DNA of 64,000 nt from Henricia sp. BOLD:AAB3569. Its lineage: Eukaryota > Echinodermata > Asteroidea > Spinulosida > Echinasteridae. Made by a program: the position numbers and the translations under genes. The stretch is taken from contig JBBELK010000453.1 of assembly GCA_037783545.1 (NCBI GenBank), forward strand, positions 620,001 to 684,000, read 5' to 3'. The stretch's first letter is position 1; the number at the start of each line of letters is the position of its first letter. This document shows, piece by piece, positions 1 to 64,000 of this stretch. The notes beneath the pieces are model-generated. The model had not been told where the DNA came from and did no database searches. It worked only from the letters and a program-made list of their open reading frames with translations.

Positions 1-316
1 TTGTTTCGCCACAGGATTTAGGAATGCCATATTTATTCCAAGTACAAGTTGCGCTTGTTATGTCGCATATAAAGCAAAGGGCGCCCTCTTTCTTCAATTT
101 CTGTAAACAAATCTGTAATCCAACTAATTTAAAAATGGTCTTCTGTAGAGTAGATCCGAAGATCGAAGGTACAGGTTCATTTTTTATTTTATTTACTATT
201 TTTAGGGTAAAAACTGAAATGCACAAAAACTGAAATTGTAATGCGTGCACTACCGGAAACGCCTTTTTAAAAAAGCCTAATCTAGGTTAATTTCTTTTAT
301 CTCTTATTCATTTCAG

Positions 317-389
317 CTCCAGTCAAATTGTGTACATCAGTGATGCTGCAGGCAATGTGATTGCTGTCAAGTTTTGGGGTGGCCTACAG
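317..389 (+). CDS. BRCA2: BRCA2 coding exon, OB3 fold (third from last)
   Basis: The exon follows a TTTCAG acceptor ending at 316 and stops at CTACAG|GTGGGT. It takes one base to complete a split codon, then encodes 24 residues including VYISDAAGN, AVKFWGGL and a final Q, so the downstream intron is phase 0. The upstream exon is not visible in bases 1-316. Confidence 0.85.
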
Positions 390-3300
390 GTGGGTACAGT
401 TGTCATAATTTTCTCGATCGGGCCTTGAAACAAGGGACACAAAATCTTACATGGACCACTGGATGCAAATTTGGAAAACACACCCCAAAAAAATTAAACA
501 TGGGATGAGAGAAAAACATTTATAAGCCTTATCAGGATTTGAACCCAAGACCGCTAACTCAACAGGCAGATGCTCTATCAGCTGAGCTATAAGGCACATT
601 GGTATACTTTCTCAGTTTTTCCCCACAAAGCCAATTTTTCCCTCGGTGCCTCAGCTGGTAGAGCATATGCCCAGTGAGTCAGAGGTCTTGGCCTCAAATC
701 CCAATAGTCTCATATGATTTTTTCTCTGTCATCCCATAATTGGTTGTTTCATTTCAATGGTGAATATGCATGATACCAAATAATGGCAACAGTGTATTGA
801 TACTTAGGTGATAAAATGCTACACGGTAATTATATAATATTGGATGGCTTTGAGGGTGATATGAGAATATACCGCACGAGTCATATACCGCACGAGCACA
901 CACGCGCAATCCATTCACTCGATGCATGACACGCGCATACGCATGTGCTTGGGTGCGCCCAGCGTGCACATGCATCAGATTGGGGCTCTGTGCTGCATAG
1001 TATCAGAAATGCATGGTATCCGCAAAATAATCACTTGTATAAAAAATACTAAATTGCTTGAGGATCACCTGCAAGATGGTTTTGTAATCTGTTTTCTTAC
1101 ATAAGGAATCAGTAACCATATACAGTTAACCTCAATAATAAGATCACTTTTAAATCAATATTCTGCTTATAGCAAGGAAACATTTTGGTCTCAATTCGTT
1201 CTTCATTAGTTTTATTCCCAGTAATACAAGGTTTCTGGTAATATGACAAGGAAATCTGCAAAGTCCCAGACCTCTTATCAATGGGATTTGACTGTTAAAA
1301 ATTATTAAAATTATGTATGAAATATCAGTAATTCTTTAGCAAATTTTGAATAGTAGGCCCTATATGGGTAATTCCCAAAATTAGGGGTCCAAAACCTTTG
1401 GTGTCCCAGTTACGTACGACACTGTCTGCTTCAAAAATCACCACTCATGATCACAAATTCCCAGTAATGGACTGTGGCCTGTGATTATAGGGGGCAGCAT
1501 CATTTTTCTCAATATTTTGTTCCCCGATTCCTGAAAAATATTGAAAACAAAAGACCATAAAGGCTTATAATTTGTTCCATGGTAGTGAATAGGAGTTTGG
1601 TGTCCCGGGTTACCTACGCCAATGAAAATTGGCTGTAGAATGAGTTTGCATTAATCTTGCTGCCATACCTACACACAAACATTAAATTTGAGTGGCATTT
1701 GTTGAAATAAATAAAAATATTTTCTACTGGGAAATCACTAAAAATACTTTGAAATCTTAAAAAGCATGTCACACTTTTGGACCCCTAATTTAGGGAATTA
1801 CCCATATGCTATTTCTATATATTTGTCTATTTGCAGGCCCACTGCTTGGAAAGCGTAGGGAAACAAGGAGTTATCCTCGCCTGCTCCAACCTACAGTGGA
1901 GGAGTAACAGCGCCTCGTCTAGCATCCCATGCCTACATGCTAGCGATGGAGTGTCTGTCACACAGAACCCCAAGGCTGGTTACCTGAGAAATGCTATGCA
2001 GGAATTACACAACCAAATTAAGGTAGGTTAAAGGTTATAATAATAATAATAATAATAGCAATCTTATATAGCGCCAAATGCCAGGACCTCTAGGCGCTTT
2101 ACAGTATAAACCAACCAAAGCGATAACATACATGTACATAGATAAATTTAAAAAAACAAATAAAAAAAATAAAACGTTAAAACCAAAGAGCATCATCAAG
2201 AGCATCAAGTCTGGTAATACTGAACAAAAAGATGTGTCTTAAGCTGGGACTTGAAATTACTGATAGAATGAATTTGAATGCATGATTGGTATCTCGAGGA
2301 ATCAGAAATGTTCACAGATTTACACATAACTTACACAATATAAACACGATGACGGTTGAAAACTGAATTAGAATGCATGATTGGACTTTTTGGTATCTCG
2401 AGGAATCAGAAATGTTCACAGATTTATGCATAACTTACACAATATAAACACGATGACGGTTGAAAACTTCCCCTGAAATGGTTTTGTCTGAAATGCTATA
2501 GTCTTTGAGAAATTAGCAAAACAATTATTTTTCGTCTCATGAGACGTAAATTAATTTCGCTTCAAAACCACTTTGCCCTGGACCACTTCGCCCTAAAGCA
2601 CTTCACCCAAAGGCCATTTCACCCCAAACCACTGAGTCGAAACACTACCTTGCCCAAAGGCCACTTTGCCCGAAAACAAAGTGGCGAAGTGGTTTTGGGG
2701 CAAAGTGACTGTAAACCATTTTGTGACTGTTTTCTTAAATGTTAGACGAAGTACGGAGCTGATTTTTGCTCAGGTTGGTTTTAATCATGCATACCTTCAA
2801 TCACACAGGGGGATAAAACTATTTGTAACAGTTTACCAATGTATAATATCTTTAATGATAAGAGTGGATTCACACTAAGCCTTTTTGCGAGATTTGACGC
2901 GTTGCTTTGAAAAAAGACAATGTGGAGGGAATTTGGAGTGAAACAAGGCTCTGAAAATCACAGAATCCAAAAAAAACACTTTCCTCCCAAGTTGATTTTG
3001 TAGTTTTCAGTGTGTCGTTTTACGCAAACAGGCTCAGTTTTATTCCACCCTGAAGGACTGTACGCATTGGACTTTTTTTGGGGGGGTGGGGGGCGGGAGG
3101 GGGTTGGGGGAACTTACCGAGACGATGGGTACTTTTCCCATTTTAAATCCAGTGCGGACAGCCCAGGAAGTTTTCCTCTCAGGAAGTTTTCCTCTCAGTA
3201 ACTTTTCCCTCTCAGTAACTTTTCCCTCTCAGTAACTTTTCCCGAGTCCAGCGGTTACTTTTTCTGGCCAACTGATAATCTTTCTTTTATTTGGTAAAAG

Positions 3301-5375
3301 CTGCTTGTATGTGGTCCTTTGTTTCCATGGAACTGAAAATGATTATTTTAGTGGGTTTTCTCTTGCAGAATCCCAAGACGTTTGCCCAGGATCTTGAAGC
3401 AAAGATTGCTGAAATGGTAGTATTGCAGACGAGATATTCAGTTCCCAGGACACCTAACCCAATTGGCATATCGCCAGTAGTGCCTTGGTCTGGTCCTAGA
3501 CCTATTGGAGAGAGCAACTTCGCACTTAATGTGACCCCAGAAGCCAGAAGTGGCATGTCGACAACTCCTGGAGCCCAAGCTACAAATCATAGTCCCCATT
3601 TATTACCGTCTTCACACAAGGCTAATCAATTGGGACCCCATGCTGTGGTATCACCCTTCCCAGCCGTATCACCTAGGGAGGGCGTGGCTGCCACACCAAG
3701 GGGCGGTGCTCCCTACAATTTACCCTCCACTCCAGCTTCAGATCGCCTTGCCAAAAAGCGACTTGACGCCCTTCGCCGTTACGACCTGCTATCCAGGACA
3801 CCCTCCCCACCCTCTTTTTCACCCCTCCCCACTTCTGTGTCAAACAGGGCAATGCGGAACTTCCGTCCCCCATCTTGTAGGAGGACCATTGTGCAACGGG
3901 GATCAAGTTCTCACGCAAAAAGTCCAAACATAGAAATCCGTGAGCCAGGGATTGAACACAGGTCCAGTGACGTCGCCAAAGTAGCTCAGCATTTTGGACA
4001 CCCTAACAGAGCTTCTCTGGTCACTCCTTTGAAACAAATAATCCACAATGCCTCCGTAACAGATCACAGCGGAGATGTCAGACCCCGGGCTGGCAACTCC
4101 CTGGAAGAAGAGATGACACCGAGCCAGCGTCAGGTGCAAGAGGTCCTGGGAATGTCCTACAAGAGTCTAGGAGAGATCGATTGGGAATGGACCCAGCAGG
4201 TAGATCCTCCATCCCCCGAAGCTCACGCAAGTGGCTCGCAGCCAAGTCCCAACTTTTCTTATGGCACTTCAAGCCAGTCTTCTTCATTAACAGATGAGGG
4301 TCTGAATGCAGCACCTCTCTCGTCAGATTTGAACAAAAATAATCTCAAACAGAACACAACTGATGGCAAATTTAGTGTAGACAAACAGGAGCACGGTGCT
4401 TCAACAGTGCTGACATCACATGGAAATGGGCAGGGCGTTTGCAGAGGGAAGAACGTGTCATCCAGTAAAAGAAAACTAGCTCGTAGAAAGAAGGGACACG
4501 TTGTTAGAAATCCTGCTGAGGTTTTGGATTCCATTCAGAAACAAGAATCACTGAAACCAAAGGAACATACACCTATGGGCAGGTGTGGTGACCAATGGAA
4601 AAATAAGCAGTGTGAGAGGATTGATGCAAGGAATCATCAGAAATGGCCGGGTCCTGATGGGGATAGTGAAAGGGTTCTGGAGAAGGTAGATGCATGTGTG
4701 AAGGGAACCAATGATGGTGGCAAAAGAACTGTGAAACGTAGGCGTGGAACCAGTGAAGCTGAAAGTGGAACTAATGAAACTGGACGTGGAACGAAGGAAA
4801 CTGGACTTGGAACGAAGGAAACTGGACTTGGAACTAAGGAAACTGAACTTGGAACTAAGGAAGCTGGATTTGGAACCGAGGAAACTGGACTTGGAACGGA
4901 GGAAGATGGCCTTAGAACTAAGGAAGCCGAACTTGGAACTAAAGAAGCCGAACTTCAAATTAAGAAACCTGGACTTGAAACTGAGAAAACTAGACTTGGA
5001 ACCAAGGAAGCCGAAGAAGGGATAGATGTAACCAATAAAGTTGTGGCAAAAACTGAGGAATGTGCAAAAGGAACTGAAGAACTCTTGCGTGGAACCAAAG
5101 AAGCTTTGGGTTCATCCAGTGATGCCATTTATGCAGCCAAGAGTTCTTGCGATGGAATCATAAAAGATGGAACCAGTGAACCTCTACAACTCCAGAATAA
5201 GGTACAAGCTTCTGAAACTGGAGTTTCCAGGCCAGGAAAAAGAAAGCGGAAGGCACGATCGAGGGTGGACCTCTCCATCTTGGAGCAGGGTTACCTATTG
5301 GGTGATGTAGTGGGAGAGCAGGCAAGGAGAGTCACTAGATCAGCTACCAGGCGGTCTGCATCAGAGGGAGTCTAA
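317..5375 (+). CDS. BRCA2: BRCA2 orthologue, 3' part of gene (last three exons, 5' end outside window)
   Basis: BRCA2 loads RAD51 on single-stranded DNA in homologous recombination in the nucleus. Three exons join in frame: 317-389, 1837-2022 and 3369-5375, all with AG/GT borders, giving 754 whole codons before the TAA at 5373. Exon 1 seen here encodes the OB3 strands VYISDAAGN and AVKFWGGL; exon 2 has ACSNLQWRS, matching the vertebrate AASNLQWRP block of OB3. The final exon has KKRLDALRRYDLLSRTPSPP and AMRNFRPPSC (counterparts of the KKRRALDFLSRLPLPPP and AFQPPRSC blocks), then TPLKQI near exon residue 219, placed like the TPFKKF of the human C-terminal RAD51-binding segment. Both visible introns are phase 0, as I recall for the last two human BRCA2 introns. 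Basic clusters (KRKLARRKKG, KRKRKARSR) could be nuclear localisation signals. The tail with 13 heptads is not found in human BRCA2. The DNA-binding helical domain, OB1, OB2 and BRC repeats must lie upstream. Confidence 0.9.
490..600 (-). mobile_element. tRNA-derived SINE (minus strand)
   Basis: On the minus strand there is a tRNA-like head with A box TAGCTCAGCTGATAGAGC (about 574-591) and B box GGTTCAAATCC (about 536-547), followed by the tail motif TTTCTCTCATCCCATG. The acceptor stem does not pair, so this is a SINE and not a functional tRNA. Confidence 0.75.
640..780 (+). mobile_element. tRNA-derived SINE (plus strand)
   Basis: The A-box-like CTCAGCTGGTAGAGC is at about 650-664, with a decayed B box near 690. 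The tail TTTTCTCTGTCATCCCATAA and GGTTGTTTCATTTCAATGG match the SINEs at 7.0-8.1 kb. Together with the minus-strand copy just upstream it forms a head-to-head pair. Confidence 0.7.
1362..1806. mobile_element. MITE-A, 445 bp, 33-bp terminal inverted repeats
   Basis: The left end ATATGGGTAATTCCC plus ATTAGGGGTCC is mirrored at 1774-1806 by GGACCCCTAAT and GGGAATTACCCATAT. A second copy of the family lies at 57318-57816. Internal DNA is non-coding and the flanks suggest a TA target. It sits inside the BRCA2 intron. Confidence 0.85.
1837..2022 (+). CDS. BRCA2: BRCA2 coding exon, OB3 end (penultimate)
   Basis: The acceptor TTTGCAG ends at 1836 and the donor is AAG|GTAGGT at 2023. The exon has 62 complete codons, with ILACSNLQWRS and a KAGYLRNAMQEL stretch that parallels the vertebrate KEGHFQETFNKM segment. 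Human exon 26, from memory 147 nt and phase 0 at both ends, is the counterpart; this one is 186 nt with the same phases. A MITE ends only 30 nt before the acceptor. Confidence 0.88.
2036..2125. repeat. (ATA)n microsatellite plus dispersed GCGCC repeat
   Basis: ATA units are followed by CTTATATAGCGCC and CTAGGCGCTTTACAG. The inverted GCGCC/GGCGC arms give a small hairpin. I recall this motif as a common dispersed repeat or SINE tail in echinoderm-type genomes. Confidence 0.5.
2265..2470 (+). repeat. Approximately 90-bp tandem duplication
   Basis: The stretch from TGCATGATTGG through CGATGACGGTTGAAAACT occurs twice in a row with few changes, one copy carrying a short insertion (ACTTTT). Confidence 0.8.
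2562..2712. repeat. CCACTTCGCCC-type short tandem array with inverted end
   Basis: Degenerate 11-12-bp units such as CCACTTTGCCC, CCACTTCGCCC and CACTTCACCC repeat about eight times. They are then followed by the reverse complement (GGCGAAGTGGTTTTGGGGC), so the array can fold back. Confidence 0.7.
3165..3245 (+). repeat. 17-bp tandem repeat
   Basis: Units of the type CTCTCAGTAACTTTTCC and CTCTCAGGAAGTTTTCC occur about five times in a row, about 125 bp before the BRCA2 final-exon acceptor. Confidence 0.8.
3369..5375 (+). CDS. BRCA2: BRCA2 last exon: C-terminal domain and repeat tail
   Basis: The acceptor CTCTTGCAG ends at 3368; reading starts NPKTFAQDLEAKI and runs 668 codons to TAA at 5373-5375. 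In order: residues 1-20, the end of the OB3 extension; about 129-170, the conserved KKRL...LLSRTPSPP...AMRNFRPPSC region; about 205-265, a segment with TPLKQI and EEMTPSQRQVQEVLG placed like the RAD51-filament-binding TR2 region; about 367-376, the basic KRKLARRKKG; 460-550, 13 heptads of consensus GTKETGL; about 624-632, the basic KRKRKARSR near the end. The first 26 codons of the longer open frame beginning at 3291 belong to the intron. Confidence 0.88.
   Translation, partial: NPKTFAQDLEAKIAEMVVLQTRYSVPRTPNPIGISPVVPWSGPRPIGESNFALNVTPEARSGMSTTPGAQATNHSPHLLPSSHKANQLGPHAVVSPFPAVSPREGVAATPRGGAPYNLPSTPASDRLAKKRLDALRRYDLLSRTPSPPSFSPLPTSVSNRAMRNFRPPSCRRTIVQRGSSSHAKSPNIEIREPGIEHRSSDVAKVAQHFGHPNRASLVTPLKQIIHNASVTDHSGDVRPRAGNSLEEEMTPSQRQVQEVLGMSYKSLGEIDWEWTQQVDPPSPEAHASGSQPSPNFSYGTSSQSSSLTDEGLNAAPLSSDLNKNNLKQNTTDGKFSVDKQEHGASTVLTSHGNGQGVCRGKNVSSSKRKLARRKKGHVVRNPAEVLDSIQKQESLKPKEHTPMGRCGDQWKNKQCERIDARNHQKWPGPDGDSERVLEKVDACVKGTNDGGKRTVKRRRGTSEAESGTNETGRGTKETGLGTKETGLGTKETELGTKEAGFGTEETGLGTEEDGLRTKEAELGTKEAELQIKKPGLETEKTRLGTKEAEEGIDVTNKVVAKTEECAKGTEELLRGTKEALGSSSDAIYAAKSSCDGIIKDGTSEPLQLQNKVQASETGVSRPGKRKRKARSRVDLSILEQGYLLGDVVGEQARRVTRSATRRSASEGV
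4746..5018 (+). repeat. In-frame 21-bp minisatellite coding 13 heptads in BRCA2
   Basis: Thirteen consecutive 21-bp units encode heptads of consensus G-T-K-E-[TA]-[GE]-L. The first four are GTSEAES, GTNETGR, GTKETGL and GTKETGL; the later units drift (QIKKPGL, ETEKTRL). The frame stays open across all units. High Glu/Lys/Thr content and leucine at every seventh position in the middle units allow a helical or disordered charged linker. The function is unknown. Confidence 0.9.
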
Positions 5376-6283
5376 GATAAGCAGTTTCAGGGCTGTAGTT
5401 GAGTCCACACTTTCTGAGTCCAAGTCCGAGTCCTTGGTATATGAGTCTAAGTCCGTGTTTGACTCTGGCTGGGCACCAGAGTCCTGAGCAGTCCGAGTCT
5501 AAAGTCCTTGCTGGTTTCAATCCTAGGTGCATTAATGTCAAGTGTCGGTGATCTTGCCTATGATCTCTGGCATCTTGTAAGTTTGCATTAGGCCAAGAAA
5601 AATATTTCTTTGGCAGGTAAAATACATCTGGAGTGCTCAACTTTTCAAGTGGTTGAAATTTCACATTCTCAATATTTCATTTCGCATAGATTTGAAATAT
5701 TTTTGGGCCCAAACAATTTGTAATAGGCGTTTGAAATACTTTCCTGGCACTCGTATTACGAGTGGTATACTTTTTTGTCAAGTGTATCTTAATGTATGGA
5801 ATGTATGGAAGGACTCTACCTTAATTACCGAATCCTTACTGCCCGAGTCGAAATCCTGACTGGGCGAGTTATTCAAAATCAGGACTCGAGTCCTACAGCG
5901 CTGATCAGTTTTCAAAGTGCCCAACTCCTTCATCCACCAAGATGTTTTATGATAAAGCATATGGTCGTAACTCAAAATTTCTGTCATTTAGTGCAATTTG
6001 AGTTATGACTTATTTGTTGCAGTACTGACGCGATGAAATATAAACTGGTGCAAGAACCTGAAATAGCCCCTATTCATGCTTCAGAACGGTTCAATCAGAA
6101 CGGAAACAGTTCTATAGAAGGCAATCAACCGATTGGAAAGGTGCAAGTTACATGTACAAATGCATTCTAAATCTCGCTCTGAAAACTAGGATTGGAAGCA
6201 TATTTTCTGGCAGCTTTACCAGTCAACAGTTTGGACTTGTAGAACTGATTCAGGAGGCCCAATTGAACTGTTTTAACATGCGA
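5376..6283 (+). other. BRCA2 3' flank / probable 3' UTR
   Basis: There is no clear AATAAA close to the stop codon; the first convincing one is near 6857. Stretches 5395-5515 and 5820-5900 contain repeated GAGTCC/AAGTCC words, a degenerate simple repeat. No coding signal is seen. Confidence 0.4.
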
Positions 6284-6330
6284 GTAGACCCTTTGCATCG
6301 GCGGGCATGGTAGAGGGCAGGTTTTTGTCA
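6284..6330. mobile_element. MITE-B solo half
   Basis: TAGACCCTTTGCA...GGCGGGCATGGTAGAGGGCAG matches one terminus of the MITE-B family (complete copies at 15862, 21716, 29761, 33122 and 37818). The other arm is absent. Confidence 0.65.
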
Positions 6331-7021
6331 TGGCTAGCAGGGGCGTAGGCTGGGGGTGTGGAGGCACCCCTGCCAGCATTATGAAGTTCCCTTCCGTTTT
6401 TATTTTTATTGTTTGTTGTGGTCATGATACCTGCAAGTGATGAATCTCTGCTGTTGTCGAACATGAATGTCTGAGCCAAATTGAAGAAAAAATCGAGGTG
6501 GGGTGAAAAGGGGCATAGGGTAGCAGTCTTTTTCTTTCTTTCTTTAAATTAAACCGTCAAGTCGCCAATGTTTGCTTATATGACAAGTTATTCTGGTGAT
6601 TGAACTGAAAATGTTTTGAGATATCCCTGCTCTATTCCATTGTCGGTTAGATTAATCTTTGTCATGGAATCGGTTCTGTTGGGTCCGGAAAGGCAAGTAA
6701 GTTTGTATGAGACTGCCCGTGTGAAGCTAGCCCCGTGCACTTTCGGTGGAATGGAGGCTCTTTGCTTCATTTGTGCAATTCTCATTTGCACAAGGAAATT
6801 TTATTTGTGAAGATTTTAAAAACTGACAAAGTTTATTTGAAAGTATTAAACCCAAATAAAATCTGTTTCCGACTTTGGTTCTTTTATAGCGATTTTGTAG
6901 TTGGTTTTTGTGCTACATTCCTTCCGCCACTCCCCCTCCCCCCAGGTGCGGAAGGACTAAACAAAGTGAGAAAATCAGACTTGTCATCGTCCAATCGTAC
7001 AACTTTGTGAGATTGGACTGA
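6331..7021. other. Non-coding interval
   Basis: I see no gene. The stretch is AT-rich, with a TTTC microsatellite near 6531-6545 and an AATAAA at about 6857 that could serve BRCA2 or an unrelated transcript. Confidence 0.4.
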
Positions 7022-7207
7022 ACGCAACATCTGGTATGGTGCCTAATCACCATTGAAATGAAGCAACCAAACTTGGGATGAGAGAAAAATCATAAGGGCC
7101 CTATCGGGATTCGAACCCAAGACCTCTGGTTGTTTCATCGCAGTGGTGATCAGGCACCATACCAGATGTTGCGCTCGTTACGTTGCCCAGTTGCGCTACC
7201 ATGCAAC
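7022..7207 (-). mobile_element. tRNA-derived SINE (minus strand)
   Basis: On the minus strand the A box TAGCGCAACTGG (about 7187-7198) and B box GGGTTCGAATCCCG (about 7107-7120) are well kept. The tail TTTTTCTCTCATCCCAAG follows. The 3' body (CATCTGGTATGGTGCC) reappears inverted at 7022-7060. Confidence 0.75.
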
Positions 7208-7242
7208 ACCGAGAGAAAATTGGGTCCATAAAGAAAACCTGC

Positions 7243-7352
7243 TTTATAGTTCAGTTGGCAGAGCATATGTCCGGTGAGTCAGAGGTCTCGGATTCGAACC
7301 CTGATAAGGCCTTTTACGAATTTTTCTCTCATCCCAAGTTTGGTTGTGATTA
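7243..7352 (+). mobile_element. tRNA-derived SINE (plus strand)
   Basis: The A box TAGTTCAGTTGGCAGAGC (7246-7263) and B box GGATTCGAACCC (7290-7301) are followed by GATAAGGCC and the tail TTTTTCTCTCATCCCAAG. It is paired head to head with the preceding minus-strand copy. Confidence 0.8.
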
Positions 7353-7811
7353 GACTGATACTGTTTTGGGGCGACAGCTAGACCTAAGAAATTGGACCCA
7401 ATAAGCCATATATTAATGACATCACAATTTGCTCAAATAATGCACTTTTTGGGGAGCTACGAAACCGTCTGGCTCTTTGAGGCATTCATAGAAAATGTCG
7501 CTCGTAAACACAATGATGTCATTATTATTATTCAGGCTACCAAAAGGTAGGCATGGGACCCAATACAATTTATGGAAAGTATAGAAATCGTTGATTTTCG
7601 GCATAACATGACGAAATGGATTAAATTACATCAAAATGACTCGGGTATGCGTTTGCTGAACGCAACAGCCGCCTTACTTCACAGATTTGCGTGGATTTCC
7701 TCGGGGCATTGTAACGTCTTTTAGCAGAGTGGAAATTCCCTGAGACCTCGGGATGATTTGGAGATGACTCCAAAATATCGCTGAATGTTGTGCACGGAAA
7801 CTGCCAAATAT
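7353..7811. other. Non-coding interval
   Basis: I see no exon, RNA gene or named repeat here. A short (ATT)n lies near 7519-7532. Confidence 0.4.
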
Positions 7812-7910
7812 AGCTTGAGAGAAAAAGTATTGTCCGCACCGGGATTTGAACCAGAGACCTCTGGCACAGTAGACTGTTGCTGTACCAGCTGAACTCTCGT
7901 TAAAGAACCT
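7812..7910 (-). mobile_element. tRNA-derived SINE (minus strand)
   Basis: The minus strand has an A-box-like AGTTCAGCTGGTACAGC and a B box GGTTCAAATCCCGG (7841-7854), with the family tail TTTTTCTCTCAAGC at the left end. Confidence 0.7.
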
Positions 7911-7998
7911 ATTTTTTCCCTCGATCTTGCATGCAGCGTGCGCAACTCGTAGACGTAACGAATTATGTAATATTTTGATATGGCGCCTTATCTTTATA

Positions 7999-8080
7999 GA
8001 AATGGAATAACCAAATGTGGGTGGAGAGAAAAATATTATTTATGGTCATCGGGATTTGAACCCGATACCTCTGAGTTACC
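7999..8080 (-). mobile_element. Truncated tRNA-derived SINE (minus strand)
   Basis: The B box GGGTTCAAATCCCG (8049-8062) and the tail TTTTTCTCTCCACCCAC are present. The A-box side is not recognisable. Confidence 0.6.
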
Positions 8081-9485
8081 AGAAACTACGCGATGGTGAC
8101 GGTACCTTTGGTAGGGGTCTCAACGCCCCAGCAGATTTGGCCGAGCAGATTTGCGCAATGAATGCACTAACTTTCTTTAATTGTTTTAAACGGTGTGTGT
8201 TCCAGTCCCGGTTGCATACATGGTGTGTTTGCCCTGGGGCACGGCACTTTGCCATAAGTTGCTAATTCTCTCCACCCCATGGCCCATGCAGGAGTAAACG
8301 GATACCTGCGAGTGTTGTAGCCCCTGAACACTTGTATCAGGCCGCCGGGCCTGCGTACTCCCCAGAGAGTTGTAAAACGGCATGAGTACCTCGCAGATAT
8401 AAATATAACTTATTCTGAAAACGCTACGCATGTGTGTTATGTGGAGCTTCAAAACTCAATCTCGTCAGTAATCAGTTCTAGTCAGTTCTTTGTCTAGCTG
8501 TGTACTTACTGAATTTAGTAGTAAATTCTGCGCAGTGCTCCGTGCCGTAACATCAACTCTTCACCGCCTATTTTCAGCTCGTCTTTTTTTTATTAAAACA
8601 ATAAATTTCGCCAAAACTATTGACTACACGGAAACACAAACATCTGTTGCTCACATGTTTTAGTTCTGAACTTTCACTGTGAAAAAAAAACTGGCAGGGT
8701 AGGCCTAAATCTAATTATCGACGGATGAGTGAGGAGGGAAGAAAAAATGAAGTTTGTATTTTTCCTCGGAGACCACTAAAATTTCCTAAATAGTCCGAGA
8801 GCCGAGTATTAGTGCCTTTGTGTCCCGGTCACCGTTGCCCATAAACCGTTCCGGGCAGTTACAGCGCACGGGGCCTTCTCGGAGGGGTGGTACGGAGCCG
8901 TGGGCCTTGCAGAGAAATTGGTTTCTTCCGCTGTTGAGGTCGAACAGGCGTAGCCAGTAATTACATCTCTCGTTAAACTATACTGATCATGGGCAATTTA
9001 AGTCCTGTGTTTTGTGCTCTCTTCTGCCGATTGGCAGCCCCTATGTGTTCATTTTCATAAAACTCCTTTAACTCCTAATCTCCCTAAATACCATTCACTA
9101 CCGTAGACGTTTAAAAAGAACCAAGGACATGGGATTGAGGCTTCTGCCCTATGTCAAATTTCGTTACGCATTTCAGTCGTAATTGACCGAAGTGTTTTTT
9201 CAACAGGTGCAGTATTATTGTAGCATAATCACAGACCCGGGGCTAGTTAGTTATTCTCCCAAAGGCCAGGGTTCTTGTTTTATGTAGTTTTAATAAAGCC
9301 TGATATTTTATCTTTTAAATGGCGTGTTAAATTAGAGGCTTGTGTTCGAGTCACAAATTTTCACTTGCTTTGTTTCTGTAATGCATTAGTATAGTGGGAA
9401 TGGGAATTTCGCACAACGATGTGCTGTTCTCTGTAGTGCATTTCACATGCAATCTCGGTGCACTTTACACTATTACCCCTGGCCA
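8081..9485. other. Non-coding interval
   Basis: No gene is recognised. The piece 8185-8400 (GGGGCACGGCAC; CCGCCGGGCCTGCGTACTCC) has the look of a decayed SINE or other dispersed repeat but has no clear promoter boxes. Confidence 0.4.
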
Positions 9486-9497
9486 TTGGGCTCAATG

Positions 9498-9590
9498 ATT
9501 GACAAATTTCAAATTAACACTGACAGCCTCGTTTCAGATGCTGAGCCATTGTATTACATCACACGTCTTTTCATTTGCAAATTTTATCAC
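9498..9590 (+). repeat. Dispersed repeat, partner at 49938-50024
   Basis: ATTGACAAATT, CAGCCTCGTTT, AGATGCTG and CGTCTTTTCA occur in the same order and spacing at 49.94 kb, in the same orientation. Confidence 0.7.
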
Positions 9591-9685
9591 AAAAGAAAGC
9601 ACTGAGACCTTCGTTTTCGATAACAATTTAAAATTCCTCTGTATCGTTAATTGCTCTTAACTCCTTAAAGAATCACCGTTCATTA

Positions 9686-9932
9686 GGCGCGAGGTCAAAA
9701 TACAAACGGTTTGTATACCGGTAAACGGTTCGAGTTAATCCCTCTTGGAACCGTTTGTCTGTGGGCAGAAAACCGTTTGTTCAGCGAACACCGGTGGATT
9801 GAACACTGTCAATTATCTACCGTTTGGCCAGACCAGCTAAACCGTTTGCTTGCTCACTCAAAACATTACAACGGTGTATCGTTTATGTACCGTTTCCCGG
9901 TATACAGACCGTTACTATTTTGACCTCGCGCC
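9686..9932. mobile_element. 247-bp MITE with 17-bp TIR and TTA duplication
   Basis: GGCGCGAGGTCAAAATA begins at 9686 and its exact reverse complement ends at 9932. TTA flanks both sides (9683-9685, 9933-9935), as expected for PIF/Harbinger-type elements. The interior carries several ACCGTTTG words on both strands. Confidence 0.85.
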
Positions 9933-9935
9933 TTA

Positions 9936-12900
9936 CCATTGCAGGACTGGTGCACATTAACCCATATCCCTGATCGTTTCTTCAAGAGGCAAAATTGAGT
10001 TTGCCTCTGTCTGCAGAAGTGACATCCCTTGGTTTATGTATAAAACCAGTTGGTGTTGGTTTTCATGTACGCATAGGGCCTACATAAAAATCGGTTTCTC
10101 CAAAAGTGGCTTGCGCTCAGCCTATAGGAGGGGAAAGAGTTTGCCGTCTTCGTCCTAAGGATGGTGTGACCAGTTGCAATGATCGCAAAATTCTGCTGGA
10201 CGTGTTTGAAAATCTTCTAGATTCAACAAAAATCTGCTAAATCGCCAAGGAACACATGAAATACAATGCAAACACACAATTAACATTCTAAATATTCTGA
10301 GAAAATATGGCAAAATAATGCTTTATAGGCGCAGATGCCAATCGGAAAATTATGCTATTAGATGCGTTAACAATCCTTTTAGTTAAAAAATAATTGTTTT
10401 AGTTTCAATTTTATTTCAAAGGAAATCTGCCAGATCTGATCATTCAGTGGTAGATAGCACTTTCCCGTAGATTCATATGTAATACCAAGCCTTAGCCATG
10501 TAAATCAGACGTTGCCTTATACATGTACTCTCCTTGGGTTGAATAGCGCCCTCTGTCTCCACAGCTCTGAGATCGGGTGTGTGCACTGTATGTAATAATA
10601 GGCCTATAGAGTACCAAAGTGAAAACGTCATCCTTTGTGTGTTGCCAAGGTTATGGGTCTACACTAAAACTGAACTGTTTTTCTGCGCGTTAGCGAGTGT
10701 GCAGATACCCTGCAAAGTACACATCAATAGCTGTAGGCCTATTTCTTTCCAACTTCTAGAAGTCTTGTCAATCGTATTTTTTTCTGCTGTAATTTTTGAA
10801 AGTAGGCCTACATTGTATGATAATGATTCAAGTTAACTTTAACCAAGAATAAAAACAAGTTGACGACATTAATTTTGTCGAATGACCCTTCCCCTGCGTA
10901 CGTGATGTGCAGTCGCAGTCGGCCTGTCTTTTTTGGTAAACGTGCCGATTGTGGCCCAGCATGCCCCACGCCCGGCATTTCGCACCGTCCACGGCGCGTA
11001 CTACTGGCCACGTGCCCCCGGAATGTCTACCAGAACCTACACCTCACACCCCTGACTCCGTGCAGGCTAAAACACACCATCGGGCACGGTTGTCAATTTT
11101 TGCCCTGTTCACCATCAACACGCTGAAAGATGGTCGTTGTTTAAAGGCGATCCCAAGGATACTATTCCGGGCAGAAGGGCTGCATGAGTGGTTGTTTAAT
11201 GACACTTAAACAAAGAATGTGTTGTAATTTATTACTAGTAGTAATGTTCTTCATACTATGTGTCTTCAGCAATAGCTTCCCCACTGATGCGCATCATGAA
11301 ATACGTATACGCTAAAATAAAATTATGTATACGAGAAATATACTGTTTATTTCAAACTATATACAGTACATTCAATGTGATTGGTTAACACTAACAACTC
11401 TCCGTTTTCCATTATTGGCATCAACATTTGTAATAAAATAAAAGAAACATACAGTTGCGCCAAATTTATAGTCAACGGGCTGGGTTTTTTGTTTGTTACC
11501 CTAGCCATCTGTTGGTATTTACTTTGTGATAATTCACACGAAAGACAGTTTGTTTGCGGTTTGGTGCACTCTGGAAAATTTACGACATTGGTTACTTTCC
11601 AATACCTTTTTTGTCATTATTTTACAGTAGAAAAACTGACTTTTGTTTCAGTAAAGTGATTGTGACAAAAAAACAATCAACTCTTCTTCATTCCTACAAC
11701 TATAGTTTTCCTACTTTGAGCTGATAATTCGTAAATAAAAGTGAATTTTATTTTGACTTCTGCATCGCCAAGCCTGCTCAAACAGAAACACTAATGCATA
11801 GTTCCGAGTTTGCCTAGTTAGCCCCGCCCCCGTGGATATTGTTGCTATGGCTCACACGCTATCGTCAAAAATGGCGACACACTATACGCACAAAGCAATG
11901 GGACTTTCAACGGAAAGCACAGATTCATTAGAGAAAACTCAAAGGCATCCATGTTTCAGGGTCGACAGTTATCTTAGAACACACAGAGTAAAAGGGCCAG
12001 TAATACAAGGATGTCATATCATGACATACGTGCTTTCGTACCTTTGAAACAACGAAACGACCGGCCTTGAAACCAAAAATTCACCCGGATCATCGCATAC
12101 AACACTGTACAAATTGTATGGGGCCGGCAGAACATATGGCGTGATCATGTTGTTGTTTGACAGTGCACTTTGACCTATGTCGGTGATATCTGCTAGCTCT
12201 GTTGTGATTGGTCGGCGGGTTCGGTTGATTGACAGGTCGGAACTATGCATTGACCAATAAGATCCAAGGACATTCCCCTGAAACTCTTTATTTTAGCCAA
12301 TCAAGAACAAACTTGTTAAAGAACAATAGCCTATAGTACATGTATAATACGTATATACCGAGTCGTGTATGGCAAAATACATCCATTTAACACCATGCGG
12401 ACCGAGGCAATATTGCCTTATTTTAAAGAAGATCCTTTCTTACAAAACTGAGCCCCACAATTTCCCTAAAAAATCAAAGCCCTGCCCTCTTTCCACTGCA
12501 ATTAACATCGTACAGTTATTGAGAAGGAAGTTAGTGGCATTTAACTTGATTGGTAAGTAAATCGAAAGAGTTTTATGTCTTTATAGAAATAAGAGGAATA
12601 TGTCTTTCTTTTTTAATATAGTAGTGTTAAATAGCCCGTTCTTACGATCATAATCGGTGAGACAAAAAGTCCGCGTTCATCATAATAGGCCTACTCTGTT
12701 TTTCATCTTTCAACCGGCGGTAGTAAATCTAACGCCTCGAGTCTCGCCTGCAAGCCCTAATGTAAATTCGCCTTGCTTTGTTTTGGCGCGCAATTTCTAC
12801 ACCTCGGGCGTTTTACACCGAGTGGAGGTAGTCATTCCATTGGTTTTGCGCGAACTCTGCTTGTTTTTGTTTACGCACTTTTATTGCCCAATATTACAGG

Positions 12901-14731
12901 CGAGCGTGACTGAGTAAACATACATATCCCACCTTGCGTAAACACGCCGATTGCGCGCGCCCAGAGAGAGTGACCGCTTCTTACGCTCGCTGTGATTGGT
13001 TGTAAGTTTGTCACGTGGCTTCATCTAACATAACCGCAAGAAGTCGTTTCGAAGTTAGGCTTGCCCAAACGCCAACTCGCCAGCCTCTTCGTTCTTTGGA
13101 TAAACCACAGATGTCCCGTTAAAGCTAGCCATCGCACAACAATGCGAAATGTGAATAAAGAGATATACATACATAGTAACAATCGCCTGTGAACGTGTCA
13201 GTTTCATTGATCATTTCATATTCGAGAAAAAGGTGAAAATCTTGAGCGATTTTTCGTATGCACTAGGGGGAAGGGGGGTCGGGGTGGGATTTAAAAATAT
13301 ATATAATTATCGTCTCATGAGACAAAACACGGGAAGTCAGACTTGGGCAAGGCGCAAAAACGGCCGTATAAAAACGTCGTTTTTCACAGGGTTGCCAATG
13401 TCTAAAATACAAAGTATGCTTTTTTTTCCCGTTAAAATAAAGTAAATGCTTTAAAAATTCGTTCGCAGAAAAACAAATCGAATTTGCTGAGAACCCGGAC
13501 AATATAACTTTAAAATACAAATATTTCAGGCGGTACCCTATATATACTGCCAAGCAGTTCTTCATGTAAAGCGAACATTAATCCTCTAGGCCTGTATCAT
13601 ATCATTTAATTTTTGGCCCTTCAAAGGATTGACTTTTTGCCTTTCACATGAACAACACCTGATGTTCCGACACTTAATATCCAGATGACCAGGCTAAATT
13701 TGTGTTGCTATGTAATGATTCAAAAAACAATTTGGAATCGGCCGAGCATTGTCACAATTCCGCATTCTAATATTTCATGCTTTCTCAACATAATTAATTA
13801 ACACTGCCACATCCGAGCTCTGCTTTTTGTCACCCGCTGATTTTTCCTGTTTGTTGGTTTTTGTGTGTGTTTGGACCCGGAATAATTGCCAAAAAGGACG
13901 TCCACACGTAAACCCCCTATTGAGCGCCGAGCATTGACTGTCAGCCAGGCGGGCAGACTGTGGGGGAGTGCAGCCCCGTCCGCTCCGACCCGAAAAAGAG
14001 TTTTAAAAAATACGCAATTTTCTCGTAATGATTTGCAATTACTGGTCAGGAAATTCCATAATTATTGTTGGTGCAATGTTGGCGCTAGTGCGCAATGTAG
14101 TTTTCGTTTTAAGCCTGCTCAGCCTTTATAAGTGCTATAGGTGAGTTGAAGTAGTGTTTTCAGATGGACTTTACTTGCGGACGAACGTTTTGGGGGGCTA
14201 AATTAGTACATTTTAATTACTCACACAAGTGTAAAATCGGTACTTTTGGCGCGACAGCACGTATGTGACAGCATAGTATAAGAGCAACGTGTTTTCTCAC
14301 TTTAAAGGCGATTTATAGCATATTTTTTTCCATGGTTTATCTTAATTCTGTGTAAATCATGCATTTGTGTCAAAGACTGTTTTATGGTTTACTAACCTCT
14401 AAAACATTGCTTTCTACTAACACTACTATTTGCAAAACAGGGAAATATTATAGCTGTGCAAATTCATTGTTTACAAATAATGAAAATGTTCCATCGGCGT
14501 TCCATACTTGATAAATCAAACTGACGAGTGTACATGTTAATGGTTTATTCGGGCGCGAGCTTCGAGAGTTGGCGAATTCGGGAAACTCTTGGCAAAACCT
14601 TTGGCGTCACAATGTGTACGAGTATACTGCGAGCTTACTACAAGTTAGGTACGAGTCGGTTATGAATTTGATACGAGCCTGGTACGAGTTGTCCCGAGTG
14701 TGTTACAAGTTGACGGAGAGGTCAGTGGTGC
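9936..14731. other. Long non-coding interval
   Basis: I find no convincing exon. A stretch around 12720-13060 is locally GC-richer and contains CGCTGTGATTGGTTG (inverted CCAAT) and CACGTG, so an unannotated promoter is possible. 13321-13352 has a solo end of the family found at 55092-55300. Confidence 0.35.
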
Positions 14732-15355
14732 CTAGTCTGGTACCCGGACCAAAAATTGACTAGACTGAATTTAAGGTCCGGCAACAGCCAGTATACATGT
14801 TTCGAAAAAGGAGGAATTCCTCCTTTTCCGAAGGTTCCCGAAGTTACCCGAATGCACGTCCGGTCGTCCGGACGTTACCGTTAATCGTCGGGTACACTTC
14901 GTCATTGTTTCGAGAATTTGAATTGACGTCGCGTGCACGTACGTGCGTGCCGCTGCGTGTGTATTTATGGTGATGCTACGGATTTAAAACTACGCAGTGG
15001 CTGTCAGTCGCTATAGTTACGGGATTGCAACAGCATAGTACATTATGGAGCTCGATCACTGGGTGATGCAGACAAGGTTTGAATTTTCGTTTTGATGCTA
15101 GCCTACATGTATATTAAAATGGGCATATTTAATATTTTAAGGTTAATATATTCAATTTGTATTGGTCAAATATGTAATAACCCCTTTCAAATTGTTGTAC
15201 ACTCATGCCATGCAGCGCGCTTTGAAAATTAACGGTTATGTGCTTCTAAAAATAAATGCATGACGTAATGCTTAAAGTGCTATTTTAAACAGCACAGTAG
15301 CCGGTCCTCATATTCAGTCGTTGTATGTGGAATATGTGGAGCGGGAACCAGTCTA
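14732..15355 (+). mobile_element. 624-bp TIR element (TAGTCTGGTACCCG family)
   Basis: The termini TAGTCTGGTACCCGGAC and GAGCGGGAACCAGTCTA are inverted repeats of each other. A near full-length copy lies on the minus strand at 52532-53172 and a 77-bp internally deleted one at 53171-53247. The interior is non-coding. Confidence 0.85.
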
Positions 15356-15649
15356 AGTGGTGCCATGGTGGTGACTGCGAAACAAGTTCGTTCACTTGCC
15401 GTTTATTGTCGAAAGAGGGCGCTCTTTGATTGGCGTTATCCGGAGGCGATATTTTTTCCGTACATGGGCTGCACGCGTGAGTTTTGGCCCTACAATACTG
15501 GTCCTGGACCATAAGCCCAATTTTCTCAAATTTCTTTAACACATTTAACACTCTGGACAAAGACTACCATTTTTGTCTGGCTCTTTCAAGCTTCTAACTA
15601 CTCAGTATCTTTTAAAAGAAAGTAACGAGTATTGCACAAAATTTGTCAC

Positions 15650-15722
15650 AAATGGGAATCGAACCAGGGACATTCATAACAGAAGTCTATCACTCTAACC
15701 ACTACACCAAACGAACTCGCTG
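15650..15722 (-). mobile_element. tRNA-like SINE head or tRNA pseudogene (minus strand)
   Basis: The minus strand reads GTTTGGTGTAGTGGTTAGAG (A box) and CTGGTTCGATTCCCA (B box) at tRNA spacing. The acceptor stem does not pair, so a working tRNA is unlikely. Confidence 0.6.
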
Positions 15723-15741
15723 CAAGCTTATCACTTTTTAA

Positions 15742-15800
15742 TGAATTCAACCCTAACCCTAAACCCTACCACTGACACCTAACCCTTTACCCCTACCCTA
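15742..15800. repeat. Short interstitial telomere-like CCCTAA tract
   Basis: AACCCTAACCCTAAACCCTA is followed by degenerate CCTAACCC and CCCTACCC words, giving about 55 bp rich in the TTAGGG complement. Confidence 0.7.
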
Positions 15801-15861
15801 GTCTCTTCTCGAGGCGTTCTCATATGGTCTGCAATAACAACGAATAATGGTCCAGGACCAT

Positions 15862-16010
15862 TATAGAGCTGCTGCACCGGCGGCCATGACAGGGGGCAGG
15901 TTTTCTTATGTAAATGATGTAACAATAGAACCACAAAGCACCTACTCGTGCATGACACACGGTGACAATGTGACTGCCCCCTGTCATGGCCGCCGTGCAA
16001 ATGCTCTATT
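15862..16010. mobile_element. MITE-B complete copy (149 bp)
   Basis: The left arm GCACCGGCGGCCATGACAGG and right arm CCTGTCATGGCCGCCGTGC are inverted repeats, flanked by TATA and TATT. It is nearly identical to the 21716 copy. Confidence 0.9.
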
Positions 16011-16189
16011 GTAGGCCAGAATCTCATACATGCACATGGTTAAGCAAACAATGCTTCTGATTGGTCTAACTTCATGCATGGGCGCGGCCTATGTTGCATA
16101 TACTTGTACGTTTTGTCGATAGCTTTACCCTCACTTAACCCTCACTCCCTACACTCTTTCCTCAATTACTATTGAAAAAAGAAATGCGA

Positions 16190-16263
16190 CTCAAATCAGT
16201 TTCGAACTCGCAACTCTTGTTTGATGATAGTTCCCATGTCCTCGCCACTAGACTACCAAGCAA
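16190..16263 (-). mobile_element. tRNA-like SINE head (minus strand)
   Basis: The minus strand has TAGTCTAGTGGCGAGGAC and, about 35 bp later, GAGTTCGAAACTG, at A-box and B-box spacing. It is degenerate. Confidence 0.5.
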
Positions 16264-16650
16264 CTCTACAAACCCATCAATTTTCTTTCTTTAAATTCCT
16301 GAGGGCGCTATACGCCTTTCTTAATATTTATTCATGACGGACCAAAGCGAGGCTATAGTTCCACTCATTTCAGTGCCGGATTGTATGCGTGCGATAAGCC
16401 TACGAACGTACCGATGTGCTCCAAGTTGACAGCGTAAAACGTTCGTCGTTTGGACCTTTTGAGGTTTGCTTTTGTAGATTTCTGAGTGATAATGACCGAC
16501 AGAAGCAGGGGCACATCAAAATCAGGAGAGACGAAGGACAGATCTTCGAAGGACATTTTTTAAAAATTATTTTGAACCGTGTCCGGAAATTGGGCCATGC
16601 AGCGACGATGACTCTTTTTCCTCCCTCTGTCATGTCTGTTGATTTATTAC

Positions 16651-16864
16651 GGGTAAGAATTTACAAGTCGGACATCACGATAAAGTTGAAGAATGACTAA
16701 TTAACTAATGTTAGCCGTCAGTAAGTGCATATCTGATTGAAAAACAAAAATTTGGCAGGAAGAAATTACGATTCATATTAGTAACAAATCTTTGCCATTT
16801 TTCAGCCGATCTCGTATTCGTAATATGAGGCAGTAGAAGAAGTCTGACTTGTAAATTCTCTCCC
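16651..16864. mobile_element. MITE-E, about 214 bp
   Basis: GAATTTACAAGTCGGAC near 16658 is mirrored by GTCTGACTTGTAAATTC at 16842-16858. The core is non-coding. Confidence 0.7.
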
Positions 16865-16878
16865 TTTTCATATAAAAT

Positions 16879-17071
16879 GGTACCATTGGTAAGAGTTGAG
16901 AAGTTGATCAGAATTTATTTTCTTTAAAATGACCCATCTAGCATTGGAATGCCTGTGCAGATTTGATGGATTAATTTTCAAGTGGAAAACATTTAAGATT
17001 TTGTTCAGCCTGTACTTGTTTTGCACACAAGGTCTGAGGCCATGATCAACTTCTCAATTCTTTTGGGTACC
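16879..17071. mobile_element. MITE-F copy 1, about 193 bp
   Basis: GGTACC plus GAGAAGTTGATCA at the left and TGATCAACTTCTCAATTC plus GGGTACC at the right form the inverted repeats. Related copies are at 19289-19383 and 50874-51072. Confidence 0.75.
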
Positions 17072-17735
17072 TTTGTGCGAGAAATTGCCAACTAGTTTTT
17101 TTTTTGACAATTTGCAAATGAATTATTTAGGCCTAGGCCTACCATTAAAAAAATCATGCATCAAAGCAGCATGTATTTTAAAGGTTTTTGAATTATGGAT
17201 GAGTGAAATTTTAAAAGGCACCTTTAGTTCTGTAATGCTGTGCGTACCATTTTAAAAGTTTACCAATCAATCGTGTCTTTAAACCTAATGAAGGAAAGCA
17301 ATAATTGAAAGATAGGGCCTGAACATTTTCTCGTGATAAGCAGATTAATTGACGTTATTATTAGTATACAGCTTGCTGTCTTAGTTGCTAATGTCAGTCT
17401 TTCCACAAATCTAATTTTTTAACAGAAAAATAATTGTCCCAAGCACTGATGAGTGATGACTAGAGTCTATACATGTAAATTGTAAAGAATAAACAAACTT
17501 GGAGGTCAGAGTTCAATTGTAATGTAGCATTTATTTTGTGTAGTCGGAGGCATGCATGCTTCCAAGTGGACTCAAAGTCAAACTGTCAAATTTTGTTCAC
17601 ATGTACACAGGAGTCGATATCACAAAGATTTGTGACGCGTCGCAGATATAGCCACATCCGTCGCAACTCGCTGAACCTGTTGCGAGATGCAATGGATTTG
17701 GTATAAGTCTTTGACCCCTTGGGTGCTGTTTAAGC

Positions 17736-17880
17736 TTAAAGGTACAGGCTCGTCAGCAATGCGCGCGCGTCAAATTCGTGCCACAAAATACGCAGCTCCA
17801 TGCCTTTGCTATGTATGGAGCTGCGTATTTCGTGGCACGAATTTGGCGCGCGTGCATTGCTGACGAGCCTGTGCCTTTAG
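17736..17880. mobile_element. MITE-D copy 1, nearly perfect 145-bp palindrome
   Basis: TTAAAGGTACAGGCTCGTCA at the left and TGACGAGCCTGTGCCTTTA at the right. The arms, including GCGCGC and TACGCAGCTCCATG, pair almost to the centre. Confidence 0.9.
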
Positions 17881-19288
17881 GCAGGAATATACATGTACCT
17901 TCATAGCTCAGAAAAATTAACTTTCAAAATCCACTAGCTAATCTCATGACATCAGTAAGCCAAGCAGCACTTTTACAGTGGAGCTTTCATAAGAGCACAC
18001 AAAGTGTGTCTACATGTATTCACTCCTTGGACAGTTTGCTAAAAATTTCAACAAAAATGTTAAATACTGTACATGTACAGTGGAGGTTCATTCATGATTA
18101 TCAAATAACTGTCGTAGTTGCATGTACATCTGCCAAGTAGGCCTCCATGTTATGTGAATACACCATGGAGTGTACATGTACTTACATGTAGCTGATCACA
18201 TGCTCAAAATAGAATGTGTCAAGCAAGGCTTTAACAGTTTTGTGTGTGGTTGTCCTTCGCAATTAATATAAGTCACAAAGTCCATACAGCTAGCTGCAGG
18301 GCATTTAGGAAAAAAGTCTTGTGTAGCTGTAATTTTATCATCATTTATCAAATATGGAAGCCCCAGACACTAAGTAGCAACAGGACATTTTACTTAAAGA
18401 AGACCAAAGCGTGGAGACAAAGGATTGCACACTCTTCTGTCGGGAGTAGTCAGGAAGTATACAGACTGATGAGAATCCCGTGTAGATGGAGGTCAATCTT
18501 ATTCCTCATTTTCTGAAGAAAAAAAAGAAAAGGAATCGCTTTTGTTAGGAATTTGCCTAAAACGGCATTTAATTGTAATTACTAAATTCCTTTTCCCCAT
18601 GGCACATTAAGGACACAGCTAGCCTTGTCCACCTGGTCTCTAGCTAGTACACTGTATCCAGCAGGTACGAGTTGTATGCACACAGCTGAACTCAACACTT
18701 GTGTATAGGCACTGCAAAAGTGCCCTGTTTTAACAGGATTTTTGTAATATCAGCATGAAAAGCTTCTTATAAAGGTGGATCTATTCTTGTATTAATAATT
18801 GTCACTGTTCCCCTAGTATAGAGACTGCAAAAGTAAATACATGTACTAGTAAATGCTCAACATGGGTTTGTGCCCGGGGTTTGTGTGTGCCAGCATGGGT
18901 GGATTGACTGCTACCTTAAATGTGACATTGGAATTTTTGGTTGAAAAAAAGACCCTAAATTACAACAAATTTTACCTCGCAGAAATACTTTGCCGACAGA
19001 GATTCCATCTTCCATGCCGTACTTTATTGCAACTCTGCTAATTTGTGTGTCTGATCTGAGGAGTAGAAAAACGAAAGAGAAAGAAATTGTTATAATGCAA
19101 TGGAGCATGACATAATTAAAGTGTTTTCATTGCTAAAATCAAGTTTCCTGACCGAATTTACCCTAGTATTTGCCCATGTTTTTCTGCTAGCAGCTACGTG
19201 CGTTTCCCCACATGGCTATTTTGCGAACCCCCCTCCCCTACCCCCCAAAAAACATACGGAGGACAAACTTGGGACGGTCGTCACCTTG
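17881..19288. other. Non-coding interval
   Basis: AT-rich DNA with many ACATGTAC words. No exon or RNA gene is seen. Confidence 0.4.
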
Positions 19289-19383
19289 ACAAGATTTGGG
19301 AAGTTGATCATAAAAATGTTTCATGTTTTGCACAGTATGCACACAAGGTATTAATTAGCCATGACCAACTTCCCAATTCTTTC
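19289..19383. mobile_element. MITE-F copy 2, short
   Basis: GGGAAGTTGATCATAAAAAT and ATGACCAACTTCCCAATTC bracket about 95 bp that share GCACACAAGGT with the other copies. Confidence 0.65.
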
Positions 19384-20734
19384 CTGAAATTTGTTAACAT
19401 TTCCATGCTAATATTACGATTTCTTAACAGAATTTCACGTTTTGGTGGTTGATTTTAATATGCCGTAATAAAGGAAAATGTAGTGCAGGCATTTCAGTAC
19501 AGTTTTACCACGAAGGCACGACACGAGCATGACGAGTGAATCTGCATGTACTGTGTACATGGTGTAGTGTAGGCATATGCAAACATGCAGTTCGTACGTT
19601 ACGATATTTCATCAGGTTATGCGGATGTAAACACCATCATTTTACAGCATTCCTACCTTTCAAATATTGCACCTACGCCGCTGAGAAGTACCTGCATTCT
19701 TTGCAAACTGTCTGTCTTTTGATATAATCCTGGAGTCGACCATAAATCGACGAAACTTGAGGCTAAGCCAAGGTCCCTTGCGTTGACGTCGATAGCTGCC
19801 ATGCATCGTGCGTGCGTTGAATGGTTTGTTTACTTTTCGGAGGAACTATAGCCTCGCTTTGGTCCGTTTATGAATAAATATTAAGAAAGGCGTATATAGA
19901 GAATATCAATATTTTATCCATTGCAACCAATCAGAAACCTCGATGGAGCCCCATAGCAAATATGTGGTAGAAACAAATATCGCCATCCGGACGTACGTTA
20001 GTTCCGTCACCTGCCAGGACACGGTTTTCGACAAATTAACTAATAACTCACAGAAAATGAGGTGGCAAACGGATCACAAATGCAGCCGGCCTTTGGTTCC
20101 GGATAGCCGGTCAAGCGGTGCTGCTGTCCGCTCCCTCCATACGGAGTTTAAACAACCGTGGAATATGATAACGGCGCGGTTTTTACGGATTTTTGCCCAT
20201 GGCCTTGCCGACTTGTTTGACCGGTCCTGAAAGGGGCAAAACCAACAAAGACTGCAGCCGGGAGAATCTGGGAACGACTGGGCGATTGCTCAGCCAAGCG
20301 AGTAACCGACTCGCTGATGAGTCTATTGTACACAAAACGGTGATGCCGATTGTAACTGTCATGATGAAGAATTATACAATATTCGTATCAATCAAACCTG
20401 ATTTTTTCCCCCTCATTTTAGGATTTCTTTGTAGTATATATTCTGCTTGGAATAATAATTGAGAGTGTTTAGGGAATTAATGAGCACTTTGAAATGGAAT
20501 ACTGATCGGAATGGAGCGGAACGAAATGAATCCGTGCGCAGAAAAGATTAGCGGTCAAGGCGGGTGTTGTTTAGCGAGCATTGTCAAATCATCTTGCTTT
20601 CTATAACAAGTTCTATTGGCATAGTCGTATCCGGCTTGTGTATGTGTGATTTTTAATTAAATGATGACTTAATTACATGTCACATCTCGAGTTATTTAAC
20701 TTTGTAGGATGAAACTGGGTCGGGTCGGGATTGA

Positions 20735-21045
20735 GAATAGGCCTATTATGGTGAACCCCACATAATTTGCAGTTACACCAAATTTTACCTCACGAGTTGA
20801 CAGGAAAAAAACCGACTAAAAATGTTGATAGCAATGGTAACAAACGCCACATGATTTTATCGGTGTACAATGGTTTCTTTGTGGGTAAAATTGCCAACTG
20901 AAGGTGCTTTTTATTTTTAGAAAGTTGTCTACCATTCATTTCAGGTTTTCTGAAGTGTTACTGCATCTATGTGGCTGAAATTTCTACAAGGCAGTTTATC
21001 AACATTATTCTTTAGTTGTGTAATGCTGTCGTTCCTGGAAAACGT
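20735..21045 (+). repeat. Dispersed repeat, inverted partner in the Gsx intron
   Basis: Blocks such as AACAAACGCCACATGA, GTTACTGCATCTATGTGGCTG and GGCAGTTTATCAACATTATT recur on the opposite strand at 29085-29400 in the same order. A fragment is also near 24150-24260. Confidence 0.8.
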
Positions 21046-21487
21046 TTCATCTGCAAATGATATAATTGCCTTTTATTTGGCACGCAGTTGTTTAAACAAA
21101 ATCGATAAAATTTCCGCTGGTCCGCGTATTGGTCGCAGCGCTCTGGCCGGCGGGCCGGCCGCGTCCGGGCGATGATCGACGCGTTGTTTCGCCATGATTT
21201 CGCGTAGACCATTCAAAGGGTCAGTTTTCACCGAAGGGTTTCTTTTGTGTATAGAAATCACACCGTGATTTGACTGAGAGTGGCCCGTGTCTTTAATTGC
21301 AACTAATGGCGATGATTGTAATACTGAATATATCTGACGTCACTTGGCTTGAATGTTTTGGTGGATGATTTCATTTGATTGCAGCTAACCATGAGATAAA
21401 CGCGGTTTGAGCAAAACAAGTGTGAAACGATGCATGTCAACCCGGGCGGTCTCGGGGTTTGCCCCGGGTAGAGTTTAACCCGGGTTG
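21046..21487. other. Non-coding interval
   Basis: Locally GC-rich around 21120-21180 (GGCCGGCGGGCCGGCCGCG). CCCGGG words near 21440-21485 give a small inverted repeat. No gene is seen. Confidence 0.4.
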
Positions 21488-21715
21488 TGAGGTTGTAGTG
21501 TGAAAAAGGCCTTTTGTGCCTTACAGTCCAAGATAGATTACAGAATTGGAAAACTGTTACAAATGGTGTTATCTCCATGTGTGATTGAAGATGTGTATGA
21601 TAAAACAAACCCGTGTGTAAGCCAGCTCATCTACGTTACTTCCGAGAAAACAAAGAAAAACCGTGTCTGTACTTTCAGTGCGAAGCCACCGTCCTGTTTA
21701 GGCTGGTTCCCTGGC
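21488..21715 (+). repeat. Dispersed repeat family (also 2728, 23853, 59690)
   Basis: GGAAAACTGTTACAAATGG, ATCTCCATGTGTGATTG and TAGGCTGGTTCCCT occur here and, with divergence, at 2728-2870, 23853-24000 and 59690-59890. The 2728 and 59690 copies are on the opposite strand. Confidence 0.75.
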
Positions 21716-21864
21716 TATAGAGCGTCTGCACCGGCGGCCATGACAGGGGGCAGGTTTTCTTATGTAAACGATGTAACAATAGAACCACAAAGCACCTACC
21801 CATGCACGACGCACAGTGACAATGTGACTGCCCCCTGTCATGGCCGCCGTGCAAAGGCTCTATA
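21716..21864. mobile_element. MITE-B complete copy (149 bp), TATA flanks
   Basis: TATA precedes GAGCGTCTGCACCGGCGGCC and follows GGCCGCCGTGCAAAGGCTC. The interior is almost identical to the 15862 copy. Confidence 0.9.
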
Positions 21865-23564
21865 CTACTCAGAAAACTAAGCCATAATACCACAATAGTT
21901 TGGGTCCGAGGTTTGTTTGTAAAAAGTACGTATGCACACGCATTTATATCAGTTCATCTTCAATTAGCGTTTTCTGATAAAAAGATATCATCTCGGGCGA
22001 TATCATTGCATTTGACAGTTGTAAGGTTTTGATGTCAAATGGTTGGTTAAAACTTTTAAGGAAATGCAAATCCTGCATAGGCCTATGGGTTTTAAACGTA
22101 GCACGTGGGTGGAGTGCGCCTGCAACGTTACCGTCTGCTGCATTTCGTATGCCTCAACCGAGTCCCTTTCAGAAATTATCACTGGTAATGCATCCGTTTG
22201 ATTTGGTTATCACTGTCTGCCACAGAAAATTCTTGCACACCGCTAAAAAAAAAAATTAAAAAAAATACTTTCGGAAAATATGTCCATGGCGAAATAGCCA
22301 GTTAGCACGTGATTTAGCTCGCTAAATGCTTATAGTTAAAAATGTGGTTTTATGAACTTTTAAAAGGAATGAACTTCAGTTTAAACTGGCAAACTGTCAT
22401 TATTCAGGGGATATTCACGCATGAACTCTTGGTACAAAATAATGTATCTGTGGATGATCTAGTTTTATAGTAGGGCCTACTGTTTCTTTCTCGTTTGTTG
22501 GACTGAATTAAGCTAAACCTCAAAAACAGAGGACTTTCTGAATAGTTCTTAGAATTTTTGTTGTATACTTCATGATATATCGTGTGTCTTCGTATTGATT
22601 AATGAAGCAGCATATGATCGTATTGTCAAATGATGGGAAACAAAAAATGTTGACGACGTAATGTAAGTTTAACTTGACAGGTGGTTGGTCGTTAAACCAA
22701 GGATTTGATGCGCCGTGGACGTTTTTGTTTGGCTGTCACGGGATAAGTGCATCGTGATTTCTTTTGGAGTGGGGAAGCTATCGTTCACTGTGCTAAATAT
22801 TGCCCCTGCTAAATTGAAACGCGCCCCCTTGACATTTCACCTCACGCATCTCAAGTGTCCTGCGGAACGACACATCAAAAGTTGTAAAACGAGCGCAGCG
22901 CCGGCGATGCATCCGTCGCCTTTCGTCCATGGCCAGATATGATCTGTCCCGTTTAATTGCCGCGACTTGCGATGTGACGAGGGGGTGAGGGACAGGGGGA
23001 CCCGTTGAAAAGATCCCAAGCTATGGCTGAAGTGGTCTTGAGTTATGACCACGCCGTATATAATACACATAACTCTGTCACTCAATAACAATGACCGGGC
23101 AGGCGATTTCTAGCGTGATCGTGACTTTACCGAGCCCCGTACCGCGCGGCCGGGGGCCCGGCACGGCGTGGCCACCGCGCGGAGCCCGGACCGGCATCTC
23201 ACCGTCCATCCATCCACTCATGCACCCACAATTCGTCCGTGTTTAGGGGAGCATGTGGTCATATACAGCACAGCCGGGAAGGCAAAACAACTTGAACAAA
23301 ACAGTTGTAAAGTGTATACGCCTCGGTATATACACGAACCACTCATGTTGGCCGGCTCATTTCCTTGTACGCGGCGAGATTCTAATTCGGCGAGCGATAT
23401 GGCGAGCTCTTGGCCGGGTTTGACCGGGCGTGTGCGTGCTCGATGATATGTGTGTATTACGCGCATTCATCCGTTTCTAAGTAAAAACCCTTCACTTATT
23501 TCAACAACAGCTAATAGATCGCAGCAAATATCAAAACAAAATCATTATCGCCTTCCGCATAAAA
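21865..23564. other. Non-coding interval, partly GC-rich
   Basis: 22680-23440 is richer in GC and CpG (for example 23130-23200, with GCGCGGCCGGGGGCCCGGC) and free of recognised repeats. Regulatory DNA or a CpG-rich promoter is possible. No exon is identified. Confidence 0.35.
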
Positions 23565-23840
23565 GGAACTTGTCCAGATTTTTTAAGAAAATGGATTTCG
23601 TATATACGTTCTAACCTAACAATGAAATACCTCCCTAAAACACTGTCCATGGGAAGACAAAAGGACATTTGCAATCTCAAATTTGGATGTGGAAGCAAAA
23701 AGGCTGGTGTAATCACTGCACCGCTTTATGTACCTGATAAAATAGTTTACAAGACATCGGTGGTTTTTGAAGATATCCTTAAAAATATACGGATTGAGAG
23801 CACGAAATTTCATAATAAAAAAGGAAAAATTATATCTTAA
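23565..23840 (+). repeat. Dispersed repeat, partner at 48700-48985
   Basis: AACTTGTCCAGATTTTT, ATGGATTTCGT, AAATACCTCCC and AATCACTGCACCGCTTTATG recur in order at 48.7 kb (+ strand). The short open frame in it is not conserved in the partner. Confidence 0.75.
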
Positions 23841-23852
23841 CACCCATGGGAA

Positions 23853-24000
23853 AAGTTAGATTACAGGATCGGAAAACAAACGGCGTTTTCTCCAAATGTG
23901 TGTGATAAAAACCAACCTGTGTGTAAGTCAGTTCAGTACCTCATCTATACTTTCAAGAAATTGTGCGAAACTACAGTCCTATTTTAGGCTGGTTCCCTAT
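23853..24000 (+). repeat. Dispersed repeat (21488 family)
   Basis: GGAAAACAAACGGCGTT, CTCCAAATGTGTGTGATA and TTTTAGGCTGGTTCCCTA follow the order of the 21488 copy. Confidence 0.65.
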
Positions 24001-24349
24001 AGCTATACTGCATGGAAAACGAAGCCATAACACATCAGAAGACAGGAACACAATTTCAGGGATTTATTTCTGTTATTTTTCTTTTACATTAAGAAATTCA
24101 ACTGAAGTACTAGGTGGTTTAAAAAAATGTGTACATGCAAATTTTGTCTGACCATTCACTTATAACACAAAAAAATCATGCATGGATATTAAAGATTTAG
24201 GAAGCATTGCTGCATCTGTAGCTGAAATTTCTGCTGGCTATGGTTTACCAGCATTCTTCTTCAGATGTGGTAGCCTGTGCCCCGTACTAAAGGAATCCGA
24301 AAGTTAGATTGCGCTCTCTCATAAAATGCTGTGCCGGGCGGTGCAACTG

Positions 24350-24488
24350 TTAAAGGCACAGGATCGTCAGCAATGCGCGCGCCAAATTCGTGCCACGAAA
24401 TACGCAGCTCCGTGTAGCAAAGGCATGGAGCTGCGTATTTCGTGGCACGAAATTGGCGCGCGCGCATCGCTGACGACTGTGCCTTTAA
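24350..24488. mobile_element. MITE-D copy 2, 139-bp palindrome
   Basis: TTAAAGGCACAGGATCGTCA is mirrored by CGTCAGCGATGCGC sequence on the right arm and ends CTGTGCCTTTAA. The central arms with ACGAAATACGCAGCTCC are paired. Confidence 0.9.
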
Positions 24489-26943
24489 TGTCTTGCTTAT
24501 TCATAATATAGAAAGGAGCAAGAACTAAACATGCGATAAATGTCTTGAAATCACTTGTAGCGTCTACAAATTACTGACTCGTGTGCATTTTAGACCGCAG
24601 CCACATCATTCGGACGCAAATACCACGAGTCAACACTGCCGACTAACCACAATTAGTCACAAGAGGGCAGTCCAACGATTTTGTTTGAGGTGTGCCACTT
24701 AACACACTTCAAAAACAACCTCTATTTTTGTTTTCTTCTCAAATGTCGAGATTTAATGATTTCCTGTGCTATGCCCACGCCTCATTAACTACATTGAGGC
24801 GGAAGATTTATATTTAAACCGACGTGTCCAGCTTGCGATTTAGCCGGGGGCCTTGGGGCCTAAACTACGGCTTTCCTCCCCTTTCCTGCCGGCGAATGAA
24901 GCAAAAACCTGAGGAGGTTTAGGGCTTGAGCTGAGGTCTGTGTTTGGGTGAACGCACTCTGCTGTTGGCTGACGCACGGAGTAGGCTTGTTTTGAGAAGA
25001 GATTTAAACAAGCCAAAGTAACCAAGTTTTGGTATCTAAAGACTGTGGAAACAACTCGTTGCCTTCCCCTTACGGCGTGATGATATAGCGGCGTGCCCGG
25101 CCGGGGCGCAGCTCGCCAGAGGCCCCGCACTGATTGCGGCTCCGCGCTGGTCCATCAGGGCGAAGATTGCCCCAAAACCTCCTTGACAATATCGTCAATC
25201 GACCGGTACTCAACCGCCCTGTCTCGCTCGGTACTACCACCGTGGACTCAGTGAACAGTCCGAGAAAAAAAAGAAAGAAAACCCCCGTCTTTGTTCCGTA
25301 TTTACTTATACTTCAGACGAAATAACCCCAATCCCTGCCCGCTTGTGTATACAAGAGAGAACTGGTGTTTCCCCAGTGCGTATTGAAGGGAAATTATACG
25401 GCCCCTCAGGCCTGATCGACCGTATTTACTCGGGTCTGAGCACAGTGGGCAGTGGCCAGTTTGCGGTCGAATCCACCCATTGACAGACCGCTCGGGGTTT
25501 GAGGCGATTTAAATCCGCGCGTATGGCAGTATTGATTGGAACTTGCTTAATCATGTCATTACGGATTTATCCCACTATTATTAGAATCCCAATCAAATTT
25601 CATTCGTTACAAATCACGGAGGGATTGATTTAGTGTATACGCGCACATGCACCAAGGCAAATCCATTCGTTTCTCCTGTGTAAGAGATCCTAAATGATTT
25701 TAGGAAATTTCTAGTTTAAAAAGTAAAGCGAAAAAGGAAAGGGTGAAAAGACAAATAAAAAAATCCAGTCGACAGATTTAAGCCTGTGGTTTATAGAAAC
25801 AACGATCGAGAGCTTGAAAATGTCAATTTTTTTAAACATTTAGCATCATCGTGAATACGCTGTTCATTCTTTACATTGTTTCGAACAATGTTCGTGAAAG
25901 TCCTAAAAACTATTGATGCTAGGATAGGGCGACAATTTGTGTGTAAAAAGGGTATATTAGGGCGACACGCTCAATCGGGCGACATTTTGGTGTCGCCCTA
26001 ATATACATATTTTTAAATCATTTTTTTAGGTCAAAAACATTTTTTTTTAAATCGAGAACCATTTTTATTAGGTCTAGAACTGTCTCTCTTATCTGTAACC
26101 ATCTTTGGAAGCTTTGGGTAGAAAAATAAGGTGTCGTTTTGAGTGATTCTTGCCGAAATTTCGGTGGTCCCCGGGGAGAGTCTTCCCGAAATGTCGCCCT
26201 ATTGCTGCATCCAGAGTTCTTTAAATTTAAGTTATTATTATTATTATTTTCACTATTATTATTATTATTATTAATTCTTTCTGGTATTGAAACCAAGGAT
26301 TTCTCGCAAGCCTGAAGAAACCTGTGAAGAAAAGACATATATATTAATGACTGTTGGGTTGTGTTGACAACAACACCAAACAAGAAACAAACCCCGGTCC
26401 GTTTCATTAACTTCGAATCATGACTATCCAATTATTGGGCGACTCAGCGGCTGTCTGCTATACCCATTCAACGGCGGATCATAAAAGAACGGCATTGGTC
26501 AATGCCTGGTCACTCACACCAGTCGCGTTGGCCGGAGCATTCCTTTTTTTCACGCCCTACCCCAATCCTCTTAATGGCCCCAGGGTCTCCCCCAAAGTCT
26601 TGCAAGTTGGCAACTAACGTGTGTGTTGTGTGTGCGTGCTGTGTAGTTTTTACGCTCTAAAAGTTAGCTCGCGTGGCCGGCACGCGCGCCACATAGCCAT
26701 CAATACCGCACGGATCACTGGCATGACATTACTTGCCGGGCTCTATCCGAACAATACAGTTGGGGTATCCGTTGAAGGAAAAAAAGGGGGAGAAATAAAG
26801 AAAGAAAGAGAATATGAAAGAAAAGAGGATTGGGATGGCAGTGGTGACGCAAAGGGAGGTGGGGAAGCATGGGAGCACGGGTCGTGATGTTTGCATAGTA
26901 ATGACTAGAATCACGGAGAAGATTTAGGCCCCGTATCGAGGGA
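24489..26943. other. Gsx upstream region, repeat-poor
   Basis: No coding exon is recognised. 24840-25560 is GC-rich and complex, a candidate for conserved regulatory DNA. A hairpin with TATATTAGGGCGACAC at 25951 and GTGTCGCCCTAATATA ending at 26007 stands out. A short (ATT)n tract lies at 26230-26275 and GA-rich DNA at 26780-26835. Confidence 0.4.
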
Positions 26944-27017
26944 GCTGATCGGCTAGCGGTACAATGTCACAGGGCCGAGTAAAGCACCCCTCCCCCCTCC
27001 CCCCTCATTCCGATTGG

Positions 27018-27041
27018 GGCTAGGTTGGTCCGAACCTAGCC
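27018..27041. promoter_or_regulatory. Inverted repeat in Gsx core promoter
   Basis: GGCTAGGTT, a 6-bp spacer, then AACCTAGCC: a perfect 9-bp dyad 31 bp upstream of the TATA box. An inverted CCAAT-like ATTGGGG (27013-27019) abuts it. It may bind a dimeric factor; no known site is assigned. Confidence 0.5.
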
Positions 27042-27071
27042 GAGTCAGGGTGGTGGTGGTTTGAGTGGGGG

Positions 27072-27079
27072 TATAAAAG
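27072..27079 (+). promoter_or_regulatory. Gsx TATA box
   Basis: TATAAAAG in a GC-rich context, 30 bp before an initiator-like CCAGTCT (A at 27102). There is no ATG between that start and the coding ATG at 27270, so the predicted 5' UTR is about 168 nt. Confidence 0.75.
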
Positions 27080-27269
27080 AGCGCCACTATTCGGCAGGGC
27101 CAGTCTATAGTCCTGCCAGCTCACTCACTTCAAAACACGATTCTTGCTGCGAGCTCGCTTATCAACCGCTGTCTATACAAGACGACACCTGAGGTGTCAT
27201 ACCAAGCACGCATTCAACAAGAACAGTTGCTTGTATTATTTTCAAACTATTACTTTTTAAAGAGGGATC

Positions 27270-27726
27270 ATGTCTCGCTCATTTTACGTGGACTCGCTGA
27301 TTTTGAACCAGCCGCCGGCCAGCGAGCGGGACCACCCCAGGACCCCTCCAACCATGCATCTCCGCACCAACGGGGATCCCAAGAACCTCCGATGTTACCA
27401 GACCCACGCGGACACTCTTCCCACCTGTCCCATCTGCGTGAGGGACCAGGCCCAAGCCACCTGCGGCCGGCTACCCGGGATGCCTCCGACGTCGGGAGTG
27501 ACCGTCTTCAAGTCTCCTCTAGCCGGGCTGCCGCCGACGCACTCCCCCAGCGAGCACCGTCTCTTGCCCACTAGATCGTACCTAGAGGCTTGCCGTGATC
27601 ATCATCTCCTCCCAGGCAGCCTCGGGCTGCCTCCCCCTCACAGTATGAGCCAACACATCCCACCGTCTTCACATGCATCGTTTCGACCGGCAATAGACCC
27701 AAGACGACTACAGTACCTGCCGATGG
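27270..27726 (+). CDS. Gsx: Gsx exon 1 coding part
   Basis: 152 codons plus one base. It carries the N-terminal SNAG-like peptide, the CPICV motif and the pre-homeodomain [10 protein letters not shown]. Reading through the donor would stop after two more codons. Confidence 0.95.
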
Positions 27727-30350
27727 GTAAGTAATCTCTTTACCTTTTTACAATATTGCATTTTGAAAACATCAGAAGGCCTAGCCTCCCTTCCTCAAAT
27801 AGCCCCAGTCCCATTATAGTTACGTGTATTATCAAATACTTGTTCATTCATTGTCTATGTATTTAATTTATAAAGCAGTTTTTGCTCGTATCAATTTCCT
27901 TACACACGTAGTCAATAAAGAAAGTCTTTACCGTGTCAAAAAGTCTTCTGCGCTTGACGCAAAGTAAGCGCTTCCATTGTATTGTATGCGAATTTGAATA
28001 CCAGTGGAGGCAAAACAAAATTGATGTCGATACTGGAGTGAATTTTGGTGCGGTTTTAGGGTAGCCATTTTAGGGTAGTCAGGGTCGAGAAAAATCAATG
28101 CATTCTTGAACGTGGGAAATAGCAGATGAGTACATTATCGAAGTCCAGGAGTCAGGTGCTTAGTTCCCAGGGTTCGACAAAAGCGGACGGGAAGTATATC
28201 TGGGAAAATGTCGGTTTCACCAGCCGTTTACACGGCAAGTATATAAGAGCCACATTGAACCATCCTGGACTTTAATCCTTATGCTTCTTTCCTCATTTTG
28301 GCTCGTTCCATGTTAAAAATTGTCGTTTAGAGATTATACGGACGAGCGAGTTTTTGTCTGGGCAACGGCCGGCGTGTGCAAGGCGGCAAATTTGTGCTCC
28401 ATCATCAATTTGGGAAAGAGTTGTTCAAGGTTTAAATAAATGGCCCAAAATGACATCAAGATAACCTTGATGACCCAGTTCCTTTGTCCCCCTCTCTCTC
28501 GACTCTTTCGGGATATTCCAGAAATTGCAGACAACTAATACATAATAGAAAATACTCGTAGAACTCTTATTTTAGTCATCCAAAATCACATTGAATACCA
28601 ATTGAGACCCGATCTCAAAGCACATCGAATTGTTGATGATACACATAAATCGTAGCGACTTTTATCGTTCTATTAACATCGTAATACTCCCCAAACAACA
28701 TAATTGGATTTTGGTTGTAGCTTTACAGTTATTTTGGCGAAATTAATGGGTTGGGAATTTGTAGGAAATGATTTTTGGGGCGTTCCAAGCAATACTACTT
28801 TTCCCCCAGACAATTATCTGCCCGTTGGACCTGCAGTGGCGTTGCCAGGCGTTTCAAAGTGGGGAGGGGGAAAATAAGTGGAACATTACTTTTGAGGGGA
28901 AAGGGAGGGGGAGGAGACACACTATTTTCCCAAGGATCTTAGAGCAATTTATAAATGCATTTACAAAAAAAACCATGCTGGGCTTCTTTTAATTTTGAAC
29001 ACCGCGTATTCAGCTTTCTATAAAAGCTTGAAAGTCGGGAAATAAAACAGGCGCGCACTTACATGATTGTAAAACCTTTAAAAACAGAAACAACAACATT
29101 ACACAACTAAAGAATAATATTGATAAACTGCCTTGTGGAAATGTCAGCCACATAGATGCAGTAATACTTCAGAAAACATTAAAAATCATGCGTGGTTTTT
29201 GTGTTTAATGAATGGTAAAAAACAAAATCGTTGGAAAACGATTTTTTAAAGCACTTCAATTGGAAATTTCTTCCACAAAGGTATACACGGGGAAAAGTCA
29301 TGCGGTGTTTGTTACCATCGCTATCGACACTCTTAGTCGGGTTTCTCTTGTGAACTTGTGAAGTAAAATTTGGAGTAACTGCAAATTATGTGATGGGGCT
29401 TTAATTGGGGTGGGGTGAGGGGGGGGGGGGGGGGGGAGTTTTTCATCCCTTTTAAGACATCGGCAACTTCCTTTTCCACAAGTGGTTGTTTCGATCTATA
29501 AATTGTACCTTTTCTTTGTTGATTTTTGTCTTGCTTCCTGAATCAGCTGCTGATATTTTTATGATCATGAATTCGCAGACATGGCTGTTCTGTGCTTGTT
29601 GTTTCTTTGTTATCGACAGTCGTTTTCATTGTTACTTGTTGTCATTGATGCTGTCGTCCCTGTTGTTGTCCCTGCTATATTGCCCATGCTATCATTGTTA
29701 TTGTTTGTTGTTTGTCGTCGTCGTCGTTGTTGTTGTTGTTGACGTTTTTCTTTATCACTATATAGTCTTTGCACGAGGGCCATCTTAGGAGACAATCACA
29801 TTGTCACTGTGCATCATGCATGAGTGCGCGCTTCTGGATCTATTGTCACATCGATTAAATATAAGAAAACCTCCACCACCCCCTAACATGGCCGCCGGTG
29901 CAAAGCGTCTATTCCAGTTTAAATTCGTTTCTGGGAAATTCACCAGGATCCCTTTGTGTTCTTGTTTCCACAGCACTGGACCATTCGGGAATGGACCAAG
30001 ACCACCTCTCCAGCAGCAAGCGTATCCGAACAGCATTCACCAGCACACAGCTCCTGGAGCTGGAGCGGGAGTTCGCCTCCAACATGTATCTGTCTCGTCT
30101 CCGCCGCATCGAGATCGCCACCTACCTAAACCTATCCGAAAAACAAGTCAAGATTTGGTTCCAGAACCGGCGGGTAAAGTACAAGAAGGAGACCAAAGTC
30201 CAGTCACGTGACTGCAAGTGCCAGCGCATGACGTCATCGCGGTCGAGCAATGGGAGCAGCGCCGGTGGGCGGAGCCACTCCTCGTCGCCAGGCAACTCTG
30301 CCCATGCGCCAGTTGACGAGGAGGACAAGAGGCCACAAGAGCACGATTGA
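27270..30350 (+). CDS. Gsx: Gsx (Gsh) ParaHox homeobox transcription factor
   Basis: A nuclear transcription factor of the anterior ParaHox class, known for patterning neural and anterior tissue. Two exons, 27270-27726 and 29974-30350, join in phase 1 (donor GG|GTAAGT, acceptor TTTCCACAG) into 277 residues. Residues 1-11 [11 protein letters not shown] match the SNAG-like N-terminal peptide typical of Gsx. CPICV at 53-57 corresponds to the vertebrate CPLCV motif. [10 protein letters not shown] at 143-152 parallels DPRQFHCISV. The homeodomain is residues 167-226 (nt 30015-30194), with [19 protein letters not shown] and [10 protein letters not shown]; Gln50 and Asn51 are present, and Tyr replaces the usual His at position 56. 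A short DCKC motif at 232-235 parallels vertebrate GCKC. The start has A at -3 and no upstream ATG. The length is close to vertebrate GSX1. The identity is very secure. Confidence 0.97.
29085..29400 (-). repeat. Dispersed repeat in Gsx intron (inverted copy of 20735)
   Basis: The minus strand reproduces the order of blocks at 20735-21045, for example TTACTGCATCTATGTGGCTG. Divergence suggests an old insertion. Confidence 0.8.
29418..29438 (+). repeat. Poly-G run
   Basis: Twenty or so consecutive guanines within a G-rich 35-bp stretch in the Gsx intron; it can form G-quadruplex structure and is prone to length error in assemblies. Confidence 0.85.
29707..29742 (+). repeat. GTC/GTT trinucleotide microsatellite
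   Basis: GTTTGTCGTCGTCGTCGTTG followed by GTT units, in the Gsx intron. Confidence 0.85.
29761..29912. mobile_element. MITE-B copy inside Gsx intron
   Basis: TATAGTCTTTGCACGAGGGC at the left; GGCCGCCGGTGCAAAGCGTC at the right. Internal TCACATTGTCACTGTGC and GATCTATTGTCACATC match the other copies. It is more diverged than the 21716 copy. Confidence 0.85.
29974..30350 (+). CDS. Gsx: Gsx exon 2 with homeodomain
   Basis: It begins with two bases completing an Ala codon, then [21 protein letters not shown] leads into the homeodomain (30015-30194). The tail is Ser/Gly-rich and ends in acidic/basic [10 protein letters not shown] before TGA. A longer open frame from 29898 is only intron read-through. 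Confidence 0.96.
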
Positions 30351-30891
30351 AAATGGAAAAAGACTTTGATTGAAATGAAAAGAGACATTTTAATATTATT
30401 TATTTGTAAATCATATGCATTGTATAGCCACTAGTGAGCATTAGGTGTTTCGGGCTGTTCCAGCAAACGAGTATCATGCTCGCAGTTTATCGGAATGGTC
30501 GAAAGTTGATGTGGTGATTGCCTAAAGAAACATGGATGGTTGAAACAGCGGACAGGCACGAAGAGTGGAATTCTTCCTAATTCTGTACAGTTTTTATATT
30601 TTATTCCTTTGCTAAATTGTGATTATATCAAGTATGGACGCCGTTTCTTCGTTTTCACGATTTGGGGGCTTTTGTACTGATGAATTAATTGTAAATTTTG
30701 ATTGCAAAAAGAATTTGTTTTTCTTTTGTAAGGTTTGCATTTTGGGGGCGCCATACATTCGATATGACAGATGAATTCTGTATTTTTTGACTTTTAGGGA
30801 AAACATTCTGTCGTAGTTCAGTTAACCGCCTGAAATCTACAATTTCCATGTCTGAAGTCATTGGCCTAAAGTTCAGATTCGTCAAAACCAT
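30351..30891 (+). other. Gsx 3' UTR / flank
   Basis: AU-rich ATTTATTT at 30398-30405 could give mRNA instability. There is no AATAAA before the MITE-C at 30892; the next is at 31256, so the polyadenylation site is uncertain. Confidence 0.5.
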
Positions 30892-31181
30892 TTATACAGT
30901 GGATAAAGCAACGACGTCTAAAATTGAAGCCACCGTCCGCCATTGTACCCCACCAAATACAATGCCTTGCCTAGACTGGTCATACTGTCTTCACTAGTCT
31001 ACATCATGGTCTTCAAGTGTTAAATGGAATGCAAGCGATCGCATGGACCGGGGAGCAGTCTAGGCCAAGCATTGTTTGTGGGGTACAATGGCGGACGGCG
31101 CATGGCTTCAATTCTCGTATAGCCAACTGATATAGCATACTTCACCATATAGCATATTCATCCAGTGTATATATATCGATG
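30892..31181. mobile_element. MITE-C copy 1
   Basis: CACCGTCCGCCATTGTACCC is mirrored by GGGTACAATGGCGGACGG. The outer arms (AAAGCAACGACGTC and ATCCAGTGTATATATATCGA) match 46651-46926 and 57071-57320. Confidence 0.85.
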
Positions 31182-31289
31182 GTCACTGAGGACACTGCAC
31201 AGTCTCTATCCCAGCTTCTTCACTCTTGTGCGAAAGTCAAATTTCTCCAGCGACAAATAAATTCTACGCATGCGTATATTCTAGGCTTG

Positions 31290-31580
31290 GGTGAATCTAT
31301 TCGGGAGTCAATTGGAATCGATTCCAAGTTTTGAATCGCAATCGCGATTCCATCTTTTTGAGGAATTGATTCCCATTATCCTGAGGATTCGAGGAAGTAC
31401 GGATTCTGAATATGAATGGATGCAGAAAATACAGAATTTCAGGAGTTTGGCAGTGTTTTGTATCAGGTTTGCGAGATATTTATTCTAATTTTAGTGACAA
31501 CTTTTGTTTTTAAAACGGAATCGATTCCGAATGAAGTCGCAATTCCTAAGTGCAATCGGAATCGATTCCGAGCCTTCGCC
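31290..31580. repeat. GATTCC-rich low-complexity tract with three identical palindromes
   Basis: GGAATCGATTCC occurs at 31314, 31517 and 31558, with further ATCG/GATT words between. It is either a decayed tandem repeat or clustered protein sites. Confidence 0.55.
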
Positions 31581-32640
31581 TTCACAGAGTCGTGTCCATT
31601 TCGATGTTATTCCACTTATTCTATCGGTGTAATTACTACCGTGTCTATTTTATTCAAGTGTTATTTTCAGGCTTCGAGCCCGCATACTTCAACCCTGTTT
31701 ATTCTGTATAATCGTTCATGCATGTATTCAAAATGTAGACTTGTGTCGGCGCTGGTCCCTGCCACTTCGACTTTGGTGCAACTGTCAAAAACCGGTTCTT
31801 AATTTGTATATTATTGTACATACACACTCGACTGGGGCCAAAGGTCAACCTGGTCTGGCGACTCGACTCATTAATATTGTAATGACGTGATCCGCTGTAC
31901 ATACCGAAACATCTCCAGGTTTGGATACAAAATAGTCAGGAAAAAAATGGTTACACTCGTCGCAAGTTGAGCGGTGACTGGTAAGAAAATTAGACAAACC
32001 AATAAAAAGATGTATATTTTGTATTTTATTGATAAAAAACAACGTTATTATGCTTTTGTAAACAAATGATTGTCGACGTTGTATATAAGATTGTAGGCCT
32101 GTGTGTGATGTTGTCGGAGGGTTAACGTCTTTAGGGCATTCATTCATGAGATCGGGAGATTTTTCGGGCGATAAAAGCGCCCCGAAGCTGATTATTTTCA
32201 CAAAATGATAAATAAAATTTAGCTTTTTCTGCAACTGTTAAAATTTCACATAACGCAACTCATTTAGCTAAATCCACAACTCACTTAGCTAAATTGCATC
32301 ATAAATCTCACGGTTTTATAGATTTTCGATAGTTTTTAATTTATAATTATACAAACAATTCGCCTATGTTCGTTTTTGGCTAAAATGAGTCAAGTTTGTT
32401 TGGCTCTTTTGGCCCACCCAGGGGATCAGGAGCATGAGGCGATTACTATTTATGCTACAGTTTCTGATTTGTCAGCTACAATTAAACTTTTAAACTCGTT
32501 TTTCTCAAAATGAGATTCTTGGACATAGACTTTTCTGCATGTTTTAAGGGGACGAAATAGACCTGATTGAAAGAAAACGAAAATTCGATAAAACTTGTCT
32601 GCGATTTGTTCTTACCTTTTAGGTGATATTGGACTCTTTT
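31581..32640. other. Non-coding interval
   Basis: AT-rich DNA with no exon or RNA gene seen. A repeated TAGCTAAAT...CACTTAGCTAAATT lies near 32266-32296. Confidence 0.4.
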
Positions 32641-33046
32641 ATATGTGACCCGCTCTGGAAAAAGGTAGTATAGATCGTATCGAATATAGCCGCCATTTCG
32701 TGGGGCAGTTTCTTTGTTCCTTGAGGACATGCATGGTTGCACATATTGTGCTTCCATTGTTGAACGGTTTAAGTAACAAAAGGTGCCCCACGAAATGGCA
32801 GCTATTCGATACGGTCTATAAGTCGCGCAGGCTAGGTCGAGTTTTCGCGACCATAAGTAGAAATATGTGGCGGATCCACGCTAATTAAAATAACACAATG
32901 GAAATTCCTGGCAGTCCCCAGATACCGCCTGGAATGTCCGTGCTCCGTCTGGAATTTCCATTGTGTTTGGTATTTTAATTTTATGGTCGCGAAAACTCGA
33001 CCTAGCCTGCGCGACTTATACTACTTCTTCCAGAGCGGGTCACATA
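32641..33046. mobile_element. Palindromic TIR element interrupted by another MITE
   Basis: ATATGTGACCCGCTCTGG starts at 32641 and its reverse complement ends at 33046. The long arms continue with AAGTCGCGCAGGCTAGGTCG and pair for over 70 bp when the 148-bp insert at 32671-32818 is removed. Confidence 0.9.
32671..32818. mobile_element. Nested MITE (GACCGTATCGAATA family) copy 1
   Basis: GATCGTATCGAATA...CGCCATTTCGTGGGGC pairs with GCCCCACGAAATGG...TATTCGATACGGTC. A nearly identical copy in the other orientation is at 47729-47874. Confidence 0.9.
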
Positions 33047-33121
33047 TGTGGTTTTGTTTGTCTTTTATTTGTGTTTTAGGGTGGTGGGTGTAGGAACGGT
33101 AAAACGGCAACATTGTCTGAG
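33047..33121. other. Spacer between two MITEs
   Basis: Short unique DNA with no feature seen. Confidence 0.4.
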
Positions 33122-33266
33122 TAGACCCTTTGCACGGGTGGCCATGACAGGGAGCAGTCACATTGTCACAGTGCGTCATGTACGAGTAGGCACTTTGTGG
33201 ATCTATTGTCACATCATTTAAATATGAAAACTAACCCCTGTCATGGCCGCCGGTGGAAAGAGTCTA
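33122..33266. mobile_element. MITE-B copy (145 bp)
   Basis: TAGACCCTTTGCACGGGTGG at the left, CCGCCGGTGGAAAGAGTCTA at the right. The interior matches the family in the orientation of the Gsx-intron copy. Confidence 0.88.
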
Positions 33267-33919
33267 TACCTACCTATAATTTGGAAAGGGCGTGATGGTG
33301 TGTGTCACAAAGAAAATAGAATTATGCAACTTTGATTTTAAAAAGTGCAATTTACAATGGATAAAAAGGTCTGTCCTGCCCCGCCTCAAAAATCCGACGT
33401 TTTCCACTACAAAATAATGTGATGGCGCGCGGAGTGCCGTGGACGTTTTATTCCCGATCTCATTGACTGCAATAATATACGCATTGATTGCGAATAAAAT
33501 ACTTTGGGCAGGATCGATGATTTGCCGTCTTTTTTTTTATCTAATCCACAAAACATTATCACAGGTGAGTTACATAGCCCTTATACTCACGACTAGAAGA
33601 CGGCATTTTAAATTCTGTCCCCTGAATCAGTTCTATAATAAATTGCTGATTGGGATGGCACCACACTAAAATGGAACACATAGGATGCAGTTTGGGACCA
33701 TCATTCCTATCACACGTTTAAACATTGTAAAACTGATTAAGATGACACGATTATATGAATGACGTCCTTACGAATAAGGTGTATAAGCCTTCTACTAACA
33801 ACATTCATTTTTAAACAAAGGGTATACGGCTCTAGATGTTGGACCTCTCGAGAAGTAATACTAAATGGAGTGATTGCTCGTGAAGACGTGCTTGGCTTGC
33901 CAAGACACCGAATTTACAC
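33267..33919. other. Non-coding interval
   Basis: Contains a solo end CCCCTGAATCAGTTCTATA at 33619-33637, shared with the palindrome at 38339. No gene is seen. Confidence 0.4.
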
Positions 33920-34815
33920 CAAGTATTACACCAAGCCATGAACGCTGAAGCATGGTAATGAAAACTCCAGTTGTTATTCCAGGTTATGGCTATGGCACCT
34001 GAGTGGTAAAGCTTTAACTGTATAAGTACCGGATTATGGCCACGGGACCTGAGTCATGAGCACTCGAGCTGAGAATGAAATACCAAATTAATGCCATGGC
34101 ACCAGAGTGATTATAACTCAAATTGTGATACCGGCCATATAGCACCCGAGTGATGAAAACTGAAATTGTGATAACCGATTATAGCCATAGCACCCGAGTG
34201 GTGGAAATTAGATTTGTGATACTTGATTAGCACTACAGCACCTGAGTGATTAGGACTCGAAATGTGATACTGGATTATGGCCGTAGCACTCGAGTGATGA
34301 GAAATCGAGTTGTGGTGCTAGGTTATGGCAATAGCACCTACGTGGTGAAAATGGAATTGTGATACCGGATTTATGGCCATAGCACCTGAGTGATCGGGAC
34401 ACAAATATAGCACCTGAGTGGTGAAAATTCGAAATGTGATACCGGATTATGGCCGTAGCACTCGAGTGATGAGAAATCGAGTTGTGGTGCTAGGTTATGG
34501 CAATAGCACCTACGTGGTGAAAATGGAATTGTGATACCGGATTTATGGCCATAGCACCCGAGTGGTGAAAAATCGAGTTGGGATACCGGATTTATGGCCA
34601 TAGCACCTGAGTGATATAAGGACACAGATGTAGCACCTGAGTGGTGAAATTTCGAATTGTGATACCGAATTATGGCCACGGCATTCGAGTGGTGAAAACT
34701 GTGATACCTGATTATGGCCAAGACACCTGAGTAATGAAAAGTGGAATTGTAATATCGGCCATGACACCAGTGCGAATTGTAATTCCGGATTGCGGTCATG
34801 GCACCCGAGTGGTAA
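33920..34815. repeat. Degenerate minisatellite, units of about 45-60 bp
   Basis: About 16 units contain GCACCYGAGTGRTGA, then AATTGTGATACCGG, then ATTATGGCCATA. A higher-order block at about 34255-34395 is duplicated at about 34430-34555, where a second GTTGTGGTGCTAGGTTATGG occurs. Open frames inside are repeat artefacts. Confidence 0.85.
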
Positions 34816-35330
34816 AACTCAAATTGGCCTTTTCCATGTAACCTTTGGAGGTGCAGTTTAGAAAGTCACACACTACGTTGTTGTTGCTACGTGGTGCACG
34901 CCTTACAACCAACATTATGGTGCTTTGTTATTCTCTCCTATACGGTAAACACGGTATTGATTCTGTACTTCACACTTGACGCGTGCACCACATAGCAACC
35001 AAAATTCAGTCTGGTCAAGTGGATACGTAGTGTGCATGTGGAAGAAGGACGTCAGTACACCAGACGCTATTCACGTGAAATGTGCAAAGGGTATTTTTGT
35101 AATATCGGTGTTAAGGTTAGGGTTTTTAAATAAACCCTCTTAGACATTTCTGGAATGTAGGCCTGTGGTCTATGGCTATGGTGCCAGTATTGTGTCACTG
35201 CTGACTCGTAAGCACTTCAGGTATGTACATTGTCTTTGTCCATCTGAGTGGGCATTGTTATACCTGAGTGAGCAAGGCTATATAATACCTTTGCAAAGAG
35301 AGTGAGGTGATTAGATAGTTTATACCACCT

Positions 35331-35702
35331 ATGAGGTACACCACTGAAATCCGGGATCATCACAATGTTCTATGCAGCTGCTACACTACGTGCCGAGGCA
35401 ACACCATGTGCGTTGCTTGGACCAATGCCATCTTGTGTGTGTACTGTGTAACTGTTTTCGCCCGTTCGGGAATGGGCTGTCTGTTCTTAGTTGGGATAGC
35501 TTCAGTGTGTGATACTTGTGGAGCCGGACACTGTTTGGTCATTGCCGGACTTTTGGCTACATGTGGAGTCTTTGACTTCGTCGTATTGTGGACATTCAAT
35601 TCGCGGCTTGGAAATGAGTTTTCAAGACCAATACCCGGGTGGTTCCAACCTGCGTCCTACGTGCCCTTGCTGGTCACACCGGTAATGACGTCATCAGTAT
35701 AG
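35331..35702 (+). CDS. Hypothetical 123-aa membrane-like frame, doubtful
   Basis: The frame from 35331 encodes two hydrophobic stretches (about residues 29-60 and 64-84). The order is ...CLVIAG-LLATCG...W, then about nine residues to EF..P and a GWF, loosely reminiscent of claudin/PMP22-family TM3 and what follows. There is no W-GLW-C-C signature upstream, no start context and no clear splice sites except a possible ACCG|GTAATG at 35681. It may be a captured gene fragment or chance. I do not assign a function. Confidence 0.2.
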   Translation: MRYTTEIRDHHNVLCSCYTTCRGNTMCVAWTNAILCVYCVTVFARSGMGCLFLVGIASVCDTCGAGHCLVIAGLLATCGVFDFVVLWTFNSRLGNEFSRPIPGWFQPASYVPLLVTPVMTSSV

Positions 35703-36023
35703 TACCCATGAAGTATTCTGAGCCGTAGTCGCTGCTTTCTTTCAAGATAAGTTCAATTTTTAAACTATTTATTTATAATTTATTCTTTAATTTATTTAGA
35801 CTGGTTTGTTTTAATTTATTGAGGATGTCAAGTAGACGATATATACAATTTATTTTGAAGCCAAATGTTAATTGGATTTTCGTGTGTTAATTGGCACGCC
35901 TCTTAAAATGACTTTTTTACCTACGTATTTATTATCGCATTTTGCCATGCATGTTAAAGTTGGGAAGGAAACTGATTTCGCCTATCCTGATCACTGACAT
36001 GTATACAATTGACTGAATAATGC

Positions 36024-36187
36024 CCACGTCCGCCACCGTACTACAGGCAAGACAATGCCTTGCCTAGACTGGTTATACGTATTTTTACTAGTACCCGTGT
36101 TAAGTGAAATTCAAGCGATTGTACGGACCGGGAACCAGTCTAGGCAAACCATTATCTTGCTTGGAGTAGTAATATGGCCGATGCGTT
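36024..36187. mobile_element. MITE-C related copy nested in the TIR element
   Basis: ACGTCCGCCACCGTACTAC and the mirrored GTAGTAATATGGCCGATGCG, with TGCCTTGCCTAGACTGGTTA inside as in the other copies. Confidence 0.75.
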
Positions 36188-36474
36188 GCTTCAATTAGCC
36201 TGCGCGTTTCAGGTGAATATCATCTGGTGTACTGACTCACTTCCTTTCATATGCACATTTAGTATCCACTTGACCAGACTAATTATTGTTACTATGTGGT
36301 GCACGCGGCACGTGAAGTACAGAATGAATACCGTGTTCACCGTATGAGAGAATGGCATAAAGCAACAAGACTGTTGGCTGCTGGGCAATGGCGTACACCA
36401 CGTAACAACGGCGTAGTATGTGACATTCTAAACTGCACCTCCGTTTGAATGTTACACGCAAAAAGCTAATTGGC

Positions 36475-37484
36475 GTATATATAGCTATCTGCTCTTGCAA
36501 CTGTCCATTGTATAATGTATATGGATCAGCAATCCTGATTGATCGGTTAAAACAAGCTTTCAAGAACGGTAATTTGAAGCAATAGTACAGTGAAACTTGT
36601 ATGTAGTGGCCACCCAAGGTACCGACAATGTGGCTAGGATAAGCAGGTGGCCCTTGTATAAAGGTTCAGCGTGCACATGCATGGATATACAAACATCATA
36701 AAACATACCACAATGCATGTCTTATATAGTTGGGGTAGGGTCGGGGGGACTGTTTTCATGTCCACCAACGGCGAGCTGTGGCCGTTGGCTTTCGAAGTCG
36801 TTCATTTGGTGAACTAGTAAATATTAAGAAACGTGTTTCGAGTTGTGACCGCGAAAACAGGCTCCTGTTTTACAGAGCGCTGGGTACGAGTGAAACGGGT
36901 GCATATCGCTGACACAACGTGGGAACAGCCTCGTCCCCAGGCTTTTAGATCGCGTTCTCCACGTATTAGACCGAGGTAACGAGGTTGACTCACGAGTGTC
37001 CTCCTTTGGGACATTTAGAGTTGATTTCTGATTGGTCCAGCAGCTGACGCCATCTTGTTTGTTACAGAAACAAAATGACGCCACTCGCTAAAACGCTGCG
37101 TTGCTCCAGTTATGCGAACAGGGGGTCCGTTTTTGGGACCGTAACCAGAAGCATGTTTCTGGCGTATTAAACTGCGGAACCAACCAATGGACAGCCAGTT
37201 GAAAAACGACAGCAACATATTTCAGCTTATGGTCGCAAAAACAAGCCCCTGTTGTTGCATAAATTAAGGAACTCTAGTCGTCAGTAGTCGTGTTGAAGTT
37301 GTCACGCATACATAAATTAGCACAAACATCGCGCAGTATTTAAAGTTTTGGACGATGAATTTTATTTATTTTTTTAAAATGTAACGGGCCTAATTGTCCA
37401 GTTTCTACGCGAAAACCAAAATTGTCGTATAGACAATGTGCTCTTTGTTTATATCTAAACCGCCCTCTGTTCAAAAATTTGTCG
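36475..37484. other. Non-coding interval
   Basis: No gene is recognised. Two similar segments, TGTGACCGCGAAAACAGGC (36843) and ATGGTCGCAAAAACAAGCCC (37229), suggest a decayed duplicated element. Confidence 0.35.
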
Positions 37485-37590
37485 TCGTTATGCGCACGCA
37501 TCCTGTCTTGCATAAATTTCAAAGACGATGTGACATGCGGTCTCATTCCTGAACCAAATTTATGCAAAACGTGACGCGTGCGCATAACGC
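37485..37590. mobile_element. Short palindromic MITE (GTTATGCGCACGC)
   Basis: GTTATGCGCACGC with TTGCATAAATTT at the left and AAATTTATGCAAAACG with GCGTGCGCATAAC at the right are inverted. Confidence 0.7.
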
Positions 37591-37817
37591 CGGGCATGTT
37601 TTGGTTTGCTGTGACGTCAGAGGGCACATCGTCTACAGACTGAATCTCGGAAATTACAGAAACATTACCTCCTTAATATGGATATAAATACGAAATGCAT
37701 TGACGCATGTTTGCAGAGCAGTATTGCTGCGAGCCAATCAAATTTAACGTCGGTGTCGGTTTAGAGTGTAGCGCGGGAAATTCGTGTCTTGGTTGATAAA
37801 TACTGAAATGTTACGTT

Positions 37818-37962
37818 TAGCCCCTTTGCACGGGCGGCCATGACGGGGGCCAGTCACATTTTTCGATCGTGCGTCATGCACGAGTAGGCACTTTGTGGAT
37901 CTATTGTCACATTTAAATATGAAAACCTGCCCCCTGTCATGGCCGCCGATGAAAAGAGTCTA
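37818..37962. mobile_element. MITE-B copy (145 bp)
   Basis: CCTTTGCACGGGCGGCCATG at the left and CATGGCCGCCGATGAAAAG at the right, ending AGTCTATA. Confidence 0.88.
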
Positions 37963-38338
37963 TATGGTACGCTGGCTCGGTACCTTTGGCTGTGATAATT
38001 ATACACACTCCAATCTGCGAAAACTGTGCGTTGTTACATTCGGCTCATGTAGAGCTAGAGCCGAATGTGGCGTGATAGGCATAAATATTGAAACAGCGTG
38101 AAATGATAATAATTGACGCGACCAATGAAACAAGTTTCCTCTCACGGCAAAATATGGAGAAAGGGAATGTAGTCCTAAGAAAGGAGGTGGAGAGAATTCG
38201 CAAATATAAGTCAATATTTGGTGTAATTTTGGTGTCGGGTCGGGTAGGGCAAAACAAACCGTGATATTTTGGTGTTTGTTCATCGAGTTAATCGACAACG
38301 GGATGTTTAAGGAACAACATTTGTGAACAGTTCGATTA

Positions 38339-38597
38339 GGTCCCCTGAATCAGTCCTATAGAATGCAAACTGCCGAGTGTAAAGGTGCCAGACTATTTAT
38401 GCGTTCTAATCCTCGGCCTTTTTCCAAATCTCGACTTGGGCTCGGGCTCAGGCTCCGGCTCCATGTGGTTTACATGGAGCCTGAGCCCAAGTCGAGTTTT
38501 GGGAAAAGGCCTTATAGTCTTGATAACGAAATACACGGAACTGGCTCCTTTCCAATTAGCATCTTGCATTCTATAGAACTGATTCAGGGGACACGAT
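38339..38597. mobile_element. Palindromic MITE, about 259 bp
   Basis: TCCCCTGAATCAGTCCTATA at the left pairs with TATAGAACTGATTCAGGGGA at the right. The centre GGCTCCATGTGGTTTACATGGAGCC sits in arms with CTCGACTTGGGCTC. Solo ends occur at about 6240 and 33619. Confidence 0.88.
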
Positions 38598-41500
38598 TGA
38601 ACCCTCCCTCCGTGTGAATAAAGTCTATGGGGGCCTGTTCCACGTGGTTTGTTTGTTGGTGTTTCTCTCCTCCACGACGGGAGGAACATTTCTAAGTGGT
38701 TTGCTTAATTTGGAATTGTATTCCTTCTAACAGACGGTCACAAAATAAAATGGACGCTAATTCCACATGGAGTATTATGTATTTTCGAGATTGATTAGAA
38801 TTAGAATCTCAAAGGGCAGGGCAAAACGAAACCTAATTAATATTTATTCTGCCCGACGCAAGCTAAATCGCAAAACAAGTTGTATTCAGTAGATACAGCG
38901 ATAGGCCTATATACTGCGGTTGTTTTGCATATTTTATTTTGGTTAAGCAATACATTTTACAGTCATGAATATTATTTGTTTGCCATAAGTTTCAGTAACG
39001 GATGCAACTGGCTTATGTATAGGTGTGTATTATTACATTAAAATATACGTTTGCGTTACGTGATCGTGCGACAAACGAAAACTGTATTGTTATCCTACGG
39101 TCAGGTTCCCTGACGCGCGTACTGATGAACGGAGCAAAGCCAGGTTCCCACAATGTTCTTGTCCGACATTAATCTGAAATGAGACGAAATCGAACTTTTC
39201 TCTAAAACTACTGAAAACTCGGTGTTCTAATTTCAATAAATGGTTGCTGATTTTCTGTACTTTTACCAAGTGTGTTTATTTTATGATAACTTGTACATCC
39301 CTTTTTTAGTTATTGCAATATCGTTAATGCAAAGTGATAAATTAATGAGATTGGAATCAATGCCACGGTTGAATTGAGGCACGTTTTGCACCGAGTCTTG
39401 ACGAACACTCGCCCAAATTGCAGATGATTTTTATTTTCCCCTAGCCCCAATTTCTAATATAACGGGTCTGGACACAAATTACTCTACCGTGTCTCAACCG
39501 ACTGCGCTGTTATGCTTTTCGCGACCATCATGGCGCTATAATAATAGATGCGCCGTCGCGAGAGTTCGACCGCCCTTCCCCCGGATAAAAAGCCATATTA
39601 TTTTGGTGAATGTTTCGTTTTCCGAGAAGGGAGGGCGATCGCTGTAACAGATGTCTATCGTGGAGAAGTTGTGTACATCCATTTGCTCTATCTGCAGAAG
39701 ATAACTCTGTCTCTGGTCACGACAAAAATCACCCAGCCTGACCACGGTAATAAATAATGCAATGATGGGTACTTTCCTTAACGAGACTGCTACGCCTCCG
39801 GCTATGGTGCATACAAATATTCGTGAATCCTCCTACTATAAATATCTGAACGTCGCCATGATGCGCATGACAACCTCGTTCTTTTTGTTATCAGGGGAAT
39901 ATTAATTGGCATACAGATACCAGACTGTCGACACCACATGGTGCATGCTATATCTCAATGTCTGGTATCCGCCTCTTTCCTTACTCCTAGCATTGCATTA
40001 TTAGTCCCCTGGGAGCAATGGGTGGGACGGTCATTTATCGTCTACTGGAAGAATCGGCCAAGCGTTGCGCTCTTATTCAAGCATCGGACAGGTGTGCCGT
40101 CGCCCTATTGGAAGAAAGTTTCTCGCTTTCGGAAAGTTCTAGCCAATACTCCTACTCACTGGGAATTCCTTTGTAAGACGTACGCTGTGTGAGACGTGCA
40201 TCGCTGAAATTGTTAAACCATAAAAGCGGTTTCCTTATAGGACCGTCTGTACCATTACTTGATGTTGAGGCTATGTCCATTTTATCTGTGATGCAGCTCG
40301 CTTTTGAAAGAGAAAATCCCACAACCCGGTGCGTTTAAAAGTAATAAATACTGTTTTTATTTTAATTAGGCCAGACGGGGAGGGGCTGCAGCACTCTTCA
40401 GAGCTTTTTAATTAGAAAACTTGCAGGCACACTGGCACGACAGTTGCCAAATTGAACCACAGAAGACTTGGGGACCGGGCCTAGGCCTAAATCCCGTCAC
40501 TTCGTAATGGCAATCTCATTCCCGTTTTTAATCAAATTTGCAATCGCTAAGTAGCAGGGCGGTCGGTCTACCTTTCAGAGCTCTCCCCAGTAGGCCAAAA
40601 CAGTCCACCGGCTTCCCCCTCTGTCTCTCTCTCTTTCTCCCCATTCCCTTCCCCTTGTATTCCATGTGCTGTATTCTTAGACGGACAGACTGGTATGAAG
40701 AGCAGCTAAGTATCGAAAGCCGATTGGCCCTCGCTGAGGAGCGCGCCAAAGTCATTCTGTAATTAATAATTGCAGACTCCGCTGTGGAGACCCCCACCCT
40801 AGGAGGTGTCAAAGGCATATCACACGGTTATTAGCCATATTAGATGGTAACTCGGGTTTACCAGGGCATGTGACCACAAACTTGCCCAGCATTGAATGTG
40901 CCATTCGAAAGAACCTTCTGCCTCTTCCTTGTCAATTCTTTGCTCACCAGAAAACGGAGCTTTAAAAGGGGCGGGGGGGGGGTGGTGAGGGGGAGCAGAT
41001 GCAGATCTCTCAGCTTTAGGCGAGCAGACGATGGGGACATATGTCACCGATAAATCTGGACGGAGTACATCCGCAAGAGATTAGCCTTCAAACTGTGCTA
41101 TTGTCTCCTTTAAAACCCCATAAAACTTATCGAGCGCATAGTCAGGGAATATCATGGGCCCATTATTTATTCAAAGACCAGGCAGGGAGTGGAGTGGGGG
41201 AGAGGAAATTTCAGAGCAATTGAAAGGGAATTTGGGGGTCGGTCTGTATCCCCAAATGAAGCATATGTGGCTCGCTTGTCCATATGCCAGGCTTTTGTGG
41301 GGCGGAATTCTCCGTGGACGGGAACCGGGGAGAGTTAGGCGAGAGCGCTCAGCGAGCAGCACCTGACAAAGGCTCCACTTTTTGCCCACTCCTGTCCACC
41401 GCCTTTTGGCCGTTCCACGCTCACATATCGGGCTTGAAAAGTAAACGAAGACGCCGCTTAGTAAGCTATGCCCTTACCGACTGTCACTTGATCAAAGCTC

Positions 41501-44500
41501 TTCTAATGATCGGCCACACATGAGTCTAATTCGCTGTTAATTGGAAGGCGAAGGCGGTAGGGAAGCGCGTGCTGCAGGTGCGGTACTACTCAATATCATT
41601 CAATTGTACATACAAACCTAATTCGGGCTCTGTTACTTTATGTGTTTACCCCCAAAATACAATGGTTTTTTACGTTCTAGATGCAGCTGCAGCCATAAAT
41701 TATTGGATCGACCAGGCCTTGATAAGGACAGTATCGGGGAGACACGCTCGGCCTACCCACCGCGCCCCGCCAAAGTGGCACCCACCGCTTGCCCCATCGC
41801 GCCCTTCCCATTGGTCGCTAAAACGCCAACCATCGTTCCTTTTCTCGGGCCAAATAACGAACAGCTTGCGAAGCTTCCGATAAGGTACCGCTAAGCGGCC
41901 GCAGTTTGCCTTGGGTGCGTTGGAAGGGCTGATGACGGCGTTTGGCGCACGTGTGTCGGCAATGTGTCGACTTGACAGGCTGCCCAACTCATGGCCTCTT
42001 TGTCTCCGCCTGTTGTCCCGCTTCAAACTCCGAATTGTGCCTCAAAAGTACTCCCAGTATTGATTAGGATGAAATGAAGCCTCGTCAGCAGCCAGGCCAG
42101 ACTTACTTTCATTTTTGAGCCCGTTGATGACAAGCATCTCCCCGTGTCTTTGTTCCTGCCAATCCTTGGCTCCCCCAACCCCATTGTCCCCGCCCGTCTT
42201 CTCCTCGCCTCGCACTCAAGCGGATTATTAATCTAATTTCAACACTTTTTTCGTAATATAATTACTTTTTACTAAATTTCGTGTTACTTGAAGCATAGCC
42301 GGAAGGTCTGAGGGTAGACAAGCGTCAGGGCTGAGTTCTTATGCCGAGTAACAATGATGGTGGTGGTTGGGGCACACAATACGAGGGAAGTGAGCCCGCA
42401 GCTTGCCCCAATCAGCCGCTCCAGCATGCCGCCTGCAAACTTTGCCCAATTATTTTTTCACTCAAAGTTTAGAGGAAATTTGGCTTTGTTTCTGCCCGGA
42501 AAGGGCTCTCGTGTAAACGCTCTGACAAAGAGCGATTTATGGGTAGTTTTACGCCAGATAGCAGATGGTTCCCTCGCCCCGATACTCGTCGGTAAACGTC
42601 CCGTCATTTTACACCCTTTGCTCGCTGCTCCAAACTTTCCGAAAGTTCGGCACAATTATTTCGAGACGACGAAGAATGATTTAAGAAACTTGGGCGGGAT
42701 TGGGAGAGAGAAACTGAGCAGAACGGTGTTTACTTTGCAAAGTTCATATATGTAATTTTGAGTTAATTAGAATATGAATGGTTTTTAACAGGTATTCCTG
42801 GGCAAGTGGCCAACACGTGAGGGTGAATCGCAGCGACGGAGCCCGTCCACGTGGCTTGGGGCTCGCCTCGGTCCATTCTCGCCATTCCCATCATCTAACC
42901 ACTCGCTTTGTGATGCACATTGCATGAAAATGTCTTTGTAATTTTAACCGGCTTTTTCTCTCTCTAAGCGTGGTCTTTTCTTCTAGGAGCTTGCGGCCGT
43001 TGCCGATGAAGCGAGCGGGGGGGTGTGCCTTGGCCGCGAGCCGTCTCCCCGGCTCCTCCCTGCCAGGCAGCCACGGTCTGCTCCCTCGGCAAAATAACCA
43101 CTTTCTCCCTCGGACAACTACAAATCAGTTTGGTGTTTGAGCGCGCTTGTAAAGTCACAGGGTACTCAAGGCAAGAGAACAAGGCCAGCAGGTGTATGAC
43201 ACTTGCTGGTGGGCTCAATCGGTGTGGTTGAGGGAACAGGTGTCGGCACAACACGCTGGTCCGACCGTGCAATGGACTCGAGCCTATTTGTTTAATGATC
43301 AGCCATTCTGAAAGATTGAAATCTGGAAAATCAAAGAAAAACCAGACAAATTAATCGCAGCGAAAATTATTCCGAGTGAGCCTATTTGGAGTGGACACTC
43401 ATATTGTGCCCTCGCCTGACGTCTTAACCCTCGTCAAAACCTATCAAGCGAGCAGCCATGGACTAACCGGGCAGCTGGTTCCTTGCGGGGTCGATCCTGA
43501 TTAACCGAGGCAAATTAAAATCATACAATGAATAATTTATTTCCGTATAATCCTTAATTTGGGTCCCCACTCGAGGCTGAGATCAGAAACTAGTTCAGTG
43601 AAATGATTTGCGGCCCGCCAGTAGCCCGTCTGATAGCGCTACAGATGGCGCGCCCGGAGTGGGCGGGTCAGCCAACCCGGAAGCAACCCCACAGTACAGC
43701 CAACACGGCCAGTATGCTAAAAAATCGACTTGCACTCGTTGAGGAAGACCGAAATAAACTTTTTGGCACCGTTGTCACCAAAATATTGCAGCGCGATGGC
43801 GAGCAGCGACGAGAAAACAGCCCGGACCCGTGTCAGAAACCGGCACATCTCGGCGCTTGTAATTTCATATCGCGCGCCCTGGACAATGCGCCAGCCTGCG
43901 TGCACAATAGAAGCAGCGCCATCTACCGTTGAAAAGAACACTCTGTGTGCTCGTTGAATCACGTAGCGAACACGGACTTGGCTGAGGTCTTGGCTGATTT
44001 CTGACGTGTCGCGCACAGCTCTTGCCGAGCAAGGGGCTCATAAAGGTCATCTATGAGGTCATCCCTCTAATCGTTTATCGTTAAACAAAAGAATATGCTA
44101 ATTAGCATATTAAACCCCAGTAGAATATGCATAAAATAAGGAGTTTTACGCGTTTTTCAGCTAAAAATGTGAAAAGAATCCAACTTTTCTGTCAAATTTC
44201 TTGAATTTTGTATCATTCTCGTCACTCGGAATGAACCAGCCTCTTTTTGGCCCCACGGATCATATTTCTGGCGCCATTAACCCCCTCAAATCGGTCTGAA
44301 AAGGTCATTCAGTGGTCACATAAGACAGTTCCCATAGTACAAAAATGGCTACAGAAAAGAAACCGATTCTTTCGATGCAATTCCAGTTTTATAAATTGTT
44401 AATTTTTCTCCACGCCGCGCGCGCGTCTTTTAACAATAAGTTTGTTTTCCTCTTCGATAAACACTCAATTTCCGTGATATCTTTTCTGGAATGGGTAATG

Positions 44501-46254
44501 CTTGTAATGTGTTATATTGCTCTATTTGTTTTACCTCGAGAAAGCCCGTACCATTTGAAAATTTCCTCTTTAAAGACTTAGTTTGTGTATAATATTGTGG
44601 GCAAAATGTTTCCAAAAGCTGCTTTATTTGAAAACTGGAACATCGTGAAAATCCTCCCCAATAAAACATGTAACCGTATCATTGCTGCGGCTTCGCCGGT
44701 GTATGTTTTTCCCGTTTATACTAATTTATTCACAGCACCCCAATAGTTTAACACTTTAAAACCTGCAGTTAAAAATGGCACCACACGATTAAAAAGAAAG
44801 GAAAAATAAATGAGTTTAGTACTTTTTTAGATTTCAATAATATTTGTTACGGGACAGAAATTACATGTGTCGCACTCTAAATGTTTTTTTGATGTGGTCA
44901 TTCATTGAATTTTTAATTCAAAGGAAAAATATAATCTACCTTGAATAAATTATGTCGAACTTGAATATACCTAGACCTTCCATATTTTCAGTCTTTCTTA
45001 TTCGCCAAGTAATAGCAGACATTAAATTAGAAAGTTTTTCCCAACGTGCCTTAAAATACCTGCCCTATCGCCTACTTTTCTAACGCAGAAAACATTCGAG
45101 TGCCGAAAATGAGATTATTTATGAAATATTGTGAAAAGGGGATGAATAAATTATTCATTGCATTTTTCCAAGTTAGACCGGCGCGTGTTCTAATTGTACT
45201 CATCACATTATTTCTCGCACCAGATGGGTTTATGCTTTTAGTTCCTAATACCATTAGAATCTGTCGTGGCCACGCGTATCGTGCAATTTTGCCGTGCCTT
45301 ATAATACATATTCATTCGCATAGCATCAGTGCGCATGCTCCCTCCTCAAATCTGTCTTTTTAAAATGCTCTCTAGCGCTCTCTTTCTCTTGTCCCACACG
45401 ACGCATGGGCTTAAAAGATAATTAACCATCATAACTTGTAGGGATAAAGATCAAAGCAAAATGGAATCGGATTGTAAGCCCTCACAAAACACGCTGAAAG
45501 ATTAATTAAAGATTGCTTTGACTGGCCGTATGCATGCGTTTAAATTGTTTTGCCTCAATTTTAATCTTACGAATACTGAAATACAATTTCAGTAAATTTC
45601 TTTCGGGCTCGGTGGTATAATTATAAATTTGTTGATTAAAAGTATATTTATTGTCCATTTCTGTGCATAATTTTTATCCAAAGCTCATTATAAATAATTT
45701 TAGATTGAAACTGACTTCGTGCTCATGAGCCCACTATTCACGTTTAGTCAGAAATTACGCTTCGTGTCGAGATTACACACATTAAAATCTGAAAACTGCT
45801 TGCATTTTGTACATAAAAGACGCGTGAATTTGATTAAAATTTGGCCAAAAAAATCACAGCTTTTGACTTATTGTAAGTATAGTGTTGATTAGGAATTTAA
45901 TGAAAATGAAAAAGCACGTCTTTGTTTGGTTTAAGATTCGTGCCTCGGATTCCTGCGAGAATGTCCTTTGTTTGTAGAAGATCGTTTACTAAATTTAAAG
46001 GAAGTCTTTTTACAGTAGGCTGTGGTTTCTTTCTTTTTCAATAAAATGACCATGTATTAAGCCTTATAACGTGTAAACGGTCCTATAATTCTCACTGCAC
46101 AGAGTGAATGACGAATGATCCGTGTACATGTTGTATTCAATCACAATACGTGCGTGCGCTCGTGGCACAGCACTCAACATGAAAACACACAGGGCGCTAT
46201 GTACGATCCATTCAACGTTCACGACCATCACAATGGACCGGTCAATGAACTAGG
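38598..46254. other. Repeat-poor 7.6-kb island, no gene recognised
   Basis: In contrast to both sides, I find no MITE, SINE or minisatellite here apart from a small inverted repeat at 39917-39970 (ATACCAGAC/GTCTGGTAT). The sequence is complex, locally GC-rich at 40.4-43.6 kb and AT-rich beyond 44 kb. It contains TGATCAAAG (41489, a TCF/LEF-type word) and a POU/homeodomain-like palindrome at 44092. No open frame looks protein-like. It is a candidate cis-regulatory block. Confidence 0.45.
44092..44111. promoter_or_regulatory. 20-bp palindrome with TAATTA and octamer-like halves
   Basis: AATATGCTAATTAGCATATT is perfectly self-complementary. It combines the homeodomain core TAATTA with two ATGCTAAT/ATTAGCAT octamer-like words, and ATATGCAT follows 13 bp later. 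A binding site is inferred only from the motif. Confidence 0.45.
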
Positions 46255-46309
46255 TTGAACAGCGCCCCCATTGTTCACTCGCTGAAAGGAGGCCAACGGG
46301 TTCGCTCAA

Positions 46310-47245
46310 TCGCTCGTACCCACCCCCTTTACAGGGCGCTGGGATCGGGACGGGCTAATATGTTTGTGCCCTCATTGGCCAACATTTTATACGACACGAG
46401 GTCACGTTTTTTTCTTGTAAACGGACGTAAAACCAATTTTTCCAGCAGACAAGGTAGGTCTCGCACACAGTACACTCATTTTATTTGTAAATTTGATTTT
46501 TGCACCAGATATATAAGCGTTTACATAATATTTATTAATTATTCGTCTGGCAGCGAGCAACCCACAATGCTCCGCGCTTCGGTATATATGATCTTTGCGT
46601 CACGTGTTTCCTTCACATAAATCAGTGAAGGCACACCAGGCCGTCCCAGCCATCGATATATCTACACTGGATGAAGTATGCAACAGCAGTTGGCTATACG
46701 AGAATTGAAGCCATGCGCCGGCCGCCATTGTACCCCACGAACAATGCTTGGTCCAGACTGCTCCCCTGTCCATGCGAACGCTTGCATTCCACTTAACAAC
46801 GTAGACCATGATGTAGACTACTGAAGACAGTATGACTAGGCAAGGCATTGTATTTGGCGGGGTACAATAGCGGACAGTGGCTTCAAATTTAGATGTCGTT
46901 GCTTCATCCAGTGTATATATATCGATGGCTGGGACAGGTTAATTTGTTTGCGCCCTCATTGGCCAAATTCTATACGACACGTGACCACGAGGTGGCCTCT
47001 TTTTTTTTTGTAAACGGACGTAAACACGTAGGTTTTGCACACAGTACACTGATTTCATTTGATTTCTGCGCTGGATATAATAAGCATTAGCATACTATTT
47101 ATCTATTATTCGTCTTGCAGCAGGCATCCCACAGTGCTCCGCGCGTCTGTAGCTGTGACCCCGTGTGACGTATTTCCTTCACAAAAAAAGTGAAGCACAT
47201 TAGCCCATCCCAGCGCCCTGTAAGAGCGGTGGATACGAGCGAATT
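46310..47245. mobile_element. Composite of two direct MITE copies flanking MITE-C
   Basis: Two direct copies of about 300 bp (46339-46650 and 46922-47216), each bounded by GCTGGGA and TCCCAGC, share GCCCTCATTGGCCAA, TTGTAAACGGACGTAAA and ACACAGTACACT. MITE-C lies between them. The outermost flanks CGCTCGTACCCACC...CAGGGC and GCCCTG...GGATACGAGCG are inverted. Confidence 0.75.
46651..46926. mobile_element. MITE-C copy 2
   Basis: CATCGATATATCTACACTGG at the left and CCAGTGTATATATATCGATG at the right. Inner arms are GCCGCCATTGTACCCC and GGGGTACAATAGCGG. Confidence 0.9.
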
Positions 47246-47728
47246 TCAACCCTTGGGTCCCTACAACTACAGTCTCTTTGAACTGTTCCTTTCTAGAAAC
47301 GGTAGCTGCTGCTTTTACCCACACTATAAAACCTGTAATTGATTAACTTAAAATACATTATGATCCAAATTTCAATAAATCAATAAACGTTCAAAAATGT
47401 CACACTTGTATTTCTAAGATCGAATTGGTTTATTAAATTGTTCGATTCATAATGCCGTTCGGAGAACTTTAATCGTTCTCCGAAGCCCAGTATTTATAAT
47501 AATAATAATAAAATAATTTGTAAAAATTGTCTCTCAAAATGTCACGAGATAATTATAAAGGGGACTTTATGTCCCGTTTTCATGGAATGACCCGGATATG
47601 ACTTGGACAAGTGAAGCCACTGTATGCACTGCCATACCACTCCCATGCTTCATGCATGTAGGGGTTTGAACGTTGAGGGCGGCATACTAGGTTTCAGTTG
47701 GCCATGTTTGTGGATGCACTCCGCTAAT
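47246..47728. other. Non-coding interval
   Basis: Contains a hairpin CGGAGAACTTTAATCGTTCTCCG near 47460-47482 and an (AAT)n tract at about 47497-47511. No gene is seen. Confidence 0.45.
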
Positions 47729-47874
47729 AGACCGTATCGAATAGCCGCCATTTCGTGGGGCACCTTTTGTTACTTAAACCGTTCAACAATGGAAGCACAA
47801 TATGTGCAACCGTGCATGTCCTCTAGGAACAAAGAAACTGCCCCACGAAATGGCGGTTATTCGATACGGTCTAT
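47729..47874. mobile_element. MITE (GACCGTATCGAATA family) copy 2
   Basis: TAGACCGTATCGAATAGCCG at the left and the inverted TTCGATACGGTCTATA at the right. It is nearly identical to the nested copy at 32671, in the reverse orientation. Confidence 0.9.
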
Positions 47875-47899
47875 AGACAAAATTCAGTGCGCCGAGCTC

Positions 47900-48351
47900 A
47901 TTAAAGTTGCATTGCCCGTGTTTCGGTGAAAGGATTAAAAAAATTAATTTACGCAAGCGAACGAATTTAGAAAGCTTACGTGTCTCTGTAACGAAAAATA
48001 TCAAAAACTTAAATTTCCGACGTCGGGAATTGGAGATACAAGCCTTTTTCTTGAAACGTGCTTCACATGTTGTACATGTGCGCGTACGCTCATATGTACA
48101 TAGTATGTGTACAATGTACACATGTACGCGCACATGTACATTTACGTCATAACCCTGTCGATTAAATGACCTGCCAGCCTTTTAATAATTTCTTGTTTTT
48201 AATCGACTGGCATTAATCCTTGACGGATTTTTGCGTTCTTGGTACCAAATGAAAGCTGATAACTTTTTCTATTCTAGAAAAATACCTATTTATCTTTTTT
48301 TTAAAAAGTTGACGCCCAAATCGGCCAAAACACGGGCAGTGCAACTTTAAT
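47900..48351. mobile_element. 452-bp TIR element
   Basis: ATTAAAGTTGCATTGCCCG plus TGTTT at the left and AAACACGGGCAGTGCAACTT plus TAAT at the right. The interior has a CATGTAC/GTACATG-rich stretch (48064-48140) and paired AATCGACTGG/CGATTAAATGACC words. Confidence 0.75.
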
Positions 48352-48699
48352 ATTTTGTGTACCCTCATTTATTTTTTTCTTTAAAAGAGAGAGTTGAGAG
48401 CTGAACGAATGTGATCTAGTCTATAAATTGCCCGTCATCATGATGTGGGGTATTTTTTTTCAACTAAGTAATGCTGACAATTTAGCTCGTAAAAGTGGCC
48501 CTATTTTACCCAGTAGCGTATGGGACTTCCGATTTAGTAGGATGCATCCCATATTCATTGCCCCCGTGTCTTCAGTTCTGGTTTTCAATGATTTACCCTT
48601 ATGTTTCCGCGTACGGGTCTATAGTTTCAACCTATTTTAAGAACCCGAACAAGTAGAAAATGCACAAACTATCTCCGGCATTTATTAATTAATGTGTAA

Positions 48700-48985
48700 A
48701 GGAGCTTGTCCAGATTTTTCCAGAAAATGAATTTCGTTCTAACATAACAATAAAATACCTCCCCAAAATACTATCCATCGGAAGAAAGCAGAAAATTTGC
48801 AATCTCCAATTTGTTATTGGAGGTAGATTTCGGAAGCAAAAAAGGTTGGTGTGATCACTGCACTGCTTTATGAAAGGGATGAATTAGTTTACAAAACTCA
48901 ATACACGTATTGAGAGCGTGAAATTTCAGAATGGTAATGAGAAAAGTGACAAATGATATGGTATCAAAATCTCAACACCCATGGG
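48700..48985 (+). repeat. Dispersed repeat, partner at 23565
   Basis: Shares GAGCTTGTCCAGATTTTTCC-type start, AAATACCTCCCC and GATCACTGCACTGCTTTATG with the 23.6-kb copy. Confidence 0.75.
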
Positions 48986-49155
48986 GAAAATGTGATCTGG
49001 ACTCGCTCCATTTAGCAATTCTTCATATCGTTCTTAAACTACCAAATCCTTTTAAAACGCAAACAATTGAAAGTTGCCTTTAACAAAAACATGTGCGTCG
49101 ATGACAATGTAATGTCACAGAAACCTCATCTTCATAATATTATTTTACTAATTAT

Positions 49156-49244
49156 CCAGCCTCATTAAAATACAAGAATACAATAGATTCCAGGGGGTCC
49201 GACCCCCTGAAACCCATTGTATTCCTGTAGTTTAATGAGGCCGG
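49156..49244. mobile_element. 89-bp palindromic repeat copy 1
   Basis: CAGCCTCATTAAAATACAAG at the left and TGTAGTTTAATGAGGCCG at the right. The centre CAGGGGGTCCGACCCCCTG is nearly symmetric. A related copy is at 51732. Confidence 0.75.
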
Positions 49245-49937
49245 AACGCCTCTGTCATTGCTTTTGACAAATGAAATATTATTTTGTTTTCGCCACCAGG
49301 CACTGCGTAATAGACCGTGGATACGAGGTTGGGCGAGAATTATGACCGCGCGCACTTAACGCATTTTCTTTCATGTGCAAACCCCGAACATCCAATAAAT
49401 TATTCCCGCAGCTATGAAAATAGGAATGTCATGGCGGACGTCTGCAAACTGAAAACATTAATTGCGGAGTGAACCAAATTTTCTTTGAAACCGAAAACAC
49501 ACCTCGTGTGTAACGCACCAACGACCAAGACTGAATCAATTGAACGCATCACCAATCTAGCGTGCGAGCAGCTAGAGTGTCCACGGGGATTTGGCCCGTA
49601 CTTATACCCCAGTCGTGATCGTGGGAATGGTAACACACGCGATCTCGGAAAATGCGCGTCGCCATATTGTGTTCCCACAGTGATCTATGATACGCATGAT
49701 CAGATTTACCAAATGACACCCGACAAGAATCACGTGCAGGAAGAAAGCAAAAATACAGTAATCAAACTTGATTATTAACCAAACTAAAATCTAAATTAAC
49801 GGTATTTTCTTAATTTAATTTAAAAACTTCATCGAATGAATTCAGAGACGGTCAAATTCATTAAGTACGTATTCATACGATTTTGATCAGGGAGCTATTT
49901 CTCTCGTTCATTTTCACGCTGTGTATTTCGTTTAAAG
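49245..49937. other. Non-coding interval
   Basis: A 97-codon open frame at 49485-49778 shows no recognisable domain or codon signature and is not called. No other feature is seen. Confidence 0.4.
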
Positions 49938-50024
49938 ACATTGACAAATTCCAAATTTGCACTCGCAGCCTCGTTTTAGATGCTGTCATTACGTCAAGCG
50001 TCTTTTCAGTTGAAAATTGTTAGA
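49938..50024 (+). repeat. Dispersed repeat, partner at 9498
   Basis: ATTGACAAATTCCAAATT, GCAGCCTCGTTTTAGATGCT and CGTCTTTTCAGTT repeat the block at 9.5 kb. Confidence 0.7.
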
Positions 50025-50873
50025 TTAATGGAAGGTGCACAGGTCAAGTAATTCTTTTCTGGCGCACACGCAGGGCGCCCTCTATCGGTGACAAAGTACC
50101 GGTGCGGTACCATGGAGCTATATATAAGAACTAGAGTGCGCACTTATCACGTGACCCCGTGCCTGTGCGCGGTACCCGGGCGTGCCGCCCTGGGACCGCG
50201 TCCGCCATTTTGTTAGTGGTCAAAATAATTGATAAATACCCGGATGTATCCACTGCAGTCAACGGCGCGGCAGCTATAAATGGGTTTTTAAATGATTTAT
50301 TCGCTGTTTAACGCCAGTCATGAGTGACCTTTTTCTACTGTACCTAGGAAGGTATAAACGTACACCTCTGCCACTAATTATGGCATAATAATGTTACAAA
50401 AAGTGCGAATTTTGTTAGAAACGTGATTTTAGAAATGAAAAAAATACAGTTTTTCTCTTGAAAATGCTAGGTTATGCTATGTACTTAATGCATGGTGAAC
50501 GGTAGAACGGTAGTTCTTCCCTCAGGCAGTCGGTTTCACCGGGAAATCCTGCACCTTACGGTCGCGCTGAACTAAATTATCCCAGAAATTTGAATTAAGT
50601 TCGACGTATGAAACAATTTGGAGCGACTTGGTTCGCCAGAAGTCGAAAGATCGACTGTTCCAGTCAGTCAGAACGACTGAACAGCGACTTGGTTTCAGAC
50701 GTCGATCTTAAGTGTGCGCGCGGCTCGCATACGCCTGTCTGAAACAAAATTTTAATCGGAACGATCGTGCGCCTGTATGAAACGGGTGTTACTTTCCCCC
50801 AAGTTAATGGCTGAGGTACTAGTATACCCGAATGCTCTACCTACACACGCAAAAAGCAGTGGGGGACGTAGCA

Positions 50874-51072
50874 GGAAAGAACTAGGAAGTTGATCGTGGC
50901 TTCAGACCTTGTGTGCAAAATAGATGAGGCATGCTGAAAAATAAAATCCAGTGTTTCCTCACAAAATCTTAAACTTTCCCACTCCAAATTTAGAGTTTTT
51001 CCATCAAATCTGCACATTCTAATGCTAGATAAGTCATTAAAAAAAATTCTGATCAACTCCCCAAATCTTGTA
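50874..51072. mobile_element. MITE-F copy 3
   Basis: AGGAAGTTGATCGTGGCTTC and CTTGTGTGCAAAA at the left, ATTCTGATCAACTCCCC at the right, are the reverse complement of the 16879 copy. Confidence 0.75.
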
Positions 51073-51300
51073 CACTACCCGGGCGACGATTTTGAATGTT
51101 GTTTGGCCCATGGAGAAAGAAAAGTGTTTGGCCTAACTAAAGTTTCAATCTTTTAAAGTAAAATATAAAATATAAACAATGATCCGACAGTCAGGATGAT
51201 TGTTAGCAACCACATCTTTCTGCACCCCTATCGCTGAAAGCATTAATCTTAAAATAAAATTAAAGCTGAAAATACGCATGTCGTCAATACATTAGCACGT

Positions 51301-52415
51301 ACACTGTTAAAAAAATCTCTGTTCATTTACAGTACATTCATATGTCAATTGGCATTACATAGCGTACTGTTTTTAAACAGTACATTCTACTTTTTTATTT
51401 TATGTGTTTGCATACAGTAGACTCTACTGTTATTTGGAATTGTAAATTTACGGAAGATTCTTCTGTTTTTCAACAGACGACTAAGTGATCGTTTTGTGCA
51501 TGGTTTTGTTCTTTAACAAAGCCTTCTGTACAGAATCAATTCTATGTAACTGAACGAAGCAGTCCAGGTTATTGACGACTGTTTCTTGTTGACCTTTACA
51601 GTTCACTTTTTGTGTTGTAGATGCACCACACTTCATGTAAAATAAGTCGGCATGTTTCTCTCAATTTCCTAGTTTTTATTTGCATGCCGGGGTGCAGTGG
51701 AGTTTCAACAGGGTGTACAATTTACCAAAAATGTAACCCGACTCACTGAAATACAGGAATATGATAAATTCAGGGGGAATTTCTGCCTGAGTCTACTGTA
51801 TTCCCGCACTTTGAGGCAGGTTACATGCTCCCGTGTATCTCCACTGCAGGCAGTATTGCACGGCAAATAAAACGCAAATAAAAACCAAAAAATGTACGAA
51901 AATACCGACTTGCCTTTCATGACATGTAGAGCAGCTACTTCTCGTTCAAGTCGGCACTATAAACTGAACAGTCTCCAGTATATATTTCGACATAACGCCC
52001 GCCAAAATCTGTCATTTCATATACGAACGGCACAACTACAAAAAGCGCACTGCGCAGTTTGAATTTACTGCAGTGATTTCCCAGCATGCAACGTACCATG
52101 GTACTCGCTATCAACGCCGCGTAATTTCTGCCGCATACCAGGGAACAGCGATGGGATAACAGAAGGTCCTCTGTTACTAAACAGTAACATGGCTGTATTT
52201 TAACAGATGAAGATTAAAAGTTTCTTGTTTCTGAACAAACCTGTAATTTAACGGCAAACCGTCTGTAATCATACAGAACAATATTTTTAAAATGTACACA
52301 GACGGAAGAACGTTTGTGCAATAACAACAAATTCCAAAAACAGTAAAAGTTACTGTTCGATTTTGACTTTTTCAACAGAAAAACACCTGTGACTCAACAC
52401 AATTTTTTACAGTGT
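51301..52415. mobile_element. 1.1-kb TIR element (CACTGTTAAAAA), TA target
   Basis: TACACTGTTAAAAAAAT at the left and ATTTTTTACAGTGTA at the right. The interior contains many CTGT-n-ACAG words (CTGTTTTTAAACAG, CTGTTACTAAACAG) but no coding frame. Confidence 0.75.
51732..51825. mobile_element. Palindromic repeat copy 2 nested in the 51301 element
   Basis: TGTAACCCGACTCACTGAAA and the mirrored CTTTGAGGCAGGTTACA, with ATACAGGAATA/TGTATTCCC inside, as at 49156. Confidence 0.7.
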
Positions 52416-52531
52416 ACTTTTTGCCCACTAACAAAATGGCGTCCACGCACCCTTGAGGGCACGGGGTCACGTGATAAGTGCTCACTCTAGTTCCTATATA
52501 TAGCTCTGTGTGCGGTACCTAGTCTGGTACC

Positions 52532-53172
52532 TAGACGGGTTCCCGCTCCACATATTCCACATACAACGACTGAATATGAGGACCGGCTACTGTCGTGTTT
52601 AAAATAGCACTTTAAGCATTACGTCATGCAGTTATTTTTAGAAGCACAGAACCGTTAATTTTCAAAGCGCGCTGCGCAATTTTTGAAAGGGGTTATTCCA
52701 TATTTGACCAATACAAATGTAATATATTAACCTTAAAATATTAAATATGCCCAATTTAATATACAGTACATGTAGGCTAGCATCAAAAAGAAAATTCAAA
52801 CCTAGTCTGCATCACCCAGTGAGCTCCATATTGTACATGTAGTTTTAATCTGCTGTTGCAATCCCGTAACTATGGAAATTCGTAACTATAGCCACTGACA
52901 GCCACTGCGTAGTTTTAAATCCGTGGCATCACCATAAATACACACGCAGCAGCACGCTTACGTGCACGCGATGTCAATTCAATTTCTCGAAACCATGACG
53001 AATTGTACCCGACGATTAACGGTAACGTCCGGACGACCGGACGTGCATTCGGGTAACTTCGGGAACCTTCGGAAAAAGGAGGAATTCCTCCTGTTTCAAA
53101 ATGGCGAAATTGGCGGCTGCCGGACCTTAAATTCAGTCTAGTCAAAAGATTTTTGGTCCGGGTACCAGACTA
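52532..53172 (-). mobile_element. TAGTCTGGTACCCG-family element, minus copy
   Basis: The reverse complement of this stretch follows 14732-15355 throughout, with small indels and substitutions. Shared landmarks include GGAGGAATTCCTCC and CGTCCGGACGACCGGACG. Confidence 0.9.
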
Positions 53173-53247
53173 GTCTGGTACCCGGACCAAAAATTATTTG
53201 ACTAGACAGTCGTTGTATGTGGAATATGTGGAGCGGGAACCAGTCTA
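53171..53247 (+). mobile_element. 77-bp deletion derivative of the same family
   Basis: It keeps about 37 bp from the left end (TAGTCTGGTACCCGGACC...) and about 40 bp from the right end (CGTTGTATGTGGAATATGTG...CCAGTCTA), joined at a CTAGAC/AGTCG junction. It abuts the minus copy. Confidence 0.85.
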
Positions 53248-53424
53248 CTCTCGGTGGTGCTGTACCATTGTGACCAGTTGTTTCATCATTTTCAGTAATA
53301 CATGTAGGATATATGCATGTTCACTCTTTTGCCAAAGCTTTAATTAATGGGCTAAATATTGAATACCTATTGCACCGAAAAACAATTGGGATTTTCACCA
53401 TCCTTCTGGTACGTGTATATTATG

Positions 53425-53790
53425 GGGTAGCCTACCGTGGCCGAGTGGTTTAGGTCGTTGACTCAAAAGTATAAACAGGGGCGAGCAGTTTATGCCATAA
53501 ATTAACAATACCCGGCCGTGGTACCTGCATCTGTGCCCCTGAGCAAAGGCACTCGACCACAATAATGCTCCATCCTCGGAAGCTCACATGAAGTGTGTTG
53601 TGTAACGTACTTAAAAGATCACAGAGCATTCTTTCGTGAAGAGTAAGGGGATTGCCCGATGTCTCTGGCCGTTAGCTGCCAATGGCGCCACCCACCTATG
53701 TATCTCGATGTTTAGGTGGAAGACACTTGTAAGCTTCATGCAATTCAGCCTACGGGCTGCGATTTGAAGTTCATTTAAACCCATTAATGA
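53425..53790 (+). mobile_element. Probable tRNA-derived SINE
   Basis: CCGTGGCCGAGTGGTTTAGG matches the A box of tRNA-Leu/Ser type. No clear B box follows; the body has CTGCATCTGTGCCCCTGAGC and AAAGGCACTCGACC. The end is uncertain. Confidence 0.5.
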
Positions 53791-55091
53791 ACACGTACGT
53801 GTACATGTACATTATCGATATTTTAACCACTAGATGTGCAACACCCTCACTGTAAAAAGTGACATCATGCACGTGATTCTACAAAGCATACGCCTCGAGT
53901 GTTATCTCATGTTAAGGCGAGTGTCACCTCAAGTGTTTCATGTGCCTGATGTGAAAGTCAAAGCTCACATGTAAGAGAGATGAAATGATTTCCAGTTAAA
54001 ACTTTTCATGATCATCCATCTTACACGTTGGGTGCAACAAATGCTGCTCAGCACGCTCTGTCTATACTATTTCACGCACCTGACGTAACCATTAAATTTT
54101 ACTTTTTAAATTTACTGGTTTTACATGTGCATGAGGCGCGAGTTTATTTATTATTATCTGTTTAACAATCTAAATCATCACCTGATGTACATGAGGATCA
54201 GTGGTTTAATCTACTTGAGCTACTTGGGGTGCTAATCGCAAACACATCAGGGGCAAATTTCATGGCGGTGTTTAGCACAATTTTGTTTAGCACAAAATTT
54301 CTTTGCTCTGTAAAATGTGTTACAAGCCAAAATTGCATGTCAAATTTTGTTTTTAGAAACAGTAGCAAAATGTTAGTAAATACACATCACAAACGATTTT
54401 GGCCGTCAACCCATTTTTGCAATACAATTTTTGTGCTAAACAGCGCCATGAAATTGGCCCCAGGTTCCTCGTCCATAAGCAGTTACCTGCCTCATGTGTT
54501 CATGATTTTGGGACAAAAATGTGATAGTGCACTTTTTACACTGTAAATTAGAAGCTACCGTGAAAAAAAAATCTTCATTAGTCCACGTGTGTTAAAACTA
54601 ATGAAGGGGATTCCCGATTTCAATTTGTTAGTCAATAGTCAATATCTCTGCGTGCGTGTAACACGAAGTTCAAGCGCAACGTGTTGTGTGGCCATCTCGT
54701 AATCCGGATTGACAACAATAGAAGCGGTCACGTGCACGCGCTCATGAATGCTAATTGTCACATCTGTTGTTTTTTTCGCTGAGATACGTTGGTGAGGAGG
54801 CGGAAAAGAGACATGAATGACATTGAATAGGGGGAATTTGTGGTTTATTTGGTTGATGTAAACATTAATACATGTACGTGTCGAAGATAAGTTAATTCAT
54901 AGTGCTTTGTTTACACCTTTAAAGTTATATTGTCTGTGGTTCTCAGCAAATTCGATTTGTTTTTTCTCCGAACGAATTTTTTTAACATTTACTTTATTTT
55001 AACGAGGAAAAAACCGTACTTTGTCTTTTAGACATCGGCAATCCTGTGAAAAACGCCGTTTTTATACGGCCGTTTTGGGACATTGCCTATA
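53791..55091. other. Mostly non-coding interval
   Basis: Apart from the palindromic element at 54248-54464, only AT-rich unique DNA is seen. Confidence 0.4.
54248..54464. mobile_element. Palindromic MITE (GGGGCCAATTTCATGGCG) copy 1
   Basis: GGGGCAAATTTCATGGCG and TTAGCACAATTTT at the left; TTTTTGTGCTAAACAGCGCC and ATGAAATTGGCCCC at the right. A second copy is nested in MITE-A at 57.5 kb. Confidence 0.85.
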
Positions 55092-55300
55092 TAGACTTGC
55101 CCACGGTCTGACCTCCCGTGTTTGGCCTGTAATGCGCAGCGTATAGACCAAACTGGACTAGTAGCCTTCTTCTGTCTCGGAAGACTTTCCGAGACAGAAG
55201 AAACAGAAGAAAAGAGATTAGATAGGCCACCAGTCCAGAGGGCGTGCTGTACGCTGCGCATTACAGACCAAACACGGGAAGTCAGACTCGGGCAAGTCTA
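55092..55300. mobile_element. 209-bp palindromic MITE
   Basis: TAGACTTGCCC and CTCCCGTGTTTGG at the left, AAACACGGGAAGTCAGACTC and GGGCAAGTCTA at the right. An inner perfect hairpin TTCTGTCTCGGAAG/CTTTCCGAGACAGAA lies at 55168-55200. A solo end is at 13321. Confidence 0.88.
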
Positions 55301-55995
55301 CGCCGTGCCGTGAGTTGAATTATTGGGGGACCGCCATTGCAATAATTCAAAATATCGACAGTAATAAATTGTTCGATAACTAAACGTTGGTCAGTTTTTT
55401 CGTTGACGTCTCATTTAAAAGCGAATAACCTATGTTTCGAGAAAAATATCAATTCCAAAAAATATAGTTTTCGAGGTGCCAGACACAACCCACGGACAAT
55501 ACATCTTTAATAAAAACGGAGCAGTCAAGGGCCAAGTTTTTTTCACATGTAAGTATCCGTGCATGCGTATTAAACACATTTCTTCAATAATCGTTATCTC
55601 GAGCGGAATCCTCAAAGTGGACATACGACAGTTGGAACCACTTCTCAGTTCCTTTTATGATCACTGACAGATGGTTAATTAAAATGTTGGGTCATTGCAA
55701 ATCCTGCATAAGCCTATGCGGGCTTTAAAGACGAAGGCTCGTCAATGTGCGACAGACAAATTCGTGCCACGAATTTCACCGCGCTCCATACCTTGCCCTG
55801 GCAGCCGCTCTTACGGTCACAGAGGATGTAGGGCCATGGTGCAGGCTAATAGCCTCGTCCATTCTGCATAGGGGGTGTGTATCTTTTCGAAATCAAATAT
55901 TTATCACAGAAAACACACCATTTGTAAATCCATGACATTTAGTTTCAGTTATATTCACATTACAGATATGGTCACATTTGCTTCAAGGTGTCGTA

Positions 55996-56488
55996 TAAAC
56001 TCCTCAAAAACAGTTCGGAAAGTCAGGTTTGACTGACGATTTCTCTCTTGTTACTAAATCATTTCCCTTGAACTTGGTATCATTCGAAAGCCCTGTTATT
56101 CCTCTTTACAGTGATGTGTTACGATTTGTTATGATTAATCAATTGGGGGATGTGCAGTATAGCGGAATACAGGGGTGGGTTAAAAGTGAAATGTCTCAAA
56201 ATTCACTACTATTGTCATGCAGTGCATTCCCCTTTTGCTTGGAGGATGGGAATGTGTCAATGCACTTTTTGACAATAGCAATTCATTTTGTGACATTTCA
56301 CTTTACACCCGCCCCTGTATTTAGCTGTGCTGCACATCCCCCAATTGCTTAATCATAACAAATGACACATCATCGTAAAGAGGAATAACAGGGCTTTCCA
56401 ATGATATAAAATTCAAGGAAAATTATTTTGCAACGAGAGAGAAATCGTCAATCAAACTTGACTTTCCGAACTTTTTTTTAGAAGTTTA
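55996..56488. mobile_element. 493-bp near-palindromic element
   Basis: Left-arm words TTCGGAAAGTCAGGTTTGAC, GAAAGCCCTGTTATTCCTC and ACAGGGGTGGGTTAAAAGTG are all mirrored in order on the right arm (ending TTGACTTTCCGAA). The centre lies near 56242. Confidence 0.9.
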
Positions 56489-56532
56489 GATGGTTGAATT
56501 GAACGTATACGTTCAATTCAACCATCTAAACT
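56483..56532. repeat. Perfect 50-bp palindrome
   Basis: Centre GTATAC at 56505-56510. Each 25-base half is the exact reverse complement of the other, including GAATTGAACGTATACGTTC. Confidence 0.95.
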
Positions 56533-57070
56533 CTTTGGTACGTACGACAAACACACAACCCAGCGTGCGCGTGATTCGATTAGCCCAGCAACGCATAAAC
56601 ACACTACTCGGGCAAAGTATGGAGCGCGGTGAAATTTGTGGCACGAAATTGTTCGTGGTGTATTGACGAGCCTGCGTCTTTAAGGCTATAGTGTACAATA
56701 TTTGAAAACACTCGAAAGCGCCAAAAGGGTGTCTTCAATTTTAACACTAGGCCCGCCAGTCAAATTTAGCAGACAAACATTTTCCATTAACCCATACAGT
56801 GAGACGCATACCTCACCTTGTTATTAGCTTATTCAAAAGTATGGCAGACACAAAAAGAGGGCGCCCTTTGAATTCGAATTAAATGCAGAATAACTGCATT
56901 TTTCACTTCACACTTATTTATTTTATTTATAATTCTGTCTGTGTATTATAATTCCAACAAGTAAATCAAGTTTTTTTTTTTAAAGAAATGCAATTGTTAA
57001 AAAAAATCATACCCAAATAAAATTGCGCCCTCTCCTTTTGTTCTGCTGTACTTCTAAAAGGCTCATGACC

Positions 57071-57320
57071 CATCGAATGTATATACTCGATGAAGCAACG
57101 ACGTCTAAAATTGAAGCCACTGTCCGCCATTGTACACCAGCTAATACAATGCATTGCCTAGACTGGTCATACTGTCTTCACTAGTCTACATGTGTTAAGT
57201 GGCATGCAAGCTATCGCATGGACCGGGGAGCAGTCTAGGCCAAGTATTGTTCGTGGGGTACAATGGCGGCCGGCGCGTGGCTTCAGTTCTCGTATAGGCA
57301 ACTGCTATTGCAGTGTATAT
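57071..57320. mobile_element. MITE-C copy 3
   Basis: GAAGCAACGACGTCTAAAAT and CTGTCCGCCATTGTACACC at the left; GGTACAATGGCGGCCGGCG at the right. It is closest to the 30892 copy. Confidence 0.88.
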
Positions 57321-57816
57321 GGTCTTTCTATAAATTAGGGGTCCAATTTTGGTGTCCTCCGTTACATTTTACATCTCGTTTTTGTAAATTCAGGACACAT
57401 TCTTTAAATACTTTCCATCTTAAAGAGTGAGTACATAAAGTACAATTCATAAAAAAATGGTTTAAAAGCCATTTTAATGATTTTGGTAAGAAAAATAACG
57501 CACATCTGGGGCCAATTTCATGGCGCTGCTCAGCACAAATTTGCTTAGCACAGGATTTATTTCCTTTATAAAATGGATTACAAGCCAAAATTATACGCCA
57601 ACTTGTGTTCTTCGCAAGAGGAGGAGAATACCTTTCAAAACACATCACTTACGATTTTGGCTGGCAATCCATTTTTTCAAAATAAAGCAAACAAAACCTG
57701 TGCTAAGCAAATTTGTGTGCTTAGCAGCGCCATGAAAATGATGAAATTGGGCCCAGGTGTAACGGGGGACACTAAATGTCACACTTTTGGACCCCTAATT
57801 TATAGAAACACCCATA
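57318..57816. mobile_element. MITE-A copy 2, carrying a nested MITE
   Basis: TATAAATTAGGGGTCCAA at the left and TTGGACCCCTAATTTATAG at the right match the BRCA2-intron copy. It directly abuts MITE-C. Confidence 0.85.
57505..57757. mobile_element. Palindromic MITE copy 2 nested in MITE-A
   Basis: GGGGCCAATTTCATGGCGCT and CAAATTTGCTTAGCACA at the left; TGTGCTAAGCAAATTTG and AGCGCCATGAAAATG...TTGGGCCC at the right. Confidence 0.85.
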
Positions 57817-57959
57817 GGCCTATATAGACAGCCGAAGTTTGACGTAGTGGCCATGGTAATTGGCTCTAAACATCATGGCCGTCGGAAAAAGTACCATTGC
57901 AAAAGCACATGGACACAGTTAAGGGATTTTTACCGTAGAGCCATTGCCTAGGCAACTAA

Positions 57960-58150
57960 CAAAAGATGACGTACTCACTTCGGCACTCCCTTGAGCATTT
58001 GTTCACCGAAGCACATGAAAACATACCGCGAATATTCCCTTCGATCACATGTGTACATTTGTTGAAAGGGATTTCTTTTTCTGTCCAAAAATACTTGTGA
58101 CCGAAGGGGATAATTTGCCAGCCTGCTGAGTTCACGTTGTGTTTCATTTG
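57960..58150 (+). repeat. Dispersed repeat, partner at 63160-63270
   Basis: CCTTCGATCAC, TGTACATTTGTTGAAAGGGA and CGAAGGGGATAATTT recur at 63.2 kb as CCTTCGATCACGAGTACATT and ACGGAAGGGGATAGGG. Confidence 0.65.
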
Positions 58151-59689
58151 TGTATGAGCAGGCCAGTGCCCACACCCCCTCCCATACCTTATTATGACAC
58201 CGCTTCGCTCCGTGTGCACGCACGTACGCGCACGCCGCCGCGTGTCTTTGCCTGGACTATTTTCTTGACTATAAAATCCATCAGAAAAAGTACAATGCGA
58301 TTGATCTGCGTTTTACTATTTACCATCTCCAGTAAATTATACAGTAAATATTTGGTAACACCAACAATAAAAACTAGCAAATTCTGATAATTTCGTATCG
58401 GGGAATTTTTAAAACCATTTTATTCCCTCATAAAAACGGCCACATACAGAATGTACATGTTTCATTTACACCAAGTTATATTTTCAATCGAGTTCATACT
58501 TGATATTATTTCCTTATTATCTAAACACGTTTCTTGAATGGCGCCCCCATCGTCGGTTGGTCTATTCGTGACACGAGTAACTAGTTATCGCGCACGAACG
58601 GCGGGATCACACACCATACCGCACGCACAATCTGAAACACAACTCGCACATAATTTTGAAAAAAGATGGCCGATGAAAAGAAAAATCTCTATCGTCTGTA
58701 CGTTTTCCTAATTCCAGTTTCGGCTTTTCGGACTGGCGATGTTTTTCCAGAAATAACAAGCTACTTGTATTTGATTTTGGCGGCAATTCCTTGACAAATT
58801 ATTCTGGTTGTTCTCGACCCGTCACGAACATAGCACCCGAACGCGCCCAAAGACACGCGGAGTTAAACGAACAAAAGCGATAGAGCAGTATGCATGAGGC
58901 GCGATAGGCGAACACTACAGTGTCTTTGCGTTTGATTAAAACGCTTGGTTAAATTTACCAACCCAAGTCTCATTTACAGTCAGAATAAAATAAAGTGACA
59001 TTAACGCCGCCCCTTTTTTTTGGAAATGAGAGAAAATCGCAACCCCGGGGGCAGGTCAGGTCAAATTTCAGCGATTGCCATTCTTCGGCGACAAAAAGGC
59101 CCCTTTTCCAGCACCGAGAAACTCATTCATGCCATGGGGCTTAAAGCCTCGGTTCCCCCGTATGCAATAGCTGATCGAATACCGGTGAGCTTCCCGCTGG
59201 CATGTCAGACTGCACTGTGCAAATACACCGGTATGGTTCACAGACAATGATTTTGTTTGGCTGGGGCAAATTATAAAAGAAAGTTGATAGACGTGGACGT
59301 GTGACATTTAAACGACAGGCGAAATGTCAATGCACGTAGAACTCTGAGCCGATTTGCTCTCTTGTTAACCACACACATCCAGTAGTGTTAAATTTCGTCT
59401 ACAAGATTATTTGCAATGTCCCCAAATTTTAATAAACCATTTGACAAAAAAACAAAACAAACAAGTTAGGTCCACTCAAATAGAAAATAGAAGTGGTTAT
59501 AATTGTCCAATGCAACGATTCCACCGAGATGATATCTTTCATGAGAAAACGGCAATCGAAGATGGATTTAAATAAATGCGTGTACACACTCATTTTCACA
59601 AGGCCGCCCTCATGTGAACGAAACTATGCCCCGACTATTACCGCGGTATCACACGACTTCGTTTCCCGTGCAATGTAGCCAGGGAACCA
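58151..59689. other. Non-coding interval
   Basis: No exon, RNA gene or clear repeat is recognised. Confidence 0.35.
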
Positions 59690-59890
59690 GCCTAAATAGG
59701 ATGGTGGCTTCGCACAATTTCTTGAAAACATGGCAACAGTTTTTCTTTAATTTCTCGAAACGTAAATGAGGTCCTGAGCTGACTTACGCACAGGTTGGCT
59801 TTGGTCATACACATCCTCAATCACACATGGAGATAACGCCGTTTGTAACAGTTTTCCAATCATTTAATCTGTCTTTAATATTGAGTTTTC
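59690..59890 (-). repeat. Dispersed repeat (21488 family), minus strand
   Basis: CAGGGAACCAGCCTAAATAG, CATCCTCAATCACACATGG and TTTGTAACAGTTTTCC are the reverse complement of the 21488 copy. Confidence 0.75.
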
Positions 59891-60321
59891 AGTCTTTGTT
59901 TTTATCCCGTGGGTTTCCACAACACATCTTAATGTTTTCCATCTCAAAAACTGATCATTTCGCCGTCTCCTTTTTTTCAGGCTTGCGAGCTAAAATGTCA
60001 AGAGCACTTTTGAGAAAGTAGTTTTGTTCGCGATTGGGCGATTTTGGGGCGATAAAAAAGCGCCTCAAATCTGACGCGAATTACATGTATAAAACATGGT
60101 CCAAACGTCGTATTATCAAACAACGTATACAGGCCCTTTTCGTAAAATAAAATAAAAAGTCAAATTGGCTAATGAAATTTGCTTATAAATGTCTAGTAAA
60201 TAGCATTTCATTTTGGGGTTAAACGCGACTCGAAACGAACAAAAAATCAACTTCAAGAAACACGGTTGTTGCAAACTTGCATGAACAGCGCCCTCAGAAC
60301 AAGTGAGCCACTTTCTGATTG

Positions 60322-60484
60322 CATCCACCGTCCGCCATCTTACTACACTGAAGACAGTGCCTTGTCTAGACTGGTAATGCTATTTTCATCAGAGCACCTG
60401 TGTTTAGTGGACTACATGCAACCATATGGACCAGGAAGCTGTCTAGGCAAAGCATTGTCTTGAGTGTAGTAAGATGGCCGATCT
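60322..60484. mobile_element. MITE-C related copy
   Basis: CACCGTCCGCCATCTTACTA and TAGTAAGATGGCCG bracket GCCTTGTCTAGACTGGTAAT and CTGTCTAGGCAAAGCATTG. Closest to the 36024 copy. Confidence 0.8.
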
Positions 60485-60940
60485 GTAAATTGGGGTTCAT
60501 TTATGAATATTTATATTTAATAGAATCTAGACTCAAATACAAGTCGTCGTTTAATGGATCAGTTGGAAAATAGGGTCATATTTGGTCTAAAATGATCGCC
60601 TTTTGAGTAATCCCAAAAGAACAGCAATTTTTCTGAGTAAACTGGAGTTTTTTTCCCTGACAATATCGTATATTTAGTAACCGCATAACACCTCGAGGGT
60701 GGAAAGATTACAGCTACATTTCGCTACATTTTTCTTTTTAAATGACAATTTGTGTACTGTTTGCATTACACAATTAGTCTTGAGCACTGACGACTGCGGG
60801 TACATTGCGCAATATAGAGAGAACCTAATGCACATACAGCCAGTTTGCTGCAAACCTATGCGTATGGAATTCTATTACTGCCAGTTCAGCGTCGCAAGTG
60901 TGGCGTTTTTGGCTGGCTCCGTAGCCGTTTGCGCCGTCAA

Positions 60941-61420
60941 CGGCGCATTGTCGTGTCGTGCCGTCGCATTGTCGCGTCGTGCCGTCGCATAGTCGCGTCG
61001 TGCCGTCGCATAGTCGCGTCGTGCCGTCGCATAGTCGCGTCGTGCCGTCGCATTGTCGCGTCGTGCCGTCGCATTGTCGCGTCGTGCCGTCGCGTCGTGC
61101 CGTCGCATAGTTTGTACTGTTTGTATAGCACCACTGCAGCGTCGCGTCGTGCCGTCGCATAGTCGCGTCGTGCCGTCGCATTGTCGTGTCGTACCGTTGC
61201 ATTGTCGCGTCGTACCGTCGCATTGTCGCGTCGTACCGTCGCATTGTCGCGTCGTACCGTCGCATTGTCGCGTCGTGCCGTCGCATTGTCGCGTCGTGCC
61301 GTCGCATTGTCGCATTGTCACATTGTTGATATTATGTTCCTTAGCCGTTTACGCCGTCAACGGCGCATTGTCGCGTCGTGCCGTCGCATTGTCGCGTCGT
61401 GCCGTCGCATTGTCGCATTG
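60941..61420 (+). repeat. 21-bp minisatellite, left foldback arm
   Basis: Units of CGTCGTGCCGTCGCAT followed by TGTCG or AGTCG, about 20 copies, interrupted near 61108-61140 and 61310-61350. Because the unit is 7 codons, several frames stay open by chance (MRRHDAT on the minus strand). Confidence 0.92.
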
Positions 61421-61507
61421 TTGCATTTCAATTGAAAAGTCCATTGTTTCGCCAGTAGGTGGCGCTATACATTAACGTAGCACACGTTTTACAAGTAGGG
61501 GGTACAG

Positions 61508-61899
61508 GTCAACTCGGACCAAAGTCAACTCGGTCAACTCGGACCTAAGTCAACTCGGACCCAAGTCAACTCCGACCTAAGTCAACTCGGACTCAAGTCA
61601 ACTCGGTCCCAAGTCAACTCGGACCCAAGTCAACTCGGTCCCAAGTCAACTTAGACCCAAGTCAACTTGGACCCAAGTCAACTCGGACCCAAGTCAACTC
61701 GGTCCCAAGTCAACTCGGTCCCAAGTCAACTCGGTCCCAAGTCAACTCGGTCCCAAGTCAACTCGGACCCAAGTCAACTCGGTCCCAAGTCAACTCGGTC
61801 CCAAGTCAACTCGGACCCAAGTCAACTCGGTCCCAAGTCAACTTAGACCCAAGTCAACTTGGACCCAAGTCAACTCGGACCCAAGTCAACTCGGACCCT
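61508..61899 (+). repeat. 16-bp minisatellite, left foldback arm
   Basis: Units AAGTCAACTCGGACCC or AAGTCAACTCGGTCCC, about 24 copies, with occasional TTAGACC/TTGGACC variants. Confidence 0.95.
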
Positions 61900-62173
61900 C
61901 GGGGAGGGGTGGGGAAAACAATTGATAGGTGCATAAGGACTTCTCATCTATTTCGTAGCACGAATTTGGCGCGCGCGCATTGCTGACGAGTCTGTGCCTT
62001 TAAGTGGGGTATTTCCGCCCGATATGATATATTTTTTATCAGTAAACTACAACGGTATCTGTTTCGGAAAATAGTGTTCAAAACCCAACTTTAGTGATTA
62101 TTAATCGTGCCTGTGTCTCACGCCACAGCAACATTGCCCGTTGCTAAATATTTTTTACGTTCAATTTCCCATA
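61900..62173 (+). other. Foldback loop, carries a MITE-D half
   Basis: Unique sequence with GGCGCGCGCGCATTGCTGAC and GTGCCTTTAA from MITE-D (61958-62004). No coding frame. An apparently identical loop is found inverted at 63434-63710. Confidence 0.85.
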
Positions 62174-62441
62174 GGGTCCGAGTTGACTTAGGTCCGAGTT
62201 GACTTGGGTCCGAGTTGACTTGGGACCGAGTTGACTTGGGACCGAGTTGACTTGGGACCGAGTTGACTTGGGTCCGAGTTGACTTGGGTCCGAGTTGACT
62301 TGGGTCCGAGTTGACTTGGGTCCGAGTTGACTTGGGTCCGAGTTGACTTGGGACCGAGTTGACCGAGACCGAGTTGACTTGGGTCCGAGTTGACTTGGGA
62401 CCGAGTTGACCGAGACCGAGTTGACTTGGGTCCGAGTTGAC
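62174..62441 (-). repeat. 16-bp minisatellite, right foldback arm
   Basis: The reverse complement of the left-arm units: GGGTCCGAGTTGACTT and GGGACCGAGTTGACTT, about 17 copies, with two shortened GACCGAGACCGAG junctions. Confidence 0.95.
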
Positions 62442-62526
62442 CTGTACCCCCTACTTGTAAAACGTGTGCTGCGTTAATGTATAGCGCCACCTACTGGCGA
62501 AACAATGGACTTTTCAATCGAAATGC

Positions 62527-62949
62527 AACAATGCGACAATGCGACGGCACGACGCGACAATGCGACGGCACGACGCGACAATGCGCCGTTGACGGCGTAA
62601 ACGGCTATAGAACATAATATCAACAATGTGACAATGCGACAATGCGACGGCACGACGCGACAATGCGACGGCACGACGCGACAATGCGACGGCACGACGC
62701 GACAATGCGACGGTACGACGCGACAATGGGACGGTACGACGCGACAATGCGACGGCACGACGCGACTATGCGACGGCACGACGCGACGCTGCAGTGGTGC
62801 TATACAAACAGTACAAACTATGCGACGGCACGACGCGACGGCACGACGGGACAATGCGACGGCAAGACGCGACAATGCGACGGCACGACGCGACTATGCG
62901 ACGGCACGACGCGACAATGCGACGGCACGACGCGACAATGCGCCGTTGA
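62527..62949 (-). repeat. 21-bp minisatellite, right foldback arm
   Basis: The reverse complement of the left-arm unit (ATGCGACGGCACGACGCGAC), with interruptions that correspond to those of the left arm. Confidence 0.92.
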
Positions 62950-63342
62950 CGGCGCAAACGGCTACGGAGCCAGCCAAAAACGCCACACTTGCGACGCTGA
63001 ACTGGCAGTAATAGAATTCCATATATGCGAGTGGCAAAGTGCCCACAGTATTCCCATGGCATCAAAAGAAAATCTGGATAAATCATTGACCGACAATTTT
63101 TAACTTAAAAAGCCGCCTCCAGCGGAGCGCAATGTAACTATAGGCCTAACCACTCCCAAAATACGTTTGATGTCCCCTTCGATCACGAGTACATTTTGTG
63201 CATGTTTTTGGGAAGGATTTTTTTGTATCTGTCCAAATACCTGTATAAACGGAAGGGGATAGGGCCTGGTGGATATTATGGCCAACTAAAATGTAGTATA
63301 CCGCCCTCAACGTTAAAGTATAAGATATGAGTGGCATGATGA

Positions 63343-63396
63343 TGCACTAGATTGGTTCCCGCTTCACATATTCCACATACAATGAATGAATATGAG
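63343..63396 (-). mobile_element. Solo end of the TAGTCTGGTACCCG family
   Basis: TTGGTTCCCGCTTCACATAT and TCCACATACAATGAATGAAT match the end of the 52532 copy. It directly borders the second foldback copy. Confidence 0.7.
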
Positions 63397-64000
63397 TACC
63401 CAAGTCAACTCGGACCTAAGTCAACTCGGACCCTATGGGAAATTGAACGTAAAAAATATTTAGCAACGGGCAATGTTGCTGTGGCGTGAGACACAGGCAC
63501 GATTAATAATCACTAAAGTTGGGTTTTGAACACTATTTTCCGAAACAGATACCGTTGTAGTTTACTGATAAAAAATATATCATATCGGGCGGAAATACCC
63601 CACTTAAAGGCACAGACTCGTCAGCAATGCGCGCGCGCCAAATTCGTGCTACGAAATAGATGAGAAGTCCTTATGCACCTATCAATTGTTTTCCCCACCC
63701 CTCCCCGAGGGTCCGAGTTGACTTGGGTCCGAGTTGACTTGGGACCGAGTTGACTTGGGACCGAGTTGACTTGGGACCGAGTTGACTTGGGTCCGAGTTG
63801 ACTTGGGTCCGAGTTGACTTGGGTCCGAGTTGACTTGGGTCCGAGTTGACTTGGGTCCGAGTTGACTTGGGACCGAGTTGACCGAGACCGAGTTGACTTG
63901 GGTCCGAGTTGACTTGGGACCGAGTTGACCGAGACCGAGTTGACTTGGGTCCGAGTTGACCTGTACCCCCTACTTGTAAAACGTGTGCTGCGTTAATGTA
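63397..64000. mobile_element. Second foldback copy, incomplete, loop inverted
   Basis: Two and a half 16-bp units (63397-63433), the loop in reverse orientation (63434-63710), an array of reversed 16-bp units (63711-63961), then CCTGTACCCCCTACTTGTAA and further arm sequence running off the window end. Confidence 0.85.

What the first reader, a model, noticed from the sequence alone, without database searches (positions are those of the whole stretch)
317..30350. BRCA2 and Gsx are neighbours about 22 kb apart
The BRCA2 stop is at 5375 and the Gsx ATG is at 27270, same strand, with no other gene recognised between. In human, GSX1, PDX1, CDX2 and BRCA2 all lie on chromosome 13q12-13, several Mb apart. 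Tight linkage here suggests that BRCA2 flanked the anterior side of an ancestral ParaHox locus. That would give a useful anchor for ParaHox synteny in animals where the cluster has broken up.
Basis: partly seen in the sequence, partly recalled or inferred. Interest (0 to 1): 0.75.

Follow-up and report, generated by a model that had tools for sequence, protein, structure and literature searches.

The report
BRCA2 beside an intact ParaHox cluster
In this sea-star-like animal genome the DNA-repair gene BRCA2 sits next to the developmental gene Gsx at one end of a complete ParaHox gene cluster; the two genes also share a chromosome region in mammals, so the linkage is probably old, but the direct side-by-side position is probably a local reshuffle.

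Summary
Window 317-5375 is the 3' end of BRCA2 (+) and 27270-30350 is Gsx (+), 21.9 kb apart, with no gene found between. On the window's own contig (C453) more of BRCA2 lies upstream, and Xlox and Cdx lie downstream, so the ParaHox cluster is intact. Order: PAICS(-), PPAT(+), XPNPEP3(-), BRCA2(+), Gsx(+), Xlox(+), Cdx(-), RPS3(-), eIF5B(-). CHIC, the Gsx-side neighbour in amphioxus, is on the same contig but about 241 kb past Cdx. BRCA2, PPAT-PAICS and CHIC all map near ParaHox loci in mammals, so an old ParaHox linkage that includes BRCA2 is likely. An ancestral anterior (Gsx-side) position is not favoured: human BRCA2 lies on the CDX2 side (recalled), amphioxus and Platynereis have other genes beside Gsx, and CHIC has changed side here. 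CpG depletion over BRCA2 fades within about 2 kb of its stop, which argues against one regulatory unit. No other invertebrate genome could be searched, so the adjacency elsewhere is untested.

The parts
317..389 (+). BRCA2 exon, start of the OB3 domain region
   Evidence: In-frame splice sites; match to BRCA2 chains
1837..2022 (+). BRCA2 exon, OB3 region
3369..5375 (+). BRCA2 last coding exon with TR2 domain and stop codon
   Evidence: Pfam BRCA2_TR2 E=4.5e-8 above cut-off; splice acceptor at 3367-3368
5376..27269 (.). Intergenic stretch without a recognisable gene; 24% resembles other places in the surrounding 304 kb
6500..7500 (.). Approximate place where CpG observed/expected rises: low over BRCA2 (mean 0.64), higher over the gap (0.92) and ParaHox block (0.85 to 1.05)
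27270..27726 (+). Gsx exon 1 (begins [11 protein letters not shown])
   Evidence: donor GTAAGT at 27727
29974..30350 (+). Gsx exon 2 with the homeodomain and stop codon
   Evidence: Pfam Homeodomain; GS homeobox 2 best solved relative

Best explanation
A real neighbourhood in an echinoderm-like genome: BRCA2 is the first gene found beyond Gsx at the Gsx end of an intact ParaHox cluster. BRCA2, the PPAT-PAICS pair and CHIC were already on the same chromosome segment as ParaHox in the deuterostome ancestor and have stayed linked, while gene order around (not inside) the cluster was reshuffled. The direct BRCA2-Gsx contact is therefore most likely a by-product of inherited linkage plus local rearrangement, not a functional pairing. 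Shown: gene identities, order, orientation and distances on this contig, and CHIC on the same contig. Inferred: the ancestral linkage, the rearrangement, and the lack of regulatory coupling.
For: Gene identities by Pfam, NCBIfam and solved-structure searches. Xlox homeodomain at C453:736538-736708(+) and Cdx homeodomain exons at 756783-756911(-) and 755936-755980(-). CHIC exons at C453:1005326-1005460 and 1006241-1006426 (-), the 2 matches of 10 scored candidates genome-wide; contig C453 is 1.66 of 740.7 Mb, so landing there by chance is about 0.2%. CHIC2 is in the human 4q12 amplicon, and PPAT and PAICS are listed with the larger amplicon of one tumour (PMC3460955, passages); the human cluster GSX1-PDX1-CDX2 is at 13q12.1 (PMC4471637, passages); Brca2 is listed among the genes surrounding the ParaHox cluster in gerbils (PMC10210625, passages). 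CpG rise just past BRCA2.
Against: URAD/PRHOXNB, the chordate Cdx-side neighbour, is not on C453 (3 of 3 matches on C52 and C32); none of 139 scored receptor-kinase matches is on C453, though 263 of 402 first-look candidates were not scored; XPNPEP3, RPS3 and eIF5B are not ParaHox neighbours in human (recalled). POMP/UMP1 and HPF1, the coral ParaHox flankers, gave no match, but the controls were silent too. Most human map positions are recalled. Only 304 kb of the 1.66 Mb contig was read, plus two overlapping 3-kb loci at CHIC.
Confidence: 0.68

Rival explanations
1. Ancestral micro-synteny: BRCA2 directly flanked Gsx in the deuterostome or ambulacrarian ancestor, and vertebrates and amphioxus lost the contact.
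For: The adjacency exists here with the cluster intact, and BRCA2 is still linked to the cluster in mammals (PMC10210625, passages).
Against: Gsx-side neighbours differ in amphioxus (CHIC/SYCP1, PMC5803294 passages) and Platynereis (MatnL, Lamc, PMC2723086 passages); human BRCA2 is on the CDX2 side (recalled); CHIC has changed side here.
Confidence: 0.17
2. Chance contact: BRCA2 arrived beside Gsx by a recent rearrangement and its mammalian linkage is coincidence.
For: Three of the identified neighbours (XPNPEP3, RPS3, eIF5B) have no ParaHox link in human (map positions recalled), and URAD is on other contigs.
Against: PPAT-PAICS and CHIC, two further independent ParaHox-region loci of human, are on the same contig.
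Confidence: 0.1
3. Assembly join error between 5.4 and 27 kb.
For: Reads were not available; nothing positive for it was seen.
Against: No N; GC without a step across the gap; genes on both sides of the gap belong to ParaHox-linked regions in human (PPAT-PAICS and BRCA2 on one side, Gsx-Xlox-Cdx and CHIC on the other).
Confidence: 0.04
4. Regulatory block: BRCA2 is held beside Gsx because it houses or borders ParaHox enhancers. This could hold together with either origin above, so the odds here need not sum to one.
For: The 22 kb gap has no recognisable gene, as expected of a regulatory flank.
Against: CpG depletion sets BRCA2 apart from the gap and cluster; BRCA2 is a housekeeping repair gene that is not adjacent to GSX1 in human (recalled).
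Confidence: 0.06

Closest known systems
Sea star Patiria miniata ParaHox cluster (PMC3710244, passages)
   Same: Order Gsx-Xlox-Cdx, with Gsx and Xlox in one direction and Cdx reversed; a primer of its Gsx encodes RRVKYK as here; 4 of its 10 primers match at the expected gene with 1 or 2 mismatches.
   Different: Larger here: about 117 kb from Gsx ATG to the Cdx first coding exon against 87 kb in all; Gsx-Xlox gap about 49 kb against 31 kb; Xlox-Cdx gap about 19 kb against 13 kb. The passages seen name no flanking gene, and BRCA does not occur in the text. 6 of 10 primers do not match at the expected gene.
Amphioxus ParaHox cluster (PMC5803294, PMC3698058, passages)
   Same: Intact cluster with CHIC linked to it.
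   Different: CHIC lies beside Gsx in amphioxus; here it is about 241 kb beyond Cdx and BRCA2 is beside Gsx.
Hemichordate Ptychodera flava ParaHox cluster (PMC3698058, passages)
   Same: Intact cluster; PRHOXNB (URAD) not found next to it.
   Different: Flt1 next to Cdx there; RPS3 and eIF5B here. The 5' flank of Gsx in its BAC was too short to test for CHIC.
Human 13q12-13 and 4q12 ParaHox regions
   Same: GSX1-PDX1-CDX2 and BRCA2 on 13q; GSX2, CHIC2 and PPAT-PAICS on 4q12 (partly recalled).
   Different: Megabase spacing; BRCA2 on the CDX2 side (recalled).

Membership tests
BRCA2 gene | BRC repeats | tested here: met
   PF00634 E=2.9e-107, 9 stretches, C453:600001-604338
BRCA2 gene | DNA-binding region: helical domain and OB3 | tested here: met
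   PF09169 at C453:609153 and 610655; OB3 region matches BRCA2 structures
Gsx gene | Gsx-type homeodomain, two exons | tested here: met
   no family tree was built
ParaHox cluster | Gsx, Xlox and Cdx linked in this order, Cdx reversed | tested here: met
   Positions; Pfam names only homeodomain families, and the names Xlox and Cdx rest on homeodomain motifs read by eye
Chordate-type ParaHox neighbourhood | CHIC beside Gsx | tested here: not met
   No CHIC in C453:500001-804000; CHIC at C453:1005326-1006426
Chordate-type ParaHox neighbourhood | PRHOXNB/URAD beside Cdx | tested here: not met
   3 matches, on C52 and C32
Ancestral BRCA2-Gsx adjacency | Same adjacency in other invertebrates | not testable with these tools
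   The collections offered hold prokaryotes, viruses, plasmids and metagenomes, and of named or whole animal genomes only G000; literature searches listed no such report

The most novel reading that the evidence does not exclude
BRCA2, together with PPAT-PAICS, was an immediate Gsx-side neighbour of the ParaHox cluster in the ambulacrarian or deuterostome ancestor, adding named anchors for finding the ParaHox locus (or its ghost) in animals whose cluster is scattered.
Probability: 0.17. Interest if true: 0.6.

Novelty: new member of a known kind. Interest (0 to 1): 0.38.

Why it matters
It adds a named, ordered neighbourhood for an intact non-chordate ParaHox cluster. It supports BRCA2 and PPAT-PAICS as members of the old ParaHox linkage, and shows that CHIC can change sides, so single flanking genes are weak anchors while the gene set as a whole may be useful for locating ParaHox loci in sea urchins, brittle stars and other animals with broken clusters.

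Tried and rejected
CHIC by family PF10256: the one match (C454) reads as GOLGA7-like, not CHIC (read by eye); a recalled human CHIC2 then found CHIC on C453. POMP/UMP1 and HPF1 by family: no match, controls silent too, so uninformative. SRP72 (PF08492) and POMP by protein did not complete. A possible URAD-receptor kinase linkage on C52 (84 and 116-117 kb) was dropped: the kinase exons read by eye as a divergent receptor kinase and not clearly FLT-like. A search for ParaHox with PAICS or PPAT was uninformative: 236 papers hold two of the three terms, and the 8 listed hold no mention of ParaHox. The species was not identified: of 10 P. miniata primers, searched with up to 4 substitutions, 4 match at the expected gene (GsxQR1, GsxQF2, LoxQR2 with 1 mismatch, LoxQF2 with 2), 2 match only elsewhere with 4 mismatches, and 4 do not match.

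Full report
Observation. The window lies at G000:C453:620001-684000 of a 740.7 Mb, 2104-contig genome. Window 317-5375 holds three coding exons of BRCA2, the last with the stop: 317-389, 1837-2022 and 3369-5375, joined in phase 0 with GT-AG borders. The first 124 residues match BRCA2 of solved structures, 3 of 3 hits at E<=0.001, and the ORF of the last exon has the BRCA2_TR2 domain above its cut-off. More of the gene is upstream on the same contig: 9 BRC-repeat stretches in one ORF at C453:600001-604338 (in one search the open stretch starts earlier, at 599884) and the helical domain at 609153 and 610655, the only 2 matches reported in the genome. The 5' end was not defined. Gsx has two exons, 27270-27726 and 29974-30350; its closest solved relative is GS homeobox 2, 3.4e-32, ahead of an engrailed chain (2.4e-27) and PDX1 (1.8e-21). 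The gap of 21,894 bp has no recognisable gene: of 107 ORFs of 62 aa or more on both strands one has a Pfam match at E=0.0015, where about 0.16 such matches are expected by chance, and the internal-exon scan has no candidate above 8.4 in it (true exons score from 6.4 upwards in that scan, and it misses the Xlox homeodomain exon, so small or terminal exons could be missed).

Surroundings. I read C453:500001-804000. Exon by exon along the contig: PAICS(-) 544.9-551.8 kb (SAICAR_synt and AIRC above cut-off; 'Multifunctional protein ADE2' 3.2e-22), PPAT(+) 577.1-580.9 kb (purF, below the whole-protein cut-off as these are single exons; amidophosphoribosyltransferase 1.2e-26; of two exons given to Pfam one had no match and one a sub-threshold Pribosyltran match), XPNPEP3(-) 585.8-588.2 kb (AMP_N; 2.7e-10), BRCA2(+) about 592-625.4 kb, Gsx(+) 647.3-650.4, Xlox(+) first exon at about 699.0-699.7 and homeodomain at 736.5, Cdx(-) homeodomain at 755.9-756.9 and first coding exon at 763.6-764.1, RPS3(-) 772.6-776.6, eIF5B(-) with exons near 796 and 803 kb. 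An LTR-type element lies at about 563.8-569.7 kb and a gag-like frame at 782.6-784.4 kb (by eye). So the cluster is intact and has the orientation reported for the sea star Patiria miniata and other deuterostomes (PMC3710244, passages). Of 10 P. miniata primers 4 match at the expected gene with 1 or 2 mismatches and 6 do not. I take the genome to be an echinoderm, probably near sea stars; it was not identified.

Is the linkage old? CHIC is the Gsx-side neighbour in amphioxus (PMC5803294, passages). The contig is 0.2% of the assembly. CHIC2 is in the human 4q12 amplicon with PDGFRA, and PPAT and PAICS are listed with the larger amplicon of one tumour (PMC3460955, passages); GSX2 also lies there (recalled). 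Brca2 is listed among the genes surrounding ParaHox in gerbils (PMC10210625, passages). Three separate loci on this contig therefore point to mammalian ParaHox regions. Against: URAD is on other contigs (3 of 3 matches), none of 139 scored receptor-kinase matches is on C453 (402 candidates, 139 scored), and XPNPEP3, RPS3 and eIF5B lie elsewhere in human (recalled). The genes that flank ParaHox in corals, POMP and HPF1 (PMC6214176, passages), could not be placed.

Is the side old? Probably not. Human BRCA2 lies beyond CDX2 rather than beyond GSX1 (recalled). Amphioxus has CHIC and SYCP1 beside Gsx, Platynereis has Matrilin-like and Laminin-gamma (PMC2723086, passages), and here CHIC is on the Cdx side. 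Neighbours have been reshuffled around a stable cluster, as the hemichordate study also concluded for its animal (PMC3698058, passages). Within echinoderms the cluster itself is broken in sea urchins and a brittle star (PMC11310086, passages), so the region is not fixed.

Function. Mean CpG observed/expected in 1-kb windows is 0.64 over BRCA2 (33 windows), 0.92 in the gap (21), 0.85 over Gsx (3), 1.05 between Gsx and Xlox (48), 0.97 over Xlox (37), 1.00 between Xlox and Cdx (18) and 0.96 over Cdx (8); other stretches: 0.80 and 0.77 upstream of 582 kb, 0.60 at XPNPEP3, 0.84 and 0.83 around RPS3, 0.89 for 777-804 kb. BRCA2 against the gap from 627 kb on gives p=9e-7 by rank test, though neighbouring windows are not independent and single low windows occur inside the gap (0.30 at window 18 kb). 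The rise falls within about 2 kb of the BRCA2 stop. The likely reading, from what is known of mosaic methylation in invertebrates (recalled), is a germline-methylated BRCA2 unit next to an unmethylated developmental block. That argues against BRCA2 as a member of a ParaHox regulatory unit; it is an inference from sequence alone.

Literature. Searches for ParaHox with BRCA2 (7 papers) and Gsx with BRCA2 (15 papers) in the held library of open-licence papers listed no report of this adjacency in an invertebrate; I judged this from the listings and read passages in two of them, PMC10210625 and PMC6214176. Synonyms such as Gsh were not searched, and most subscription papers are not held; the ghost-loci study of ParaHox was seen only as a reference in other papers. 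Other papers named here were seen as passages only.

Verdict. A correct and careful observation; a real, intact ParaHox neighbourhood with BRCA2 as Gsx-side neighbour. Old linkage: likely. Ancestral anterior flank: untested and not favoured.

Noticed in passing
window 40001-44000: Block of GC about 0.50 with no match to repeats elsewhere in the surrounding 304 kb, between Gsx and Xlox; ORFs up to 145 aa and weak exon candidates up to 10.7, not tested for homology; perhaps a regulatory or non-coding transcript region.
   Followed up: partly
window 60944-63960: Arrays of 21-bp and 16-bp tandem repeats that occur in both orientations, with CpG observed/expected of 1.5 to 1.6 at 61-63 kb.
   Followed up: no
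window 524-596 (-): Rfam tRNA match of 39.2 bits inside a BRCA2 intron, not called by ARAGORN; perhaps a tRNA-derived SINE.
   Followed up: no
window 4744-5015: A 21-bp tandem repeat in frame in the last BRCA2 exon gives a run of GTKE(T/A)xL-like repeats of unknown role.
   Followed up: no
G000 contigs C116/C539, C69/C293, C465/C577, perhaps C52/C32: Pairs of contigs with equal or similar homeobox or URAD matches, so the assembly may hold both haplotypes for part of the genome; the BRCA2 helical domain and CHIC were each found at one place only.
   Followed up: no
L033-L034 (C453:500001-520000): Minus-strand frames that repeat a HYR-like domain pattern, upstream of PAICS; read by eye only.
   Followed up: no
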